64,000 bases of DNA from NCBI GenBank assembly GCA_015056945.1, contig SVFH01000010.1:1-64000 (forward strand). The letters run 5' to 3'. Position 1 is the first letter of the stretch; each line of letters opens with the position of its first letter. The notes under the pieces were generated by a model that was not told where the DNA came from, searched no databases, and saw only the letters and a list, made by a program, of their open reading frames with translations. Positions 1 through 64,000 of this stretch are shown one piece after another. Position numbers and translations under genes: made by a program. This stretch comes from Lachnospiraceae bacterium (GTDB lineage: Bacteria > Bacillota > Clostridia > Lachnospirales > Lachnospiraceae).

Positions 1-176
1 CCCTGCTCATTTTTTGAAAATTTGGTCGACAGGGTTTAGGTGGGTGTTTTTTGTTTTCGTGAAATAAATCAAAAATAAAAAGATTATTTATTTTATTTCA
101 CTTGACATCTCACCGCTGGACTTATTTTCATTTCCTTAAAGTAATACTTTTTCGACTTATATTGACATTTTACCAC
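1..176. other. Intergenic sequence, no gene recognised
   Basis: No open frame with a ribosome site is visible. The stretch is AT-rich and holds one 10-bp inverted repeat (arms 59-68 and 92-101, GTGAAATAAA and its complement) with a 23-base AT-rich centre. The first 40 bases could belong to the end of a feature outside the window, but nothing can be assigned. Confidence 0.5.
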
Positions 177-224
177 AAAAAAAGAGAGACAACATACTAA
201 TTTCGTATATTGTCTCTCTTTTTT
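177..224. terminator. Bidirectional rho-independent terminator after the MATE gene
   Basis: An inverted repeat pairs AAAGAGAGACAA with TTGTCTCTCTTT, flanked by an A-run on the left and a T-run on the right, so it can act on both strands. It lies about 20 bp past the stop codon of the minus-strand MATE exporter. Confidence 0.85.
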
Positions 225-245
225 ATATTAGGAAGGATTTAGAAA

Positions 246-1679
246 TTACGATGCATTACTGTTTAATAATGTATTTTTCTCTCTTACTGTCCCCTTCACT
301 TCCCGCTCTGTCGCACTTACAACGGCCTTTTCTCTCCACTTGCCGCTCTTATATCTGTATACACAAACAATTGCTGTGGTTACCCACGTTGCAAGTGTTG
401 TTACCCAGATTCCGTACGCTCCCAAAAAAGGAAGTCTTGTCAGAATCTGTGAATACCCCACACGACAGGCCACTTCTGTAATTCCGTTAATCATAGCAAA
501 TCCGGTGTCACCGCATCCGTTCAATGCAGCGCGGGGCACATAAATCATACCAAGTGCAAAATATCCGAGGCTGTTAATTCTAAGTGCTTTTACCGCAAGT
601 GATACTACCACATCTTCCGTCACAAAAATACGGATAATCTGCTCGCCAAACAAATATGCAATCGGAATCAGACTTAAACTGAAAACCAAGGCAAGCATCA
701 CAGATTTGCGATATCCGGCCTTCACACGATCATGTCTGCCTGCTCCGACATTCTGTCCGGCAAAAGTTGTAAGTGCAATTCCAAGGGAACCGTAAGGCTG
801 CTGTACCAACTGTTCAATACGGCCGATAATCGTGTAAGCTGAAACAACCGTTGCTCCAAATGTATTTACAACACCTTGTAATGCAATACAGGAAACTGCA
901 ATCATGGAATTCTGGAGCGCTACCGGAATACCGAGCTTATAAGACTGAAAAATGATGTCTTTCCTGGGAATCAAGTCTTTCATTCCAAGTCGAAAATATG
1001 ACACACGCAAACATGCATAAATCAGGCATGCAATTGCCGAAACATACTGTGCGATGATGGTTGCAAGCGCAACACCTACAACTCCCATATTAAAAGCTCT
1101 TACGAACAAAAGGTCCAATACTACATTAATAATACTTGATACAATCAGGAAATAAAGCGGTGTTTTGGAATCCCCCAATGCTCTTAAAATAGAAGCAACA
1201 CCATTATAAATCGCAATACCGATTAATCCGCAACAGGATACACGCATGTATGCAATGGAATCTTCAATCATCTCAGGCGGAGTTTTCAATAATCTCAAAA
1301 GAGAAGGTGCAAAAAGCATTGCAAGTAACCATACAATAATCGCTGCCGAAAGGAGAACATATACGGAATTGGCAATTGTTTCTTTCATTCTCTTCTCGTT
1401 GCCTGCACCATAATACTGGGATACGATGATTCCCACACCGGTTGCAAGCCCCATACAAACCGAGAAGAAAAGAAAACTTAAAGATCCGCATGCTCCAACC
1501 GCCCCAAGTGCAGTTGCACCGACATAACGACCTACAACAATACTATCTACCATATTATACATCTGCTGAAAAAGATTACCGAGCAACAACGGAATTGCAA
1601 ACCACACAAGATGTTTCAGCGGGCTGCCCACCGTCATATCAGTTGTATTCTTTCCTTTTTTTATTTCTACCGTACTCAT
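246..1679 (-). CDS. MATE family multidrug/Na+ efflux transporter
   Basis: A 477-residue polytopic inner-membrane protein with about 12 hydrophobic segments in two homologous halves, the usual MATE size and layout. The N-terminal segment SPLKHLVWFAIPLLLGNLFQ and the following QMYNMVDSIVVGRYVG are typical of the NorM/DinF superfamily, which exports cationic drugs or metabolites using Na+ or H+ gradients. Two in-frame ATG codons lie six bases apart. The ribosome site AGAAGGA (1686-1692) touches the first and is spaced 6 nt from the second, so I start at 1679. The gene is divergent from the AraC regulator, with about 180 bp between them, so shared control is possible. The substrate cannot be read from sequence. 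Confidence 0.93.
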   Translation of the reverse strand: MSTVEIKKGKNTTDMTVGSPLKHLVWFAIPLLLGNLFQQMYNMVDSIVVGRYVGATALGAVGACGSLSFLFFSVCMGLATGVGIIVSQYYGAGNEKRMKETIANSVYVLLSAAIIVWLLAMLFAPSLLRLLKTPPEMIEDSIAYMRVSCCGLIGIAIYNGVASILRALGDSKTPLYFLIVSSIINVVLDLLFVRAFNMGVVGVALATIIAQYVSAIACLIYACLRVSYFRLGMKDLIPRKDIIFQSYKLGIPVALQNSMIAVSCIALQGVVNTFGATVVSAYTIIGRIEQLVQQPYGSLGIALTTFAGQNVGAGRHDRVKAGYRKSVMLALVFSLSLIPIAYLFGEQIIRIFVTEDVVVSLAVKALRINSLGYFALGMIYVPRAALNGCGDTGFAMINGITEVACRVGYSQILTRLPFLGAYGIWVTTLATWVTTAIVCVYRYKSGKWREKAVVSATEREVKGTVREKNTLLNSNAS

Positions 1680-1726
1680 ATACATTCCTTCTTTCCCAAA
1701 CGCTCTACTTCACTTCTTTTGTTTGC

Positions 1727-1787
1727 ATTATAATCAATTTTTGCGGACCCTTCTACCCATTTTCTGCCTATTATTGCCCATTTTTTG
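1727..1787. promoter_or_regulatory. Divergent MATE/araC control region with direct repeats
   Basis: The minus strand carries a TATAAT -10 hexamer (1727-1732) before the MATE gene, but its -35 is poor. Two direct repeats, CCCATTTTCTG (1756-1766) and CCCATTTTTTG (1777-1787), start exactly 21 bp apart, or two helical turns. AraC-family proteins often bind such half-sites. Operator function is inferred. Confidence 0.4.
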
Positions 1788-1858
1788 TTCTGAAAGCACT
1801 TTTTTTCCTTGCTTCGCACCTCATTTTTCTATAAAATAAACATAGGGAGGGTTAATCT

Positions 1859-2722
1859 ATGAGCACACCAACATATGAAAACAGACGCTTTACGGATCCG
1901 ATTAATACCATTGAAGAAAAATATTATCCGGCACAGTTTCCGAACCACTGGCACAACTATGTGGAAGTGGTTTTTTGCAATGCCAAAGCAGAAACAGACA
2001 TAACCGCCGGGATACAAATTAATTTGGATTCCTATCTCCTTCATCCGGGTGATATTGTTTTTATCTGGCCCGGTGAATTGCACAGTATCGAAAACAATTC
2101 CGGACATGCTCTTTGCGCATTACAGTTTCATTCCGATATCATTACCGAGTTGCCTGATTTCCGCTCTTATCAGGCCTTATTCCGTCGTGTAAGACATCTT
2201 AAAGCAAATGAACAGCCCGACCTTTCTAACACGCTGAAAACAGCGATTCTCCATATGATAAACATACGTCGTAACAATACAAATTTCGGCGGGGTAGAAA
2301 ACCTGATTACCCTTTATGAAATGTTCATCTGCCTCTCCACACATATTAATGATCTTGTCATGGAAAATATGAATCATTCCGCAGAACTCTCATTAACCAT
2401 CGAGAAAATTTATGATTCTTGTCTCTACATCCAGGAGAACTGCACAAACGAACTTTCCTTAGAAGATGTAGCAAATCAGGCCGGTTTCAGTCCGTTTTAC
2501 TTTTCTCGCATTTTCAAGAATGCGACCTCTTATCCTTTTACGGAATATTTAAATCTTCAACGGGTGAAACATGCACAATCCCTGCTTGCCGAATCCGAAT
2601 TATCCATCACAGAAATCTGTTATCAGTCAGGTTTCAAAAGCAGTTCTACTTTTAACCGCGTTTTCCGTCAGTTTCGCGGAATTGCGCCCTCGGAATACAG
2701 GAAATACTACTCTTCCACCTAA
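1859..2722 (+). CDS. AraC family transcriptional regulator
   Basis: A 287-residue cytoplasmic DNA-binding regulator. Residues about 1-150 form an AraC-type cupin sensing domain (note NHWHNYVEVVFC and LHPGDIVFIWPGELHSI). Residues about 185-285 hold two helix-turn-helix motifs, with the usual signatures LEDVANQAGFSPFYFSRIFK and GFKSSSTFNRVFRQFRGIAPSEYR. A GGGAGGG ribosome site at 1844-1850 supports the ATG at 1859. The cellobiose phosphorylase gene starts 193 bp downstream on the same strand with its own promoter, so this regulator most likely controls that gene in response to a sugar, perhaps also the divergent exporter. The ligand is not known. Confidence 0.92.
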   Translation: MSTPTYENRRFTDPINTIEEKYYPAQFPNHWHNYVEVVFCNAKAETDITAGIQINLDSYLLHPGDIVFIWPGELHSIENNSGHALCALQFHSDIITELPDFRSYQALFRRVRHLKANEQPDLSNTLKTAILHMINIRRNNTNFGGVENLITLYEMFICLSTHINDLVMENMNHSAELSLTIEKIYDSCLYIQENCTNELSLEDVANQAGFSPFYFSRIFKNATSYPFTEYLNLQRVKHAQSLLAESELSITEICYQSGFKSSSTFNRVFRQFRGIAPSEYRKYYSST

Positions 2723-2812
2723 AGCTTTTCATTATTTTTTCATTTCGTGTTCGTGCACATAATAGGAAAAAGTCAAATATTCAAAATTTTTGCAGCCAAG
2801 TGGAAAACAGCC

Positions 2813-2879
2813 TTGTTTTTCTAAAACATCTTATTGTATAATTACGTCAAGCAAATGATTTTTTTCTGTAAAATCATTT
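2813..2879 (+). promoter_or_regulatory. Promoter and leader palindrome of cellobiose phosphorylase
   Basis: A TTGTTT -35 (2813-2818) and a TATAAT -10 (2837-2842) are 18 bp apart. Just downstream an inverted repeat, AAATGATTTT (2853-2862) with AAAATCATTT (2870-2879), falls in the expected start or early leader, where it could be an operator or an mRNA hairpin. The ribosome site AAGGAG is at 2903-2908. Confidence 0.6.
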
Positions 2880-2915
2880 TAATAAAACACACTATTTTTT
2901 TTAAGGAGAAAGCAT

Positions 2916-5351
2916 ATGAAATTCGGTTATTTTGATGACGCAAATCAGGAATATGTCATTACCACCCCGAAGACTCCGCTTCCTTGGATTAATTACCTTG
3001 GATGCAACGAGTTCTTCTCATTGATTTCCAACACTTGTGGCGGATATACCTTTTACAAGGACGCTAAGTTATTGCGTTTGACCCGTTATCGCTACAACGA
3101 TGTTCCGTATGACTGCAACGGTAAATACTTCTATATTAAAGACGGAGATACAATTTGGAATCCCGGATGGCAGCCCACCAAGACAGATTTGGATTCTTAT
3201 GAATGCCGTCACGGTATCGGTTACAGCCGCTTTAACGGCAGCAAGAATGGTGTAAATGCTTCTGTATTAACATTCGTTCCGATGAATGACAATTGTGAAG
3301 TAAGCAAAATCACTTTAACAAATAATACCGATGCGAAGAAAGATATCCAGCTTTATTCATATGTAGAATGGTGTCTGTGGAATGCTGATGATGACTCTCG
3401 TAACTTCCAGAGAAACTTAAGCACCGGCGAAGTAGAAGTAATTGATTCAACCATCTACCACAAGACCGAATACAGAGAGCGTAGAAATCATTATGCAATT
3501 TATTCCGTAAATACCAAAGTGGACGGATTTGATACAATCCGCGAATCCTTCATCGGTACCTATAACGGCGCTGACAAGCCTGAAGCAATCTTAAACGGCG
3601 GATGCACAGGTTCTGTTGCAAGCGGTTGGGCTCCTATCGCAGCTCATCAGATTAATGTTTCTCTTAACGCAGGTGAGAGCAAATCTTTCATCTTCGTTCT
3701 CGGCTACTGCGAAAATCCGAATGAAGACAAGTGGGAATCTGCAGGTGTGGTTAACAAAGCACCCGCAAAGGAAATGCTTGCTAAATATCAGACAGAAGAA
3801 AGCTTCGACAAAGCATTCGAGGAATTAAATACATACTGGAAAGCACTACTGGCTAAGTACACCGTAGAATCTTCCAATGATAAGGTTAACAGAATGGTTA
3901 ACATCTGGAACCAGTATCAGTGTATGGTTACCTTTAACATGAGCCGTTCTGCTTCTTATTATGAATCAGGTATCGGCCGTGGAATGGGCTTCCGTGACTC
4001 TTGTCAGGACCTTTTGGGCTTTGTACATCTTATTCCCGATCGTGCAAGAGAACGTATTATTGACATCGCGTCCACACAGTTTGAAGACGGTAGTGCATAC
4101 CATCAGTATCAACCACTTACCAAAAAAGGAAACTCTGATATCGGTAGCGGTTTCAATGATGACCCGTTATGGTTAATTGCAGGAACCAGTGCATATGTAC
4201 GTGAAACAGGTGATACTTCCATTCTTACAGAAAGTGTTCCTTACGATAATGACTGGACCAAAGCAACAACTCTTATGGGCCACTTAAAGAGATCTTTCGA
4301 TTACATCGTTACACACAAAGGACCTCACAACCTGCCTTTAATCGGACGTGCTGACTGGAATGACTGCCTTAACTTAAACTGCTTCTCAGAGCATCCCGGC
4401 GAATCCTTCCAGACTTTCGGTCCCAGTGAAGGTCCCGTTGCAGAATCCGTATTCATTGGCGGTATGTTTGTTAAATATGGTCAGGAATACGCAGAACTTT
4501 GCCGTTTAATGGGCGATGATACAGAAGCTGATTACGCAATGGAAGAAGTTGCCAAAATGAATGAAGCTGTCCTGAAAGACGGTTGGGACGGAGACTGGTT
4601 TGTTCGTGCATACGATGCTTACAGCAATAAGATTGGTAGCAAGGAATGCGAAGAAGGTCAGATATATATTGAATCTCAAGGTTTCTGTGTTCTTGCAGGA
4701 ATTGGTGTTGAAGAAGGCCTTGCCGAAAAAGCACTCAATAGTGTAAAAGAAAAGCTTGATACAAAATACGGTATCATGATTCTTCAGCCGGCTTACACCA
4801 AATACCACTTAGAACTCGGTGAAGTTTCCTCTTATCCGCCCGGATACAAGGAGAATGCAGGTATCTTCTGCCATAACAACCCTTGGGTTTCCATTGCCGA
4901 AACAGTAATCGGTCGTGGTGACAGAGCTTTTGAAATTTATAAGAAGACCTGTCCTGCTTATACAGAGGAAATCAGTGAAATTCACAGAACAGAACCCTAT
5001 GTTTATTCACAGATGATTGCCGGCGCTGATGCTAAATACCATGGTGAAGCAAAGAACAGCTGGTTAACAGGTACTGCTGCTTGGACTTTTGTTAATATTT
5101 CACAGTATATCCTCGGTGTATATCCTACACACACAGGACTTTCTGTAAATCCTTGTGTACCGAAAGATTTCGGCGATTTCAAGATTACAAGACAGTTCCG
5201 TGAAGGTATTTATAACATTGAAGTTAAGAACCCGAACAACGTAGAAAAGGGTGTTGTAAGTATGACTGTTGACGGTGTTGCTGTTGATGGCTGCATCATT
5301 CCCTACGAAAAGGGCAAAACAACATACAATGTAGTAATCACAATGGGTTAA
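2916..5351 (+). CDS. cbp: Cellobiose phosphorylase (GH94)
   Basis: An 811-residue cytoplasmic enzyme, the normal length for GH94 cellobiose phosphorylases. It splits cellobiose with phosphate to alpha-glucose-1-phosphate and glucose, saving one ATP per disaccharide. The N-terminal beta-sandwich (about 1-290) begins [15 protein letters not shown]; a helical (alpha/alpha)6 barrel follows. The motif [12 protein letters not shown] near residues 477-488 holds Asp480 and Asp483 in the region of the family's catalytic acid, and [19 protein letters not shown] is the conserved sugar/phosphate-site segment. There is no signal peptide. An AAGGAG site lies 7 nt before the ATG. It follows an AraC regulator and ends in a strong terminator. 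Cellobiose would come from the GH9 cellulase at 46-49 kb. Cellodextrin phosphorylase is an alternative, but the length and motifs favour the disaccharide enzyme. Confidence 0.93.
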
Positions 5352-5373
5352 AAATCAATCCTTCCCATAAAAG

Positions 5374-5393
5374 CATAGGAATTCTTTCCTATG
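5374..5393. repeat. Palindrome with CATAGGAA / TTCCTATG core, copy 1
   Basis: CATAGGAA (5374-5381) and TTCCTATG (5386-5393) are separated by four bases, 22 bp after the cbp stop codon. The same 8-bp arms recur in the palindromes at 17464-17498 and 63666-63698. It is not followed by a T-run, so it is separate from the terminator downstream. Confidence 0.75.
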
Positions 5394-5406
5394 AAAGAAG
5401 TTCAAT

Positions 5407-5453
5407 AAAACAGCCACATCTTTGTAATATTTACATCGATGTGGCTGTTTTTA
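5407..5453. terminator. Bidirectional terminator between convergent genes
   Basis: A 14-bp stem pairs AAAACAGCCACATC (5407-5420) with GATGTGGCTGTTTT (5438-5451), with A and T runs on the two sides. It serves cbp on the plus strand and the xylanase/deacetylase gene on the minus strand. Confidence 0.9.
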
Positions 5454-5492
5454 GCTTTGATTGATTAAGGAATTTTTGTCTTTATTCAGTTT

Positions 5493-8339
5493 TTATTTTG
5501 CAGTAGTCCAGATTTTGTATTCCTGATTCGGATCGATGCCCTTATACTCGAATAACTGGCTTACTGTTACGAATGTATAGCCCTGGCTCTTTAAGTTCTG
5601 GATGATGGAAGGAAGCGCCTGAACTGTCTGGCTGTTTCCCTGGAAGTCATGCATCAGAATAATAGAACCATCCTGTACATTGTTTACTACATTACTTACT
5701 CTCTGATTAGCATTTACATTACTATCATAATCTTTAGAATCAATACCCTGGATAAACGGCATATCAATGTTCTGATACATTGTATTGCTTGTTGCAAGAT
5801 AAGGCGGTCTAAAGAACTTCGGTGTAACACCTACTGTATTCTCAATTGCTGATGATGTCCAGTTAATCTGATTCTTAACATCATTTGCACTCATACCACT
5901 CATATCACGGTGATTGTAGGAATGATTTGCTAACTCACATCCCATGTTCACCTGTCTCTGCATCGTAGACATGGTAGAAGAATTTACCTGCTCTCCGATT
6001 AAGAAGAAAGTTGCAACAATGCCTTCTCTTTCTAAGATATCAAGTACGTCATTTGTTGTCGATGTAGGACCATCGTCAAATGTCAATGCAACAATCTTAC
6101 CACCATTGTATCCGTTATTATTTCCTGCATTGTTGTTACCATTATTTCCGGTATTAGAATTATTATTGCTTGACTCTCCGCCAATCTGAATATAATCAAC
6201 AAATGCATCCCAGTTACCATCATCTGCAGTTACAACAAGTTCTACTTCCTGTCTGCCGGTTCCTGTATTAACGTTTTCAATTGTATAATCTGCTATATTT
6301 GCATCACCATAATAGAAAGTTCCTTTGGTCTGGCCGCCGATTTTCAAATCAACTCTTGCCATATTATCGCCATTAGAAGCACCTCTTAAGGTAATGTTAT
6401 TTGTAGCATTGGTAAAATTATAGTTAAACTTAAGGGAATCGTTATTTGCGTAAAGCGCAACACCGCTGAACGGTGAGGAAATATTTCCTGTATACTGGCC
6501 ACCCTTTGTCATGCTTTCGCATTCTACTTTGTTGTTTCCAATATTCTCTGTATTTCCACCCTGGTTTCCACCTGTGTTTCCACCCTGGTTTCCGCCTGTG
6601 TTGCCCTGATCATTTCCGCCGGCATTTCCGCCCTGGTTTCCACCTGTGTTTCCACCTGTGTTTCCGCCCTGGTTTCCACCTGTGTTGCCCTGATCATTTC
6701 CGCCGGCAACACCGCCGTTAATTGTAAGGGAATCAATAAATGCATCCCAGTTACCATCATCTGCGGTTACAACAAGCTCTACCTTCTTATTGCCTGTTCC
6801 GGTATAAACATCTTCAATTGCATACTCCGCAATATTGGCATCACCATAGTAGAAAGTTCCTTTGGTTTCACCGTCAATCTTAAGATCAACTCTGGCCATA
6901 TTGTCGCCGTTGGATGCACCCTTTAAAACAAATGTACTTGTAGCACTTGTAAAATTCTGTGTTGTTGATACAGCATCATCATTTGCGTACAAAGCAACAC
7001 CATTGAAAGGTGAAGAAATGTTTCCGGTATATTGTCCGCTCTTTGTCATATCTTCACACTCAATTGTTGCAGAGCCACCACTCTGGTTTCCACCCTGATT
7101 TCCACCTTGGTTTCCACCCTGATTTCCACCTTGGTTTCCACCCTGATTTCCACCTTGGTTTCCGCCCTGATTTCCACCCTGGTTTCCGCCACCAACACCA
7201 TCGCCGGCAATAATAAGTGCATCACAATAGGTATCCCATGTGCCATCATCGCCGCTTACTTTTATTTCAATCTTCTGGTTACCGGTACCGTGTGATACAT
7301 TCTTTAATGTATATTCTGCATGATTTGCATCACCAAAATAGAATGTACCTTTGTTTTCACCACCGATATAAAGATCTGCTCTTGCGAGATTGTCACCATC
7401 AGACGCACCGCTTAAGGTAAAGTCATGTGTTCCGCTGGTGAAATTCTGCGTATATGATACAGATTCATCATCCGCATACAATGCAACACCGTTAAAAGGT
7501 GAAGAGATTGTTCCTGCATACTGACCTGAAACTGTCATATTTTCACATTCAATTCTTGTTCCCTGTGCTGTTCCGGGAGCTGCACTGTTGTTGTCTCCTG
7601 AAGAACCGCCACCATTATTGCCACCGCCTGAACCGATGCTTCCGCCAATACTTAATTCGTTCTTGTAAACATCTGCCCAACCGCTGCTCTGATAACCTTC
7701 AACATTGAATGCTACTTCGTAAATGTTACCCATCTTCATTCCCATTCTTTCCCAAGCCTGGAAATGTTCTGAAACAGAAATAGTTCCGCTGTTTCTCTTT
7801 GAAGTACGTACACTCCAATACTGCTGGAAGGTTGTGTTTCCGTCGATAGAAGGCTGATTTACACGGGTTGTTTCGTATACATCATAAGTACCGCCATCAA
7901 CAGTAATGGTTCCTTTGGACTGTGCTCCGGGGGGACGCCATGAACCCCAGCTCTCTACGATGTAATACTCTACGAGAGGGTTTCTGGTCCAACCGTAAAC
8001 ACATAAGTAAGAGTTTCCGTTCGGCTGATAATCAACACCAAAGTTGATTGTCATGTTTCCGATCTGCTGATAAGTCTGTGTGCAGTCGAATTTTTTACCT
8101 TTTCTAAAGAGGACATTTCCAATGTTTTCCCACCAACACTCGAAATTTCCGCCACCTTTGATGGTCATGCTTGTGCTACCGTAATCTTTCCAGAGCTCAT
8201 AGTCAAAACCATCTTCGTTACCTGTCTTGTTATCGTAAAATGTTTGCGCCGCTTGGACATTTAATGCGGGGATTACAAGCTGCAAACATAATGCGAGCGT
8301 CAAGACTACCGCTTTCACTTTTCGATTTAGCTTTTTCAC
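5493..8339 (-). CDS. Secreted GH11 xylanase with three CBM36 modules and a CE4 deacetylase
   Basis: A 948-residue secreted enzyme acting on acetylated xylan. A signal peptide covers about residues 1-31. A GH11 endo-beta-1,4-xylanase domain (about 32-233) has nucleophile Glu124 in [10 protein letters not shown] and acid/base Glu214 in NVEGYQSSG. Three CBM36 xylan-binding modules (about 262-378, 424-542, 603-721) share the phrase [11 protein letters not shown] or close variants. Gly-Asn-Gln/Thr-rich linkers separate them. A C-terminal NodB/CE4 domain (about 748-935) carries TFDDGP (Asp755/Asp756), HSYNH (806-810), RPPY and LMHD, so the metal site looks complete and acetylxylan esterase activity is likely. 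The start is GTG at 8339, chosen because AAAGGAGGT lies 7 nt upstream. The GH11-CBM36-NodB order matches xylanases known from Pseudobutyrivibrio. Confidence 0.94.
6556..6712 (-). repeat. Second Gly/Asn-rich linker repeat of the xylanase
   Basis: Imperfect 12-bp units encode GGNT, GGNQ and GGND repeats (about residues 544-597). They form the flexible linker between the second and third CBM36 modules. The copies are degenerate, and the array includes a longer internal duplication around the two [19 protein letters not shown] blocks. Confidence 0.8.
7078..7190 (-). repeat. First linker repeat of the xylanase, tandem GGNQ units
   Basis: About nine tandem 12-bp units encode GGNQ (about residues 383-419), alternating two codon versions so that the DNA repeats with a 24-bp period. 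Such arrays can change length by slippage. The unit joins the first and second CBM36 modules. Confidence 0.85.
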
Positions 8340-8714
8340 TGCTTTTTACCTCCTTTATGGTCAAAAGAATATCACATCTCTGTCTTTTTTTATATAGTAT
8401 TTGTAAATGATAATTTTATGTCTTTTTTGTTAAAAGTGTTCAAAGATTATTAACAATTTGGTATTTATTACAGAAAATCAACTTCTTTTTTCAGTAATAA
8501 GTCCCAGTGGTCACAAAATCCTGATATAAATTATATGAATTTTACACAATTGCGACTTGATAGCACGAAAAAAGCATATAAACCTTGCTTTTTTCACCAA
8601 AACATCTCATATTTACATCTTTCTGCAATCTGTTATTTTCTCTATAGCATTTCAAAGAAAAATGTAATATACTAATATAGTGAAATTTATATATAGAAAA
8701 TGGAGACAAAAAAT
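8340..8714. other. Divergent intergenic region with an orphan terminator-like hairpin
   Basis: No protein gene is visible. A candidate plus-strand promoter for cysteine synthase is TTTCAA (8650-8655), 17 bp, TAATAT (8673-8678). At 8567-8595 a 9-bp stem, GAAAAAAGC with GCTTTTTTC, ends in a T-run like a terminator, yet no gene on the plus strand ends here. It may end a short RNA or insulate the two divergent genes. Confidence 0.45.
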
Positions 8715-9617
8715 ATGTACTTCTCAAATGTATTGGATTTAATCGGAAATACTCCTCTTTTATCTTTAAAAGAGTCAACCGGTCTGAATATTTTTGCCAA
8801 GGCGGAATTCTTGAATCCGGGCGGAAGCATCAAAGACCGTATTGCAAAGAATATGCTTGACGAAGCCGAAAAGAGCGGCAAATTGAAACCCGGCATGACA
8901 ATCATTGAACCCACCTCCGGTAACACCGGAATCGGGCTTGCACTCTGCGGTATCAGAAAAGGATATCCGGTCATCATTGTAATGCCGGAAAATATGAGCG
9001 AAGAAAGAAAAAAAATCATTCGTGCATTAGGTGCGGAATTGGTATTGACCCCTGCTGAATTAAGCATTGGTGGTTCGGTAAATGAAGCTGTCCGTATTGC
9101 TTCTTCTTCTGATAAATATTTCGTTCCCCAACAGTTCCAGAATCCTGCCAATCCTGACATTCATTACAAAACAACAGCAGTGGAACTTTGTGAACAGTTA
9201 GGACAAAAAATTGACATCTACGTTTCCGGCATCGGAAGCGGCGGAACATTACAAGGTGTCTCCAAATATTTATTAGAAAAGAATCCTGATACGAAGATTG
9301 TTGCGGTAGAACCCAAAAATGTTTCCGCATTGCTCGGTCACGAACCCGGACTTCATCAAATCCAGGGAATCGGTGATGGTTTTGTTCCCGACATTCTTGA
9401 TGTTTCCATTATCAATGATATTGTGGAAGTAACTGATGAAGATGCCATCGAGACGGCCAGAGAACTTGCCAGAATCCAAGGTCTCCTTTGCGGAACATCT
9501 TCCGGTGCAAATGTATGGGCCGCAAAGAAAATGGCAGAAAAATACGGCAAAGACAAAGTCATTGCTACCATTCTGCCTGATAGAGTGGAACGATATTTCA
9601 GTACATCTTTAATCTAG
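8715..9617 (+). CDS. cysK: Cysteine synthase (O-acetylserine sulfhydrylase)
   Basis: A PLP enzyme of about 300 residues, the usual size, making L-cysteine from O-acetylserine and sulfide in the cytoplasm. The PLP lysine lies in NPGGSIKDR, the substrate/phosphate loops are EPTSGNTGIGLA and SGIGSGGTLQG, and the end GLLCGTSSGAN plus TILPDRVERYFST is typical of CysK. An upstream ATG at 8700 has no ribosome site. GGAG at 8702-8705 sits 9 nt before the ATG at 8715, so I use the latter. The gene is alone between a divergent xylanase and a terminator. CysM-type or cystathionine synthase relatives are possible, but the C-terminal motif favours cysteine synthase. Confidence 0.93.
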   Translation: MYFSNVLDLIGNTPLLSLKESTGLNIFAKAEFLNPGGSIKDRIAKNMLDEAEKSGKLKPGMTIIEPTSGNTGIGLALCGIRKGYPVIIVMPENMSEERKKIIRALGAELVLTPAELSIGGSVNEAVRIASSSDKYFVPQQFQNPANPDIHYKTTAVELCEQLGQKIDIYVSGIGSGGTLQGVSKYLLEKNPDTKIVAVEPKNVSALLGHEPGLHQIQGIGDGFVPDILDVSIINDIVEVTDEDAIETARELARIQGLLCGTSSGANVWAAKKMAEKYGKDKVIATILPDRVERYFSTSLI

Positions 9618-9619
9618 AG

Positions 9620-9655
9620 AAAAGAAAAGAGCCGTCAAGGCTCTTTTCTTTTCTT
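9620..9655. terminator. Terminator between cysK and the lipoprotein gene
   Basis: AAAGAAAAGAGCC pairs with GGCTCTTTTCTTT around a short loop and ends in a T-rich tract. It overlaps the first base of the stop codon of the convergent minus-strand gene and can work in both directions. Confidence 0.85.
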
Positions 9656-10644
9656 TATTCCATTGAAGTCCAGGACAATTCTGCATCCGTCTTCATTTCA
9701 TGCGTAATTCCAAGTCTTTGTTCTTTTTCTTTAATCATTTGCATAAGCTCACCATACTCATAAAGGGTAAGACCTTCCGCCTCAAACACATTCCGATAAA
9801 TATCATCCCGTTCTGTGCCTGTAGGCTCAAATGTATAGTAACGAACTGCATTCTCATAATCTTCACTACTAATAATCTCATCAAAACAAATTGTTATAAT
9901 AGGAAAAGGTTCTTCTCCTTCTCCAACATTTTCAGCCAGTTTCGCAACAGCAGATCCAATTGTGGGCTCCCAACTCAGATTAGAACTGTCATACTCTGAT
10001 TCTACAGAACAAATATAGTGATATTGACCGTTACCGTCCACAAATCCGCTTTGTATGATATGACTGGTTGCTGAAGTGCTTCCTCCTGATATAAAGTAAC
10101 CGGAATGATTGATTGATGCCTCAGAACGTGCCCATGTTTCATAGTGATAGCATAATTCCAACATACCATTCATTTCTTTTATGATATAAATCAATTCGCT
10201 ATCGTCTCCCGGTCCGTAAATTCCCATTCCTGTAAATTTCACTGCCAGTTCTTCGACTCCGTCATCCCCTAAGTCAAGATTGGCATAACTGATTTTCGGA
10301 TTTTCCTCCAGTGCATAATTGGAATGAAACACATCCAATATTTCCTCCAAATTATAGCCTTTTTCAGTATCATAAAGATAGCTATCAAAGCCAAAATGAT
10401 TATTCTGATGGAAATGTAACGCCTCTTCCCCTCTTACAAAGCGGAAAAACAAACTATCCGTTGACGTTTCGCTTTCGTTTTCAATATTTCCCGGAAGCAA
10501 AACCTCTGTTTCCGGTCTCGTAGGTGTAAATTGTTCCTCCGAATCTGCAACAGCCGAATCGCTCACAACTTCCTCTCCTGATTTTGCACATGCAACCGTG
10601 AACAATGCGCATAAAACAATAAGTAACAAAGCAATTTTTTTCAT
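9655..10644 (-). CDS. Putative lipoprotein of unknown function
   Basis: A 329-residue exported protein that I do not recognise. It starts MKKIALLLIVLCALFTVACAKSGEE, a signal sequence with a plausible lipobox ending in Cys20, followed by an acidic, low-complexity stretch and then a globular domain with many aromatic residues. The start at 10644 is preceded by GGGGAG at a good distance; the longer frame to 10746 lacks one. The MgtC-like gene ends 17 bp upstream, so the two are probably co-transcribed. The region with ISYANLDLGDDGVEELAVKF resembles FG-GAP-like or VCBS-style calcium motifs found in other Clostridia lipoproteins, but that is only a resemblance. It is probably anchored on the outer face of the membrane. 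Confidence 0.75.
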   Translation of the reverse strand: MKKIALLLIVLCALFTVACAKSGEEVVSDSAVADSEEQFTPTRPETEVLLPGNIENESETSTDSLFFRFVRGEEALHFHQNNHFGFDSYLYDTEKGYNLEEILDVFHSNYALEENPKISYANLDLGDDGVEELAVKFTGMGIYGPGDDSELIYIIKEMNGMLELCYHYETWARSEASINHSGYFISGGSTSATSHIIQSGFVDGNGQYHYICSVESEYDSSNLSWEPTIGSAVAKLAENVGEGEEPFPIITICFDEIISSEDYENAVRYYTFEPTGTERDDIYRNVFEAEGLTLYEYGELMQMIKEKEQRLGITHEMKTDAELSWTSME

Positions 10645-10661
10645 TTTTTCTCCCCTAAATT

Positions 10662-11360
10662 TTATATAGATATTTTTTGATTCTCCACAGCAAAAGAGAT
10701 TCCCTTTTGCTTGCGTAATTCCTGAATCAATTGATCCGGCGGACACGGCCCTTCCACGAGTACATAGCCTTCAATTCCTATATGATGACCGGAAGCACTG
10801 CGCGGCGGAACAATCAGAGGCTCTTTCACGTTCAGCTCTCCAATCATTTTATCTACAATATCATTCACATCGGAAACATCTTCTATTTCCGCATAAAAAT
10901 GAAACTTGCGGTTCTTTTTCTTCTTATCATCTTCTAACTTACAAAGAATTCCTGTTGTTATCGTCACAATTAACGCACAAACAAGTGCCGCCTCATAAAA
11001 TCCAAACCCAAGAGCAATACCAAGTGAAGCCGTTGTCCATAAGGTTGCCGCCGTTGTTAATCCCGTAATATGGTCACGTCCGCGTACCATGATTGTTCCG
11101 ACACCCAAAAAACCGATACCGGATATTACCTGCGCAGATACACGTAAAGGATCACTTTGCGGGTCCTGTATCCAGATAAAAATACCAATCAGCGAAGTCA
11201 TGCAAGCGCCTACACATACCAAAATATGAGTACGTAAGCCTGCCGGTCTGCCAAGTTTTTCTCTTTCGTAGCCAATCAAAAAACCAATCAGCATAGCCAG
11301 TACAAGACGTACCAACATGGACCAAATGGTAAATTCCTTCAAGTATGCCAACCAACCCAT
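10662..11360 (-). CDS. MgtC/SapB family membrane protein
   Basis: A 232-residue inner-membrane protein. Four or five hydrophobic segments in the first 150 residues carry the MgtC/SapB signatures LIGFLIGYEREKLGRPAGLRT, SGIGFLGVGTIMV and HITGLTTAATLWTTASLGIA. A cytoplasmic ACT-like tail of about 80 residues follows a basic KKKKNRK stretch. Family members affect Mg2+ homeostasis or membrane energetics, but the biochemical role is not settled. The start at 11360 is chosen because GGAGG (11370-11374) lies 9 nt upstream; the earlier in-frame Met codons have no such site. It is likely co-transcribed with the lipoprotein gene downstream. Confidence 0.9.
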   Translation of the reverse strand: MGWLAYLKEFTIWSMLVRLVLAMLIGFLIGYEREKLGRPAGLRTHILVCVGACMTSLIGIFIWIQDPQSDPLRVSAQVISGIGFLGVGTIMVRGRDHITGLTTAATLWTTASLGIALGFGFYEAALVCALIVTITTGILCKLEDDKKKKNRKFHFYAEIEDVSDVNDIVDKMIGELNVKEPLIVPPRSASGHHIGIEGYVLVEGPCPPDQLIQELRKQKGISFAVENQKISI

Positions 11361-11614
11361 AACAAGCAACCTCCTTCCGGCATCTTTAACCCCATTCACA
11401 TACATCAAAATATATATTTTATTTTACAACAATTCCAACAATTCTTCAAGCGTTTCGCCATTCTCCCATAGTCTGATTCCCCTTGTAAAAACGTATTCTT
11501 TTCGCTATACTTTTATTATAGGATGAAAGCATCAATAAAGCATTTTGACACCAAAATCCGTAATAAAGCTTATGTGCTTTGCTTTAGCAAACAGCCAAAA
11601 GAATGGAGAACAAT

Positions 11615-12061
11615 ATGGAAATCGAACGCAAATTTACTGTCAAATCAATTCCTGCAAACCTTTCCGAATATCCCTGCCGCAAACTCGAACAGGGATATCT
11701 GAACACCTCTCCTGTTGTCAGGGTTCGCCGCGAAGACGATAACTATTATCTGACATATAAAGGAAAAGGCTTCCTGGTGCGGGAAGAACATAATCTTGCA
11801 CTTACCAAAGAAGCCTATTTACACTTACGTGAAAAAGCAGACGGTCTGATTATCACCAAAGACCGTTATCTGATTCCGTTTAACGAGAAACTTACGATTG
11901 AACTGGACATTTTTGCCGGCCCTTTAGCGCCGTTGGTACTCGCAGAAGTCGAATTCGAAACGGAAGAAGAGGCAAACACCTTCACTCCTCCCGAATGGTT
12001 TGACAAGGATGTTACCAATGACCCGTCTTTTAGTAACTCAGCACTCAGCCAAATGTTCTGA
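11615..12061 (+). CDS. CYTH domain protein (triphosphate tunnel metalloenzyme family)
   Basis: A 148-residue cytoplasmic protein made of a single CYTH domain. It begins MEIERKFTVK, the ExExK motif that starts these beta-barrel tunnels, and keeps VRVRREDDNYYLTYKG and ELDIFAGPLAPLVLAEVEFE, which supply the basic and acidic tunnel residues. Bacterial relatives hydrolyse triphosphate or act as adenylate cyclases or thiamine triphosphatases. An inorganic triphosphatase-like role is the most general guess. The ATG at 11603 overlaps the likely ribosome site GGAG (11605-11608), so I start at 11615. The gene stands alone and converges on malQ. Confidence 0.88.
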   Translation: MEIERKFTVKSIPANLSEYPCRKLEQGYLNTSPVVRVRREDDNYYLTYKGKGFLVREEHNLALTKEAYLHLREKADGLIITKDRYLIPFNEKLTIELDIFAGPLAPLVLAEVEFETEEEANTFTPPEWFDKDVTNDPSFSNSALSQMF

Positions 12062-12090
12062 TTTGATTCTTTTAATTATTTCAAACCATC

Positions 12091-13566
12091 TTATACTCTA
12101 CCGTAGATTTTCGCCATTTTATATAATTTCGCTGCAAGTTCCGGTGTACACACGCCGGACTGCATGCGCCACTTCCAATTTATTCCCAATGTAGACGGCA
12201 AATTAATTCTTCCCTCTGTTCCGAGACCCAGGCAATCCTGCATCGGGATAATTGCCGTATCCGCAACACTCTGTTGTGCCAGACGAATCAAATCCCAGTG
12301 AATATTTGCAGCATTCTTAATGCCGAGATATTCCCGTATATTCTTCTTATCTGCACTTTTTGCACTTTGATACCATCCAAGCACCGTATCGTTATCATGT
12401 GTTCCTGTATAAACCACACAATTTGAATCAAAATTATGAGGCAGATAATCATTCTCTTCATCCGAATCAAAAGCAAACTCAAGAATCTTCATTCCCGGAT
12501 ACCCCGTCTTTTTAATCAGTTTCTTGACTGTCTTAGTCAACATTCCCAAATCCTCTGCTATTACAGGCTTTTTACCAAATGTTTTGCGGAATGTCTCAAA
12601 CAACGCATAACCGGGTCCCTTCTCCCAATGACCAAACTCTGCCGTCGGGTCTCCGAAAGGAATAAAATAGTATTCGTCAAATCCTCTGAAATGATCAATT
12701 CGTACAATATCATAGAGCATATAGCAGTGGCCGAGACGCTGCATCCACCACGCAAAAGAAGTTTTTTGATGATATTCCCAATCGTATAAAGGGTTTCCCC
12801 ACAACTGACCGGTTCTGCTGAAATAATCAGGCGGGCATCCCGCAACCCCAACCGGAAATCCTTTTTCATCTAATTGAAATAACTCCGGATGCATCCATGT
12901 ATCTGCACTATCAAGCGCTACATAAATAGGAATATCTCCAACAATTTCGATTCCTTTCGCATTTGCATAACCTTTTAATGCTGTCCACTGCTTAAAGAAA
13001 AGATACTGCAAAAAACAATAAAACAGAATCTCTTTCTCCAATCGTTTCTCTGCTGCCTGAATCGCTTTCTTTTCGCGGAATCTTAATTCATCCGGCCATT
13101 CCAAAAAGCTCTTTCCGTCATTCTCATCTTTCACCGCCATATAAAGTGCATATTCATTCAGCCAATGAGCCTGCGCTTCGCAAAACTCCTTGAAATCCTG
13201 ATTTTTTTCAGGCATGGTATTCTGAAATGCCTTTTTCAACAAAGGAAGACGATTCTTATATAATTTTTCATAGTCAATTTCCGTCGAATTTGTGCCCAAA
13301 TCAGCCTTATCACATTCTTTTTGTGTAAGAATACCTTCCTCTATTAAAGCCTCCAAATCGATGAAATACGGATTTCCTGCAAATACAGAAGCAGACTGGT
13401 ACGGTGAATCGCCGTATCCTGTCGGGCACAAAGGTAAAATTTGCCAGATTTTTTGTCCGGCCGATTGCAAAAAATCCACAAATTCATATGCTTCTTTTGA
13501 AAAACAGCCGATTCCGTACTTTGAGGGGAGGCTGCTTACGGGCATCAAAATACCACTTTTTCTCAT
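12091..13566 (-). CDS. malQ: 4-alpha-glucanotransferase (amylomaltase, GH77)
   Basis: A 491-residue cytoplasmic enzyme of normal GH77 length. It moves alpha-1,4-glucan segments between maltooligosaccharides, releasing glucose. Family motifs are present in order: the N-terminal RKSGILMPVSSLPSKYGIG, GDIPIYVALDSADTW, RIDHFRGF with the catalytic Asp, VIAEDLG with the acid/base Glu, and YTGTHDNDTVLGW. The ATG at 13566 has AAAGGA about 8 nt upstream. It lies 70 bp downstream of glgP on the same strand, so the two form a glycogen/maltodextrin-breakdown operon in which MalQ lengthens short oligosaccharides for the phosphorylase. Confidence 0.95.
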   Translation of the reverse strand: MRKSGILMPVSSLPSKYGIGCFSKEAYEFVDFLQSAGQKIWQILPLCPTGYGDSPYQSASVFAGNPYFIDLEALIEEGILTQKECDKADLGTNSTEIDYEKLYKNRLPLLKKAFQNTMPEKNQDFKEFCEAQAHWLNEYALYMAVKDENDGKSFLEWPDELRFREKKAIQAAEKRLEKEILFYCFLQYLFFKQWTALKGYANAKGIEIVGDIPIYVALDSADTWMHPELFQLDEKGFPVGVAGCPPDYFSRTGQLWGNPLYDWEYHQKTSFAWWMQRLGHCYMLYDIVRIDHFRGFDEYYFIPFGDPTAEFGHWEKGPGYALFETFRKTFGKKPVIAEDLGMLTKTVKKLIKKTGYPGMKILEFAFDSDEENDYLPHNFDSNCVVYTGTHDNDTVLGWYQSAKSADKKNIREYLGIKNAANIHWDLIRLAQQSVADTAIIPMQDCLGLGTEGRINLPSTLGINWKWRMQSGVCTPELAAKLYKMAKIYGRV

Positions 13567-13598
13567 GTTCTTTATCCTTTATTCTTTCCTTATAATAG

Positions 13599-13627
13599 GC
13601 ACGCGGCTGCATGGATACAGCCGCGCA
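13599..13627 (-). other. GC-rich hairpin between glgP and malQ
   Basis: CGCGGCTG (13602-13609) pairs with CAGCCGCG (13618-13625). No T-run follows on the minus strand, so it is more likely an mRNA-processing or partial attenuation element than a full terminator. It would lower malQ expression relative to glgP or protect the upstream message. Confidence 0.6.
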
Positions 13628-13636
13628 AGCGCTTTC

Positions 13637-15949
13637 TTATTTCAATTTCCAAACATCACGATTATATTCTGCAATGGTTCTGTCCGATGAGAAGAAACCG
13701 GCTTTTGCAATGTTAACAAGCATATGCTGTCGCCAGCTGCGTCGATCCTCAAATGCTTCAAACATCTGATCCTTTACTTTAATATACTCCTCTAAATCAA
13801 GCAAAGTCATAAACCAGTCCTTGTTCAAAAGTTCTTTATAAAGACGCTCCAGATTCTCTTTGTCACCAATTGCAAGTGTTTCTTTGCCTACAATGAAATC
13901 AACTGCTTCTTTGATGACAGGACTGTTCTTATAATAGTCTTTTGAAACATAGTCCGCTTTTTCATAATGTTTGATGACTTCATCGCTCTTCTTACCAAAC
14001 GTAAAAATATGTTCTTCTCCCACAAGCTCGCCAATCTCAACATTCGCACCGTCCTCGGTTCCGAGTGTCACCGCACCGTTTAACATAAACTTCATGTTAC
14101 CGGTTCCGCTCGCTTCTTTACTCGCAAGGGAAATCTGTTCTGAAACATCACACGCCGGAATCAGGCGCTGTGCATAATCCACATTGTAATTTTCCACCAT
14201 AATGACTTTCATATACGGAGATACTTCAGGATCATTGTTTACCAGTTCCTGCATCACAAGAATCAAATGTATGATATCCTGTGCAATAATATATGCAGGT
14301 GCTGCTTTTGCGCCGAAAATAAAAGTAAGCGGACGTTTCGGTAGTTTTCCTTTTTTAATTTCCAGATATTTATGAATGATATAAAGCGCATTCATCTGTT
14401 GGCGTTTGTATTCATGCAGACGTTTGATTTGAATATCAAAAATAGAATTCTCATCCGGTACAACGCCTTCCTTTTCGCCCAGATATTGAATCAATGCACG
14501 CTTGCAGTCCATCTTAATCTCATCCAGTTTGTTCAAAACTTCATCATCCTGATAGTATGCCAAAAGTTTCTCAAGCTCATTTGCATCTTTCTTATATCCG
14601 TTTCCGATTAAGGATGTGATATATTCACTTAACTTCGGATTGCATGCAAGCAACCAGCGACGGAAGGTGATTCCGTTGGTTTTATTATGAAACTTTTCCG
14701 GATAGATTTGATAAAAGGCATTCAGCTCTGTCTCTTTTAATATCTCTGTATGAATTGCCGCAACGCCATTGATTGAAAATCCGTAGTGAATATCAATATG
14801 CGCCATATGTACACGGTCATCTTCATCAATAATCCAGACTTTCTTATCTTTATATTTCTTTTCCACACGTTTGGCAAGTTCTTTGATAATGGGCACAAGT
14901 GCCGGTACCACTTTCTCAAGATAAGAAAGGGGCCACTTTTCAAGTGCTTCTGCCAGAATTGTATGATTCGTGTATGCACAGGTCTTGCTCACAATTTCAA
15001 TCGCCTCATCCATGGCAATTGCTTTATCCTGTGTCAGAATACGGATTAACTCGGGAATAATCATCGTAGGATGTGTATCATTAATCTGAATCACCGCATA
15101 TTCGTATAATTTACGAAGGTCATATTTCTTTTCCTTCATCTCATGCAAAATAAGCTGTGCTGCATTGCTTACCATAAAATACTGCTGGTAGATACGTAAA
15201 AGATTACCTGCTTCGTCAGAATCATCCGGATAAAGGAACAGCGTTAAATTCTTCGAAATTGCTTCTTTGTCAAACGTGATTCCGTTCTTTACCAATGATT
15301 CATCCAAACTTTCCAAATCAAACAAATGAAGCTTATTTACACCATTTTCATAGCCAATCACATCAATATCATATAATTTGGATTTCACTTTGAAATCCTT
15401 AAACTCCACATCAAAAGAGAGGTCGGTTTCATTCAGCCAGGAATCCTTCTCAATCCATTCATTCTTTTCAGCACACTGCTTATTATTTACAAACACCTGC
15501 TTAAAAAGGCCAAAATGATAATTTAATCCGATACCGTCCCCCGGCAACCCAAGTGTTGCAACAGAATCCAGGAAACATGCAGCAAGACGGCCGAGACCGC
15601 CATTTCCAAGCGAAGGCTCCGGCTCATATTCTGCCACTTTGGCAAGGCTGTGATTATTCTTTGCAAGGATTTCTTCCACCCTGTCATAAATACCGAGATT
15701 AATCAAGTTATTAGAAAGTAACTTGCCAATCAAAAACTCGGCCGAAATATAATAAACCTTCTTTTGTCCATGAATCGGTTCTGTAACGCTGGACAAATCC
15801 TTAGTCATATTCAATAAAACAATATATACTTCCTGTTCATCACATGCTTTCAAACTTTTCCCGAAAAGTCTTTTGGCATCATCTTCCAACTGTATTTCAA
15901 GATTTGCTTCAAAAAGCTGTTTCTTAATCATTTCTGACTGACTTGACAT
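13637..15949 (-). CDS. glgP: Glycogen/maltodextrin phosphorylase (GT35)
   Basis: A 770-residue cytoplasmic PLP enzyme that releases glucose-1-phosphate from the ends of alpha-1,4-glucans. The PLP-lysine motif [20 protein letters not shown] and the conserved [14 protein letters not shown] and [20 protein letters not shown] segments identify the family. It is shorter at the N-terminus than animal enzymes, as usual for bacteria. The start at 15949 follows GGAAAG at the right spacing; the upstream in-frame Met codons do not. A good promoter lies about 60 bp upstream, and malQ follows. Its product is the same as that of the cellobiose phosphorylase at 2.9 kb. Confidence 0.95.
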
Positions 15950-16011
15950 AATCTTTCTTTCCTTTCTGCGGTCTTGTTTCATCATATCGTGATACCGATG
16001 TATTATCTAAC

Positions 16012-16040
16012 ATTCTATCGCAAATTGCTCTGTTTCGCAA
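16012..16040 (-). promoter_or_regulatory. Promoter of glgP-malQ
   Basis: On the minus strand TTGCGA (16035-16040) and TAGAAT (16012-16017) are 17 bp apart. The predicted start gives a leader of roughly 55 nt. A small hairpin, TCGCAC with GTGCGA (16081-16096), lies about 40 bp further upstream and could be a regulator site. Confidence 0.6.
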
Positions 16041-16119
16041 GAAAAACAGACTCAATTGTCAATGTTTTCATTCGCATTTTTCGCACTTTAGTGCGACAAG
16101 GTCTTTCCTTTAAATCCAG

Positions 16120-16149
16120 AAAAGAGACTGTGAAAACACAGTCCCTTTT
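16120..16149 (-). terminator. Terminator after alanine dehydrogenase
   Basis: AAAAGAGACTGTG and CACAGTCCCTTTT form a 13-bp stem with one mismatch around a four-base loop. It lies 41 bp past the ald stop codon, with a TCTCTTTTC tract on the minus strand. Confidence 0.8.
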
Positions 16150-16189
16150 GGTATCGTAATAGTTATTGTTCGGAAATCTCCCGATATGT

Positions 16190-17308
16190 TTATGCATTGA
16201 TTACTTCAAACAAATCAGTATATTCCAAATTCAGACTTTCTGCTACATTACGGTTGGTACATTTATGTCCGTAAATATTTACACCATTTGCAAGTCCTTT
16301 ATCCATTTTAACAGCCTCTTCCAAGCCGTATCTTGCAATCATTTCACCATATCTGAATGTTGTATTTGCCAATGCAATCGTAGATGTGTACGGCACCGCA
16401 CCCGGCATATTTCCTACGCAGTAATGTACAACACCCTCTTCAATAAATACAGGATTATCATGCGTTGTAACCTTGGAGGTTTCACAACATCCGCCCTGAT
16501 CAATTGCAATATCTACAATAACGGAACCTTTTTTCATCAGCTTCAAATGCTCTTTGCGAACAAGTTTCGGGGTTTTACCGCCCGGAATTAATACAGAACC
16601 GATTACAAGGTCTGCTTCAGCAAGACATTTCTTAATATTTGCTTCTGAACTGTATAAAGTTGTAACAGACGCACCAAATACGTCCTCAAGATAAGAAAGA
16701 CGATTCAGATTCACATCAAGCAAAGTAACCTGCGCATCAATTCCGACAGCAGCCTTTGCCGCATAAGTACCGGCAATACCACCACCGATAATAACAATCT
16801 TACCACGTTCCACACCGGGAACACCACCAAGCAGAATTCCACGTCCGCCAAAGCTCTTTTCGAGGTATTTCGCACCTTCCTGAATACTAAGACGACCTGC
16901 AATCTGGCTCATGGGACGTAAGCAGGGCAAATTACCTTCTGCATCGGTAATCGTCTCAAATGCTACCGCTTTCACTCCACGGCTAATCAATGCAGTTGCA
17001 AGTCCGGGATTCGGAGCAAGATGAAGATATGTATATAAAATCTGTCCTTCTCTTAAATACTCATACTCACACGGTTCAGGCTCTTTAACCTTAACAATCA
17101 TATCTGCATTTGCAAAAACTTCAGCCGGTGTATCTAAAATTACAGCACCTGCGGCCTTATACATTGCATCATCAAATCCTGCGCCTTCTCCGGCACGTGT
17201 TTCAACATATACAATGTGTCCCTGTGCAACCAAAGCTGCCGCATTATCAGGTGTCAATCCTACACGATATTCATGATTCTTTAATTCTCTTGTTGTACCT
17301 ATTTTCAT
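16190..17308 (-). CDS. ald: Alanine dehydrogenase
   Basis: A 372-residue NAD-dependent enzyme, the normal length, converting L-alanine to pyruvate and ammonia or the reverse in the cytoplasm. It starts MKIGTTRELKNHEYRVGLTP, has the substrate residues in VKVKEP and ILYTYLHLAPN, and a Rossmann motif KIVIIGGGIAGTYAA in the middle. VDIAIDQGGCCETSKVTTHD and NMPGAVPYTSTIAL complete the family signature. The start at 17308 has GGGAGGAG just upstream, and the N-terminal extension in the longer frame has no ribosome site. It is a single-gene unit with its own strong promoter and terminator. In Bacillus the gene supports sporulation and growth on alanine. Confidence 0.95.
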   Translation of the reverse strand: MKIGTTRELKNHEYRVGLTPDNAAALVAQGHIVYVETRAGEGAGFDDAMYKAAGAVILDTPAEVFANADMIVKVKEPEPCEYEYLREGQILYTYLHLAPNPGLATALISRGVKAVAFETITDAEGNLPCLRPMSQIAGRLSIQEGAKYLEKSFGGRGILLGGVPGVERGKIVIIGGGIAGTYAAKAAVGIDAQVTLLDVNLNRLSYLEDVFGASVTTLYSSEANIKKCLAEADLVIGSVLIPGGKTPKLVRKEHLKLMKKGSVIVDIAIDQGGCCETSKVTTHDNPVFIEEGVVHYCVGNMPGAVPYTSTIALANTTFRYGEMIARYGLEEAVKMDKGLANGVNIYGHKCTNRNVAESLNLEYTDLFEVINA

Positions 17309-17340
17309 TTTTGTACTCCTCCCAAAAATCTCATGGAAAT

Positions 17341-17369
17341 ATTTTACCACCACAGATATCTGTTGTCAA
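17341..17369 (-). promoter_or_regulatory. Promoter of ald with a palindromic spacer
   Basis: On the minus strand TTGACA (17364-17369) and TAAAAT (17341-17346) are separated by exactly 17 bp. The spacer holds a perfect 12-bp palindrome, ACAGATATCTGT (17352-17363), directly against the -35 box. A protein bound there would block transcription, so it is a good operator candidate. Confidence 0.75.
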
Positions 17370-17397
17370 AACAGTTTTTACATTCGTGTAAAATTTT

Positions 17398-17498
17398 CCG
17401 CGCGTGAGCGGTGTTGCTTGCCAACAAAATTCCTTGCCGCGAACCGTGCATCCTTAGCGGAGCTTTTTATTGCATAGGAAGTTCCTATGCAATAAAAA
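17398..17498. repeat. GC-rich intergenic block ending in a 35-bp palindrome, copy 2 of the core
   Basis: Bases 17398-17463 are clearly richer in GC than the surroundings and code for nothing I can support. They lead into a perfect palindrome with 17-bp arms (17464-17480 and 17482-17498) around one base. Its centre is the same CATAGGAA / TTCCTATG core seen at 5374 and 63666. The composite looks like an interspersed intergenic element. Confidence 0.65.
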
Positions 17499-17499
17499 T

Positions 17500-17529
17500 A
17501 AGACCACACGACTTTCATCGTATGGTCTT
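17500..17529 (-). terminator. Terminator of the tRNA-Leu transcript
   Basis: AAGACCACACGA pairs with TCGTATGGTCTT with one mismatch. On the minus strand it is followed by TTATTTTTATT, and it lies 25 bp past the tRNA. Confidence 0.8.
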
Positions 17530-17553
17530 AAAACTGCCCATTCCCGGGCCATA

Positions 17554-17634
17554 TGCGGATGACAGGACTTGAACCTGCACGTCGGGGACACCAGAACCTA
17601 AATCTGGCGCGTCTGCCAATTCCGCCACATCCGC
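17554..17634 (-). tRNA. tRNA-Leu (anticodon UAG)
   Basis: The minus strand folds as a class II tRNA: acceptor GCGGATG with CATCCGC, anticodon stem CCAGA/TCTGG around loop TTTAGGT, giving anticodon UAG, then a short variable arm and the GGTTCAAGTCC T-arm. CCA is not encoded. It reads CUA leucine codons and is transcribed alone. Confidence 0.95.
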
Positions 17635-17661
17635 CTGTGGCATGTTTTTGCATGCCATTAC

Positions 17662-17690
17662 ATTTTATTCGTGTTTATCCGGTTTGTCAA
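17662..17690 (-). promoter_or_regulatory. Promoter of tRNA-Leu
   Basis: On the minus strand TTGACA (17685-17690) and TAAAAT (17662-17667) are 17 bp apart, a near-consensus sigma-A promoter. A 6-bp hairpin, GGCATG with CATGCC, follows in the precursor leader. Confidence 0.8.
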
Positions 17691-17712
17691 TCACTTCTTC
17701 TGTGTAAAGTAA

Positions 17713-19107
17713 TTATACGTTATCTTCAATCTTGCTGATGATTTTTTTATAAATCCTGCACAGAAAAATAATTGTCATAATAAGGGACATACCTTCTGCA
17801 ATCGGGAACGAAAGCCAGACAAGGTTAAGCTTGCCGGTAAGGGATAACAGGAATGCAACAGGTAACAATACAGCAAGCTGTCTTGCAATGGATACCCACA
17901 TACTGTAAGTTCCGTTCCCCAGCGCCTGAAACATGGTTCCGCAAATAATACAGAATGCCGCAATCGGGAATGAAAGACTGATAATACGAAGCGCTACACT
18001 ACCGATTTCAAGTAATTCCGTTGTCGGATTAAAGAATCCTAATAAGACATGCGGCACAAACTGGAAACAAAGCATACCCAAAATCAGAATAATCTCCGCA
18101 TAAAGAATACTTAACTTAAATGCCTTCATCATACGACTTCTCTTCTTTGCTCCGTAATTATATGCAAGGATCGGAATCAAACCGTTTGTAAGTCCGAACA
18201 CAGGCATAAAGAAGAAACTTTGTAACTTAAAGTAAATACCGAACACCGCCGCAGCTGTATCTGTAAACGAAAGTAAAATCTGATTGAATCCATAATTCAT
18301 AATAGAACCGATGGACTGCATAATAATGGAAGGAAACCCAACTGCATAAATCTTACCAATAATTTTCCCATCAGGTTTGAAGCCTTTGAATGAAACGCTC
18401 ACTTCCGGATTCTTCTTCAAATTAATAATACATGCCGTAATACCGGCAACAATCTGACCTATAACGGTTGCAAGTGCTGCACCTGCAATTCCCATCTCCG
18501 GAAATCCAAACAATCCAAAAATCAGAATCGGATCCATAATCAGATTGATAATCGCTCCAACGCCCTGCGTTACCATTGCCCAGAATGTCTTACCCGTAGA
18601 CTGCAGTAATCTTTCAAAAATGAACTGCGTAAATACACCGAAGGAAAAAATACAGCAAATGGAAAGATAGGTGATACCATATTCCTGAATCATTGCACTA
18701 CCAGTCTTCTGCATTGCAAAAAACGGTTTTACCAAAAACAAGCCAATCAGTAAAAACAGCAAATAACTAAGTGCCATTAAAAATATACCATTTGTTGCTG
18801 CTTTGTTTACACGTTCCGAATTTCTTTCGCCTAAGGCTTTCGAAAGCACTGCATTTACACCAACGCTTGTACCACCGGCCACAGCAATACTTAACATCTG
18901 CAAAGGAAACGCAAGAGAAACAGCCGTAACGGCATCCTGACTTACCTGTGCAACAAAAATACTGTCTACAATATTATACAATGCCTGAACAAGCATGGAC
19001 ATCATCATTGGAACACTCATGCTAATCAACAAACGATTTACAGGCATAACTCCCATCTTATTTTCCGGCATATGATTTTCTTTTATTTCATTTGATTCTT
19101 TGCTCAT
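17713..19107 (-). CDS. MATE family efflux transporter, second copy
   Basis: A 464-residue polytopic membrane protein with about 12 hydrophobic segments and MATE signatures such as SMSVPMMMSMLVQALYNIVD near the N-terminus and LTNGLIPILAYNYGAKKRSR in the second half. It differs clearly from the exporter at 0.2-1.7 kb, so it is not a recent duplicate. The ATG at 19107 follows GAGGAAAGAA. It stands alone, and its stop lies 23 bp from the tRNA-Leu promoter. The cargo is unknown; MATE proteins export drugs, metabolites or peptides. Confidence 0.92.
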   Translation of the reverse strand: MSKESNEIKENHMPENKMGVMPVNRLLISMSVPMMMSMLVQALYNIVDSIFVAQVSQDAVTAVSLAFPLQMLSIAVAGGTSVGVNAVLSKALGERNSERVNKAATNGIFLMALSYLLFLLIGLFLVKPFFAMQKTGSAMIQEYGITYLSICCIFSFGVFTQFIFERLLQSTGKTFWAMVTQGVGAIINLIMDPILIFGLFGFPEMGIAGAALATVIGQIVAGITACIINLKKNPEVSVSFKGFKPDGKIIGKIYAVGFPSIIMQSIGSIMNYGFNQILLSFTDTAAAVFGIYFKLQSFFFMPVFGLTNGLIPILAYNYGAKKRSRMMKAFKLSILYAEIILILGMLCFQFVPHVLLGFFNPTTELLEIGSVALRIISLSFPIAAFCIICGTMFQALGNGTYSMWVSIARQLAVLLPVAFLLSLTGKLNLVWLSFPIAEGMSLIMTIIFLCRIYKKIISKIEDNV

Positions 19108-19275
19108 TTCTTTCCTCTTCTTTGCTTATTATGATATAATTTTATCAAAAACAGCAGTTTTATAATATTTTTTATTTTTTTGCTTGATTTTATATTAACA
19201 AACTTGTATTATGTATATAGATTTAATAATTTAAGCCAAAACCAATCGTCTTTCCGATTGTTTTTCCCTTTTTTG

Positions 19276-19310
19276 AAAAACGCAAGGTAACCCCTATACC
19301 TTGTGTTTTT
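19276..19310 (-). terminator. Terminator after the VanZ-like gene
   Basis: CAAGGTA and TATACCTTG form a stem with one bulge in an A/T-run context just past the stop codon. A second small hairpin, CAATCG with CGATTG (about 19237-19254), follows, so termination may be doubled. Confidence 0.65.
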
Positions 19311-19333
19311 CCCTTTTATAGGGAAATTCAGCT

Positions 19334-19960
19334 CTATTGAAATCTTCTCATCAATATATCTAAGAATCCCAATGCAACTTCCGTAAAATAAGGAATCAGC
19401 ATCGCCAATGACCATAATGCATTCCATTTCTTACCGGCCTCCTCTAAACCAACCCATCGGTCAAGTTTATTGCCGGATAGTTTCCAAACAATGTATCCTG
19501 CCAATGTCCCAACTACATTCAGAAGCACGTCATCAATATCAGTTCCTCTCCACAAAAAAAGCTGCGACACTTCAATCAAAAGTGACATCGCACCGCCAAT
19601 CAATCCTACCTGATACCACTTACGCAGATGTCGGAAAAACAGCGGTAAAAGAAAGCCGATCGGCATCATCATAATAATGTTTCCAAGTATATTCTCAAAC
19701 GCATAAAATGTGAAACCATAATATAAAACGGTCTTAATGCCCCGCAACGGAATCATTTGTACCGAAGACCAATCAATCTCCGGCTGAAATCCGCTTCGCG
19801 GTGTTGTTCCCGTCAGCCAAAATACAAGCAGTGAACAGGTTGACAACATCAGCATACAGGAAATCCTACGCTGTAACTGTTGTTCCTTTCTGCAAACAAC
19901 ATAAGTAGTCAAACAAATGATCGCACAAGTAATCAATAGGTTCCGAATATATACTACCAC
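19334..19960 (-). CDS. VanZ-like membrane protein
   Basis: A 208-residue inner-membrane protein with five or so hydrophobic segments. It carries the VanZ family signatures ENILGNIIMMMPIGFLLPLF and SLLIEVSQLFLWRGTDIDD. VanZ of enterococci gives low-level teicoplanin resistance by an unclear route; most family members have no known job. The longer GTG start at 19978 contains the ribosome site itself. GGAGG lies 9 nt before the GTG at 19960, which I prefer. It is a single-gene unit next to the tRNA operon. Confidence 0.85.
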   Translation of the reverse strand: MVVYIRNLLITCAIICLTTYVVCRKEQQLQRRISCMLMLSTCSLLVFWLTGTTPRSGFQPEIDWSSVQMIPLRGIKTVLYYGFTFYAFENILGNIIMMMPIGFLLPLFFRHLRKWYQVGLIGGAMSLLIEVSQLFLWRGTDIDDVLLNVVGTLAGYIVWKLSGNKLDRWVGLEEAGKKWNALWSLAMLIPYFTEVALGFLDILMRRFQ

Positions 19961-20064
19961 GTTCCTATACCTCCGCACGATTCCGATTATACATAATTAT
20001 ATTCGCATACTATTCTTATTAAGATAAAGATATCAAAACACCCTATCTACAAATTCTATGAATT

Positions 20065-20102
20065 AAAAAAAGCAAATGAACAAAATGTTATTTGCTTTTT
20101 TT
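20065..20102 (-). terminator. Terminator of the tRNA operon
   Basis: AAAAAAAGCAAAT (20065-20077) pairs perfectly with ATTTGCTTTTTTT (20090-20102). It directly follows tRNA-Lys on the minus strand. Confidence 0.92.
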
Positions 20103-20104
20103 CG

Positions 20105-20177
20105 TGAGCCATCGGGGACTCGAACCCCGGACAACTTGATTAAAAGTCAAGTGCTCTACCACCTGAGCTAATGGCCC
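20105..20177 (-). tRNA. tRNA-Lys (anticodon UUU)
   Basis: A standard cloverleaf on the minus strand: acceptor GGGCCAT with ATGGCTC (one G-U pair), anticodon stem CTTGA/TCAAG around CTTTTAA, giving UUU, and the T-arm GGGGTTCGAGTCCCC. It is the last gene of a four-tRNA operon. Confidence 0.96.
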
Positions 20178-20202
20178 ATATCAATTGTATATTGTGTGTG
20201 AG

Positions 20203-20274
20203 CTGGACTAGCTGGATTCGAACCAGCGAGTGCAGGAGTCAAAGTCCTGTGCCTTACCGCTTGGCGATAGTCCA
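20203..20274 (-). tRNA. tRNA-Gln (anticodon UUG)
   Basis: A cloverleaf on the minus strand: acceptor TGGACTA with TAGTCCA, anticodon stem CAGGA/TCCTG around CTTTGAC, giving UUG, and a G discriminator as usual for tRNA-Gln. It is the third gene of the operon. Confidence 0.96.
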
Positions 20275-20280
20275 GTAAAG

Positions 20281-20355
20281 GGTGGGTAAAGGGACTCGAA
20301 CCCTCGGCCTCCAGAGCCACAATCTGGCGCGCTAGCCAACTGCGCCATACCCACC
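20281..20355 (-). tRNA. tRNA-His (anticodon GUG)
   Basis: A cloverleaf on the minus strand: acceptor GTGGGTA with TACCCAC, anticodon stem CCAGA/TCTGG around TTGTGGC, giving GUG. The span includes the extra 5' G(-1) opposite the C73 discriminator that marks tRNA-His. It is the second gene of the operon. Confidence 0.96.
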
Positions 20356-20418
20356 ATAAAAGTTGGTCACATGGACTTTGTGGACTTAAATCCTGTGTGT
20401 TCTCATAAATCACACGAA

Positions 20419-20492
<74 letters not shown>

Positions 20493-20559
20493 ATGTTATA
20501 CGATACACGTTCCACTACACACTGTGGATTCTTACGGCACATGGCCGCCGACGAAAGCT

Positions 20560-20589
20560 ATTGTATAACAGATTGTACCCAAATGTCAA
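20560..20589 (-). promoter_or_regulatory. Promoter of the tRNA operon
   Basis: On the minus strand TTGACA (20584-20589) and TACAAT (20560-20565) are 18 bp apart. It lies between sigF and tRNA-Arg, so the tRNAs need not depend on the sporulation promoter. Confidence 0.8.
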
Positions 20590-20598
20590 GAGAATTTT

Positions 20599-21333
20599 TT
20601 ATTTTTTTGAAAAGTTTCCAAAATACTCGTTTCTGAGCTTTAAAAGTATCTTCTTTTCCTTCCTTGAAACCTGCACCTGACTCATGGATAAAATACGCGC
20701 AACCTCAGTCTGCGTCTTGTTTTGCAGATACCTAAGCAGAATCAGTTCTCTTTCATTTTGTTCTAAACATTCCAGTAGTTGCATCAAAACCAAACGATTC
20801 ACAATTTCTTCTTTTTCGTTCCGTTCGTCGCGTAATAATTCTACTAATGCAACCTGTTTACCGTCACTGTTACAGATTGATTTATCTATCGATTCCACTT
20901 CTCTGAAAGCTTCTGTCGCCTCAATTACGGCATCCTCTTTTAATCCCGTCCTGCGACATATTTCATCCATTCTGGCTTCCCGTCCTTCTTCTTTTCTTAT
21001 CTTTTCCCTTTCTCTGTGAATTAATACCGCATTTTCTTTGATGGACCGGCTCACCCGAATCATACCGTCATCCCGCAGAAAACGCCTGATTTCACCCATA
21101 ATCATCGGAACAGCATAGGTTGAAAAGCAAACATCCTTTGTCAAATCAAAATGGTCTACGGCTTTCAACAATCCGATGCTTCCGATTTGAAACAAATCCT
21201 GAAGATCATACCCGCGCCCTGCAAAGCGTTTCACAACATGATGAACCAGATTTAAGTTTTCCTCCACTACCAGTTTTCTTGCTTCTAAATCGCCCTCTTT
21301 TGTCTTCGCAAGCAATATTCTTGTTTCAGACAT
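20599..21333 (-). CDS. sigF: RNA polymerase sporulation sigma factor SigF
   Basis: A 244-residue sigma-70 family factor lacking region 1, the size of forespore sigma-F. Region 2 includes VEENLNLVHHVVKRFAGRGY, DLQDLFQIGSIGLLKAVDHF and STYAVPMIMGEIRRFLRDDG. Region 4 includes NERELILLRYLQNKTQTEVA and the recognition helix SMSQVQVSRKEKK. It directs early forespore transcription and is held inactive by SpoIIAB. It is the last gene of spoIIAA-spoIIAB-sigF. The start at 21333 has AAAGGA 8 nt upstream and overlaps the spoIIAB stop by 8 bp (ATGTCTGA), so translation is probably coupled. SigG is similar, but the operon settles the identity. Confidence 0.96.
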   Translation of the reverse strand: MSETRILLAKTKEGDLEARKLVVEENLNLVHHVVKRFAGRGYDLQDLFQIGSIGLLKAVDHFDLTKDVCFSTYAVPMIMGEIRRFLRDDGMIRVSRSIKENAVLIHREREKIRKEEGREARMDEICRRTGLKEDAVIEATEAFREVESIDKSICNSDGKQVALVELLRDERNEKEEIVNRLVLMQLLECLEQNERELILLRYLQNKTQTEVARILSMSQVQVSRKEKKILLKLRNEYFGNFSKK

Positions 21334-21802
21334 CTGATTCATCCTTTCCAAATCTTTTGCTCATTCTGACTATTGTTTCTCCGGGTTTACTGCTTACAAG
21401 CAACGTATCCATAAATGCTTCCATAAAAGCAAATCCCATGCCGGAACGTTCTTCTTCCGGTGCTGTTGTATAAAGCGGTTCCATTGCGCGTGGCAAATCA
21501 CGAATCCCGACACCATAATCAGTAATACTTACTCTTAGTTCATCCTCCTCTATGTATGCCTCCACAATCACTTCACCTTTATTCTCTATTCCGCGATATC
21601 CATGAATAATAGCATTTGTCACCGCCTCCGAAACTGCAGTCTTTACATCCTCAAGTTCTTCCAGCGTCGGATTCAGCGAAGAAGCAAAAGCTGCAACGGC
21701 AACACGCGCAAGCCCCTCATTCACCGATTCTGCATCCATGCTCAGACGCATGTGATTTCCGCTTTGTGTATTTTTCGTTTCTGTTATTTTTACCTTATCC
21801 AT
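21326..21802 (-). CDS. spoIIAB: Anti-sigma F factor / serine kinase SpoIIAB
   Basis: A 158-residue GHKL-fold protein that binds and blocks SigF and phosphorylates SpoIIAA. The ATP-binding boxes are clear: N-box DVKTAVSEAVTNAIIHGY, G1 box SITDYGVGIRD and G2 box EERSGMGFAFMEAFMD. It is about 12 residues longer than the Bacillus protein, with the extra at the N-terminus. AAGGAG sits 3 nt from the first ATG (21808) and 9 nt from the second, so I use 21802. It lies between spoIIAA and sigF. Confidence 0.96.
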   Translation of the reverse strand: MDKVKITETKNTQSGNHMRLSMDAESVNEGLARVAVAAFASSLNPTLEELEDVKTAVSEAVTNAIIHGYRGIENKGEVIVEAYIEEDELRVSITDYGVGIRDLPRAMEPLYTTAPEEERSGMGFAFMEAFMDTLLVSSKPGETIVRMSKRFGKDESDV

Positions 21803-21828
21803 ATTCATATACTCCTTAATCCCTCCTG

Positions 21829-22155
21829 TTAATCCAGTATTTCGATAAATTCACATATGCCTGCCATCTGCATTACTTTTTTTAACCTGTCATTTACATG
21901 TATTGCCAGAACACGGCCGCCAAACAAGGAAACTTTTTTATATCGTCCCATCAGAATCCCTATTCCGGAACTGTCCATGAAAACAGTACTTTCAAAATCA
22001 AAAATGACATGGTCTGCTGCATCCTCCATAATATAAAAATCTGCCTGTTCGCGAATCCCGGCAGCATTATGATGGTCCACTTCCCGTGGCATTTTCACCA
22101 TCAAATGTCTGTCGATGATTGCAAATGTAGAATCGATCATTACGCTTTCTTTCAT
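21829..22155 (-). CDS. spoIIAA: Anti-anti-sigma F factor SpoIIAA
   Basis: A 108-residue STAS-domain protein. The phosphorylation site is in VFMDSSGIGILMGRYK, equivalent to Ser58 of the Bacillus protein. Unphosphorylated SpoIIAA displaces SigF from SpoIIAB in the forespore. The start at 22155 follows GGAAG at good spacing; the long N-terminal extension of the open frame has none. It is the first gene of the operon. About 110 bp separate it from the terminator of the gene upstream, and this space holds a 14-bp palindrome, ATGTGCAAGCACAT (22219-22232). I could not place a sigma-H or Spo0A site with confidence. Confidence 0.95.
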   Translation of the reverse strand: MKESVMIDSTFAIIDRHLMVKMPREVDHHNAAGIREQADFYIMEDAADHVIFDFESTVFMDSSGIGILMGRYKKVSLFGGRVLAIHVNDRLKKVMQMAGICEFIEILD

Positions 22156-22263
22156 CTTTTTTTCTTCCTTTCTTCTTTTTATAAAATACTTATCTTTCAC
22201 AATCCTTTGATTCCACCTATGTGCAAGCACATGTGGTTTATGACTATTTGACACTTGAAAGCC

Positions 22264-22305
22264 AAAAAAAAGAAGAACAAACACTAAATGTCTTTGTTCT
22301 TCTTT
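22264..22305 (-). terminator. Terminator between the TPR gene and spoIIAA
   Basis: AAAGAAGAACAAA (22269-22281) and TTTGTTCTTCTTT (22293-22305) form a perfect 13-bp stem, with a T-run on the minus strand. It isolates the spoIIA operon from the folC operon. Confidence 0.92.
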
Positions 22306-22312
22306 CGTCGTT

Positions 22313-23716
22313 TTACGTTGTTTCCATTTCAGCAATATATGCCTGTGCTTTTGTCGCTTTCTCGGAATCCGGGAACAGCTCAATTACCTTTTCGTAAATC
22401 AATTTTGCATTCTCATAGTCTTTGTTTTCCCGATATGCATTTGCCAATGCATATAGCGCAGAATCATTCTTCGGATCATAGTACACCGCTTTGGTCAAAT
22501 CCGTAATTGCAGTTGCATAATCAAAATTACGTAAAGCTTCATTTCCGCTTTCGTAATAAGTCGATGCAACATATTCTCCAACCTTCTCTTTGATCATATT
22601 ATAAAGCGCCAAATATTCTTCCGAAGCTTCATTCTGAACATACTCTAAATCAATCGCATCCAGATAACCGGCAATCAGCATTTTATCCATGCCTTCCCCC
22701 TTGTTGTATTCCACAAGAGCCAGTAAAAGATTTCTGTATACTTCATTTACACCGGAATTTCCTTCATAGCTTTCGAGTTGTTCCGACATCACTTCATTAT
22801 CAGCCGTAAGTTTTTCTACTCGCTGCTTCAAATCTTCTGCCTCGGTGATTTTGGTATTCAGCTGTTCACGTACGCCTTCCAATTCTTCCGCTACAGAATT
22901 ATTTTCCATATTCATACGAAGAGGCGCCAAAACAAACCACCCGATAATCAAACCGATTAACAAACCTACAAATACATTTAAGAAAACATGCAACCCGGCC
23001 ATTTCTTTATGATTCACCGGTTGAATAATCGTATCATTTCCACTGGTCATGTAAACAGCTGTTTCTTTTTGCTTCTTTCCTGCATTTTTGCTGTTTTCAA
23101 ATCCAAGAGCTTCATCCACTTCCTGTAAAAATCTGTTGGTTGTGATATTTCCGATATCTACGGATTTGCAGATTTCAAGTTGTTCTTTGGCCTGCTCCCA
23201 CTTTTCACTATGGATGTATAAAAGCGACAACAACAGTCTCGCCTGTAAAAGCTTGGGATTAAGTTGTATAATTTTACGTAACTGAATTGCAGGCATATCA
23301 TAAATGCCTTGTCCGCAATATCCCAAAGACTGATTATACTTGTGCACCGCACTGTCCATCTTATTTAAAACAGCCTGATTCGACTGTACCTTTGCAATGT
23401 AATCATCCGCAAGATTCTTCTCCGGTTGATAATTTTTGCTGATTACCCACTCTGTCAGCGCAGCAACGGTTTCACCGATTTCAAAATAAATAAGCCCCAA
23501 CAGGTTTCTTGCATTCGTATTTCTTTTATTAAGTTTCAAACTCAGTTGAAGGCATGACATAGCGCCTGTTAAGTCACGGATCCGTGCCTTATCCAATCCT
23601 TCATTATAGTATGCGTTGGATAAGCCAAGCACCTGCTTATAGCGTGCCACATCAGCTCCACAGCTTGTACAAAATTCTTTCTCAGACAAGCTGCAACCAC
23701 ACTTATAACAATTCAT
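22313..23716 (-). CDS. Zinc-ribbon, TPR-repeat membrane protein
   Basis: A 467-residue protein of unknown function. Residues 1-20 form a zinc ribbon (CYKCGCSLSEKEFCTSCGAD). Tetratricopeptide-like repeats follow (about 30-200), then a hydrophobic segment around 245-270 (HVFLNVFVGLLIGLIIGWFVL), a coiled coil (about 280-320) and a second TPR block near the C-terminus (NFDYATAITDLTKAVYYDPK and later repeats). The order suggests a cytoplasmic sensor/scaffold half and an outer TPR half joined by one membrane helix. It lies 14 bp downstream of a 46-residue gene and of folC, in one operon that ends in a strong terminator. It may organise envelope or division proteins, but this is a guess. Confidence 0.75.
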   Translation of the reverse strand: MNCYKCGCSLSEKEFCTSCGADVARYKQVLGLSNAYYNEGLDKARIRDLTGAMSCLQLSLKLNKRNTNARNLLGLIYFEIGETVAALTEWVISKNYQPEKNLADDYIAKVQSNQAVLNKMDSAVHKYNQSLGYCGQGIYDMPAIQLRKIIQLNPKLLQARLLLSLLYIHSEKWEQAKEQLEICKSVDIGNITTNRFLQEVDEALGFENSKNAGKKQKETAVYMTSGNDTIIQPVNHKEMAGLHVFLNVFVGLLIGLIIGWFVLAPLRMNMENNSVAEELEGVREQLNTKITEAEDLKQRVEKLTADNEVMSEQLESYEGNSGVNEVYRNLLLALVEYNKGEGMDKMLIAGYLDAIDLEYVQNEASEEYLALYNMIKEKVGEYVASTYYESGNEALRNFDYATAITDLTKAVYYDPKNDSALYALANAYRENKDYENAKLIYEKVIELFPDSEKATKAQAYIAEMETT

Positions 23717-23730
23717 CTATTTATCCTCAA

Positions 23731-23871
23731 TTATTCTTCCTGTGTTTCCTTCACTACACCAACAATAACATCTATCATATCTGATAAATCATGCTTGGTA
23801 ATTGCTTCTTCCGCTTCATCAAGTTCTAAACTCGGATGAAATTTCTTCAATTCTTCATCAAAATCAATCAC
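23731..23871 (-). CDS. Small acidic 46-residue protein of unknown function
   Basis: A short gene starting at GTG 23871 and reading MIDFDEELKKFHPSLELDEA onward to a TAA at 23731. GGAGG lies 7 nt before the GTG, inside the end of folC, and the start overlaps the folC TGA by 4 bp (GTGA), which argues for coupled translation. The predicted protein is very acidic and mostly helical with an amphipathic end. The next gene starts 14 bp downstream. I do not recognise a family. It is too short for a catalytic domain and may be a partner of the TPR protein that follows. Confidence 0.7.
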   Translation of the reverse strand: MIDFDEELKKFHPSLELDEAEEAITKHDLSDMIDVIVGVVKETQEE

Positions 23872-25199
23872 AATAAATCCTCCACAAACAGTTCCTTTAC
23901 CTCTCCAACCAGATAAAGAGAACCTACCACAAAAATCTTTTTATCGTTTCTGTTTCTATATAACGAAAGCAATACATCCTTGACATTTCCGGCTTCTGTA
24001 ACCGAAACATCCGTATATCTTTCGAACTGCTGCCGCAATTGTTTCGTCTGTGCCGTTCTTTCATTCTGCAGAGCAACCACAATAATCTGATTCCAGACCA
24101 ATTCCGTCGCAAGACGCTTCTGCATCTTCTCATAATCCTTATCTGCACTCACCCCAAAAATCAAAATTGCATTTTCAATCTGATTGGCCTTTAGTGTTTC
24201 AATAAAAGCTTCTATTCCGTCCTCATTATGAGCACCATCCACGAACAGATTCGGTTTCAGTTCTTCCATACGTCCGGGCCAGGTCGTTGTCGCCAGTGCA
24301 TTACAGGCCTTAAATGCCATCCAGTCTTCCTGTAAAAAAACAGCCGAAGCAAGTATCGCCTGCGAAGCATTTATCATCTGATAAATCGCAACTGTCGGAA
24401 TTTTAATCTGTAATTCAGATAAACATACATTTTTATAATAACTACAATCAAAAGAAAAATCAATGTATTTTTCGTGATTTTTAACATTCTTAATCTGTGC
24501 CGTTCCGACAGAATAAGTCTCACAATTCATTGATTTTGCTTTTTTTTGCAGGATAGAGGTAATATTTTTGTCGAAATCATTAAAAATAAGCGGCACATTT
24601 TTTTTGATGATGCCTGCTTTTTCACTTGCGATTTCTTCCAGCGTATTTCCCAAATACTGCATATGGTCAAAACCGATTTTAGTTATGATACAAAGAGCCG
24701 GGTTTTCAACCACGTTAGTCGCATCAAGTCGTCCGCCAAGACCCGTTTCCAAAATAATACATTCTGCTTTTTTCTTTTCAAACCAAAGCATTGCCATAAA
24801 GAAAAGATACTCAAAAAAACTCGGATGATACGCTTCCATTTCCTTCTGCGTCCTGATGCCTTCCAAGGCTTTTGCGACCTTTTGAAAAACCTCAAGAAAA
24901 TCATCCTCGGAAATCATAAGTCCGTCCACAATGAATCGTTCACGCATTGTCAAAAGGTGGGGGGATGTAAACATTGCCGTACGCTTTCCGTGAGCGGTTA
25001 ATATATTTCGCAAATAGGTGCAAACCGATCCCTTTCCGTTTGTTCCGGCAACATGAATAATCTTTTTTTCTGCTCCCGGTTTTCCTAAATATTCATAAAA
25101 TCTTTTGGTCATTTCAGGTGTGGATTTCACTGTAAACTTCGGTGTTTCATAAAGATAATCCTGCGCCTGCTTCATCGTTGTAATCTGTAATAGCTCCAT
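23868..25199 (-). CDS. folC: Bifunctional folylpolyglutamate / dihydrofolate synthase
   Basis: A 443-residue Mur-ligase family enzyme adding glutamate to folates, and in many bacteria also to dihydropteroate. The ATP-binding loop HVAGTNGKGSVCTYL, the MFTSPHLLTMRERF segment, the LETGLGGRLDATN motif and PNLFVDGAHNEDGIEAF in the C-terminal domain are diagnostic. I start at 25199 (MELLQITT), preceded by GGGAGAG at a slightly long distance; a longer frame up to 25262 exists without a ribosome site. It heads an operon with the 46-residue gene and the TPR gene. Confidence 0.92.
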   Translation of the reverse strand: MELLQITTMKQAQDYLYETPKFTVKSTPEMTKRFYEYLGKPGAEKKIIHVAGTNGKGSVCTYLRNILTAHGKRTAMFTSPHLLTMRERFIVDGLMISEDDFLEVFQKVAKALEGIRTQKEMEAYHPSFFEYLFFMAMLWFEKKKAECIILETGLGGRLDATNVVENPALCIITKIGFDHMQYLGNTLEEIASEKAGIIKKNVPLIFNDFDKNITSILQKKAKSMNCETYSVGTAQIKNVKNHEKYIDFSFDCSYYKNVCLSELQIKIPTVAIYQMINASQAILASAVFLQEDWMAFKACNALATTTWPGRMEELKPNLFVDGAHNEDGIEAFIETLKANQIENAILIFGVSADKDYEKMQKRLATELVWNQIIVVALQNERTAQTKQLRQQFERYTDVSVTEAGNVKDVLLSLYRNRNDKKIFVVGSLYLVGEVKELFVEDLL

Positions 25200-25251
25200 T
25201 GTAAAACGCTCTCCCTTTTTGTCATCAACAAACAACATAACAATTTCGGCC

Positions 25252-25296
25252 AAAAAAAGCAAGTCCCCTTACCATGTAAGAGGACTTCTTTTTTCG
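25252..25296 (-). terminator. Terminator after the superoxide reductase gene
   Basis: AAGTCCCCTTA (25261-25271) pairs with TAAGAGGACTT (25277-25287) with one mismatch. Long A and T runs lie on both sides. Confidence 0.88.
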
Positions 25297-25310
25297 CATT
25301 TTTCGATATT

Positions 25311-25919
25311 CTATGAAGAAAGAACTTCTGAAATAACAGCGAGCACTTTGTTATAGCAACAACCGCAACCAGTAGAACACTGCGTATTATTACGTACATC
25401 TTCAAATACATCCAGCAAATTTTCAATTTTGCCATGTTTATTTACTTCATCCAAAATAGTAAAATAACTTACTTGTTTACAATTGCAAATAATATAATCT
25501 TCATTTGTTTTTCTTGCAATTGTAGAATCCGTACACTTTTTCGCTTCTTTCACTTCTGTTTTCCACAATCCATGCAAATTACAATTTGCATATACTGCAA
25601 CTGCTTTCTCCTTCACCAAAACAAATTCTGCTGACGGATTTTCTCCCGGTGAAAGTTTTTTCATCTGAAAACCACTTTCCGTTTCGAGGCAAATCCACTC
25701 AATGAAATGTTCTTCTATCATAGGATGTTCTGTACTTCCGACGTGCACCTTAACAACATTTCCGACTACATCAACAACGGGTACATGTTTTTCAAGACTT
25801 GCATCTACCGTATTTGCAACCAATTCTACCATTTCTTTTCCGCAACAAATGGTAGGAACCTGCGCTTTTGACATTACGGTTATTATTTTTTTACAAACCG
25901 GACACTGATAAAAAATCAT
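25311..25919 (-). CDS. Superoxide reductase (desulfoferrodoxin type) fused to a BFD-like [2Fe-2S] domain
   Basis: A 202-residue cytoplasmic redox protein. Residues 1-30 are a desulforedoxin-like zinc/iron site (Cys6, Cys9, Cys25, Cys26). Residues about 35-130 are the superoxide reductase core: EKHVP (His45, with Lys44), GSTEHPMIEEHFIEWI (His65, His71) and NCNLHGLW (Cys113, His116), giving the usual four-His one-Cys iron site that reduces superoxide to peroxide. Residues about 142-198 look like a bacterioferritin-associated-ferredoxin domain (CNC and CSTGCGCC). The fusion would bring an electron donor to the iron site. It is co-transcribed with a ferredoxin-domain aldo/keto reductase 14 bp upstream. 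AAAGGAGGT precedes the ATG. Confidence 0.9.
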   Translation of the reverse strand: MIFYQCPVCKKIITVMSKAQVPTICCGKEMVELVANTVDASLEKHVPVVDVVGNVVKVHVGSTEHPMIEEHFIEWICLETESGFQMKKLSPGENPSAEFVLVKEKAVAVYANCNLHGLWKTEVKEAKKCTDSTIARKTNEDYIICNCKQVSYFTILDEVNKHGKIENLLDVFEDVRNNTQCSTGCGCCYNKVLAVISEVLSS

Positions 25920-25933
25920 GTTATATACCTCCT

Positions 25934-27073
25934 TTATTTCAAATCAAGTTTCTTGTTTTCGAGATCGTACTGCGCTTTTTTCAAATCCTCACGAATTGAA
26001 ATTTTCTGCGGACAGGCAGCTTCGCACTGACCGCATTCAATGCAGTTCTTCGGCTGATGGGCATCACCAAGGCCTTCTTCCCAGTTCCATCTGACCACAT
26101 TATAATTCTGATATGCATAATATGTATTCCATGCAGCAAAGCTACCCGGAATATCCACACCCGCCGGACACGGCATACAATAACGACATCCTGTACAGCC
26201 GTTTCGTACTCTTGCTTTAAGGATTGCTTTTACTTCAGAAATAACCTCCTGCTCCTTTTGTGTCAGCGGTTTAAAATTAATAAAAGTAGCCAGATTGTCT
26301 TCCACCTGCTCCATTGTTGACATACCGCTCAGAATTACCTTAATATTCTGTAAGCTTCCTACCCAGCGTAATGCAAAAGATGCCGGTGTTGCATGCGGGT
26401 CAAGTGAAGCAAATTTGTCCATAATTTCAGGGGCAAATGCCGCAAGAGAACCGCCTTTAATCGGTTCCATCACAACTAACGGAATATTTCTTTCAGTTGC
26501 CAGCTCATACCCCTTCAATCCTGCCTGTTCGTCCGTATCCATATAATTCAGCTGAATCTGTGCAAAATCCCAGTCCTTATAAAGAATCATTTCTTCAAAA
26601 ACTTCATAATCATCATGGAAGGAAAAGCCAAGATATTTAATCTTTCCTTCTTCTTTTAACTGCTCCAGACGTTCCACACAACCAAGAGCAAGCATTTCGT
26701 CCCAACGCTCTTTGTTCATTGCATGAAGCAAATAAAAGTCAATATAATCCGTCTGTAATTTGGTTAACTGCTCCTGAAACAAGCGGTCAACGTCCTCTAC
26801 TGATTTCACAAACCATACAGGAAGTTTGGTTGCAAGATAAAAGGAGGATCTGTCGTATTTCTTAATGATATTTCCTACAACAATTTCACTTTCACCGTCG
26901 TGATACGGATATGCCGTATCAATATAATTCACACCGGACGCAATCGCCTTATCCAGCATTCTCTCTGCTTCCGGACGATCAATTTTACCATCAGCGGTTA
27001 CGGGGAAACGCATACATCCGAATCCCAGCAAAGAGGTTTCAATCCCTAACTTATCAATCTTTCTTTTTTCCAT
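25934..27073 (-). CDS. Aldo/keto reductase with C-terminal 4Fe-4S ferredoxin domain
   Basis: A 379-residue protein. Residues about 1-285 form an aldo/keto reductase barrel with the catalytic tetrad Asp52, Tyr57, Lys83 and His117 (YIDTAYPYHDG, ATKLP, LLHAM). Residues about 285-370 carry cysteine motifs of two [4Fe-4S] clusters (CTGCRYCMPCPAG and CIECGQCEAACP). Such proteins are common in Clostridia, and their substrates are mostly unknown; electrons may pass between NADPH and ferredoxin. It is first in an operon with the superoxide reductase, so a role in oxidative stress is plausible. The promoter carries an inverted repeat over the -35 box. Confidence 0.9.
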   Translation of the reverse strand: MEKRKIDKLGIETSLLGFGCMRFPVTADGKIDRPEAERMLDKAIASGVNYIDTAYPYHDGESEIVVGNIIKKYDRSSFYLATKLPVWFVKSVEDVDRLFQEQLTKLQTDYIDFYLLHAMNKERWDEMLALGCVERLEQLKEEGKIKYLGFSFHDDYEVFEEMILYKDWDFAQIQLNYMDTDEQAGLKGYELATERNIPLVVMEPIKGGSLAAFAPEIMDKFASLDPHATPASFALRWVGSLQNIKVILSGMSTMEQVEDNLATFINFKPLTQKEQEVISEVKAILKARVRNGCTGCRYCMPCPAGVDIPGSFAAWNTYYAYQNYNVVRWNWEEGLGDAHQPKNCIECGQCEAACPQKISIREDLKKAQYDLENKKLDLK

Positions 27074-27111
27074 AACAGTTACCCCGTTCTCTCATTATTT
27101 CTTGCTCTTTT

Positions 27112-27143
27112 ATTATAAAATATGTACTTGAAATATCCAAGTA
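27112..27143 (-). promoter_or_regulatory. Promoter and operator of the aldo/keto reductase-superoxide reductase operon
   Basis: On the minus strand TTGGAT (27135-27140) and TATAAT (27112-27117) are 17 bp apart. An inverted repeat, TACTTG (27125-27130) and CAAGTA (27138-27143), spaced 7 bp, covers the -35 box. This is a typical repressor or redox-sensor position. Confidence 0.65.
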
Positions 27144-27182
27144 TTTTTAGTGAATTTTTCAAGAAAAAACTCTTCCTGCCAC

Positions 27183-28034
27183 TTATTTTATCCAGTGAAT
27201 CATTTTTCCGATATACATGGCTTTCGAATCTGTCCCGTGACCGACTTCTTTGGTTATTGCAATCGGCATATCTTCTCTTGTTTTTCTTTTCACAAGAGTC
27301 TTTATGTCCGGAAGGCAGTTTTCTTTCTCCATTTCCGTAAAAGTGCCCAGAATAATACCTGCCACATTATCAAGAATACCAAGTTGTTTTAACTGGCAAA
27401 GATACGTCTCCATCTTGGCAACAGTTCCGGTATAACCTTCCAATAAAAGAATTTTTCCTTTCACATCCGGCATGTATTCTGTCCCCGCCAACTTAAGAAA
27501 GCATCTGATATTACCACCAACAACAATCCCCTGCATTTCATCGCCTCTGACAAATTCATAGTCAGGGCAGAACAATTCCTCGCTGTCTTCAAACATAGCT
27601 TTTCCAAACAAATCAATCTGCATATTCTTGTGCGCATAGATAAGATTGCGAATCTGATATAATACGGATGCTTTTCCGGTCTTTTGATAAATAGCATTTA
27701 TCACAGTTGTCAAGTCACTGTATCCCCAAAAAATTTTATCACTTTCGGCAATAACATCGTAATCCAGATACGGCAAAACTCCGTTTGCCAAATCACCGCC
27801 TGAAATATCAAACACTGCTTTGATCTCATCATTACCGTAAAAGTCCATCAGCTCTCGAGCCCGTTCTTCTCCCGATGCACTAAACACATCTTCCTTTTCA
27901 TAAATATACTTACCATACACCGGTACCAGACCTATTCCTGTCAGTGTTTCCGTCAGAAGATCTAACTTTTCCTTATATGATTTCTTTTGACCGTTTGAAC
28001 AGCAAAGAATTCCTATTTTATCACCGGGTTTCAT
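27183..28034 (-). CDS. S66 family LD-carboxypeptidase (LdcA/MccF-like)
   Basis: A 283-residue serine peptidase of the S66 family. The nucleophile Ser106 lies in FWGYSDLTTV. The remaining catalytic Glu and His lie in ILLLEGYTGTV and EVGHGTDS. Family members cut the L-D bond of murein tetrapeptides during cell-wall recycling, or detoxify microcin C-like peptide-nucleotides (MccF). No signal peptide is seen, so it acts in the cytoplasm. It starts 6 bp after the stop of the glycosylase gene, so the two are co-transcribed. The alternative MccF role cannot be excluded. Confidence 0.88.
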   Translation of the reverse strand: MKPGDKIGILCCSNGQKKSYKEKLDLLTETLTGIGLVPVYGKYIYEKEDVFSASGEERARELMDFYGNDEIKAVFDISGGDLANGVLPYLDYDVIAESDKIFWGYSDLTTVINAIYQKTGKASVLYQIRNLIYAHKNMQIDLFGKAMFEDSEELFCPDYEFVRGDEMQGIVVGGNIRCFLKLAGTEYMPDVKGKILLLEGYTGTVAKMETYLCQLKQLGILDNVAGIILGTFTEMEKENCLPDIKTLVKRKTREDMPIAITKEVGHGTDSKAMYIGKMIHWIK

Positions 28035-28040
28035 ATTCTC

Positions 28041-28523
28041 CTAACCTTCCTCCCTAATACATTTCCATACTTCAATCAGACGCTCCGCATGCCAAGCCGC
28101 ATTTGCAGGACTTGTAGACGGAAGACAAACCGCCTCACGTTTTATCTGCGGATAAATATATCTTTGATAAAGCTGTGCCGCCTTCTTTCCGTTCACATAA
28201 ATCTGCCTGATGTCTGCTTTCTTTAAGATTACATTTAAATCATTTGCCGTAACATTTTTAATACTGCTGTCTGAAGAACCGACAATGTCACAGGATTGTA
28301 TGACATCCCATACCGCAATATGATTGGTCAATAAAAATTTCCGTTTTTCCTCAATATCCCCTGGTGTCTCCTGCCCGTAAACTGCCGCAACCACTTTCCA
28401 GAAACGATTCTGCGGATGCCCGTAAAAGAAGCCCTCTTCCCTCGACTTTACAGAAGGAAAACTACCCAGAATTAACACGTTAGAATATTCATCAAAAACC
28501 GGTGAAATCGGATGTTTTGTCAT
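28041..28523 (-). CDS. DNA-deoxyinosine glycosylase (UDG superfamily, family 6)
   Basis: A 160-residue protein of the uracil-DNA glycosylase superfamily. Motif 1, [20 protein letters not shown], and the following PQNRFW match the hypoxanthine-DNA glycosylase group, and LPSTSPANA near the C-terminus is motif 2. These enzymes remove deaminated adenine from DNA. The start at 28523 overlaps the stop of the broken GH95 frame by 4 bp (ATGA). A weak ribosome site, AAGAGA, lies upstream. It is followed closely by the S66 peptidase gene. Confidence 0.85.
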
Positions 28524-28837
28524 TTTTTCATCTCTTTTCTGATTATTTTTCCATCTTCCCATTCCATAGAAATCGTATATCCGCCACGCGCTCTCAAACC
28601 GGTGACTTTACCGCTTTTCCACTCTTTCGGAAGTGCCGGAAGTAAAACAATTTCTTCCTCATGACTTTGTAGAAGCATCTCTGCAATACCTGCTGTTACG
28701 CCGAAATTTCCGTCAATTTGAAACGGCGGATAATTATCCAGCAGATTGGGCAAAACAGATATTTCTTTGCTTACTCCCATGCTTCCTTTCTGTGATGTCA
28801 AAAATAGCACACCTGACGGTATGCTATTTCTCATCAT
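28520..28837 (-). pseudogene. C-terminal remnant of a GH95 alpha-L-fucosidase family gene
   Basis: A 105-codon frame whose residues from about 30 on match the end of GH95 enzymes: [20 protein letters not shown], then [20 protein letters not shown] and the terminal beta domain. GH95 proteins are normally about 700-800 residues, so more than 85 percent is missing. The first codons read through the terminator of the gene upstream (28800-28831), which means the 5' part was lost by deletion up to that point. A weak AGGTGG site precedes the ATG, so a short peptide may still be made. It runs into the glycosylase gene with an ATGA overlap. Confidence 0.8.
28800..28831 (-). terminator. Terminator after the sensor-GGDEF gene
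   Basis: AAATAGCA (28802-28809) and TGCTATTT (28822-28829) form the stem, with a TTTTT tract on the minus strand. It lies 30 bp past the GGDEF stop codon and inside the first codons of the broken GH95 frame. Confidence 0.7.
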
Positions 28838-28858
28838 ATTTATAAATCCACCTTGTTA

Positions 28859-30754
28859 TCATTCTTCCGCATGAAGCTTTTTCTTCATAGTATACATTGC
28901 ATCCTCTGCACGAGTCAGACATTCTGACATATTAAGCCTTTCGTTCGGATTCACAATTACATGACCTAAACTTACACGCAATTTATACGGAAGTTGTAAT
29001 TCTTCTGTCATATTCTTCAGATATTTCGCAATTTCTTCCTGCTTTTCGCAAACTTCCTGAGAATCTCTGCACTCTCCTACCATCAAAAACTCATCTCCGC
29101 CATAGCGGACAACAATCCAATCTTCCTGTAAAACTTCCATAATGGCTTTCGCTACGGTTTTTAGTGCAAGATCTCCCTGAATATGTCCAAAATTATCATT
29201 AATATTTTTCATTCTATTTACATCGGCAAACATTAGAGCTGCATATCTGCCTTGCTTATGACATTCTTCCAGGAACGGATATGCGATATTATCGCAGCCC
29301 AAACGATTATATACTCCTGTAAGAGCATCCGTATTGGATAGATACTCCAGTTTATTATTCATTTCATTCATGACAACACCGCGTCGTACATGCCGCAGGT
29401 TCATATTCATATGACGCACCCAGCTATACATGGAATAATCATACATCGTATTCACTTCACTGCCAAACACAACATATCCATACGTCCCTTCGTCACCATA
29501 CAGAGGAAGCATAACATATAATTTACTATCTTTTTCAGCTGTGTCATAGCACGGTACAATACATTCGCATTCCATACTATAGCGACTTGATTCTTCTCCG
29601 TCTTTACGACCATAGATGACATCTATGATTTCCGAATAACCTTCTTCCCGAAGCGGCTCTCCGCCAAGAAGCGAAGAAAAGAAATTATCCACCAGACAGA
29701 TATAAAATTCTTTCCCTTCATAGGTTGCATTCCATGGTGCATTTTTTAAAACCTGGCACAATTGCTGTTCCGAAACAGCCTTTGATATAGTATCCGCCAA
29801 AGCGCATACGTAGAGTCCGATATTAGCGCGACTCAAATAATTATTATAACTGGATCTTCTCTCTGCGGCTACTTTTTCTGATTCCTTTTCCTCGCGTGTA
29901 CAGCCACAACTTTCATTTGGTATAGACTTCGTCGGGACATAATTCTCATTTTGACAGGTATTATGATTTATCTTATCAAAAATATATTCAACAGCACGAT
30001 ATCCTAAATTTTCCCAATTTCGGTCAACCGTTGCAATCGAAGGCGAATATGCCTCCGCTGTACTCAAATGATCAAACCCGGTTACAATCACATCATCCGG
30101 AACAACATAACCTGCTTTTTCCAAAACATTACATGCTCCCATTGCCATCATATCATTGGCTGCAACAACTGCGTCCGGAAGACTCTTTTGCTTCTCTAGC
30201 CATTTCGGCATTAAACGTTCCACTTCAGCAACATTCCAGTTACAAATCAAAACGTCTTCCGCCTTCAATTGTAACCCTTTATCTATAAGTGCATCTTCTA
30301 ATGCACTCTTACGAATTTGATTTTCCTCATGGTCAACCGGTCCGCTGATAAACAGTATTCTCCGAACATCATGTTTCTCAATCAAGTGATCACACAAATT
30401 CCTCATTCCCGAATAATTATCAGAACCCAAAAAAGGAATTCCTTCTATCTTGTACTCTAAACTGATTACCGGGATATCAGCTCCTGCAAATTTTTTCTTT
30501 ACAAATTCAAATTCTTCCGCCAGATGAAAAGTATTAGACAATAAAATATAACCATCAAATGAAGAGCATTCAGAAAGATTAAAGATATTTGCCTCTCCGA
30601 CACTATGCTCATATGTATCATCATTTACAGAATAATTCATAAAAAAGAAAATATCCGCCCCATAGCTCTCTGCCGCTTGACGTATACCTTTCAGAACCAC
30701 TTTCAGATATTCAACACTCCACCCATTTCCTAAAACAGCGATTCGTTTTTTCAT
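28859..30754 (-). CDS. LacI-type ligand-binding domain fused to a GGDEF diguanylate cyclase
   Basis: A 631-residue cytoplasmic signalling protein. Residues about 1-290 resemble the sugar-binding half of LacI/PurR regulators (periplasmic-binding-protein fold), ending VIVTGFDHLSTAEAYSPSIA, but the DNA-binding helix-turn-helix is absent. A linker region with a possible GAF-like domain (about 310-450) follows. A GGDEF domain (about 470-631) has the intact motif RYGGDEFLMVG at 552-556, so it should make cyclic di-GMP. No RxxD product-inhibition site is seen at the usual position. No signal peptide is present, so it should sense a cytoplasmic ligand. I start at 30754, where GGAGAAAAG precedes the ATG. 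Proteins of this plan occur in other Lachnospiraceae. Confidence 0.85.
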   Translation of the reverse strand: MKKRIAVLGNGWSVEYLKVVLKGIRQAAESYGADIFFFMNYSVNDDTYEHSVGEANIFNLSECSSFDGYILLSNTFHLAEEFEFVKKKFAGADIPVISLEYKIEGIPFLGSDNYSGMRNLCDHLIEKHDVRRILFISGPVDHEENQIRKSALEDALIDKGLQLKAEDVLICNWNVAEVERLMPKWLEKQKSLPDAVVAANDMMAMGACNVLEKAGYVVPDDVIVTGFDHLSTAEAYSPSIATVDRNWENLGYRAVEYIFDKINHNTCQNENYVPTKSIPNESCGCTREEKESEKVAAERRSSYNNYLSRANIGLYVCALADTISKAVSEQQLCQVLKNAPWNATYEGKEFYICLVDNFFSSLLGGEPLREEGYSEIIDVIYGRKDGEESSRYSMECECIVPCYDTAEKDSKLYVMLPLYGDEGTYGYVVFGSEVNTMYDYSMYSWVRHMNMNLRHVRRGVVMNEMNNKLEYLSNTDALTGVYNRLGCDNIAYPFLEECHKQGRYAALMFADVNRMKNINDNFGHIQGDLALKTVAKAIMEVLQEDWIVVRYGGDEFLMVGECRDSQEVCEKQEEIAKYLKNMTEELQLPYKLRVSLGHVIVNPNERLNMSECLTRAEDAMYTMKKKLHAEE

Positions 30755-30797
30755 AGACTTTTCTCCACCCCGCCAAAAGAACGCTTCTTTTCCCAAT

Positions 30798-30826
30798 ATT
30801 ATATACCTCAATCAGACAAAAATCAA
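30798..30826 (-). promoter_or_regulatory. Promoter of the sensor-GGDEF gene
   Basis: On the minus strand TTGATT (30821-30826) and TATAAT (30798-30803) are 17 bp apart, about 45 bp before the start codon. Confidence 0.75.
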
Positions 30827-31031
30827 TGAGTTCTGTCATTTCGCATATTTTTTTATTTTTATTTGTTTTCTTTCAATAATCCATGTCTTTTTCGCACAAA
30901 TCAAAAAGTACCATGCCAATGTCATTTCGTTAAGAAACATAGAAAACAGCAGGTCCTTTTATGACTTTTATGCAATTATTAGTTTATCTTCATTTGGAAA
31001 AGAGTTCATTTACCGCGAAAGGATTGTTTGA
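30827..31031. other. Non-coding stretch between the GGDEF promoter and the large inverted repeat
   Basis: No gene is visible. A 10-mer, ATTGTTTGAG (31023-31032), at its right end is repeated in inverted orientation at 31191-31200, bracketing the large hairpin. Together with 31092-31266, more than 400 bp here lacks genes. Confidence 0.4.
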
Positions 31032-31091
31032 GCCCAACTTATGCAAAAAAGAGAACATGCTATCATGTTCTCTTTTTTGCATAAGTTGGGC
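31032..31091. repeat. Perfect 28-bp inverted repeat, terminator-like core
   Basis: Arms 31032-31059 and 31064-31091 are exact reverse complements around a four-base loop. The inner part (GAGAACATG / CATGTTCTC) plus the A/T runs looks like a bidirectional terminator. The outer 13 bp of each arm (GCCCAACTTATGC) extend well beyond what a terminator needs. It lies about 175 bp past the valS stop. Confidence 0.85.
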
Positions 31092-31266
31092 GAGTTTACC
31101 GGAAACGGCCCAAAATAAACCCTTTTTCAATGTTAGATAATCTTTAATTGTATAACAGAATAAAAAGTCGCCCTATGTGGTAAGCACATTTTCTCAAACA
31201 ATTTTGGGCAAGCAGTCTCTATCGAAAAAACATACAGACAAGACATTCTACGCATTCTCCAAAAAC
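31092..31266. other. Non-coding stretch downstream of valS
   Basis: No gene is supported. The segment separates the valS stop codon from the large inverted repeat and carries the inverted copy of the 10-mer ATTGTTTGAG (31191-31200). It could be valS 3' untranslated sequence or the inside of a small mobile remnant. Confidence 0.35.
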
Positions 31267-33909
31267 TTATTTCAACTGCGCGAGTCTTTCTTTTACCTGC
31301 TCCATCATCTGTGTATATTTCTCAAGTTTTGCCTTTTCTTCTTCAATCTTTGCGGCAGGAGCTTTCGAAACAAAATTTTGATTATTCAACATACCGTTAA
31401 CACGAGCAAGCTCACCAGCAAGCTTCTTCTCTTCCTTTTCAAGGCGTTCGATTTCCTGTGCAATATCAACAAGCTCGGCAAACGGAATATAAATATTTGC
31501 ATTTGCAATTACAACAGACACCGCATCATCTGCAATTCCTGCTTTATCAGCCTGAACCTTTACCTCTGACGCATATGCCAAAGATGCAAAGAAGAGCTTA
31601 CCTTCTTCAAAAATTGCTCTCATTTCAGGTTTTTCTGATACTACAAATACCTGTGCCTTCTTAGAAGGAGCAACATTCATGGAAGTTCTTACATTTCTGA
31701 TGCCGCGGATTGCTTCTTTCATAATTTCGATTTCTTTTTCTTCTTTTTCGAAACTTCTCTCCTTGGCATATACCGGCCATGAAGATATCATAATAGATTC
31801 TTCTTCTGACTGTAATGTACAGAAAATCTCTTCCGTAACAAACGGCATATACGGATGTAATAATTTCAATGCATCAATCAATACTGTCTTTAATGTCCAA
31901 AGTGCTGCATTAGAAGACACTTTATTATCTGAAGCATACAATCTCGGTTTAACCATTTCGATATACCAGTCACAGAATTCATCCCAAATGAAATCATATA
32001 CCTTCTGTACTGCAATACCAAGTTCAAAGCTTTCCATATTATCCGTAACTTCTTTTATTACGTTGTTAAGCTTTGAAAGAATCCATTTATCTACCGGCTC
32101 TAATTCATTTGCCGCCGGAACGGTAACTTCTTTGCCTTCCATATTCATCATGATGAAACGGGACGCATTCCAAAGCTTGTTGCCGAAATTACGGTTTGCT
32201 TCCACTCTTTCATAATAGAAACGCATATCATTTCCGGGTGCATTACCGGTAATAAGTGTCAAACGAAGGGCATCCGCACCATACTGCTCAATAACCTCCA
32301 ACGGATCAATACCGTTACCCAACGACTTACTCATCTTACGTCCCTGGGAATCTCTTACAAGTCCGTGGAATAATACTGTTTTAAAAGGTTTCTCATTCAT
32401 ATGTTCAAATCCAGAGAAGATCATACGGATTACCCAGAAAAAGATAATATCGTATCCGGTAACCAGTACATCCGTCGGATAGAAATATTCCAAATCCTTG
32501 GTCTTTTCAGGCCAGCCAAGTGTAGAAAACGGCCAGAGTGCAGAAGAGAACCATGTATCCAAAGTATCAGGATCCTGTGTGAAATGTGTTTTTCCGCATT
32601 TCGGACAAACAGAAGGTGCTTCCTTAGCAACTACAATCTCACCACAATCATCACAATAATATGCAGGAATTCTGTGTCCCCACCAAAGCTGTCTGGAAAT
32701 ACACCAGTCTCTTATATTGTCAGTCCAATTGAAATATGTCTTTTCCATACGATCCGGAATCAATTTAATATCACCGTTTCTAACTGCTTCTGCTGCCGGC
32801 TTAATTAACTCATCCATTTTAACGAACCATTGCTGTTTCACCAAAGGCTCTACCGTTGTCTTACAACGATCGTGCGTTCCAACATTATGTGTATGATCTT
32901 CAATACCTACAAGAAGTCCCATGTCATCAAGTTCCTGTACAATGAGCTTTCTTGCTTCGTATCTGTCCATACCTTCAAACTTGCCACCATTTCCGTTAAT
33001 GGTTGCATCATCATTCATAATATTAATAATTTCAAGTCCGTGACGCTGTCCGACACCGAAGTCATTCGGGTCATGTGCAGGTGTAATCTTAACAACACCG
33101 GTACCGAATTCGCGATCTACATAAGAATCTGCAAGAATGGGAATTTCACGGTTTACAAACGGAAGAAGAACTTTCTTTCCGATTAAGTGTGCATATCTTT
33201 CATCATCAGGATGAACGGCAACTGCAGTATCTCCAAGCATAGTTTCCGGACGGGTTGTTGCAAATGTAAGGAATTCATCCGTTCCTACAATAGGGTACTT
33301 AATATGCCAGAAATGACCTGCCTGCTCCTCATATTCAACTTCCGCATCAGAAATGGAAGTATTACAAACGGGGCACCAGTTAATAATTCTGGAGCCTTTG
33401 TAAATATATCCTTTTTCATGCATCTTAACGAATACTTCGGTAACAGCTTTGTTACAGCCTTCATCCATTGTGAAACGTTCACGTTCCCAGTCACAGGAAG
33501 AACCGAGTTTCTTTAACTGACTGATAATTCTGCCACCGTACTCACGCTTCCAGTCCCATGCGCGTTCCAAGAATTTCTCACGACCAAGGTCATTCTTATC
33601 AATCCCCTCTTCTTTAAGCTTCTCGATAATCTTTACTTCCGTCGCAATACTTGCATGGTCGGTACCGGGCTGCCATAATGCATTATAACCCTGCATTCTT
33701 TTAAATCTGATTAAGATATCCTGCATGGTATTATCAAGTGCATGACCCATATGAAGCTGTCCCGTAATATTGGGAGGCGGAATTACGATGGTAAAAGGTT
33801 TCTTGGTTTCATCCACTTCCGCATGGAAATATCCTTTTTCCATCCACTTCGCATAGAGACGGTCTTCCAATCCGTGCGGGTCATATGTTTTTGCTAATTC
33901 TTTGCCCAT
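31267..33909 (-). CDS. valS: Valyl-tRNA synthetase
   Basis: An 880-residue class I aminoacyl-tRNA synthetase of normal bacterial length, charging tRNA-Val in the cytoplasm. The HIGH-type motif is in [20 protein letters not shown], the KMSKS loop in [11 protein letters not shown], and the editing domain has [20 protein letters not shown]. Zinc-type cysteines occur in WCPVCNTS and CPKCG. The C-terminal coiled-coil arm is present ([20 protein letters not shown]). I start at 33909 ([10 protein letters not shown]); the upstream TTG at 33942 falls within a leader hairpin. The ribosome site (AAGAGA) is weak. No T-box is visible upstream. Confidence 0.96.
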
Positions 33910-33921
33910 TTTTTTCTCTTG

Positions 33922-33953
33922 GTTAATCCTGCCTTCCGGCAAAAAGGATTAAC
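33922..33953 (-). promoter_or_regulatory. Leader hairpin just before the valS start codon
   Basis: GTTAATCC (33922-33929) pairs with GGATTAAC (33946-33953), and an inner GCC/GGC pair makes a compound stem. It ends 12 nt before the valS ATG, where it could affect ribosome access. It lacks the specifier and TGGNACC features of a T-box. Confidence 0.55.
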
Positions 33954-34018
33954 ACTTCCTTTCTTCAATTATGTTAGACGCATACATTCTGCGCAATGAT
34001 ACAATTTAACAAGAATAC

Positions 34019-34047
34019 ATTATAACGTCTCTGTCGTTTTTTTTCAA
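34019..34047 (-). promoter_or_regulatory. Promoter of valS
   Basis: On the minus strand TTGAAA (34042-34047) and TATAAT (34019-34024) are exactly 17 bp apart, a near-consensus promoter. It implies a leader of about 100 nt, too short for a T-box riboswitch. Confidence 0.8.
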
Positions 34048-34092
34048 CCTTTTTCGTCCTGAATACTCTCGGAAAGCGCCTTTCGAAGGTTT

Positions 34093-36606
34093 TTATTTGA
34101 ATTCTTCCCAGAACTCTGCAACTGCTTCTCCTACGTTTACCTCATTAACAACCGTATAATATTGCCATTCTTTCGGGAAAAGTTTCTGATATTCCATTTC
34201 CAGAAAACGGTCCTCCAGCAATACGACAATTCCTACATCTTCTGCAGTCCTTATTACTCTGCCCGCAGCCTGAAACACTTTATTTACGCCGGGATATTTA
34301 TAGGCATAGTCAAATCCTTTCCCCTCTTCATCGAAATAATCTTTCAGAATCTTACGTTCCGTACACACCTGCGGCAAGCCGTTCCCGACAATGATTGCGC
34401 CAATCAGCGCATCCCCTTTCAAATCGATTCCTTCTGAGAAAATACCCCCCATTACACAAAAGGCAACCAGAGTCCTCTTTCGTATCGGCAACATTGCGCC
34501 GTCCGTTTCCTGATGAATTCCCGTTTCATAAAACCGTGCCAAAAATGCTTCTCGCTGCTCTTCATTCATATACTCACTCTGTAGCAGCCACTCTGCATCC
34601 ATTTGTGAAAAACGTTCACTACAGATACGAAATACGCGTCCTGCAAAGGCATGTGACGGAAAAAATACAATATAATTACCGGACTGTTGTTCTATAATCT
34701 CCTGAATATGTGACGCAATCCTCTGATACATATCTTCATTGCGCTTCGTATATTTGCTGGTTACATCCCTTGCAATAAACAATCCGCGTCTTGACGGATC
34801 AAACGTCGAATGTGCATATACCTCATAATCGTCCTTATTGCCTCCAAGCAAAGTCTTATAATACTGTATAGGAAGAAAAGTAGCCGAAAACAGAATAGAA
34901 CTCACTCCCCGCTCCATACATCTTCGCAAATGATTCTCCGGACTGACACAAAAAAGTTTACAGAAAAAAGAACCTTGCTCGTCAAAAGTCGTATAAACCC
35001 GATATTTGTCATCTATAGTTTCTAAAATAAGCATGAAATGCGACAATTTAAAATATAAATCCAAAATGATTTCCCGCAGTTCCCCGGGCTGTGTACATTC
35101 TTCCAGATATTTGGAAATCTTTCCGTGCGCATTCCCCACTGCCATGATGAAATCATTCACTTCTTCCACCTGCTCATATTCTTCATATTCTGTGTCACAT
35201 TCTCTCTTTAATGCAAGGAAATGCCTGTTTACACGCTCGAGCGCTTTCACAATCGCATTGGCATGATAAGGCGTGATTTCCGTCCCTTTTCCTAATGACG
35301 CATAGTTCTTAATTTCCTTACGCACCGTCATAATCTCTTCTTTTACCAAATGGGCGGAATACATCTCTCTGCCCCGTTCCAAAAGATTATGTGCTTCATC
35401 CACAAGAAAGAAATAACGTCCCGGTGAAGAAGTTTCAAAAAAACGTTTCAAGTAAACATGCGGATCAAATAAATAATTGTAATCACAAACAATTCCGTCT
35501 GCAAATAAACTCATATCAAGGCTGAATTCAAAAGGACACACCTCGTGCTTGAGCGCATATTCGGATATTTTCTCCCGTGTAAAAGAATCTTCTCCCGTCA
35601 GCAAATCATAAACCGCTTCATTAATACGGTCATAGTGGCCTTTGGCATAAGGACAGGCATCCGGATTACAGACCGCTTTATCTAAAGGACATATTTTTTC
35701 TTTTGCAGTCAGCAGAACCGTTTTCATCCGTAATCCGCTCTCTCTTAACAAATCAAACGTATCAATTGCAACTGTACGTGTTATTGTTTTGGCCGTTAAA
35801 TAAAAAATCTTCTCTGCTTTACCTTCTCCGACTGCCTTTATGGCAGGAAACAAAGTTGATATTGTTTTGCCGACTCCGGTCGGAGCCTGAATAAACAATT
35901 TCTTTTTATGACAGATGGTACTGTACACATGTGTCATAAGTTCTTTCTGGCCGTCACGGTACGAAAAAGGAAACTGCAATTCCTGAACGGAATGTGTCCG
36001 AATCTGCTCCCATTCATATTGAAAATCGGCCCATTTTATATATTGACCCATTAGGTCGCTAAACCACTGCAATAACATCGGATAACTGTAACAATAAGTA
36101 AAATAGCGTATTTCTTCGCTATCCATATTGCAATATGTCATCCGAACGCCCATCTGACCAAGCTGGTATGAATGGGCATAAAAAAAAGCGTAACACATTG
36201 CTTGCGCAAGATGTACCTGCTCCGGTTCTTTTAACAAAGAGACATCCCGATACGTCCCTTTGATTTCATCTATAACGTAAATATATTCATCAATGACATC
36301 CGTGTCATCTGCAAGCAAAAACAAATTTCCCTGTCCAAACCTATCTTCCAAAAGCTGTTCCCGTTCCCTCTGAAATACGCCGTCCGCCCTGCCTTCTACA
36401 ATAATGCTGTAATCCTCTGTCATATATTCATAGGAAAGTGAAACTTCTGCTGCGTATCCGCTTCCTGCGGCTTTCTGGAGTTTACGGTGAATTCTGCCGC
36501 CTTCCTGCATTGCATTTTCTGACAGTTTCCCTACGTGTCGGTTATCAATATCACCGGCACGTAATAAAAACTCAACCAGATTACGCACAGAAATATGCAG
36601 TTTCAC
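34093..36606 (-). CDS. Rad3/XPD-type DNA helicase with N-terminal PD-(D/E)XK nuclease-like domain
   Basis: An 837-residue superfamily 2 helicase. Residues about 1-200 resemble a Cas4/RecB-type nuclease: Asp75 in VEGRADGVF and the Glu-x-Lys pair in VIDEIKGTYR (Asp113, Glu114, Lys116). The helicase has Walker A APTGVGKTIST (Lys247), the DEAH box FLVDEAHNLL, and a cluster of four cysteines in EKICPLDKAVCNPDACPYAK plus EVCPFEFS, as expected for the XPD iron-sulfur domain. The C-terminal half has GIFSEGIDLKGD and AAGRVIRTAED motif VI. It likely unwinds and perhaps cuts damaged or flapped DNA. The gene is alone, upstream of valS. Confidence 0.9.
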   Translation of the reverse strand: MKLHISVRNLVEFLLRAGDIDNRHVGKLSENAMQEGGRIHRKLQKAAGSGYAAEVSLSYEYMTEDYSIIVEGRADGVFQREREQLLEDRFGQGNLFLLADDTDVIDEYIYVIDEIKGTYRDVSLLKEPEQVHLAQAMCYAFFYAHSYQLGQMGVRMTYCNMDSEEIRYFTYCYSYPMLLQWFSDLMGQYIKWADFQYEWEQIRTHSVQELQFPFSYRDGQKELMTHVYSTICHKKKLFIQAPTGVGKTISTLFPAIKAVGEGKAEKIFYLTAKTITRTVAIDTFDLLRESGLRMKTVLLTAKEKICPLDKAVCNPDACPYAKGHYDRINEAVYDLLTGEDSFTREKISEYALKHEVCPFEFSLDMSLFADGIVCDYNYLFDPHVYLKRFFETSSPGRYFFLVDEAHNLLERGREMYSAHLVKEEIMTVRKEIKNYASLGKGTEITPYHANAIVKALERVNRHFLALKRECDTEYEEYEQVEEVNDFIMAVGNAHGKISKYLEECTQPGELREIILDLYFKLSHFMLILETIDDKYRVYTTFDEQGSFFCKLFCVSPENHLRRCMERGVSSILFSATFLPIQYYKTLLGGNKDDYEVYAHSTFDPSRRGLFIARDVTSKYTKRNEDMYQRIASHIQEIIEQQSGNYIVFFPSHAFAGRVFRICSERFSQMDAEWLLQSEYMNEEQREAFLARFYETGIHQETDGAMLPIRKRTLVAFCVMGGIFSEGIDLKGDALIGAIIVGNGLPQVCTERKILKDYFDEEGKGFDYAYKYPGVNKVFQAAGRVIRTAEDVGIVVLLEDRFLEMEYQKLFPKEWQYYTVVNEVNVGEAVAEFWEEFK

Positions 36607-36756
36607 CGTATCACTCCTCCTTTTTCAAAATGTCTGTTCTCTCTCTTTCTGCGTTAAAACCATTCTACCATAACAATCACTTGCAGGCAATACCCGAGAC
36701 GAACATTTGTTCTTTTTCTTTTTCCATGTCTTTTAGCATCCGCAAGGTTCCACCGT

Positions 36757-36778
36757 AAAAATGATATGTTTCATTTTT
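36757..36778 (-). terminator. Terminator overlapping the end of the CPBP protease gene
   Basis: AAAAATGA (36757-36764) and TCATTTTT (36771-36778) form an 8-bp stem whose right arm contains the stop codon. A T-run follows on the minus strand. Confidence 0.6.
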
Positions 36779-37523
36779 CCAAAGTCCTTGACGAAGCAGA
36801 ATTCAGCAGAAATGCACTCAGCACTGCCAAAACAGCCAATACTGCCAAAGCCGGGACTGAATATACAACTTTTTGCACTGCTGTAAACTCAAATGCAAGA
36901 TTTACAATCAGATTTGCACTTGCATGAAATAAAACCGGCATCCAAAACGAATCAGAAACGTGATAAACCCACGCAAGAATCACGCCGCATACAAACGCAT
37001 ACAGCCCCTGTTGCAAATTACCATGATACAAAGCAAATGCTAACGCCGAGATCAAAATTGCACCCCATAGAGGGATAAATTCCTTTGTTTTTCGAAAAAT
37101 AATTCCGCGAAAAAGTATCTCTTCCGAAAGCGGTGCTGCAACAACATACGCAAGGATACGCACATAAAAAGGAATTCCAAACATTGCCTCATTATCCTGT
37201 GTAACATTCGCACCCTCTATCTGTTCCCATGGAATCATTCCCATCAGAAAATTCATTCCCACACTAACACCGAGCGCGAGAAAAATCACACAAAGCGATA
37301 TGAAAACAGGCTTTTGGGGCACTTTTACCAGTTCTTTTTTATCCGGCAGCAAAAGAAACACCGCACCGCCTGCAAAAAGCATCGCAAGCGCTCCGATCCA
37401 CCCCTGCAAAAAAGGGAATTGCTGCATAAACATCATCCCGACCATGGCAACCAGGAGATATGCCGTTACATAGAATGCCACATATAAAAGAATGGCTCCT
37501 ATTTTACCAATATTCTTATTCAT
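36771..37523 (-). CDS. CPBP family intramembrane metalloprotease
   Basis: A 250-residue membrane protein with about eight hydrophobic segments and all three CPBP (CAAX/Abi) motifs: PLSEEILFRGIIFRK, FALYHGNLQQGLYAF and VLFHASANLIVN, giving the Glu/His/Asn metal site. Relatives process prenylated proteins in eukaryotes and act in peptide maturation or bacteriocin immunity in bacteria; the substrate here is unknown. The start overlaps the stop of the HAD phosphatase gene by 8 bp (ATGAATAA), and GGAGAAG precedes it, so the two are translationally coupled. Confidence 0.9.
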   Translation of the reverse strand: MNKNIGKIGAILLYVAFYVTAYLLVAMVGMMFMQQFPFLQGWIGALAMLFAGGAVFLLLPDKKELVKVPQKPVFISLCVIFLALGVSVGMNFLMGMIPWEQIEGANVTQDNEAMFGIPFYVRILAYVVAAPLSEEILFRGIIFRKTKEFIPLWGAILISALAFALYHGNLQQGLYAFVCGVILAWVYHVSDSFWMPVLFHASANLIVNLAFEFTAVQKVVYSVPALAVLAVLAVLSAFLLNSASSRTLEK

Positions 37524-38181
37524 TTATCTTCTCCAGTAAAAGAATCTGCAATTCCTCCACGGTGTTTACAATATAATCTGCACCTGCTGCTTCAAGTTCA
37601 CCTTCTTCTGCAAATCCATAGTACACACCGATGCTGTCAATTCCTTCTTCTTTGGCTCCTTCAACATCATAACGTCTGTCACCTATCATTAACATCCCGC
37701 TTCGTTTTTCATCCGTAATTTTCATCCTGCGAATCACTTCCCTTATTACGGCTGCTTTGGAATCTCTTTTTCCTTCCAAATCACTTCCTACAATGCAATC
37801 AAAATAGGAATCCAGTGCAAAATGTTGCATAATATCTTCTACAAAAACTTCCGGTTTACTGGAAGCAACTGCAAGCATAAAACCTGCCTCTTTTAATGAT
37901 GCAAGCAGCTTTTCGATTCCGGGATAAGGAGAATTTTCATATTTTCCGACTGTACTGAAGCGTTCTCTGTAAAATGCAACCGCGGTTTCCGCATCCTCTC
38001 CTTCCAGCGCAAAATGATCTTGAAAGCTCTGACGCAAAGGGGGGCCTACAAAAACCTCAAGCGCTTTCAAATCCGTAAACGTAATTCCCATTTTACCAAG
38101 TGCATACTGCACACAACGACAAATTCCCGGTGCCGAATCCGTCAGTGTTCCGTCCAAATCAAATAAAAGATAACGATACAT
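37516..38181 (-). CDS. HAD family hydrolase, phosphoglycolate phosphatase-like
   Basis: A 221-residue cytoplasmic phosphatase. Motif I is LLFDLDGTLTDSAPGI, motif II is in MLAVASSKP, and motif III/IV is GMLMIGDRRYDVEGAKEEGI, with the helical cap inserted after motif I as in the Gph subgroup. Substrates in this group include phosphoglycolate and sugar phosphates and cannot be told apart by eye. GGGAGG precedes the ATG. It lies 12 bp after addA and overlaps the CPBP gene, so it belongs to the addB-addA operon. Confidence 0.9.
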   Translation of the reverse strand: MYRYLLFDLDGTLTDSAPGICRCVQYALGKMGITFTDLKALEVFVGPPLRQSFQDHFALEGEDAETAVAFYRERFSTVGKYENSPYPGIEKLLASLKEAGFMLAVASSKPEVFVEDIMQHFALDSYFDCIVGSDLEGKRDSKAAVIREVIRRMKITDEKRSGMLMIGDRRYDVEGAKEEGIDSIGVYYGFAEEGELEAAGADYIVNTVEELQILLLEKINE

Positions 38182-38193
38182 CCGTTTTCCTCC

Positions 38194-41100
38194 CTAATGC
38201 TTTATTACATCATAAATCTGTACTGTTTCCTGTAAAGCAAATGAATATAAAATTTTAGCCGAAACAGGCTTATGTGTCAAGCGCGTCAACGCTTGTGCAT
38301 AATAGTCCAACTGTGTGGCATACCTGTTTATCAATTCCGCACCTTCTTTAACACGGTCCGTTTTGTAATCAAGAAGGACAAGAGTTCCGTTTTCTTCAAA
38401 ATATGCATCAATCACACCTTGAATCAGAACCTGCTCCTGCTGTGGGAATCCGGAATCCAGAAGGCTTGCCTCTATACCGAGTACAAATGGCTGCTCACAA
38501 TATAGCCTCCCCTCTTTCATGGCCGCTCCCATTCTTTTAGCGAGAGGATTTTGCAAAAAGGCAATCACTTTTTTTCTGTCAACAAGCTCACTCCACTCTT
38601 TTGATAACATACCGCTTGTACACATGCGTTCAAACTGTCGGTCATACTCTGCACTGATATCCTGCGTCTCGAGAAAGGCAGCATAATCCAGCAGCTCCAT
38701 TACCCTGTGATATGCACTTCCGCGTCTTGTTCCGCCACCCTCCTGCGTTGCACTGATAAAAGAAGGTATATACTCTGTATCCTCTTCTCCACGATAGAGC
38801 GAAGCGGATGCTTCCAATGCTTCCTCATAGGAATCTTTCTTCAATTCTGACACAGTTGTCTTTGTGAAAAGTCCCTCTAATGACACATGCGGATACTGAT
38901 ATGTTGCAAAAATATTCTTGGGTGTCAGTCCAAGAAGGTACTCTTTCTTCAAAAACTGCCTTACTTCTTCCTTATTTTGTTCCGAAAGAAGTTCTTCCGG
39001 CAAAAATTCATCACACACAAAGCATTCCGGCTCACTTAATACCACCGGTACACACAAGCTCATAAAAGAATTGGCTTTCAAAAGCTCCGATTGGGAAAAA
39101 CTTTGCTTTGCATACATTTTCCCGGAATCATTTACAAATCCGGTCAAAAAAAGTTTCTCTTTGGCTCTGGTAAGTGCCACATAGAGAATTCTCATATCTT
39201 CTCCTCTGGCATCCATGCGTTTTTTTACAGCAATCGCATTCTTATAAAGTGTTGTCGAAACGCGCCGACTCACCCGGTCAAAATAGTCAACCGCAACGCC
39301 GAACGTATCATCACACAGCAGTGAATCGGAATAATCCGTTTTTCTAAACTGCTTGGCCAAACCGGATACGAAACAAATCGGAAATTCAAGTCCTTTACTT
39401 TTATGGATAGTCATAATCCTGACAACATCCGCATCTTCCGCAAGCACATTTGCCTCTCCGAAGTCAATCTCTTTTTCTTTCATATTCTCAATATAGCGCA
39501 CGAAATGAAATACACCTGCATAACCGGTCCCTTCAAATGCCTTGGCTTTTTGGAGTAAAAGCCTTACGTTAGCCCGCTGCTGTTCCCCATCCGGTAACAA
39601 AGCAACATGGTTTTCATAGTCAAAGTGGCGGACAATCCCTTCAAGCAGTTCGAAAATTCCCATATAGACAGCTTTTTCACGAAATACATTAATCTGTGTA
39701 AGAAAAGCAGCTACTTTTTCTGTCAGACATTCTCTCTCCTTGTTACTTTCTGACGCTTGTGTCATTTCGTGTCTGCCGTATCTGACAAGTGAATCATATA
39801 AAAGTTCCTCTTTCGTTCCCGCAATACGGATTCTTGCGATTTCCTCTTCCGAAAAACCGCCGAGATAAGAATGTAATACCGACAAAAGAGGGATATCCTG
39901 ACGCGGATTATTAACGAGTGTCAGATAATCCAGCAGTAAATGAATTTCCGCAGTTTTGAAATAACCGGAACGCGAAGTAATATGTGTCGGAATATTCTCC
40001 TGTGTCAGTATTTTCTTAAATACATCATCTACTCCGCTTGCAACACGAAGCAAAATAACCATATCCGAATAACGGGCCGGACGCAGTTCCTTGGTTTTTT
40101 TATCCGTAACCAGAAACCGGCCGTGTAATTCACGAATTCGTTTGGCTATCATATAGGCTTCCAGTTCTACGTTGGAATACTCCGGAATAATACCTGCCGA
40201 AACGCTTTCTTTCATTTTCTTTTTATCGAAATAGAGAAGCTGTGCGCGTTGCTCCTGCATTGGCGTGTCGGGATATTCGGCTCCAAGATACAGTTTCGCA
40301 TCCTCATCGTAAGAAATAGCTCCCACTTCTTTTATCATCAGTTTTTCAAATACGGCATTTACGCTATCCACTACTTCTTTGCGGCTTCTGAAATTTTTGG
40401 ACAAATCTATCCTGCGCTTAACACCGCCCGATTTATCATAAGTTTCATATTTTTCCATAAATATCTCGGGTTTTGCCAGTCGAAACCGATAAATACTCTG
40501 CTTTACATCCCCTACCATGAAACGGTTTCCGAATGTTTCTGATTGTCTGCTTATACTTTCAAGAAGAAGTTCCTGTACTGCATTACTATCCTGGTATTCA
40601 TCCACCATGACCTCCTGAAAATATTCCTGATAAGATTTTGCAACCTCTGTAGGAACATAAACTCCGTTTTCTTTTTGCAAAAGAATCTTCAAAGCCTTAT
40701 GCTCCATATCTGAGAAATCAATCACATTCTTTTCCTGTTTCTTTTCATTTAATGCGGTCAGAAATTCCAGCGTGATCCGTAACATGTAATATAGCAACTT
40801 TGTGCTCTCAAAATACTCCTGTTTTATCGCTTCCGGTTCTGCATAATACAGGGTATTCTGTAAATCTTCCAGCAAACTCTTGGCGTTTGCACGCAGCTCT
40901 TTTACGGCCTCTTTATTCTCTTCCGTCTGTTCCGGATTTTTTTTGTTTGAAAGACGTACAAATGAAACTTCAGAAAGCATAACGTACTTTGCCCGTTCAT
41001 CCGTCTGTTCCCGCAAACTCACATAAAAGCTCATATCACTCTCAAGAGCCGGTCTGTACTGGGAAGGGCCGTCCGGTAAATCGCAAATCCGAAGCGCTTC

Positions 41101-41796
41101 CCTTATATATGCAATGCTTTCGTCTAATACCATCTTCTCATATTCCGTAAGCATCTCTTTCCATGGTAATTCAGCAAAATGAGCTTCATCAGCATCAAGA
41201 ATACTCTCCGCACATTCCTGCAACCACTCTTCAGGAAAAGGGTGGCTTTGGGAAAACTTATAGATTTGCAAAATTTTCTCTTTTGCATTTTTCAAATCCC
41301 ACCCATTCGTAAAAGCCTCCACAAACGCAAGAAAACCTTCATCGGGAGAAGTTATTTTATCCGCAAACAGTTCATCCATCGTTTCATCCATCAACAGCTT
41401 TACACCGTTTTCATCAATCATTTGAAATGCCGGATCAAGGTTGATATCGTGAAAATGATTTTTCAAAAGATACAGGCAAAAACTGTCTATTGTTGTAATC
41501 TGCGCATTATGTAAAAGCGTTATTTGCTTTTTCAGGCGGGTATCCGTTGGACACTCCGCTATTTTATCATGCAAAGCAGATGCAATTCTTTCACGCATTT
41601 CAGCAGCTGCTGCCTGCGTAAAAGTCACAATTAAGATGCGGTCAATTGAAATCGGGTTTTGCGCATCACAAAGACGCTCGATAATTCGTTGTGTCAAAAC
41701 AGCGGTTTTACCGCTTCCCGCGGCTGCAGAAACAAGAAGATTGCAGTCGCGAAGATTAATCACCGCTTCCTGTTCAGGTGTGTATTTCACTTTCAT
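38194..41796 (-). CDS. addA: ATP-dependent helicase/nuclease subunit A
   Basis: A 1200-residue UvrD-family helicase with a C-terminal RecB-type nuclease, the catalytic subunit of AddAB, which processes double-strand breaks for RecA. Walker A is LVSAAAGSGKTAVLTQRIIE, Walker B is MVDEYQDSN, and motif IV-VI elements include RIMTIHKSKGLEFPICFVSG and LYVALTRAKEKL. The nuclease motif LLDYKTDRV is near the C-terminus. The start at 41796 has AAGGAG 8 nt upstream and overlaps the end of addB by 23 bp. The length is normal. Confidence 0.96.
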   Translation of the reverse strand: MKVKYTPEQEAVINLRDCNLLVSAAAGSGKTAVLTQRIIERLCDAQNPISIDRILIVTFTQAAAAEMRERIASALHDKIAECPTDTRLKKQITLLHNAQITTIDSFCLYLLKNHFHDINLDPAFQMIDENGVKLLMDETMDELFADKITSPDEGFLAFVEAFTNGWDLKNAKEKILQIYKFSQSHPFPEEWLQECAESILDADEAHFAELPWKEMLTEYEKMVLDESIAYIREALRICDLPDGPSQYRPALESDMSFYVSLREQTDERAKYVMLSEVSFVRLSNKKNPEQTEENKEAVKELRANAKSLLEDLQNTLYYAEPEAIKQEYFESTKLLYYMLRITLEFLTALNEKKQEKNVIDFSDMEHKALKILLQKENGVYVPTEVAKSYQEYFQEVMVDEYQDSNAVQELLLESISRQSETFGNRFMVGDVKQSIYRFRLAKPEIFMEKYETYDKSGGVKRRIDLSKNFRSRKEVVDSVNAVFEKLMIKEVGAISYDEDAKLYLGAEYPDTPMQEQRAQLLYFDKKKMKESVSAGIIPEYSNVELEAYMIAKRIRELHGRFLVTDKKTKELRPARYSDMVILLRVASGVDDVFKKILTQENIPTHITSRSGYFKTAEIHLLLDYLTLVNNPRQDIPLLSVLHSYLGGFSEEEIARIRIAGTKEELLYDSLVRYGRHEMTQASESNKERECLTEKVAAFLTQINVFREKAVYMGIFELLEGIVRHFDYENHVALLPDGEQQRANVRLLLQKAKAFEGTGYAGVFHFVRYIENMKEKEIDFGEANVLAEDADVVRIMTIHKSKGLEFPICFVSGLAKQFRKTDYSDSLLCDDTFGVAVDYFDRVSRRVSTTLYKNAIAVKKRMDARGEDMRILYVALTRAKEKLFLTGFVNDSGKMYAKQSFSQSELLKANSFMSLCVPVVLSEPECFVCDEFLPEELLSEQNKEEVRQFLKKEYLLGLTPKNIFATYQYPHVSLEGLFTKTTVSELKKDSYEEALEASASLYRGEEDTEYIPSFISATQEGGGTRRGSAYHRVMELLDYAAFLETQDISAEYDRQFERMCTSGMLSKEWSELVDRKKVIAFLQNPLAKRMGAAMKEGRLYCEQPFVLGIEASLLDSGFPQQEQVLIQGVIDAYFEENGTLVLLDYKTDRVKEGAELINRYATQLDYYAQALTRLTHKPVSAKILYSFALQETVQIYDVIKH

Positions 41797-44700
41797 CTTC
41801 CTTGCTCCTTTCTTCGCATAGTTCTGCAAGTGTTACATCCGGCTTGTACTCCTTCCTGTACCCCGGAATTCTTTCGTCAAATCCGCATGAAGTCTTATAA
41901 GGACAATATTCACAAGCATCCTGTTTTGAGGCATTTACAGGTGTACAGGTGATTTCCCCCTTCATGATTTCCTTTGCCAGTCCGACAGCCTTTTTTTCAG
42001 AATAATCAAGTACGGTCTGAAAAGCATTTGACTGCATTACGTGTTCTGTTTCTTTAATTTCCTCGTTTTTTTCATTCTTCTTCACAGGGATTACCAAAGA
42101 CTGACCACTGAAGGAAGTGTCCAATTTGTCGACAATTCCCGCTCTGGAACACACGACGCCCTTTGTATTCAGCACCCCTAAAATTGCATCCTGCATTTCC
42201 TGTTCGGTAAGCATTTTCTTCTCCCTGATTTGCGGATCCTGAATCCGGTAAAACAGCATTGCCGCCGGTGTTATTTTCAGCGGAGCCTTCTCTGCTTCAA
42301 GCGAAAGCAATACCTGTTTCATATATACAGCAAGCTGAAGTGACAGTCCGTAATAAAGACCTGTGATATCAAAATCTCTGCTGCCGGTTTTATAATCAAT
42401 AATTTTTACCATTATCTCATCATCTGTCCGGCACAAATCGATACGGTCAATTTTACCTTTCAATAAAATATTATTTTCATACATTTTGCGGAATTTCCGT
42501 TCATAATCATACGGTTCAAACTCTCCTGCCGCCAGATGCGTACGCAACGTACGGATACTGCGCATAAGGATTCTATGAATCTGTCCGGCATAAAACTCCC
42601 GGTTTGCATCATCCCTGAATACAGCATTCTGATTTGCACATATCACTTCTGTTGTTACTTTTTCAACAATACTTTCCATCAATTCATCCTGAAGCTCTGC
42701 CCAGGAAAGATGATTCTTTTTTAATTCTTCCCCAAAATGCTGCAATATTTCGTGCGAAAGATTTCCCATATCAAGTGCTGCAAAAGAAGGTTCTTCACGC
42801 TCTCTCAAATGAAGACCGTAAGAAAGAAAATGCGCATACCGGCAAGCCGCAAAACGCTCCAATGAACTGATACTGCAATTTAATATTTCTCCGTAAAGCT
42901 TTTTCGCCAATTCTTCGCCGAGTGATTCCGGCTGATATGTTGTAAATGCCGTATCCAGCGCCTGTTTCAACCAGTTTTCGTCTGCTGCATGCAAATCACT
43001 GCATAAAGATAGCAGCAACTCTGTCTTTTTCGGCTGCATTTGCAAATTATCCGTCAAATATGCTTGCAATAATTCGCTAAACACATCCTTTTCATCCTGT
43101 AAAGACAGAATCGGCCGTTCTTCCTCGCATGATTTACAGGAAAGTGTCGGAAATATCTGAGAGATATTTTTTATCAGATATGCGGGCGTTAATGCTTCCC
43201 CATTTTCGGCAACAGATGCAAAGGACAGCCATAAAAATTCTTCCGGCTTTGTCAGATTCATATATAAATATAATTGTTGAATAAACATCTGCATTGCAGG
43301 TGTTGGTGAAAGTTCCATTCCTGATTCCTGCAAAAATTCACGTTCCATATCAGAAATCAAACCGCCGCTTCGGTTATTTTTGGGAATTTTACCATCATTC
43401 ACGCCCAAGAAAAACAATGCTTTGATTTCTTTCAAACGGGTTCTTTCAATATCTCCGACAATCAGAGAATCCACTCCTTGCGGCAATGACGCAACACGGA
43501 TTTCCATAAGACCGGCGTCAAGAATATCGCTAAATTCCTTTAATGAAAGCATCTCACTTCCCAGAAGAGAAACAATTTGTTCAAGCAACTGCATAATTAA
43601 TTTATATATTTGCTCATATTCTTTGGCCTTCGCCAAATCATTCTGCGCCTCAAATTTGCTTGCAAATGTTCGCAAGCCTTCAGAAAGTTTTTCACGTACA
43701 CAGAATGAATATACTTCCCTGCACCAGGTTTCTGCCGTCCGGTCCTGTCCTGATAATGAAACCAGATTTGAGAATTTATCAATGATGCTCTCCCTGACCT
43801 CATTTAAAGCCTCCAGTTCCTCTGCCTTACCGTATATTTCCCTGCTTGGATGAACAAAAGCTTTGTTCCACATCCGATATCCGCAAATCCCCTGTGCGCG
43901 AACATAATTATCCAGCTTGTCCGTCAAATCCCTATCAATTCCGGCAAGATTGCTGCGCAAAAAAGTAAATACATCATCATACTTAAAGTCATTACGAACA
44001 ATGGCAAGCATACTTCGCAAAAAAGCCACAAAGGGATTTTGCATTAAATTTGCAGTATCGTCGATAAAATACGGCAATCCGTATTTTTCAAACTGCTTTC
44101 TCAAAGGATTTGCATAGGCATCCATGTCAGAAACCACAACTGCAATATCACGATAACGGTATCCCTTTTGCGTAATCAGTTCCATCATTTTACGGCAACA
44201 TAACCCGCACTCCTGTTGTAAGGAGCCTGCTTTCACCACTTCTATAGCCGTTAGTTCCTCTGTAGACGCATAGGCTTTCGTTTCATTGCGAAACAGCATA
44301 CGTTCCAGATGTGCAAGCTGTGTATTGGAAGCATAACGTTTCACAACATCATCCTTTAATATCACATCCTCACCCAGAGCAACATTATTGTTCATTGCCA
44401 GTTTTTGTAAAGTAAATACCGTTTTCTGTGTCAGCGCAAATAAACCTGTCGGATCATCTATTTTATATGGTTGATATTGATGATCCAATACAAGTGTCAC
44501 ATTTACTTCTTTCGCATAAACCAATAATTTCTCAATTACTCTGTTCTGTATGGGGGTAAATCCCGTAAAACCATCCAGCACTATTACACTACGGCGCAAA
44601 AGTTTTGAATATTCCATTCTTTCGCACAGTAAATGAAGTGTGCTTTCTGTTGTCAGATATTGACGATTACAAATCTCCAAAAATTTATTGTAAAGATACG

Positions 44701-45178
44701 CCAGTTCCTCCAATTTCAAAAAAAGCGTTCTTCTGCTCCGGGCAAAACCCGCAAGTTTTTTCACATCTTCCACCGACAAATCATACTGCATGAATTCTGA
44801 TAGCACCGATTTCACTTCTTCCACAAATCCACTTGTACGAAGTCCGGCCGCCAACAGAGGAATTTCACTCTTTTCTTCTTCCATCAGCTTACGAAGAATT
44901 AAGCATTTACCGGTATCATCAAGCACCGGCAAATCTGCTTTTCCCACTTCTTCAAAAATACGATGCGCCAGACGCCCAAAGCTCAATACATCAATGTTTA
45001 AGATTCCTCCATCCGGATGACGTTGCACTATTTGCTTTTGTGTCTGCATCGTAAACTGGTCGGGAACGATTATCAAAAAATCCGCATCCCGATGCGCAGC
45101 GGCTCTATTAATTATTTCATTCTGAATTGCTGTTGTTTTACCGGCACCGGAAGCCCCGAACCAAAAACGTAAAGCCAT
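41774..45178 (-). CDS. addB: ATP-dependent helicase/nuclease subunit B
   Basis: A 1134-residue partner of AddA. It has an N-terminal Walker A, FGASGAGKTTAIQNEI, an inactivated helicase fold and a C-terminal RecB-like nuclease with IDYKTGSRDF. The four-cysteine iron-sulfur staple is visible: one Cys before the nuclease (SLERFAACRYAHFLSYGLHL) and the terminal CEYCPYKTSCGFD group. AGGAGG precedes the ATG at 45178. It is the first gene of addB-addA-HAD-CPBP, after a terminator that separates it from the YjfB-like gene. Confidence 0.95.
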   Translation of the reverse strand: MALRFWFGASGAGKTTAIQNEIINRAAAHRDADFLIIVPDQFTMQTQKQIVQRHPDGGILNIDVLSFGRLAHRIFEEVGKADLPVLDDTGKCLILRKLMEEEKSEIPLLAAGLRTSGFVEEVKSVLSEFMQYDLSVEDVKKLAGFARSRRTLFLKLEELAYLYNKFLEICNRQYLTTESTLHLLCERMEYSKLLRRSVIVLDGFTGFTPIQNRVIEKLLVYAKEVNVTLVLDHQYQPYKIDDPTGLFALTQKTVFTLQKLAMNNNVALGEDVILKDDVVKRYASNTQLAHLERMLFRNETKAYASTEELTAIEVVKAGSLQQECGLCCRKMMELITQKGYRYRDIAVVVSDMDAYANPLRKQFEKYGLPYFIDDTANLMQNPFVAFLRSMLAIVRNDFKYDDVFTFLRSNLAGIDRDLTDKLDNYVRAQGICGYRMWNKAFVHPSREIYGKAEELEALNEVRESIIDKFSNLVSLSGQDRTAETWCREVYSFCVREKLSEGLRTFASKFEAQNDLAKAKEYEQIYKLIMQLLEQIVSLLGSEMLSLKEFSDILDAGLMEIRVASLPQGVDSLIVGDIERTRLKEIKALFFLGVNDGKIPKNNRSGGLISDMEREFLQESGMELSPTPAMQMFIQQLYLYMNLTKPEEFLWLSFASVAENGEALTPAYLIKNISQIFPTLSCKSCEEERPILSLQDEKDVFSELLQAYLTDNLQMQPKKTELLLSLCSDLHAADENWLKQALDTAFTTYQPESLGEELAKKLYGEILNCSISSLERFAACRYAHFLSYGLHLREREEPSFAALDMGNLSHEILQHFGEELKKNHLSWAELQDELMESIVEKVTTEVICANQNAVFRDDANREFYAGQIHRILMRSIRTLRTHLAAGEFEPYDYERKFRKMYENNILLKGKIDRIDLCRTDDEIMVKIIDYKTGSRDFDITGLYYGLSLQLAVYMKQVLLSLEAEKAPLKITPAAMLFYRIQDPQIREKKMLTEQEMQDAILGVLNTKGVVCSRAGIVDKLDTSFSGQSLVIPVKKNEKNEEIKETEHVMQSNAFQTVLDYSEKKAVGLAKEIMKGEITCTPVNASKQDACEYCPYKTSCGFDERIPGYRKEYKPDVTLAELCEERSKEDESEIHT

Positions 45179-45200
45179 CTTTTATTCCTCCTATGATGTA

Positions 45201-45230
45201 AAAAAGAACCATCTAAAATGGTTCTTTTCT
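45201..45230 (-). terminator. Terminator after the YjfB-like gene
   Basis: AAAAGAACCAT (45202-45212) pairs perfectly with ATGGTTCTTTT (45218-45228) around a five-base loop. It isolates addB from the genes upstream. Confidence 0.85.
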
Positions 45231-45248
45231 TAAACAATCATTTCATAT

Positions 45249-45440
45249 TTACACAGATATATCAATTGTTCCGCCAAGATGCGGTGTTACGGAATGTTGC
45301 ATTGCAGATGCATCAATCATATTAACCAACTGTGCACTGGCAGATTCTGCCGTTTCCATTGCCTTGTCTAATACGGCAACACCAACCTTACTCATAACGT
45401 CGTTTTGAGCCATCGCCATGGATAATCCTGCAATATCCAT
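45249..45440 (-). CDS. YjfB-like putative motility protein
   Basis: A 63-residue protein starting MDIAGLSMAMAQNDVMSKVG and ending with PHLGGTIDISV. It has the size and sequence plan of the YjfB family (MDIA..LSM near the start, HLGG..D near the end), small proteins that belong to the motility regulon in Bacillus. No enzymatic role is known. AAAGGA precedes the ATG by 9 nt. It follows the sigma-like gene by 53 bp. That gap holds a perfect 12-bp palindrome, GTCTTATAAGAC (45467-45478). A terminator follows the gene. Confidence 0.85.
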   Translation of the reverse strand: MDIAGLSMAMAQNDVMSKVGVAVLDKAMETAESASAQLVNMIDASAMQHSVTPHLGGTIDISV

Positions 45441-45493
45441 ATCATCACATCCTTTCTTTTACAATCGTCTTATAAGACAATTACCCATTTCAT

Positions 45494-46180
45494 TTACTGT
45501 AATTCCTGCACAATCCTATAATAAATATCGTCCGGATTCGGAACTACTGTATCCTTAAATAACAATACATATGCCAATAAAATTAATGAAATATCAATTG
45601 TAGGAATCTCGATATCATTCTCATTCGCATATTCTTTACAATAACCATCAATCAAGAGAAGAATATATCTCGTTCTCTTATTGACCACCGAATCATCACA
45701 ATGGAATAAATCACAAATCAGACTCAAATCAAGTCCGTCATAGAAATACGCAAGCCCTGCAAGCGCATGAATCGGTAACAAATGTTCAAAATAACGAGAA
45801 GCAAGGATTGCAGTCTCTGCATCCGTCAACATCATGGAATGTCCGGTATTTACAACTGCACTAAGCTGGTCAAACCTTCCCATTTCCTCATCCATCAGCA
45901 TGCCTGAACAATGAATGCTTACCCAGTCTGCAAGATGAGTATACATAATTTTGTTCATCCACTTCACGGATTCTTCCGCAGTCGTCAATTGATCAAGCCG
46001 AATAAACATACTCTTATATATCTTTACTACCATACGCTGCGCTTCGTCTTCGTTATGTATAATCTGTTTTACATGAAAATAAACATCACTAACCGTTAAT
46101 AAATAAATATTTCTAAATGCTTCCGTATTACCGCCGAGCAATTGTCTGAATTCACGATTCAACTCGTACGTCTGTTTCAT
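45494..46180 (-). CDS. Sigma-70-like protein of unknown function
   Basis: A 228-residue cytoplasmic protein that I do not recognise with certainty. Residues about 8-85 have the length and helix pattern of ECF sigma region 2 (FRNIYLLTVSDVYFHVKQII, then NEDEAQRMVVKIYKSMFIRL), and residues about 130-180 could be a degenerate region 4, but the promoter-recognition residues are not obvious. The C-terminus has a hydrophobic segment (TIDISLILLAYVLLF). GGAGG lies 8 nt before the ATG at 46180, so the longer frame is discarded. It has its own promoter inside the terminator region of the cellulase operon. It could be a sigma relative that acts as a regulator. Confidence 0.6.
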   Translation of the reverse strand: MKQTYELNREFRQLLGGNTEAFRNIYLLTVSDVYFHVKQIIHNEDEAQRMVVKIYKSMFIRLDQLTTAEESVKWMNKIMYTHLADWVSIHCSGMLMDEEMGRFDQLSAVVNTGHSMMLTDAETAILASRYFEHLLPIHALAGLAYFYDGLDLSLICDLFHCDDSVVNKRTRYILLLIDGYCKEYANENDIEIPTIDISLILLAYVLLFKDTVVPNPDDIYYRIVQELQ

Positions 46181-46227
46181 TACCGCTGCCTCCCCGCACA
46201 CGAATATTACAAATTCTTCTTATGTAT

Positions 46228-46256
46228 ATTTTACCTTTAAAATGAAAATATTGCAA
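46228..46256 (-). promoter_or_regulatory. Promoter of the sigma-like gene
   Basis: On the minus strand TTGCAA (46251-46256) and TAAAAT (46228-46233) are 17 bp apart. The -35 box lies inside the terminator stem of the upstream operon, so read-through and initiation are packed together. Confidence 0.65.
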
Positions 46257-46293
46257 TTCATTTTTGACATTTCTGTCAAGAAAACAATATTTT
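46245..46293 (-). terminator. Terminator of the 16.7-kb operon, nested hairpins
   Basis: An outer stem pairs AAAATATTG (46245-46253) with CAATATTTT (46285-46293). Inside it TTGACA (46264-46269) pairs with TGTCAA (46274-46279). It begins 2 bp after the cellulase stop codon. Confidence 0.65.
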
Positions 46294-46295
46294 TC

Positions 46296-49133
46296 TTACG
46301 GTTCACTTCCCGACACAAGCATATCCCGATAATAAACTGCTATTTTTTCTGCACCAAAGGCAGAATAATCATTGGAAAAATTCATTTCGCTCCAATCTTC
46401 TTTTGCCACACGGACCTGAATCGTCCATTCATCACCGGGTTTTATTTCCAGTGCAGAATCAGAGGTAATGGAAAGATTTGTATCTGCATGTTTTCCGCCA
46501 TCGGAAATTGCATGAAATTCTCCCTTCACAGACTCTGTTACAGCCACATAGCCGCTTCCCGAAATTGCCGAATGATCACACCAGAATTGTAATGTCTTAT
46601 CGGAATCCTTGGTAAAATAATAATCCAGTTTCAATTCTGACAGAGAAAGAGCATTCTTGCCTGTATTTTTTATTGTGAAAAATACAGAAATCGTCGAACC
46701 GCTTCCTTGTGAAGACTGATTCTCCACCTTTAATGAAATACCTTCTCCCTCAGTTGTTGCCGCACCTGATTCCGGTTGCTTTACTGATTCCTCCTCTTTC
46801 GGAGTTTCTGACGGTTTGGGCACTTCTGCTTTTTCATTGTTTTTTCCGTCTCCGGAAGGTTCATTGCCGTAAACAAGGATACCGTTTTCATACAATGCCA
46901 TATGAGAAGCCTGCTTCAATGCATTTCCCGATGTTCCTGAAATATCACGGTAAGAATAATCGTTTTCGGGATTCCATTCGGGAGTAGCCGTTATTCTGAA
47001 CTGTACTTCCTTTTTATAGCTATCCTGTCCGCCGGGGTAAATCGGCGTATCTCCAAATGAAATTTCTGCATAATAGATATGCGCTTTCTCATCCCACGGC
47101 AATATACCTGACGCAGTTCCGCCCTGACTGTAATTAGTGGAAAGTTTCACATCTGCAATACTTTTTCCTGCTGCATACAATTCGGATAAATCAATGAAAT
47201 ACCTAAGCGAAACATTTTTCATTGTACGCGCAGGCCACGCGGAACGGTTCATCACATATGCCTTCACTTCCGTATGGTCATTTCCTTGTGTATTGATAGC
47301 TGCTTCGATACAAATCTCATCCTCAGCAGATTCTTCCACCGCGCCGAAGTCCACCAGGGTTTCACCGCCATATTCCCGGTACATTCTGGCAAGTGCTCCG
47401 GTGAAACCGGCATTATAGTCACATGCTACCTCATTATTCACATAATTTGACACTTCATCGTTATAAGCATCATTACTGTCCGGTCCTCCTACCAAAGCAC
47501 CGTATAACGTATGCCGTGCTTTGGCGGGCTCATTCATATTATTTGCATATGAACCCTGTGCGGTTCTGTGGTGCGGATTCACCGGATAAGCATCTCCAAA
47601 ACCGATTTGATACGAAAATCCCGTACTTCCAAGCGCATAATTTACCTGCGCAAGTGCAAAATCAAAATAGATTTCCTTTTTACTTGCCGTACAAACATCC
47701 GTATCGCTGTATACAGCTGCAACAAAAGCAGCAGTTGTCGAATAACGCAACGCTCCCCAGCTGTCTAACCACGCCAGTCCTTTCGGCGTATACGTAATCC
47801 GTTCTCCATTCACTCCTGTTGTCCAATAATCAAGACATTTTTCAACATGTTCTGCAAAAGACCGGTCGTTCGTTTCTTTCGCCAGTAAAAGCGCTGCTCC
47901 GAGAGAAACATCATCCCAGCAATACATCCATTTGTAATCCTTTGCCGTCTGCTCATAAGAAGCCTTCGCTTCCTCAAGATACTTAGTGTCTTCAGTTGCA
48001 AGATAAAGCCACATACCTGCCCATGCCAATTCATCATAAAAACCACTGTGCGAATTATAAAATCCGTTTGCTGCAACGTAGCCTGCATCACTTTTGGTTG
48101 AAAATGCAAACTCATATAATTCCTTTGCATGCTGTAAGCACAATGCCGCATATGCTTTGTCTTCCTTCTCAAAAACAACGGAAGCAGAAGCCAATGCTGC
48201 TGCCGCCTGCGCGGAAACAGCAGACCCCGGATTCGCACGATCTACCTTATAAGACGGACGGTTCATATTCATTACTTCCGCCGGCCCCCACCAGGAATGA
48301 TCTGCCGAACCTTCTCCCACCTGATAGTAAAAAACATCTTTCTCAGGATGGCACTTTATCAGATAGTCATTAATCCATCTGAGCGTATCTAATAAATATG
48401 GCAACTGTCCGCTCTCCTGATAGCTTTCCTTATCTTCATAACAGGACCATGCCAGGGTTGATGCAGTATATGCCATCGGAAGATTAAACTTCACATGATC
48501 TCCCGCATCATACAATCCGCCGGACAAATCAAGTCCTGCATCCTTTCCGTCATCAAGCGCAGAATCACCGCGCCAGTTACAACGTGTTTGCTCGGGCAAA
48601 TCTCCGGAACGCTGCAATTCATAAAACAGAATCGACTTTTGCAAGGCTTCACCGTAATTATATTCTCCCGTTCCCTTTCTTCCTTCATAAGTACTTGCAT
48701 GTTCAGAAAGATTTCCGGTTTGATTAACATGATTTTCTGATTCCTTCTCATCATTTGTGCTTGTTTGTTCCGGCTGATTTGTTTGCGAATCTTCCTCTGA
48801 TACAACCGCCTCCGCTTGTACCGTATTCGCTTCATCCTTCTTGTCTTTTCCGGATTGCACCTGCATATAAACAGTAAAAATCACACCGGCCAATAACAAC
48901 AAAATGATTAACACAATAATAATCTTGGTTTTTGGTTCAAGCTTTGCATATTTAATCGGGTCATTCGAACGAGCCTGTTCCTCTTCCATCAATCTTCGAA
49001 ATTTACTCAATGCCATTTCTTGTGCAATCTGCTCATTCGTCGCACCATTCTTTTTATCTTCCTGCTGTTCTTGCGTTTCTGTTTCCTTACTCTGTTCTAT
49101 TTGTTCTTCAACAGATTCCTTTTCATTTGTCAA
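46296..49133 (-). CDS. Membrane-anchored GH9 endoglucanase with two CBM3-like modules
   Basis: A 945-residue cellulase. An acidic cytoplasmic tail (1-68) is followed by one membrane helix (about 69-91) with the catalytic part outside, a type II anchor instead of a cleaved signal. The GH9 domain (about 157-590) has SGGLYDAGDHVKF (Asp209, Asp212) and the acid Glu568 in NNEVACDYNAGF. A CBM3c-like module (about 603-757) is joined to it, as in processive GH9 enzymes. An Asn/Glu/Pro-rich linker and a second CBM3-like module (about 798-943) follow. The start is TTG, chosen because AGAGG lies 8 nt upstream and no ATG occurs for 39 codons. It is the last gene of the ECF sigma operon. It would keep cellulose hydrolysis at the cell surface, feeding the cellobiose phosphorylase. 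Confidence 0.92.
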   Translation of the reverse strand: MTNEKESVEEQIEQSKETETQEQQEDKKNGATNEQIAQEMALSKFRRLMEEEQARSNDPIKYAKLEPKTKIIIVLIILLLLAGVIFTVYMQVQSGKDKKDEANTVQAEAVVSEEDSQTNQPEQTSTNDEKESENHVNQTGNLSEHASTYEGRKGTGEYNYGEALQKSILFYELQRSGDLPEQTRCNWRGDSALDDGKDAGLDLSGGLYDAGDHVKFNLPMAYTASTLAWSCYEDKESYQESGQLPYLLDTLRWINDYLIKCHPEKDVFYYQVGEGSADHSWWGPAEVMNMNRPSYKVDRANPGSAVSAQAAAALASASVVFEKEDKAYAALCLQHAKELYEFAFSTKSDAGYVAANGFYNSHSGFYDELAWAGMWLYLATEDTKYLEEAKASYEQTAKDYKWMYCWDDVSLGAALLLAKETNDRSFAEHVEKCLDYWTTGVNGERITYTPKGLAWLDSWGALRYSTTAAFVAAVYSDTDVCTASKKEIYFDFALAQVNYALGSTGFSYQIGFGDAYPVNPHHRTAQGSYANNMNEPAKARHTLYGALVGGPDSNDAYNDEVSNYVNNEVACDYNAGFTGALARMYREYGGETLVDFGAVEESAEDEICIEAAINTQGNDHTEVKAYVMNRSAWPARTMKNVSLRYFIDLSELYAAGKSIADVKLSTNYSQGGTASGILPWDEKAHIYYAEISFGDTPIYPGGQDSYKKEVQFRITATPEWNPENDYSYRDISGTSGNALKQASHMALYENGILVYGNEPSGDGKNNEKAEVPKPSETPKEEESVKQPESGAATTEGEGISLKVENQSSQGSGSTISVFFTIKNTGKNALSLSELKLDYYFTKDSDKTLQFWCDHSAISGSGYVAVTESVKGEFHAISDGGKHADTNLSITSDSALEIKPGDEWTIQVRVAKEDWSEMNFSNDYSAFGAEKIAVYYRDMLVSGSEP

Positions 49134-49153
49134 AGTAAGTTTCCTCTCTTTAC

Positions 49154-52138
49154 TTATTCTCTTTCTTTCAGTCCGTTTAATAACGCTTTGGTATCAAGAC
49201 GATTATTTGCCGGGGCCGAACTTTCTTTTGTCGTTGTTTTGGTTTCCTTTTTCGGCTCTTCATTACGTTTCCAAACTTTCACCTGTGTCGCGTTCTTCTC
49301 CTTCACTGCCGCAACAGTTGCTGCTTTTGGGGTTGTTGACGTTGTCTTAGCTGCTTCAGGCGTATTGCCCTTTTGCACAGGCTTTGCAACCGGCGTCTGT
49401 TGTTTTGGTTTCGCCGTCTGCGTCGTTGTCTGCGGCATAACCGCCTCTTTCTTTAAGCCTGAAAGTTGTGAAACATAAGAGGGCTGTTCTGCAACAGGCT
49501 GTTTGTCCGCTTTTTTCTTTTTGTGCTTTTCGGGGGACTGTTCTTGCACAACGCTTTCTTTCTTCTTTCTCGTTCCCGCCATTGCAAATATTTTGGTCCA
49601 GTCAATATGGAATCGTCTGAATGCAATATCCACAAGGAAAAATAACGTTGCCAGCACAAGGAGCGGCGTTGCCAGATTCCATCTGCTCTTCACATGCTCC
49701 GGCTGTGTAGCAAATACTTGCGCGGCTTCTTCAACAAATACACCTCCAACCGACGCAATATACTCCTCTAACAGTGTATTATCCGGATAAAAACGATATT
49801 CCATGGAATACTGCATAATTGCCGCAGTATTCGTACTGCTTACAATTTCTCCTCCATCCAGTTGTTTAACATTGATTGTATATATTCCCGTCTTATCCGT
49901 AGGAATCTCCACCTCATATTCGCCGGGTTTCAGAGGATCAAGCTCTACATCATAAGACTGACCCGCATCATCATAAATCGTCGCAGTAACCTCTGTATTT
50001 CCGTCATACTTTTCTGTTTTATATTTAATTGTTGCATGACTGCCATTTTGAACAACCTCTGTAAAAGTACCATCCATTGTCATATCTGTGGTAAGATACT
50101 CAATAATATTGTGCCACAATAACGGAGTATTTTCCCAACCGGAATAATTTGATGACCATTCGCCGGTTACATCAGAAGTCCATGCAACCGATTTGCCAAG
50201 TCCATACTGCCAGTAGGCAAGAATCGGATCTCCGCTCGGGCTTTGCAACACTTCAATCGAACGTTCCTTAGGGGTTGTGGCAACATATCCTAAAAGGTTC
50301 GGCAAACCGTCTGCCGCAACATCACGGATAATCACATCATTCGCCGTTACAACCGGCGTAAATTCTTCATTTACAAGATATGTATTGGAAGAAAGGAATA
50401 CTTCCTGTGCAAAAATTCTGGGAATATCAGAATTAATATCCGTCATATAACTTCTTCCATTACAGGATTCAGCAAGATACTCCATCAAAGAAGTATTGCA
50501 TCCGGTGCCGACAGCAACAGTGGAAAGTGTAATTCCGGCCCTGTTAATCTGCTCAATCAACTCATCATAGTCAGAATTCGACATACCATCCTGTCCGTCT
50601 GTAAGCAGCAGAATATGTTTCACCATTGCATCGCACGCTGTGACATCCGTAGCAGCCTCCAAAAGCGCAGGATAAATTGAAGTTCCGCCATCTATTCCAA
50701 TCGTAAAAATGCTTTGCGAAATTGCATCTTTATCCGTTGCCAGCTGCAAAGGTACCACTTTATCAAAATTATCATCAAAAGACATGACCCCGATATAATC
50801 CGATTCCCTGACATTTTCTACCGCTGCATTTGCAGCCTCTTTAGCCAAATCAAGATTCGTGATAAAGCCATTGCCGTCACTCATACTGCCCGACTGGTCA
50901 ATCACCAGCTGCATTGCCATAACCGGAACTTCGTTTTCCCCCTGCAATTCCATATATACGGGCAATACTTCTTCAATCGGCGTATCCCTGTAATTACCGA
51001 GTGCGAAACTGTTTTTTCCTCCTGTAGCAACAAATCCGCCGCCATAGTTTTTCACATAATCCTTCAGATGTTCCGTAAACCCTTCTCTTAAATCATCTGC
51101 ATACACATCGATAAAAATAATACCGCCGTACTCCATGAAATCTGACATCGTATTCGGCACGGTAGAGGGTGCTACCACATCATATAATTTACCCATACTG
51201 TTCAAAATATGCTTCAGTTCCTCTGCATTTCCGGCTTCTCCTTCTACAATCAAGAGCGGTTGCGCCACTTCAATACTGGTAAAAGAAGAAAACTCATTGT
51301 TTACGGAAACCGTATCCGAAAGAGCATCTACAGTAACACGATAAGTCTTAAGACCTTCATCTGTCTGTGTATCCTTAAAAACAAATCTGTTTGTTCCTTT
51401 TTGTAAATTAACCTGCTGCTGTCCTTTCAGGGTTCTTCCCGAATACAGACTTACGGTTGCGGAACAGGCAACATTACTTTCTACTTCGACATTAATGTTG
51501 AAATTCTCTCCGACACCAACTTCCTTCGGAATATTCATATCACTGACATACACTTCAGAAGCATTGTTTTCAGCCAGTTTAAGCACCTGGAAATCACATC
51601 CGGATGCGACAACATTTGCTGCCGTTTTACGCAAATCACCTTCATTTTCATTACCATCTGTAATCAAAACAATTCTTTTTGCACTTTCTTCAGGTAACTC
51701 AGCAAGCGCGATTTTAACAGCTTCTTCAAGGTCGGTCGCTTCCCTCGGAACATCCGTCTGAAACTCAGTAAACGAAAGCTCTCTGTCTACATATTGTTCC
51801 ACTCTCGGAGCTTTACCAAAAGCAATTACACCGATATAATCTCTCTTCCCTTTTTGTTTAACCGCTTCATTTACAAATCTGATTGCTTCGCTGCGTTGCT
51901 CTTTCACACTATCGGAAACATCCACAAGAAAAATGGTAGTGACATTTTTACCTACCCATTTAACGGACAACTGACTAAGTGCAAGAATAAGCATAATTGC
52001 AAGAATACTTCTGACAATAACGGTTCCGATTGCAGCTCTTTTATTTTGCACCAGCATAAAACGCATCGATATGATTAACAGAATAATTACCGCAGGAATC
52101 AGCAAAAGATACCACGGGTTTTCAAATGTAATATTCAT
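49154..52138 (-). CDS. Large membrane protein with two vWA domains and a GATase1-like domain
   Basis: A 994-residue envelope protein, BatA-like at the N-terminus. Two membrane helices (about 9-28, 40-56) precede a vWA domain with an intact MIDAS (Asp73-x-Ser75-x-Ser77, Thr135, Asp161). A beta-rich region, a GATase1-like Rossmann segment (about 292-400) and a second vWA with another complete MIDAS (Asp414-x-Ser416-x-Ser418, Thr486, Asp514) follow, then an Ig-like beta domain, a membrane helix near 840-862 and a cytoplasmic Lys/Ala/Thr-rich tail of about 120 residues. vWA partners of MoxR ATPases bind clients through metal sites. GGAGGAATAAG precedes the ATG. The gene lies between a second vWA gene and the cellulase. 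Confidence 0.85.
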   Translation of the reverse strand: MNITFENPWYLLLIPAVIILLIISMRFMLVQNKRAAIGTVIVRSILAIMLILALSQLSVKWVGKNVTTIFLVDVSDSVKEQRSEAIRFVNEAVKQKGKRDYIGVIAFGKAPRVEQYVDRELSFTEFQTDVPREATDLEEAVKIALAELPEESAKRIVLITDGNENEGDLRKTAANVVASGCDFQVLKLAENNASEVYVSDMNIPKEVGVGENFNINVEVESNVACSATVSLYSGRTLKGQQQVNLQKGTNRFVFKDTQTDEGLKTYRVTVDALSDTVSVNNEFSSFTSIEVAQPLLIVEGEAGNAEELKHILNSMGKLYDVVAPSTVPNTMSDFMEYGGIIFIDVYADDLREGFTEHLKDYVKNYGGGFVATGGKNSFALGNYRDTPIEEVLPVYMELQGENEVPVMAMQLVIDQSGSMSDGNGFITNLDLAKEAANAAVENVRESDYIGVMSFDDNFDKVVPLQLATDKDAISQSIFTIGIDGGTSIYPALLEAATDVTACDAMVKHILLLTDGQDGMSNSDYDELIEQINRAGITLSTVAVGTGCNTSLMEYLAESCNGRSYMTDINSDIPRIFAQEVFLSSNTYLVNEEFTPVVTANDVIIRDVAADGLPNLLGYVATTPKERSIEVLQSPSGDPILAYWQYGLGKSVAWTSDVTGEWSSNYSGWENTPLLWHNIIEYLTTDMTMDGTFTEVVQNGSHATIKYKTEKYDGNTEVTATIYDDAGQSYDVELDPLKPGEYEVEIPTDKTGIYTINVKQLDGGEIVSSTNTAAIMQYSMEYRFYPDNTLLEEYIASVGGVFVEEAAQVFATQPEHVKSRWNLATPLLVLATLFFLVDIAFRRFHIDWTKIFAMAGTRKKKESVVQEQSPEKHKKKKADKQPVAEQPSYVSQLSGLKKEAVMPQTTTQTAKPKQQTPVAKPVQKGNTPEAAKTTSTTPKAATVAAVKEKNATQVKVWKRNEEPKKETKTTTKESSAPANNRLDTKALLNGLKERE

Positions 52139-52158
52139 CTTATTCCTCCAGCCTTCCC

Positions 52159-53961
52159 CTATTTACGAAGGTATGCAATCCACTCTACTCCCAAGAATAA
52201 AAGGGTTATCAGGATAATAATATTTCTCAAATTCAACACACCGCTTACCGAGGTTTTTACCATATCCTCTCCCTCAGACATTGCTGTCGGTATCTGGGAT
52301 ACACTGCTTTCCGTTCCCGGAAAATTCACGGCAAATGCCTCCTGCAGCATTCCTTTTCCCGTGTTCTGTCTGACATGGTAGATTCCTGTCTGCGCGGTAT
52401 CCGCAAATCCCCAATGAAAATCACGTAACTCCTGCTCCTTGCCATCCGGCAACACAACTACGGGAAGTGACTCGTTCATTTTACCGAAAATATTAACGGA
52501 ATCACCCGGATAATACTTGCCGCCCTCCACAAGACTTTGTCTTGAAGTCGCATTCAGCATATTATAAACCAGCACCGGGAATTCTGTTTTGAGAGGAAGA
52601 TCAGAATTATGCAAATCAAATCCCAAAACGCAAACATTCCTTTTCTCATATTCTCCTGCAAATGCAACCGTATGGGTACCTGTTTGAAAAACGGCATCTG
52701 CCCAGTCCGGCACCTGATATGCATACGTATCGCTTACGCCAAAATTTAAATCCTCCAGATACTGTGTCATCTCATGTTCCTTGGGTTCTACCAATACGCC
52801 CTGCAAAAGAGCATCAAACGCAAACAATTCCGTCTCTTTTATATTCATAAAAATCATGCTTCCCTGTTCCGGTAAAACATCGGGAACCATACCATCAAAA
52901 ATATATACGTCATATTCCTGTTTCTTAAAATCATCAAAAGACAAAATATCATTTGATTTTGTCACATTAATTCCCTGTAAAATTCCCATTGCCTTTTCAA
53001 GATAAAGATTGGCTTCCGTCATAAAAAGAACTTCTGTCACATTATCCTCTTCGAGTACATCATACGCAATATTATCACCCGGTAAAGAATCTTTCGAAGA
53101 CAATTCAACCGATACTGTTCTTCCCTGATAATTGAAATCATCGAAATATACAATCTGACTGTCTCCTGCCGGTACGGCTACAGACAATATCTGTAACAGT
53201 GTATCATTACCGTATAAATTCACATCCACCACAACGTCTTTGGTTCCGTAGTTGCAGATTTTGGAAAGAATAACAAGCTTGCCTTCATTGTATCCATGAC
53301 TGACATAGTCAATTCCGACATTTTCCGTTACACTATATAAATCAACAATATATCCCGTAATCTCTTCCATGGACGCATATGTATCCGTAAAACAAACCGT
53401 TTCAACACTTTTCCACTGGGTTTGCATCGTACGCACCATTTCAAGTCCGGCATGTGCATCTCCGGGATTTGCCGTCTGCGGAATCGAACGAATTTTTTCA
53501 ATTGCCTGATTTTTATTATCTCCGTTACTGTATAAAAGAGTTCCGTCTACAGAAGAAGCAATTACCGTAATTCCGGTTCCGGAACGAAGATCTTTGACAT
53601 AAGCAACCGCTTCCTCAATCGCCACATCCAGACGTGTTTTATCACCTTCATAGATTGTACTCATTCCGGCACTGTTATCAATCACGATTACTGCATGGTC
53701 TGCGCCGACTCCGCCTTTCAGAAAGAAAGGGGAACATATTGCAAAAATCAAAATACATAACGTAATAATCTGTAAAATCAGTAGCCAGTTCTTTTTCAGT
53801 TTTTCCCATGGGGTATTCGCTTCTGCGTTCTGATACATTTCGTTCCACAAAAAAAGCGACGATACCGGGCGTTCAACTGCCCGCTGTTTCAGTAAATACA
53901 TGATAATAATCACCGGAATCAGCACAAGCAGAAACAACGGCCATAAATATGTTAATTTCAT
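52159..53961 (-). CDS. BatA-like vWA membrane protein
   Basis: A 600-residue envelope protein. Helices at about 5-23 and 60-80 flank a segment rich in basic residues (BatA N-terminal domain). A vWA-like domain follows, whose metal motif reads Asp95-x-Ser97-x-Gly99, so the third MIDAS residue differs from the classic Ser. A long beta-rich extracytoplasmic region and a C-terminal helix (NIIILITLLFLGVEWIAYL) complete the protein. It pairs with the larger vWA protein downstream as BatA does with BatB in MoxR clusters. AAGGAG precedes the start. The 15-bp spacing from the DUF58 gene shows co-transcription. Confidence 0.85.
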   Translation of the reverse strand: MKLTYLWPLFLLVLIPVIIIMYLLKQRAVERPVSSLFLWNEMYQNAEANTPWEKLKKNWLLILQIITLCILIFAICSPFFLKGGVGADHAVIVIDNSAGMSTIYEGDKTRLDVAIEEAVAYVKDLRSGTGITVIASSVDGTLLYSNGDNKNQAIEKIRSIPQTANPGDAHAGLEMVRTMQTQWKSVETVCFTDTYASMEEITGYIVDLYSVTENVGIDYVSHGYNEGKLVILSKICNYGTKDVVVDVNLYGNDTLLQILSVAVPAGDSQIVYFDDFNYQGRTVSVELSSKDSLPGDNIAYDVLEEDNVTEVLFMTEANLYLEKAMGILQGINVTKSNDILSFDDFKKQEYDVYIFDGMVPDVLPEQGSMIFMNIKETELFAFDALLQGVLVEPKEHEMTQYLEDLNFGVSDTYAYQVPDWADAVFQTGTHTVAFAGEYEKRNVCVLGFDLHNSDLPLKTEFPVLVYNMLNATSRQSLVEGGKYYPGDSVNIFGKMNESLPVVVLPDGKEQELRDFHWGFADTAQTGIYHVRQNTGKGMLQEAFAVNFPGTESSVSQIPTAMSEGEDMVKTSVSGVLNLRNIIILITLLFLGVEWIAYLRK

Positions 53962-53976
53962 TGTTAACTCCTTACA

Positions 53977-54846
53977 TTATACCTGTCGTGATATCCGGGA
54001 CAAAGAATGGAAAAACAAGGAATCCAGACTGTCCGCTGAAGAAACCGGTATATATGTTACCGCATATTTTTTACACAACACTTCAATATTCCGAATGAAA
54101 TTCTTATAACTGTTTTTATAAGCTTTCATCATGGAAGAACTCATTGTCATACGCATTTCAGAACTGTTTTCACTATCCACAAGAAGAACCGTTCCGTCAA
54201 AGGAGGGCTTAATCTCTTCCGGTGCAAGAACATGAATAAAAACAATATCCTGATTTTTATATTTCATATATTTAAAAATATCTTCCAGATTCTCTGTATA
54301 TCCATCAGAAAGCAACACGCTCATTCCGCGCCTGTTTAACTGCTTCTGCTGCATTGAGCGATAAAGTGCGGCCTCTCCGTCAAAAGAAACCTTTTCAAGC
54401 ATCTCCGTAATTTTGGGAAATGCCTGTCTTCCCGCATATCCTTTGCTTTCCGTCAACCCATCCTTGCCAAGGTAGTTAATATATACCCTGTCAGAATTAT
54501 CAAGAATCACATAGGAAAGTGCCGCCATAATACGAAGAGCTGCCACAGACTTATTCGCTTCTCCGAAATCCATGGATTTACTGGTATCCAAAAAAAGATT
54601 AAAAATACCTTCCTTTTCTTCCATGAATAATTTCACATAAAGCTTATCAAACCTGCCGTAAGCATTCCAATCTATTCTACGGAAATCATCGCCCAAACGA
54701 TATTCCCGGAAATCAGAAAACTCAACGGAATTTCCTTTAGCATTTGATTTACGGCCACCGCTCATTCCGCTCGCCAGATGCATGGCTATGGACATACGTA
54801 ACTTATGGAGTTTGGAATAAAATTCACTGTCAAAAATTTTTTCCAT
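53977..54846 (-). CDS. DUF58 domain protein
   Basis: A 289-residue protein with the DUF58 hallmark FREYRLGDDFRRIDWNAYGR followed by a vWA-like fold (LFLDTSKSMDFG, a variant MIDAS). No membrane segment is seen, so it is probably cytoplasmic or membrane-associated. DUF58 genes almost always lie beside MoxR ATPases, as here: the MoxR stop is 15 bp upstream. A GGGTGG ribosome site precedes the ATG. Its biochemical role is unknown; it may link the ATPase to the vWA proteins. Confidence 0.92.
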   Translation of the reverse strand: MEKIFDSEFYSKLHKLRMSIAMHLASGMSGGRKSNAKGNSVEFSDFREYRLGDDFRRIDWNAYGRFDKLYVKLFMEEKEGIFNLFLDTSKSMDFGEANKSVAALRIMAALSYVILDNSDRVYINYLGKDGLTESKGYAGRQAFPKITEMLEKVSFDGEAALYRSMQQKQLNRRGMSVLLSDGYTENLEDIFKYMKYKNQDIVFIHVLAPEEIKPSFDGTVLLVDSENSSEMRMTMSSSMMKAYKNSYKNFIRNIEVLCKKYAVTYIPVSSADSLDSLFFHSLSRISRQV

Positions 54847-54861
54847 CTGAAAATTCCACCC

Positions 54862-55842
54862 TTATATCTTAATTGTAGAAATAATCTCTTTGACAATTGC
54901 ATCCGCATCCATTCCGTCTGCTAAGGCCTCGAAACTAAGAACAAGACGATGACGCAATGCCGGCAGCGCTACACTCTTAATATCATCAAAGGATACGTTG
55001 AAACGACCTTCCATTAATGCTTTGGCACGCGCAGTCTGATAAATAGCTTGTGCCGCTCTCGGGCTTGCGCCGCAGGTTACATATTTTTTCACATAGTCAC
55101 TTGCACCCTCAACCTCAGGATGAGTTGCTACCACAAGCTTAAGTGCAAACTCAGCTACTGAATCCGTCATGGGAATATCTCTTACAACAGAACGAATTCT
55201 TATAATTTCTTCTCCGTTTAATATCGGATTAATCTGTACCTGCTGATTGGTTACTGTTATATTCATGATTTCCTTTAACTCTTCAAGTGACGGAAAATCA
55301 ACTTTAATCTTAAAAAGAAAACGGTCAAGCTGTGCTTCCGGCAGCGGATAGGTTCCTTCATTTTCAATCGGGTTCTGTGTTGCCAGTACCATAAAAGGCT
55401 CGTCCAAACAGTACGTTTCCGTACCAACCGTTACAGTATGCTCCTGCATCGCTTCCAAAAGTGCCGACTGAGTCTTGGGTGTCGCACGGTTAATTTCGTC
55501 TGCCAGCAACAGATTTGCAAATACGGGACCTTTCTGGAAACGGAATACATTCTTTCCGTCTTCTTTTACAATCAAATTGGTACCTGTTACGTCAGCAGGC
55601 ATAAGGTCCGGTGTGAACTGGATTCTTGAAAAATCCATCGCACAAACGCAGGCAATAGTTTTTACCAACTGCGTTTTACCAAGTCCCGGCACACCTTCCA
55701 ATAAAACATTACCCCCCGAAAACATTGCAAGAAGCACCTGTCGGATTACTTCCTTTTGTCCAATGATTCCTTTCCCGATTTCAGCTTCTGCCATGTTAAT
55801 TCTGTTTATAATTTCCAATAATTCGTTTTCATTCTGAACCAT
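54862..55842 (-). CDS. MoxR family AAA+ ATPase
   Basis: A 326-residue AAA+ ATPase of normal MoxR size. Walker A is LEGVPGLGKTQLVKT, Walker B is LLADEINRATPKTQSALLEA, sensor 1 is in FMVLATQNPIENEGTYPLPE, and an arginine finger lies in AQLDRFLFKI. MoxR proteins act as chaperone-like motors that mature metal- or cofactor-containing complexes together with vWA partners. It lies in the conserved MoxR-DUF58-vWA order. AAGGAG precedes the ATG, 33 bp after the repeat protein gene. Confidence 0.94.
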   Translation of the reverse strand: MVQNENELLEIINRINMAEAEIGKGIIGQKEVIRQVLLAMFSGGNVLLEGVPGLGKTQLVKTIACVCAMDFSRIQFTPDLMPADVTGTNLIVKEDGKNVFRFQKGPVFANLLLADEINRATPKTQSALLEAMQEHTVTVGTETYCLDEPFMVLATQNPIENEGTYPLPEAQLDRFLFKIKVDFPSLEELKEIMNITVTNQQVQINPILNGEEIIRIRSVVRDIPMTDSVAEFALKLVVATHPEVEGASDYVKKYVTCGASPRAAQAIYQTARAKALMEGRFNVSFDDIKSVALPALRHRLVLSFEALADGMDADAIVKEIISTIKI

Positions 55843-55875
55843 TTCTATTCTCCTTCTCTTCCGATTCTTTGAAGC

Positions 55876-57396
55876 CTATTCATTTAATCCCGAAAAATAA
55901 TCTCGAATCAGGGATTTCATGGAATCCGGAAGCTTACTGTTTTGAAGATTATTGTAGGCACGATTGGTATATTCGCCAATCACACGGCTAAATTCCACGC
56001 TGTTTCCGCTCCATGCAAATGCCTGATCGGATTGTGCCATATAGGAATCCCCCTCTTTATTTGCCTGTCCGTTCAAATTCTCATTGTAAGGCATATCATC
56101 TCCAACCATAACACGCTCTCCGCTTCGGTTATTTGTTGTCTCATTACCATACTTACTGCCTTGATCCCAACCGGATCCACTGCCCTGCTGGCCCTGCTGA
56201 CCTTGTTGGCCCTGTTGGCCTTGCTGGCCTTGCTGACCCTGCTGACCCTGCTGACCTTGTTGGCCCTGCTGACCCTGCTGGCCTTGCTGCCCCTGCTGAC
56301 CTTGCTGGCCTTGTTGGCCCTGCTGGCCCTGTTGGCCTTGCTGACCCTGCTGGCCTTGCTGGCCCTGCTGACCTTGCTGACCCTGCTGACCTTGTTGGCC
56401 CTGCTGACCTTGTTGGCCCTGCTGGCCTTGCTGACCGATCTGCGATTGTCTATCCTGTGCAAACTGCTTAATCTTTTCCTGTGTTTCGGGAGACAACGCA
56501 CCATTTTCTTCCATTTCTTTCTGAATCTGCTCCATCAGCTCTTTTTCAGCTTCATTTCTGGCATTCTCTTTCATTTGTTCAAGCATTTCGGATATTTCCT
56601 GTTGCTCACTCTTGGTAATACCATCTTCTGATTTCGACTCAACCGCATTCTCTAATGCCTTCGCCTCATTATATGCATCTAATGGTTCTTTAAACTGTTC
56701 AGCAAGTTTATTTTGGAATCGTTCTTCCACCTTGGCAATCTGCTCGGAATCCGTAACTCCTTCCAGTTCCTGAAGCGTTTTTTTATACAGTTCTTCCAAC
56801 GCCTTTTCCTGCTCTGCAGTCAAATCGTAACGTTCCTTTAACTCCTCTATCATATTCTCAAGCTCTTCCGCTTTTTCATCTATCTCTTGCTGTAATTCAT
56901 GCTGCTCACGCGCTTCTTCCTTGGTTGCTGCCGGAAACATTGCGGTTGTTACGGTAAAGGTAAGCGCCGCAAACAATGCGAAAAAGACTCTTTTCCGAAT
57001 TTTTAGCGGAAACGATTTATTAATCTGTATGTTTTTAATTCTTGCGAGAGTGTCACTCTTTTGTAATTCGCTGAAAAAGTCTGTTTTTCCTGCAAGCTCA
57101 TATGATGTTGTGACACGTTCCTTTAATCCTTTTGCATCAATTGCAAGAGAAGTCCTGCGCATATTCGGATATTGTCTGTACGCCCAGATAAAACCACCCA
57201 GCAAAGAAACGCAAAACGCTGCCAAGCCATATAACATTGCACCGTAAAACGGCACAAATAAAGCAATTGTATTTAACACACCCCACAGAAAAATACCGAT
57301 ACAGAGTGCCCAAAGCATGGTTTTCACACGAATATTATGACAAAGTCTTTTACGGACTTTTTTAATGAACTGCAAAATCTGACGGTCTTTCTCCAT
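55876..57396 (-). CDS. Membrane protein with coiled coil and 28 Gly-Gln-Gln repeats
   Basis: A 506-residue protein. Membrane helices lie at about 27-48, 51-72 and 137-155. An acidic coiled coil runs from about 160 to 318, then 28 perfect GQQ triplets (321-404), and a tail ending DSMKSLIRDYFSGL. The plan (N-terminal helices, helical stalk, Gln/Gly-rich low complexity) resembles DUF4175/TIGR02302-type proteins, which are described in alphaproteobacteria and, as I recall, occur near MoxR clusters. The start overlaps the permease gene by 35 bp and has GGAGGAG upstream. It sits between the ABC permease and MoxR. The Gly-x-y pattern is collagen-like, but without proline. Confidence 0.8.
   Translation of the reverse strand: MEKDRQILQFIKKVRKRLCHNIRVKTMLWALCIGIFLWGVLNTIALFVPFYGAMLYGLAAFCVSLLGGFIWAYRQYPNMRRTSLAIDAKGLKERVTTSYELAGKTDFFSELQKSDTLARIKNIQINKSFPLKIRKRVFFALFAALTFTVTTAMFPAATKEEAREQHELQQEIDEKAEELENMIEELKERYDLTAEQEKALEELYKKTLQELEGVTDSEQIAKVEERFQNKLAEQFKEPLDAYNEAKALENAVESKSEDGITKSEQQEISEMLEQMKENARNEAEKELMEQIQKEMEENGALSPETQEKIKQFAQDRQSQIGQQGQQGQQGQQGQQGQQGQQGQQGQQGQQGQQGQQGQQGQQGQQGQQGQQGQQGQQGQQGQQGQQGQQGQQGQQGQQGQQGQQGSGSGWDQGSKYGNETTNNRSGERVMVGDDMPYNENLNGQANKEGDSYMAQSDQAFAWSGNSVEFSRVIGEYTNRAYNNLQNSKLPDSMKSLIRDYFSGLNE
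56185..56436 (-). repeat. Tandem 9-bp repeat coding for 28 GQQ units
   Basis: 252 bp made of 28 copies of a 9-bp unit (GGC CAG CAG and synonymous versions using CAA and GGT). The amino-acid repeat is perfect while the codons vary, so selection keeps the protein repeat. The array could still expand or shrink by slippage in multiples of three codons without a frameshift. Confidence 0.95.
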
Positions 57397-58381
57397 TCGA
57401 TGCTCTCCTCCTTACTTTATTCTTTTTGGCTTTCTTTTTTACCGGTTTCAAAAAGAAAGCAGCTGCACGCAACAACAAGAATGATACAAGTGCCTGTAAT
57501 AAAATACTAAAAAACGGGAACCAGCGTAACAGAATATTTTTTTCTGTAAAATGAACAAAAATCGCGCTCATGTCTTTGATTCCGTACAGCGGAGCTACCG
57601 TGTCAAAAAGTGAATAACCGAATATCTGTCCGATTGCATCAAACAAGGTTGCCAACGGATTCAAATACAAACAGGTAATAAATAAATCACCGCTTATAAT
57701 ATTTGACATTGATTTGCCGTACATTTCATATATAAAATCGCACAAAAGCGCATCTGCAATTGTCATTCCGATCATGCCCGTAAAAGTCAGCATAAATGTA
57801 ATTGCGAGCACCGCAAATACTGAAATATAGGTAAGAATAACAGACAAGACCGTATTCTTAATCAACGCCGAGAAGAAAATACCGAAAGAAGAAAAAAATA
57901 CGACTGTCGAAACCAATACCCCAAGAAGAACAATCATCTGCCACAGATTAATGCCTCCGTAAAGAAACATACTGCACAGTATCGGTAAGGTTGCTATAAT
58001 CAACATTAGCACCAGAAATACCGTTGAAAAGTATTTACCCGTAATAATCTGCCATGGTGTCATACGTGTCGTCAGAAGTACCTCCAACGTCTGACGCTCT
58101 TTCTCAATTGAAATTGCGCCTGCCGTCAAAGCAGGAATCAGAAAAACAATCGCAATCTCCATCATCCACAATATGAAACAGAAAAAGGTAATCATTGTTC
58201 TCGGTTGCATTAAACTTCCGTCTGCGAACACACCGTCTATTACCAAGGGAAGCATTGAAAAAAGAAAAAAACCAAGCGAGACTAAAACAGCGCCCAAAAG
58301 CAGAATAAAAATCTTAGGACGTTTCATGTCAAGTAACATATCTTTACGCAATACAGCATTTTTGATTTCGTATTTTTTCAT
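57362..58381 (-). CDS. ABC-2 type transporter permease
   Basis: A 339-residue polytopic membrane protein with about six hydrophobic segments, and the ABC-2 signature ISIEKERQTLEVLLTTRMTP, GKYFST in the cytoplasmic loop after the second helix. It pairs with the ATPase gene upstream, which it overlaps by 4 bp (ATGA). The tail is rich in Lys and Arg. GldF-like and NosY-like permeases have this form. It may export or position the lipoprotein or other surface parts encoded in the operon; the cargo is not known. Confidence 0.9.
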   Translation of the reverse strand: MKKYEIKNAVLRKDMLLDMKRPKIFILLLGAVLVSLGFFLFSMLPLVIDGVFADGSLMQPRTMITFFCFILWMMEIAIVFLIPALTAGAISIEKERQTLEVLLTTRMTPWQIITGKYFSTVFLVLMLIIATLPILCSMFLYGGINLWQMIVLLGVLVSTVVFFSSFGIFFSALIKNTVLSVILTYISVFAVLAITFMLTFTGMIGMTIADALLCDFIYEMYGKSMSNIISGDLFITCLYLNPLATLFDAIGQIFGYSLFDTVAPLYGIKDMSAIFVHFTEKNILLRWFPFFSILLQALVSFLLLRAAAFFLKPVKKKAKKNKVRRRASNGERPSDFAVH

Positions 58382-59337
58382 CGTGCACCTCCCTGTCTTG
58401 TTCTTGCATTTGCCGGTTGTTTCGAAACAATCTGCATAAAGAGGGATTCAAGACTTCCCTCCTGTCGCGAAAAGGAATACACAACAATATCATTATTTAC
58501 AAGAACCTTCAAAAGCTCTTTCTCATCTTCCTTGGTTCCGTCATAAGTAATACGCAATCTGTTTCCCTGCGCCGTTACGCCCTTCACTTCCGGAAGTGTC
58601 TTTAATAACTCAAATGTATCGTCAACCTGTTCCTCTCCGATTGTGACAAGTACCGGACTTGAAACTGCCGCAGCACGCTGAATTTCATCAATCGTTCCTT
58701 TTAACACCATGTGTCCCCTGTCAATAATACCAACCGTTGAACACATCTCTGCAAGCTCCGGTAAAATATGCGAACTGATTACAATAGTCTTACCCATAGA
58801 CGATAAATTCTTTAAAATTTCTTTCAATTCATATCGTGCTTTCGGATCCAAGCCACTGGCAGGTTCATCCAGGAACAATATTTCCGGATTATGTACAAGC
58901 GCTCTCGCCAGACACAAACGCTGTTTCATACCGCGCGAGAGTCCGTTTACATCTACATTTGCTTTGCCTGTCAGATTTACGAGTTCCAGCAAATCCTTAC
59001 ACAAAGTCTCTGCTTCCTTCCCGAAAATACCATAAGCAGATGCAAAAAATTCAAGATATTCCATTGCTGAAAAACTGTTATACACGCCGAAGAAATCAGG
59101 TACATATCCTATTCTTTCACTCAAAAGCTTATGGTTCGATAACACATCTTCCCCACCGATACGAACTGACCCGGCAGTTGCATCAAGCAACCCTACACAA
59201 ATTCTCATTGTTGTTGTTTTTCCTGCACCGTTTGCTCCTACAAATCCAAACAGCTCACCTTTTCCGACCGTAAGATTCAAGTCATTGACTGCAAGAAAAC
59301 GACCGTATCTTTTATATAAATGTTCTATTTGCAGCAT
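58378..59337 (-). CDS. ABC transporter ATP-binding protein
   Basis: A 319-residue ABC ATPase. Walker A is GANGAGKTTTMR, the signature is VNGLSRGMKQRLCLARALVH, Walker B is ILFLDEPASGLDPKARYE, and the H-loop is in TIVISSHILPELAEM. The family is the CcmA/NatA/GldA type that pairs with ABC-2 permeases. A C-terminal domain of about 80 residues is typical. AAGGGGGG precedes the ATG. It lies 14 bp after the lipoprotein gene and overlaps the permease gene, so the three form a unit. Confidence 0.93.
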   Translation of the reverse strand: MLQIEHLYKRYGRFLAVNDLNLTVGKGELFGFVGANGAGKTTTMRICVGLLDATAGSVRIGGEDVLSNHKLLSERIGYVPDFFGVYNSFSAMEYLEFFASAYGIFGKEAETLCKDLLELVNLTGKANVDVNGLSRGMKQRLCLARALVHNPEILFLDEPASGLDPKARYELKEILKNLSSMGKTIVISSHILPELAEMCSTVGIIDRGHMVLKGTIDEIQRAAAVSSPVLVTIGEEQVDDTFELLKTLPEVKGVTAQGNRLRITYDGTKEDEKELLKVLVNNDIVVYSFSRQEGSLESLFMQIVSKQPANARTRQGGAR

Positions 59338-59351
59338 CTCTTTTTCCCCCC

Positions 59352-61703
59352 TTATTTAGTAATCGCATTATCCTGAACCATGCAAATCACTTCAGCACAA
59401 TTCTCACGATACTTGCTCGTTTCCTGATATATTCCCTTTTCAGTTTTGGCCGGTACCGCAGCAAAAACTCTCATATTGGAGGACTCCAAATCTGTTGAAT
59501 CCATGAAATACATCATTTCATTCTTCATGTCAATAAACTCAGAGGAAGCGATAATTCCCAACACACCTCTGTGATAAGAATTATACTGGGGAGAAAGGGA
59601 ACCGAGGAATAAGCCGCTCATTACATCAAACATGTTTTCCTCCCTGTACTTTTTTGAAACTTCTTCCTCTATGGAATAGCGCGAAACATATTCATTTTCT
59701 GTTACGGTAACCGTTTCTCCGCTCTTAATTTCTCCGATATAAAAAAGCTTCGAATCCGCATAAATATATGCCGCTTCCAAATCTACACCGTAATTATTTG
59801 TTACCGCATAGGCATCAGAAGCCGTATGCTTAACTTCAATCTCCTTGTCCGTATGATAAGAGTTACGTAATAAAACATTTCTGCACTTCAAAGCCGATTC
59901 GTGCTCAATAATGATTTTATTATCATCCAGTCCGTTACTGAAAGAGGATGTGTAGGAATCATAATCGCAATTTGCTTCGTCCCACGCATAATCCCACTCA
60001 TTTCCGATTCCGGTTGTAACTGCATATTGTTTTGGCAAAGATACTTCATAACGTTTATCATTCGGGACAATAATACCCATCATGCTGGTTTTGGAAACAA
60101 CCGGCCCCTGGAGTTCCAAAACACTTACCACATTCAGGTAAGGTCGTAATAATCTTGTTGAAAAGCCTGCACAATAAATCAATATAGCAAAGGCAACTGA
60201 AAGAATCGGATAAACTATCCATAATCTTGTTGTTTTTTTCTTTTTGCTGTATACAATGTAAAACGCGATAATTGCAACCAGATACCCTAAAAAGAAAATG
60301 CCGTAAACAACAATTGACGGAATCTGTGCTCCGGAAGTAAGTTCCCCAAGACGGTTCTTGAAATCTTCCAAAAAATAACCGTTTTCATTTATACTATTCA
60401 TTTCTTTGATTGCGTCCTGCACAATGAAAACAAACAAATCTTCATTCCCCTCATAACGACTCAACGGATTCTTTGTGAAATCAACTGTCGCCAGAAAGAT
60501 ATTTCCGCTTCCTATCGGCAAAGTATAGCCCAACGGAAATGTTTTTGAACTATTCTCAATTTCTGCTTCAAAAACGGATTTCACCACAGAAGAATCTATG
60601 TTAAGTGCAAGGACATCACCTTCCACATAAGGCAGTTCTTCCTGTTGCTTGGATTTGTTTTCGAAATCTTCCAAATACAAACCATACAGGTAAAATTCAT
60701 AAAAGTACTCCTCAAAACAATACCAGTAAAACTCTTCTCTGATATCCCCATCCGGAGCATCATTCTGATAATCTTCTTGTGTATATCCATAAATATCAAG
60801 GAACCGTGTTAAATAGAATTCCTCCAATGCCGCTATATCGCTTAGATAAATCTCATCAAACACCTTCTCATAATTCTCATCACCATACGGGGATTTGTTC
60901 TCATAAAGTTCTTCCGGAAGCGCACTTGCTTCCGTTCTCAGCGAAAGACCGAATTTCGTACTATATTTCTGTAAGTCTCCCGGCTGAACCTCAAAGAAAT
61001 CATGATTCAATTTAGAAAGTGTTTTATTATATGTACTACCCGTTCCTACAATCAGGAAACCGCCATCACTGTTCCAAAGACGTAATGCTGAAATCTGATG
61101 ATCTGTCAAAATATCTGTACTAAAGTCAGACACCACAATAACATCAAGCATGTCAAGCGCATGCGCATCATCAGGAAAACTCTCCGCATTCATTTCATAT
61201 ATTCTGGTTTTATATGACGGAAACAGCGGAGATGTCTGACGATCCATATACCCAAGCGCCGTATAATCGTCTGACAGGATTCCGACATTTATATCTTCAT
61301 TTACATCTGTAACATCTACCAGAAACAGCTTTTTCCATACAATATTTTCTGCATCTTCGCCAATTCTGATATTTACATTATGAATCTTTTCCGGAATTTC
61401 TCCCACAAGCATAACACTCTTTGTTGCTCCCGCAGGAATGGAAATTTCTTTCTCATAAAGCGCATTTCCGGTTGCATTCGGTACAATCAGCTGTATTGTT
61501 CCGCCGAAATCCTTTCCGTGATTGGTAACATCAATATAAAAAGGTGCATAAGAGCCCATTCTGAGTGAATTACCATAACCATATTTCAAATTTACCTCAA
61601 AACGTTCCATGTCAATCTTATCTTTTCCGCAGGCGCTAAGCATTACTGCAAAAAGAAGTGTGACAAGTAGTATCAATATACTTTTTTTCATATTTGTTTT
61701 CAT
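59352..61703 (-). CDS. Large lipoprotein with a central double membrane helix
   Basis: A 783-residue protein of unknown function. It starts MKTNMKKSILILLVTLLF with a classic lipobox (LSAC, Cys25), so it is lipid-anchored at the N-terminus. A beta-rich N-terminal part, a Rossmann or GATase1-like segment (about 140-240) and an acidic middle part follow. Two membrane helices lie at about 455-475 and 484-505, and the C-terminal 280 residues are again outside. The mixture recalls auxiliary subunits in MoxR/ABC clusters (GldG-like), but this is only an architectural resemblance. The start at 61703 has GGGG 8 nt upstream; the ATG at 61724 is too close to its own AAAGGG. It is third in the operon. 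Confidence 0.75.
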   Translation of the reverse strand: MKTNMKKSILILLVTLLFAVMLSACGKDKIDMERFEVNLKYGYGNSLRMGSYAPFYIDVTNHGKDFGGTIQLIVPNATGNALYEKEISIPAGATKSVMLVGEIPEKIHNVNIRIGEDAENIVWKKLFLVDVTDVNEDINVGILSDDYTALGYMDRQTSPLFPSYKTRIYEMNAESFPDDAHALDMLDVIVVSDFSTDILTDHQISALRLWNSDGGFLIVGTGSTYNKTLSKLNHDFFEVQPGDLQKYSTKFGLSLRTEASALPEELYENKSPYGDENYEKVFDEIYLSDIAALEEFYLTRFLDIYGYTQEDYQNDAPDGDIREEFYWYCFEEYFYEFYLYGLYLEDFENKSKQQEELPYVEGDVLALNIDSSVVKSVFEAEIENSSKTFPLGYTLPIGSGNIFLATVDFTKNPLSRYEGNEDLFVFIVQDAIKEMNSINENGYFLEDFKNRLGELTSGAQIPSIVVYGIFFLGYLVAIIAFYIVYSKKKKTTRLWIVYPILSVAFAILIYCAGFSTRLLRPYLNVVSVLELQGPVVSKTSMMGIIVPNDKRYEVSLPKQYAVTTGIGNEWDYAWDEANCDYDSYTSSFSNGLDDNKIIIEHESALKCRNVLLRNSYHTDKEIEVKHTASDAYAVTNNYGVDLEAAYIYADSKLFYIGEIKSGETVTVTENEYVSRYSIEEEVSKKYREENMFDVMSGLFLGSLSPQYNSYHRGVLGIIASSEFIDMKNEMMYFMDSTDLESSNMRVFAAVPAKTEKGIYQETSKYRENCAEVICMVQDNAITK

Positions 61704-61739
61704 TTCGTCTTCCCCTCGTTTCATTTTCCCTTTCTGAAT

Positions 61740-62441
61740 TTATTCACTGTATTCTTCCAGTATTTTCAAAACCGACTCACCTGAATCCACGCTCACACAG
61801 GCAATGTAACGTTCGCCGCTCATAAGTGAAAAACCTTCCGTCGATTCGCACTCACATAAATACATTCCGTCTTCTCCCGAAAGCTCATACTCTTTTGCAA
61901 TCTCGGAAGCGTAATCATCGAGAATGGAAAAAGTCACAAATGTATCCTGCACTTTAACAACCTCAATTATAATCTCCCGTTCCGGCAGTGAAACTGCATC
62001 TTCTAACATCTCGCCGGATGCAATTGCATCCGCGTCATTTTGAATCACACTTTCCGGTGCATAGCTTTCATTCGAATCCGTTGCATCATTCGCAACATAC
62101 TCCTCTGCCGCAGAATCACATCCTGCCATTTCCGCAGGTGCACTATCCATCGACTTATTTCCAACAAGCAGCGACATCCCTATCGGTAGTAAAATTACCC
62201 CCAACAGACACGCGGCCATGACCGGCAATACGTATACCATCCAACGCATTGAACTCTTTTTGGCATTTCCGGCAGCAGACACGGGAACTTCTTTAATGAT
62301 TTCACGCTCCGGCTTTGTTTCGGACTCTTCCGGTAATACTTCTTTATCACCTGTTTTGATTCCTGCTTCAATACGGCTCCACAAATCAGGAAGTTCATTC
62401 AGTAATTCAGTTTTATAACATTCTTCAAACGATTTACTCAT
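61740..62441 (-). CDS. Putative membrane anti-sigma factor
   Basis: A 233-residue single-pass protein: a cytoplasmic N-terminus (1-65), a membrane helix (about 68-93), and an acidic extracellular part ending in a small beta domain. The topology and position after an ECF sigma gene, with an 8-bp overlap (ATGAGTAA), fit an anti-sigma factor. No HxxxCxxC zinc motif is seen, so it is not of the ZAS type. The GGAGG site lies 7 nt upstream. The extracellular domain is the likely sensor. Release of the sigma factor by proteolysis is inference. Confidence 0.75.
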   Translation of the reverse strand: MSKSFEECYKTELLNELPDLWSRIEAGIKTGDKEVLPEESETKPEREIIKEVPVSAAGNAKKSSMRWMVYVLPVMAACLLGVILLPIGMSLLVGNKSMDSAPAEMAGCDSAAEEYVANDATDSNESYAPESVIQNDADAIASGEMLEDAVSLPEREIIIEVVKVQDTFVTFSILDDYASEIAKEYELSGEDGMYLCECESTEGFSLMSGERYIACVSVDSGESVLKILEEYSE

Positions 62442-62958
62442 AACCGTACCTCCTTAATTTTTTCATGGCATTCTGATAACGCCATGTCACCGTCCCCAGA
62501 GGAATCGAAAGCACCTCTGAAATTTCCTGAAAAGTCATCTCTCCAAGCACTTTCATGTCGACAATACATCGTTCGTTTTCCTTAAGATGTTTCAATGCCT
62601 CCATGACTGTCACTTCACCGACAACTGTTTTTTCTACATTCTGTGATGCATCTGCTTCCTGAATATCCTCTTCCATGGGAATTTCCCTGCGATGCTTTCT
62701 CAGAAAATCCAATGCCATATTTCTTGCTATTGTCGCAAGCCATGCGCGATGGGAATTACCTTTTTGATACGAGGAAGCGCTGTTCCATAGCCTGATGAAA
62801 AAATCTGCCGTTACGTCTTCCGCATTCTCCTTATTTCCCAGAATACCGAAAATAATTGTATAAATATAACCCAGATAGTTTTCATAAACCTTTTTCAGCC
62901 CATCCTGATTTCCCAGCCGCATTTGCTCCACACACTGCTCAAATTCGTGCTGTTCCAT
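62434..62958 (-). CDS. ECF sigma factor, first gene of the MoxR/vWA/cellulase operon
   Basis: A 174-residue sigma-70 family protein with only regions 2 and 4. Region 2 has NAEDVTADFFIRLWNSASSY and HRAWLATIARNMALDFLRKH. Region 4 has MTFQEISEVLSIPLGTVTWR followed by a basic recognition helix. It is first in the operon, before a putative membrane anti-sigma factor, the usual pairing. AGAGGA stands close to the ATG. It is transcribed from a sigma-A-like promoter. I could not find a convincing ECF-type promoter to show autoregulation. Confidence 0.93.
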   Translation of the reverse strand: MEQHEFEQCVEQMRLGNQDGLKKVYENYLGYIYTIIFGILGNKENAEDVTADFFIRLWNSASSYQKGNSHRAWLATIARNMALDFLRKHRREIPMEEDIQEADASQNVEKTVVGEVTVMEALKHLKENERCIVDMKVLGEMTFQEISEVLSIPLGTVTWRYQNAMKKLRRYGYE

Positions 62959-63060
62959 TTTCCTCTTTGACGTTTCTAAAAAAGATACGTATTTCCTTCC
63001 TGTTATTTATGGATTATTCGTGCATTTTTTAGTTCTTTCCTATGCACATAAACCCATATT

Positions 63061-63089
63061 ATTTTACTACTTTTTTCATTACAAGACAA
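63061..63089 (-). promoter_or_regulatory. Promoter of the ECF sigma operon
   Basis: On the minus strand TTGTCT (63084-63089) and TAAAAT (63061-63066) are 17 bp apart, a plausible sigma-A promoter. A leader of about 95 nt would follow. No other convincing promoter was found within the operon. Confidence 0.65.
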
Positions 63090-63126
63090 GGAAAAGAATG
63101 CCGGAACGCTTGTTTTTAACGAATAA

Positions 63127-63156
63127 TTCACAATTAGTCTGAATATCATGTATAAA
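63127..63156 (+). promoter_or_regulatory. Promoter of the small FMN_bind-like membrane protein gene
   Basis: TTCACA (63127-63132) and TATAAA (63151-63156) are 18 bp apart on the plus strand, about 30 bp before the start codon. It is divergent from the ECF sigma promoter. Confidence 0.55.
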
Positions 63157-63185
63157 GAATAAATTTATGATAAACAGAGGTTCTT

Positions 63186-63638
63186 ATGGGAAACAAAACT
63201 AAAATCGTTGTACTTCGTTTAAAAGAAATCATTTATACCGGCATTTTTGCACTTCTCGGCATCCTTTTTATTGTTTTACTGGTGATTATGTTCTTTCCGA
63301 AAAAAGAGAATCTTCCCACAACAATACCGGAAACAACAAGTTCACTTTATCAGCCGGGCGTTTATCATCACAGTCTTACACTGGGATCACAATCTGTTGA
63401 TATCGAAGTGACCGTTGATAATTCCAACATCAACAGTATTCGCATGATTAACTTAAGTGAAGAAACAGAAACCATGTATCCGCTGCTTGAGCCTTCTTTT
63501 GAAGACCTTGTACAACAAATTCTTTCTTCACAATCGCTCGACAGTCTTACATATTCTGATGATGCCAAGTACACATCCCTTGTTTTACTTGACGGAATCC
63601 GTTCTGCCTTAGACCAGGCCTCACCCTCCGCCGAGTAA
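63186..63638 (+). CDS. Small single-pass membrane protein, FMN_bind-like
   Basis: A 150-residue protein with one membrane helix (about 17-40, IFALLGILFIVLLVIMFF) and an outer domain of about 100 residues. The domain pattern resembles an FMN-binding domain (GVYHHSLTLGSQSVDIEVTV, then a C-terminal helix with TSLVLLDGIRSAL), but the usual SGAT flavinylation motif is replaced by SDDAKYTS. A covalent flavin is therefore unlikely. AGAGG lies 5 nt before the ATG. It is divergent from the ECF sigma gene, and a palindrome and a terminator follow it. Function unknown. Confidence 0.65.
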   Translation: MGNKTKIVVLRLKEIIYTGIFALLGILFIVLLVIMFFPKKENLPTTIPETTSSLYQPGVYHHSLTLGSQSVDIEVTVDNSNINSIRMINLSEETETMYPLLEPSFEDLVQQILSSQSLDSLTYSDDAKYTSLVLLDGIRSALDQASPSAE

Positions 63639-63665
63639 GGAATGATACTCCTTTGACGTAGTGTC

Positions 63666-63698
63666 TTTTAGGTCATAGGAATTTCCTATGACCTAAAA
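63666..63698. repeat. 33-bp palindrome, copy 3 of the CATAGGAA core
   Basis: Arms 63666-63681 and 63683-63698 are exact reverse complements around one base. The inner eight bases of each arm equal those at 5374 and 17464, while the outer bases differ but remain self-complementary. It lies 27 bp past a stop codon. Confidence 0.85.
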
Positions 63699-63732
63699 AA
63701 GAGAGCACGATTGTTTCACCATGCTCTCTTTT
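63695..63732. terminator. Bidirectional terminator before hslO
   Basis: AAAAGAGAGCACG pairs with CATGCTCTCTTTT with one mismatch, with A and T runs outside. It separates the convergent small membrane protein gene and hslO. Confidence 0.85.
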
Positions 63733-63796
63733 CCCGGTTAGGATTATTCATAGTTTCACCCGAAAACCCTAACCAAACGTTTTTATTCTCTTATTT

Positions 63797-64000
63797 CTAT
63801 ATTTTTTGAGCCAAATCTCTCAAATAGTCAATTTCAAATACATAGTCTGTATTACAGAAATGACAATTCATGGTAATATCCTCACCATCTGCAATGATTT
63901 CATTTATCTCATCACGCCCGATACTGATTAAAGCCTTCTCAACTCTCTGCCTGCTGCAATTGCAATAAAAGCATGTTTCAATCTGATCATTTACAACGGG
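63797..64000 (-). CDS. hslO: Hsp33 redox-regulated chaperone, C-terminal end
   Basis: The last 67 codons of a gene that enters from the right edge, reading on to a TAG at 63797. It contains the Hsp33 zinc domain: CNC (in ETCFYCNCSRQRVEKALISI) and, 30 residues on, CHFC (in EDITMNCHFCNTDYVF). Together these four cysteines bind zinc in the reduced, inactive form and are oxidised to switch on the holdase activity under peroxide and heat stress. The N-terminal folding domain is outside the window. Confidence 0.93.
   Translation of the reverse strand, partial: PVVNDQIETCFYCNCSRQRVEKALISIGRDEINEIIADGEDITMNCHFCNTDYVFEIDYLRDLAQKI

What the first reader, a model, noticed from the sequence alone, without database searches (positions are those of the whole stretch)
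46296..62958. A 16.7-kb operon joining an ECF sigma factor, an ABC-2 exporter, a MoxR/DUF58/vWA machine and a membrane-anchored cellulase
Eleven minus-strand genes run without a promoter-sized gap: ECF sigma, membrane anti-sigma-like protein, lipoprotein, ABC ATPase, ABC-2 permease, GQQ-repeat membrane protein, MoxR, DUF58, two vWA membrane proteins and a GH9 cellulase. Several pairs overlap by 4-35 bp. MoxR-DUF58-vWA sets are known chaperone-like systems, and ABC-2 plus ECF regulation are known separately. Their union with a cell-bound cellulase is what I find new. The inferred idea is that the AAA+ and vWA parts assemble or activate surface enzymes under an envelope-sensing sigma factor.
Basis: partly seen in the sequence, partly recalled or inferred. 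Interest (0 to 1): 0.8.

Follow-up and report, generated by a model that had tools for sequence, protein, structure and literature searches.

The report
Sigma-controlled envelope operon plus passenger cellulase
In a group of uncultured gut and rumen bacteria, a sigma factor appears to switch on both an envelope machine and a set of surface lipoproteins, and a cell-bound cellulase lies at one end of the machine's operon or the other in some species but not in others.

Summary
In detail: eleven same-strand genes fill 46296-62958 with gaps of -35 to +33 bp, domains as described.

The 10-gene unit from sigma to the second vWA protein is found, whole or in part, in all 31 held species of the genus. 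GH9 directly follows it in 6 (the window's clade), lies upstream of sigma in 14, is elsewhere in 10 and was not found in 1. Of 32 sampled family genomes outside the genus with the large vWA gene, none has GH9 on the same contig. The cellulase is an optional, clade-specific addition.

New here: a promoter, CCATAA-N16/17-CGTATCT, upstream of sigma. Elsewhere in the genus 46 of 98 examined copies precede a lipoprotein gene (44 of 74 outside large ORFs), against 0 of 31 control sites and 6 of 314 background genes. Serpin, DUF4349 and vWA lipoproteins recur. Unlinked GH9 loci show no copy; in the upstream clade it lies between GH9 and sigma.

Best reading: an envelope-sensing sigma co-expresses lipoproteins with a Gld-like ABC/MoxR/vWA machine that probably acts on them or on the membrane; the cellulase is at most co-expressed.

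The parts
62983..63012 (-). ECF-type promoter CCATAA-N17-CGTATCT, 24 bp before the sigma gene's ATG
   Evidence: Upstream of sigma in all 24 genus genomes examined: 20 exact, 4 variants (G012, G017, G022, G026). 69 strict copies in the genus against 4 for the reversed pattern (rows summed).
62434..62958 (-). ECF sigma factor, 174 aa
   Evidence: Sigma70_r2 and r4_2; TIGR02937 90.8 bits, cut-off 42.9
61740..62441 (-). anti-sigma-like protein, 233 aa, one TM (69-87), overlaps sigma by 8 bp
   Evidence: no Pfam or NCBIfam hit. Recurrent N-terminal P(D/N)LW.(R/K)I in relatives.
59352..61724 (-). 790-aa envelope protein: lipobox in this clade, two C-terminal TM; weak DUF7408/DUF4350 similarity in relatives only
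58378..59337 (-). ABC ATPase, GldA/DrrA-like
   Evidence: ABC_tran, DrrA1-3_C; TIGR03522 225.6 bits, below its cut-off of 402.6
57362..58381 (-). ABC-2 permease, GldF-like
   Evidence: ABC2_membrane_2; TIGR03518 39.6 bits, below its cut-off of 288.5
55876..57396 (-). membrane protein with GQQ tandem repeat (repeat array 56183-56433)
54862..55842 (-). MoxR AAA+ ATPase
   Evidence: AAA_3 208.5 bits, AAA_lid_2
53977..54846 (-). DUF58 protein with DxSxS motif, no TM segment found
52159..53961 (-). BatA-type vWA membrane protein, 600 aa
   Evidence: BatA, VWA_2; 3 TM
49154..52138 (-). large membrane protein, 994 aa, two vWA motifs plus GATase1-like domain
   Evidence: DxSxS at both places in 29 of 30 genus copies, the other being a fragment with the first only; 3 TM
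46296..49133 (-). membrane-anchored GH9 cellulase with CBM3; clade-specific last gene
   Evidence: GH9 483.1 bits, CBM_3 105.7 bits; TM 71-89; directly after vwa2 in 6 of 31 genus genomes

Best explanation
Genes 1-10 form a conserved envelope module of this Lachnospiraceae genus; gene 11 (GH9) is an optional passenger. Mechanism: a membrane anti-sigma senses a change at the cell surface and releases the ECF sigma, which reads CCATAA-N16/17-CGTATCT. This raises its own operon and a set of secreted lipoproteins (serpins, DUF4349 and YfbK-type vWA lipoproteins and others). The co-induced machine (Gld-like ABC exporter, 790-aa envelope protein, MoxR ATPase, DUF58 and two vWA membrane proteins) then extracts, assembles or maintains surface lipoproteins or the membrane around them. 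In the window's clade GH9 would simply be co-transcribed as the last gene. Shown: gene content and order, domain families, the promoter and its association with lipoprotein genes, the changing position of GH9. Inferred: that this sigma reads the promoter, what is sensed, and what the machine acts on.
For: The unit was found, whole or in part, in all 31 genus species and lies on one contig from sigma to vwa2 in 15. GH9 has four neighbourhoods in four clades. The promoter sits upstream of sigma in all four clades. Of 98 non-operon sites (all 45 strict ones in the genus, and all 53 further relaxed ones in eight genomes), 46 precede a lipobox gene; outside large ORFs 44 of 74. Controls: 0 of 31 reversed-pattern sites, 6 of 314 background genes. 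The hits in the first 79 sites fall into 15 unrelated lipoprotein clusters. Serpin, DUF4349 and YfbK/vWA were confirmed by Pfam in each member scanned (7, 5 and 2). Outside the genus the regulator differs while the machine stays, which points to a general envelope task.
Against: No transcript data. The promoter is assigned to this sigma only because it precedes the sigma gene; another ECF sigma could share it. The lipoprotein link is seen in this genus only. Sites in related species are not independent, so the Fisher p of 7e-27 overstates the case. 26 of the 31 control sites lie inside large ORFs, so the like-for-like control is only 0 of 5. More than half of the 98 sites do not precede a lipobox gene, and the relaxed pattern has a sizeable chance share (207 sites against 82 for its control). 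Eight of 20 outside loci have the 790-aa/ABC part with no MoxR part in the stretch fetched. GH9 at one end or the other in 20 of 31 genomes is more linkage than a mere passenger needs.
Confidence: 0.5

Rival explanations
1. One reading: the AAA+/vWA machine assembles or activates the cell-bound cellulase.
For: GH9 is next to the operon in 20 of 31 genus genomes, at one end or the other. GH9 copies with an intact N-terminus carry a TM anchor, so they share the machine's membrane.
Against: In 10 of 31 genus genomes GH9 is elsewhere while the machine is kept. 32 sampled family genomes outside the genus keep the large vWA gene without GH9 on the same contig. Close GH9 homologues occur in genomes without a vwa2 hit, e.g. 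G141 and G444. GH9 has a one-pass anchor of its own and no obvious need of a chaperone (inference).
Confidence: 0.08
2. Selected co-expression: linkage was gained independently in clades A and B, or was ancestral and lost in C and D, because surface cellulase and envelope machine are needed together. There is no physical contact.
For: Two of four GH9 locations flank the same operon in the same direction. The core and RpoB trees separate A from B, and RpoB groups B with D at 98. GH9 gives the same four groups, so it was probably inherited and moved rather than swapped between clades.
Against: In clade B the promoter is downstream of GH9, so the two arrangements do not give the same regulation. 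Unlinked GH9 loci have no copy of the promoter at up to 1 mismatch (upstream side cut off in 1 of the 10). One local rearrangement of a linked block could explain both ends.
Confidence: 0.25
3. The ABC-2 exporter is a defence or detoxification pump under an ECF switch, and MoxR/vWA serves an unrelated complex; lipoproteins are a general envelope-stress regulon.
For: The ATPase scores highest with a DrrA-type drug exporter model, below its cut-off. In 8 of 20 outside loci the 790-aa, ABC and permease genes stand without a MoxR part in the stretch fetched.
Against: The ABC and MoxR halves lie together in 15 genus genomes and in 10 of the 20 outside loci; 2 of the 20 were too short to tell.
Confidence: 0.17

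Closest known systems
Bat/MRP operons (MoxR-DUF58-vWA; Bacteroides, Riemerella, Francisella)
   Same: MoxR, DUF58 and BatA-type vWA proteins in one operon; linked to stress tolerance (PMC11834572: abstract and passages seen)
   Different: No TPR protein found here; joined to an ABC-2 exporter, a 790-aa envelope protein and an ECF sigma; the large vWA protein also carries a GATase1-like domain
Gliding-motility ABC transporter GldA-GldF-GldG (Bacteroidota)
   Same: GldA is the second-best NCBIfam match of the ATPase and GldF the best of the permease; a large envelope protein is encoded beside them
   Different: Both scores are far below the family cut-offs; DUF4350-type similarity of the third protein is weak and seen in relatives only; gliding or T9SS genes were not searched for
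NorQ/NorD, CbbQ/CbbO, RavA/ViaA MoxR-vWA chaperones
   Same: MoxR ring plus vWA partner with MIDAS motif that remodels a client (PMC9976466: passages seen)
   Different: NorQ and NorD are described there as most likely cytosolic; here two partners are membrane proteins whose vWA domains probably face outward (charge reading, inference)
GH9/CBM3 cellulases
   Same: Complete GH9 domain, CBM3 and catalytic motifs
   Different: Anchored by an N-terminal TM segment; placed next to an envelope operon in some species

Membership tests
MoxR AAA+ ATPase | AAA_3 domain with lid | tested here: met
   PF07726 208.5 bits (cut-off 27), PF17863
Bat/MRP operon | MoxR + DUF58 + BatA-type vWA side by side | tested here: met
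Bat/MRP operon | TPR protein in the operon | tested here: not met
   No TPR match in the 11 proteins at E 0.001
GldA/GldF transporter | scores above NCBIfam equivalog cut-offs | tested here: not met
   225.6 vs 402.6 and 39.6 vs 288.5 bits
GldG/DUF4350-type accessory protein | DUF4350/DUF7408 domain | tested here: inconclusive
   DUF4350 in 8 and DUF7408 in 9 of 15 aligned members at E up to 1, best E 0.0038 and 0.0004; neither in the window's own protein. AF2 model weak, mean pLDDT 53.5
ECF sigma factor | regions 2 and 4, ECF superfamily score | tested here: met
Anti-sigma factor | binds and inhibits the cognate sigma | not testable with these tools
   Only gene overlap, one TM and a recurrent N-terminal motif
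GH9 cellulase | GH9 domain with catalytic motifs, CBM3 | tested here: met
Collagen-like protein | Gly-X-Y repeat forming a triple helix | tested here: inconclusive
   PF01391 passes its cut-off, but the repeat is GQQ without proline, and relatives have other Q/G/E/N-rich runs or no long run

The most novel reading that the evidence does not exclude
The operon is a dedicated surface-lipoprotein system of Gram-positive gut bacteria. One ECF sigma switches on the lipoproteins and, with them, a Gld-like ABC plus MoxR/vWA membrane machine that displays, sorts or quality-controls them, and a cell-bound cellulase has been recruited to this programme twice, at opposite ends of the operon.
Probability: 0.25. 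Interest if true: 0.75.

Novelty: new variant of a known kind. Interest (0 to 1): 0.5.

Why it matters
MoxR/DUF58/vWA operons are widespread, but their clients in Gram-positive bacteria are largely unknown (recalled). A conserved promoter that ties such a machine to named lipoprotein genes gives a short list of candidate clients and a reporter for finding the inducing signal. It also shows how a cellulase can sit inside an envelope programme in some species and outside it in their relatives.

Tried and rejected
Rejected: GH9 as a fixed last gene. Rejected: GH9 carrying its own copy of the promoter where unlinked (10 loci, up to 1 mismatch, spacers 16-17; in G018 the GH9 start is off the contig). 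Thought unlikely: transfer of GH9 between clades, because the GH9 tree gives the same groups. Left open: fold of the 790-aa protein. The AF2 model from 3 sequences was weak, and its PDB search gave TM-scores of about 0.1 to the query, glycoside hydrolases on top and CARDB-like domains further down; a sequence search of solved structures found nothing. The sigma-70 consensus scan was no better than shuffles (47 against 45.6, sd 5.8). Papers: searches found no paper with all terms; one found one on mycobacterial peptidases; two listed MoxR papers on other operons, 60 gliding papers, 66 ECF papers, and the ten shown in 88 were off the point. I opened two and saw the rest as listings only; the library lacks most subscription journals. 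The root of the clades is uncertain: core proteins with outgroups put A against the rest, the GH9 outgroup falls with B+D. RpoB was found in 21 of 31 genomes and two fragments were dropped. My scripts label the gene at 63186-63638 'FMNb'; that was a guess and Pfam finds nothing. Only 2 of these 19 precede a lipobox gene, so 44 of 79 became 46 of 98. I also corrected a statement that the ABC and MoxR halves are together in most outside clusters (10 of 20); for that I moved rival 3 from 0.15 to 0.17 and rival 2 from 0.27 to 0.25.
Full report
Observation. Three pairs overlap (4, 8 and 35 bp) and the other gaps are 14-33 bp. Pfam and NCBIfam confirm the named domains, except that the anti-sigma-like protein and the 790-aa protein match nothing. 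GH9 carries one N-terminal TM segment and its catalytic motifs. The next gene downstream (45494-46201, weakly sigma-like) lies 94 bp away. No minus-strand terminator-like site was found between it and GH9, so the 3' end of the unit is not proven.

Genus comparison. The genus holds 31 species with a genome in the collection, the window's included. Three named records whose contigs match G002, G012 and G030 in length are Lachnospiraceae metagenome assemblies. The large vWA protein is found over most of its length in 28 of 30 relatives, as fragments in G021, and not in G015. G015 also lacks the smaller vWA protein although it is rated complete; its contig begins inside the GQQ gene. Fetched loci were mapped by BLAST against the window's proteins. 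The unit from sigma to vwa2 lies on one contig in 15 of 31 genomes; in most of the other 16 the contig ends in or beside the GQQ gene.

Position of GH9. Clade A (G000, G001, G006, G019, G027, G030; 6 of 31): GH9 directly after vwa2 and before the 235-aa gene. Clade B (14 of 31): GH9 43-134 bp upstream of the first possible start of sigma. In 6 of these 14 the whole unit is on that contig; in the other 8 the sigma half and the vWA half are on separate contigs. Clade C (8 of 31) and clade D (2 of 31): GH9 in other neighbourhoods. In three of clade C (G018, G021, G024) the contig ends inside GH9, and the visible side looks like that of the other five by gene sizes. G013 (69% complete): no close GH9 found. 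Clade D keeps flanks like those of clade A around the operon (a dapF-like gene before, the 235-aa gene and addB after), without GH9. The window itself lacks the dapF-like gene, and within clade A addB was within reach of the sequence only in the window and G027.

Trees. Seven core proteins and RpoB (19 usable genomes) separate the clades, and RpoB places B with D at 98; GH9 gives the same groups. Four clades have four GH9 positions, so at least three moves are needed; two positions flank the same operon. Whether linkage was ancestral or gained twice cannot be decided here. A rearrangement of a linked block could turn one end into the other.

Outside the genus. In 397 sampled family genomes the large vWA protein is found at E 1e-30 in 33, of which 32 are outside the genus, and a GH9 homologue at E 1e-8 in 34. 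Six genomes outside the genus have both (G032, G108, G136, G196, G227, G401), on a different contig each time; with fragmented assemblies this does not exclude linkage in each single case. I fetched 20 family loci around the 790-aa gene. Ten have a MoxR part, eight have none in the stretch fetched, and two are too short to tell. Of the ten, six (L181, L185, L186, L190, L193, L195) carry a gene pair of two-component size just before the 790-aa gene; Pfam confirmed the histidine kinase in L181, L186, L190 and L195 and the response regulator in L190 and L195, the others not being scanned. L188 has a different ECF sigma with a DUF4367 protein. L187 and L192 have no same-strand gene there, and L182 begins with a cut gene. 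So the regulator changes while the machine stays. The G107 cluster has a GH31 gene upstream, which I take as chance.

The promoter. All 24 genus genomes examined share CCATAA-N16/17-CGTATCT upstream of sigma: 20 exactly, G012, G017, G022 and G026 with variants. In clade B this lies between GH9 and sigma. The strict pattern occurs 69 times in the 31 genomes and the reversed control 4 times (rows summed). Of the 69, 24 lie upstream of a sigma gene. I examined all 45 others, and all 53 further sites of a relaxed pattern in eight genomes (G000, G003, G006, G010, G011, G022, G027, G030). The relaxed pattern has 207 sites in the genus against 82 for its control (rows summed), so a good share of it is chance.

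What the promoter precedes. Of the 98 sites, 46 are followed by a gene with a lipobox (23 of 45 strict, 23 of 53 relaxed); outside large ORFs the count is 44 of 74. Controls: 0 of 31 reversed-pattern sites, of which only 5 lie outside large ORFs; 6 of 314 background genes with at least 80 bp free upstream; 29 of 929 genes in all. The lipobox rule is strict: several of the misses (for example L110, L128 and the DUF4349 protein L141) look like lipoproteins by eye. Because sites in related species are not independent, the better measure is that the hits among the first 79 sites fall into 15 unrelated sequence clusters. The largest are DUF4349 (16 sites, 15 called lipoproteins; Pfam positive in all 5 scanned) and serpin (9 sites, all called lipoproteins; positive in all 7 scanned). 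YfbK-type vWA lipoproteins appear twice. In the window's own genome the sites are the operon, a serpin lipoprotein (C33), a cysteine-rich 160-aa protein beside a radical-SAM-like gene (C4) and, by the relaxed pattern, a DUF4349 protein (C17) and two with no suitable gene behind them.

GH9 and the promoter. In the fetched loci of the 10 unlinked GH9 genes no match with up to one mismatch was found. Several of these genes sit just after a terminator-like hairpin (by eye). So GH9 could be under this promoter only in clade A, by read-through of the whole operon.

Mechanism. vwa1 and vwa2 each have two N-terminal and one C-terminal TM segment. Charges suggest that the vWA domains face outward and the tail of vwa2 inward (inference). 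DUF58 and MoxR have no TM segment. DxSxS motifs are conserved in vwa2 and DUF58; in vwa1 three of 29, the window's included, end in G. By analogy with NorQ/NorD (PMC9976466, passages), MoxR would drive a change through vWA partners, here across the membrane together with the ABC exporter. The co-expressed lipoproteins are the obvious client candidates. This step is inference.

Verdict. The conserved thing is the sigma-controlled envelope machine and its apparent lipoprotein regulon; the cellulase is a lineage-specific addition.

Noticed in passing
G000:C33 (L102:1729-3030), L112, L114, L124, L148, L151, L166, L174, L176: Serpins with a lipobox behind the ECF-type promoter in nine loci of the genus (one sequence cluster); 7 of 9 scanned with Pfam, all positive.
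   Followed up: partly
G000:C4 (L101), L120, L147, L168, L179: A cysteine-rich protein (CxHxGxCKGTCPKCEAE), no Pfam family in the members scanned, behind the same promoter in clades A, B and D. In L101 and L120 a small radical-SAM-type protein follows (Pfam only for L120); the other three were not checked for it.
   Followed up: partly
L062:10626-13784 and other clade B loci: A large sensor with propeller repeats and an HD domain (Pfam for L062 only; L061 and L032 look alike) is encoded directly before GH9; genes of like size or their cut ends stand there in most of clade B, but not in G017.
   Followed up: no
L054, L057-L060, L065, L068: By eye, unlinked GH9 genes begin shortly after a terminator-like hairpin, leaving little room for a promoter; read-through or attenuation is possible.
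   Followed up: no
window 56183-56433: The GQQ gene stands at or near the contig end in most relatives whose operon is split, so its repeat seems to be an assembly breakpoint across the genus.
   Followed up: partly
window 45494-46201: A weakly sigma-like gene (best hit PRK12543, 32.9 bits against a cut-off of 197) follows GH9 in clade A and vwa2 in clade D; addB follows it where the sequence reaches that far.
   Followed up: no
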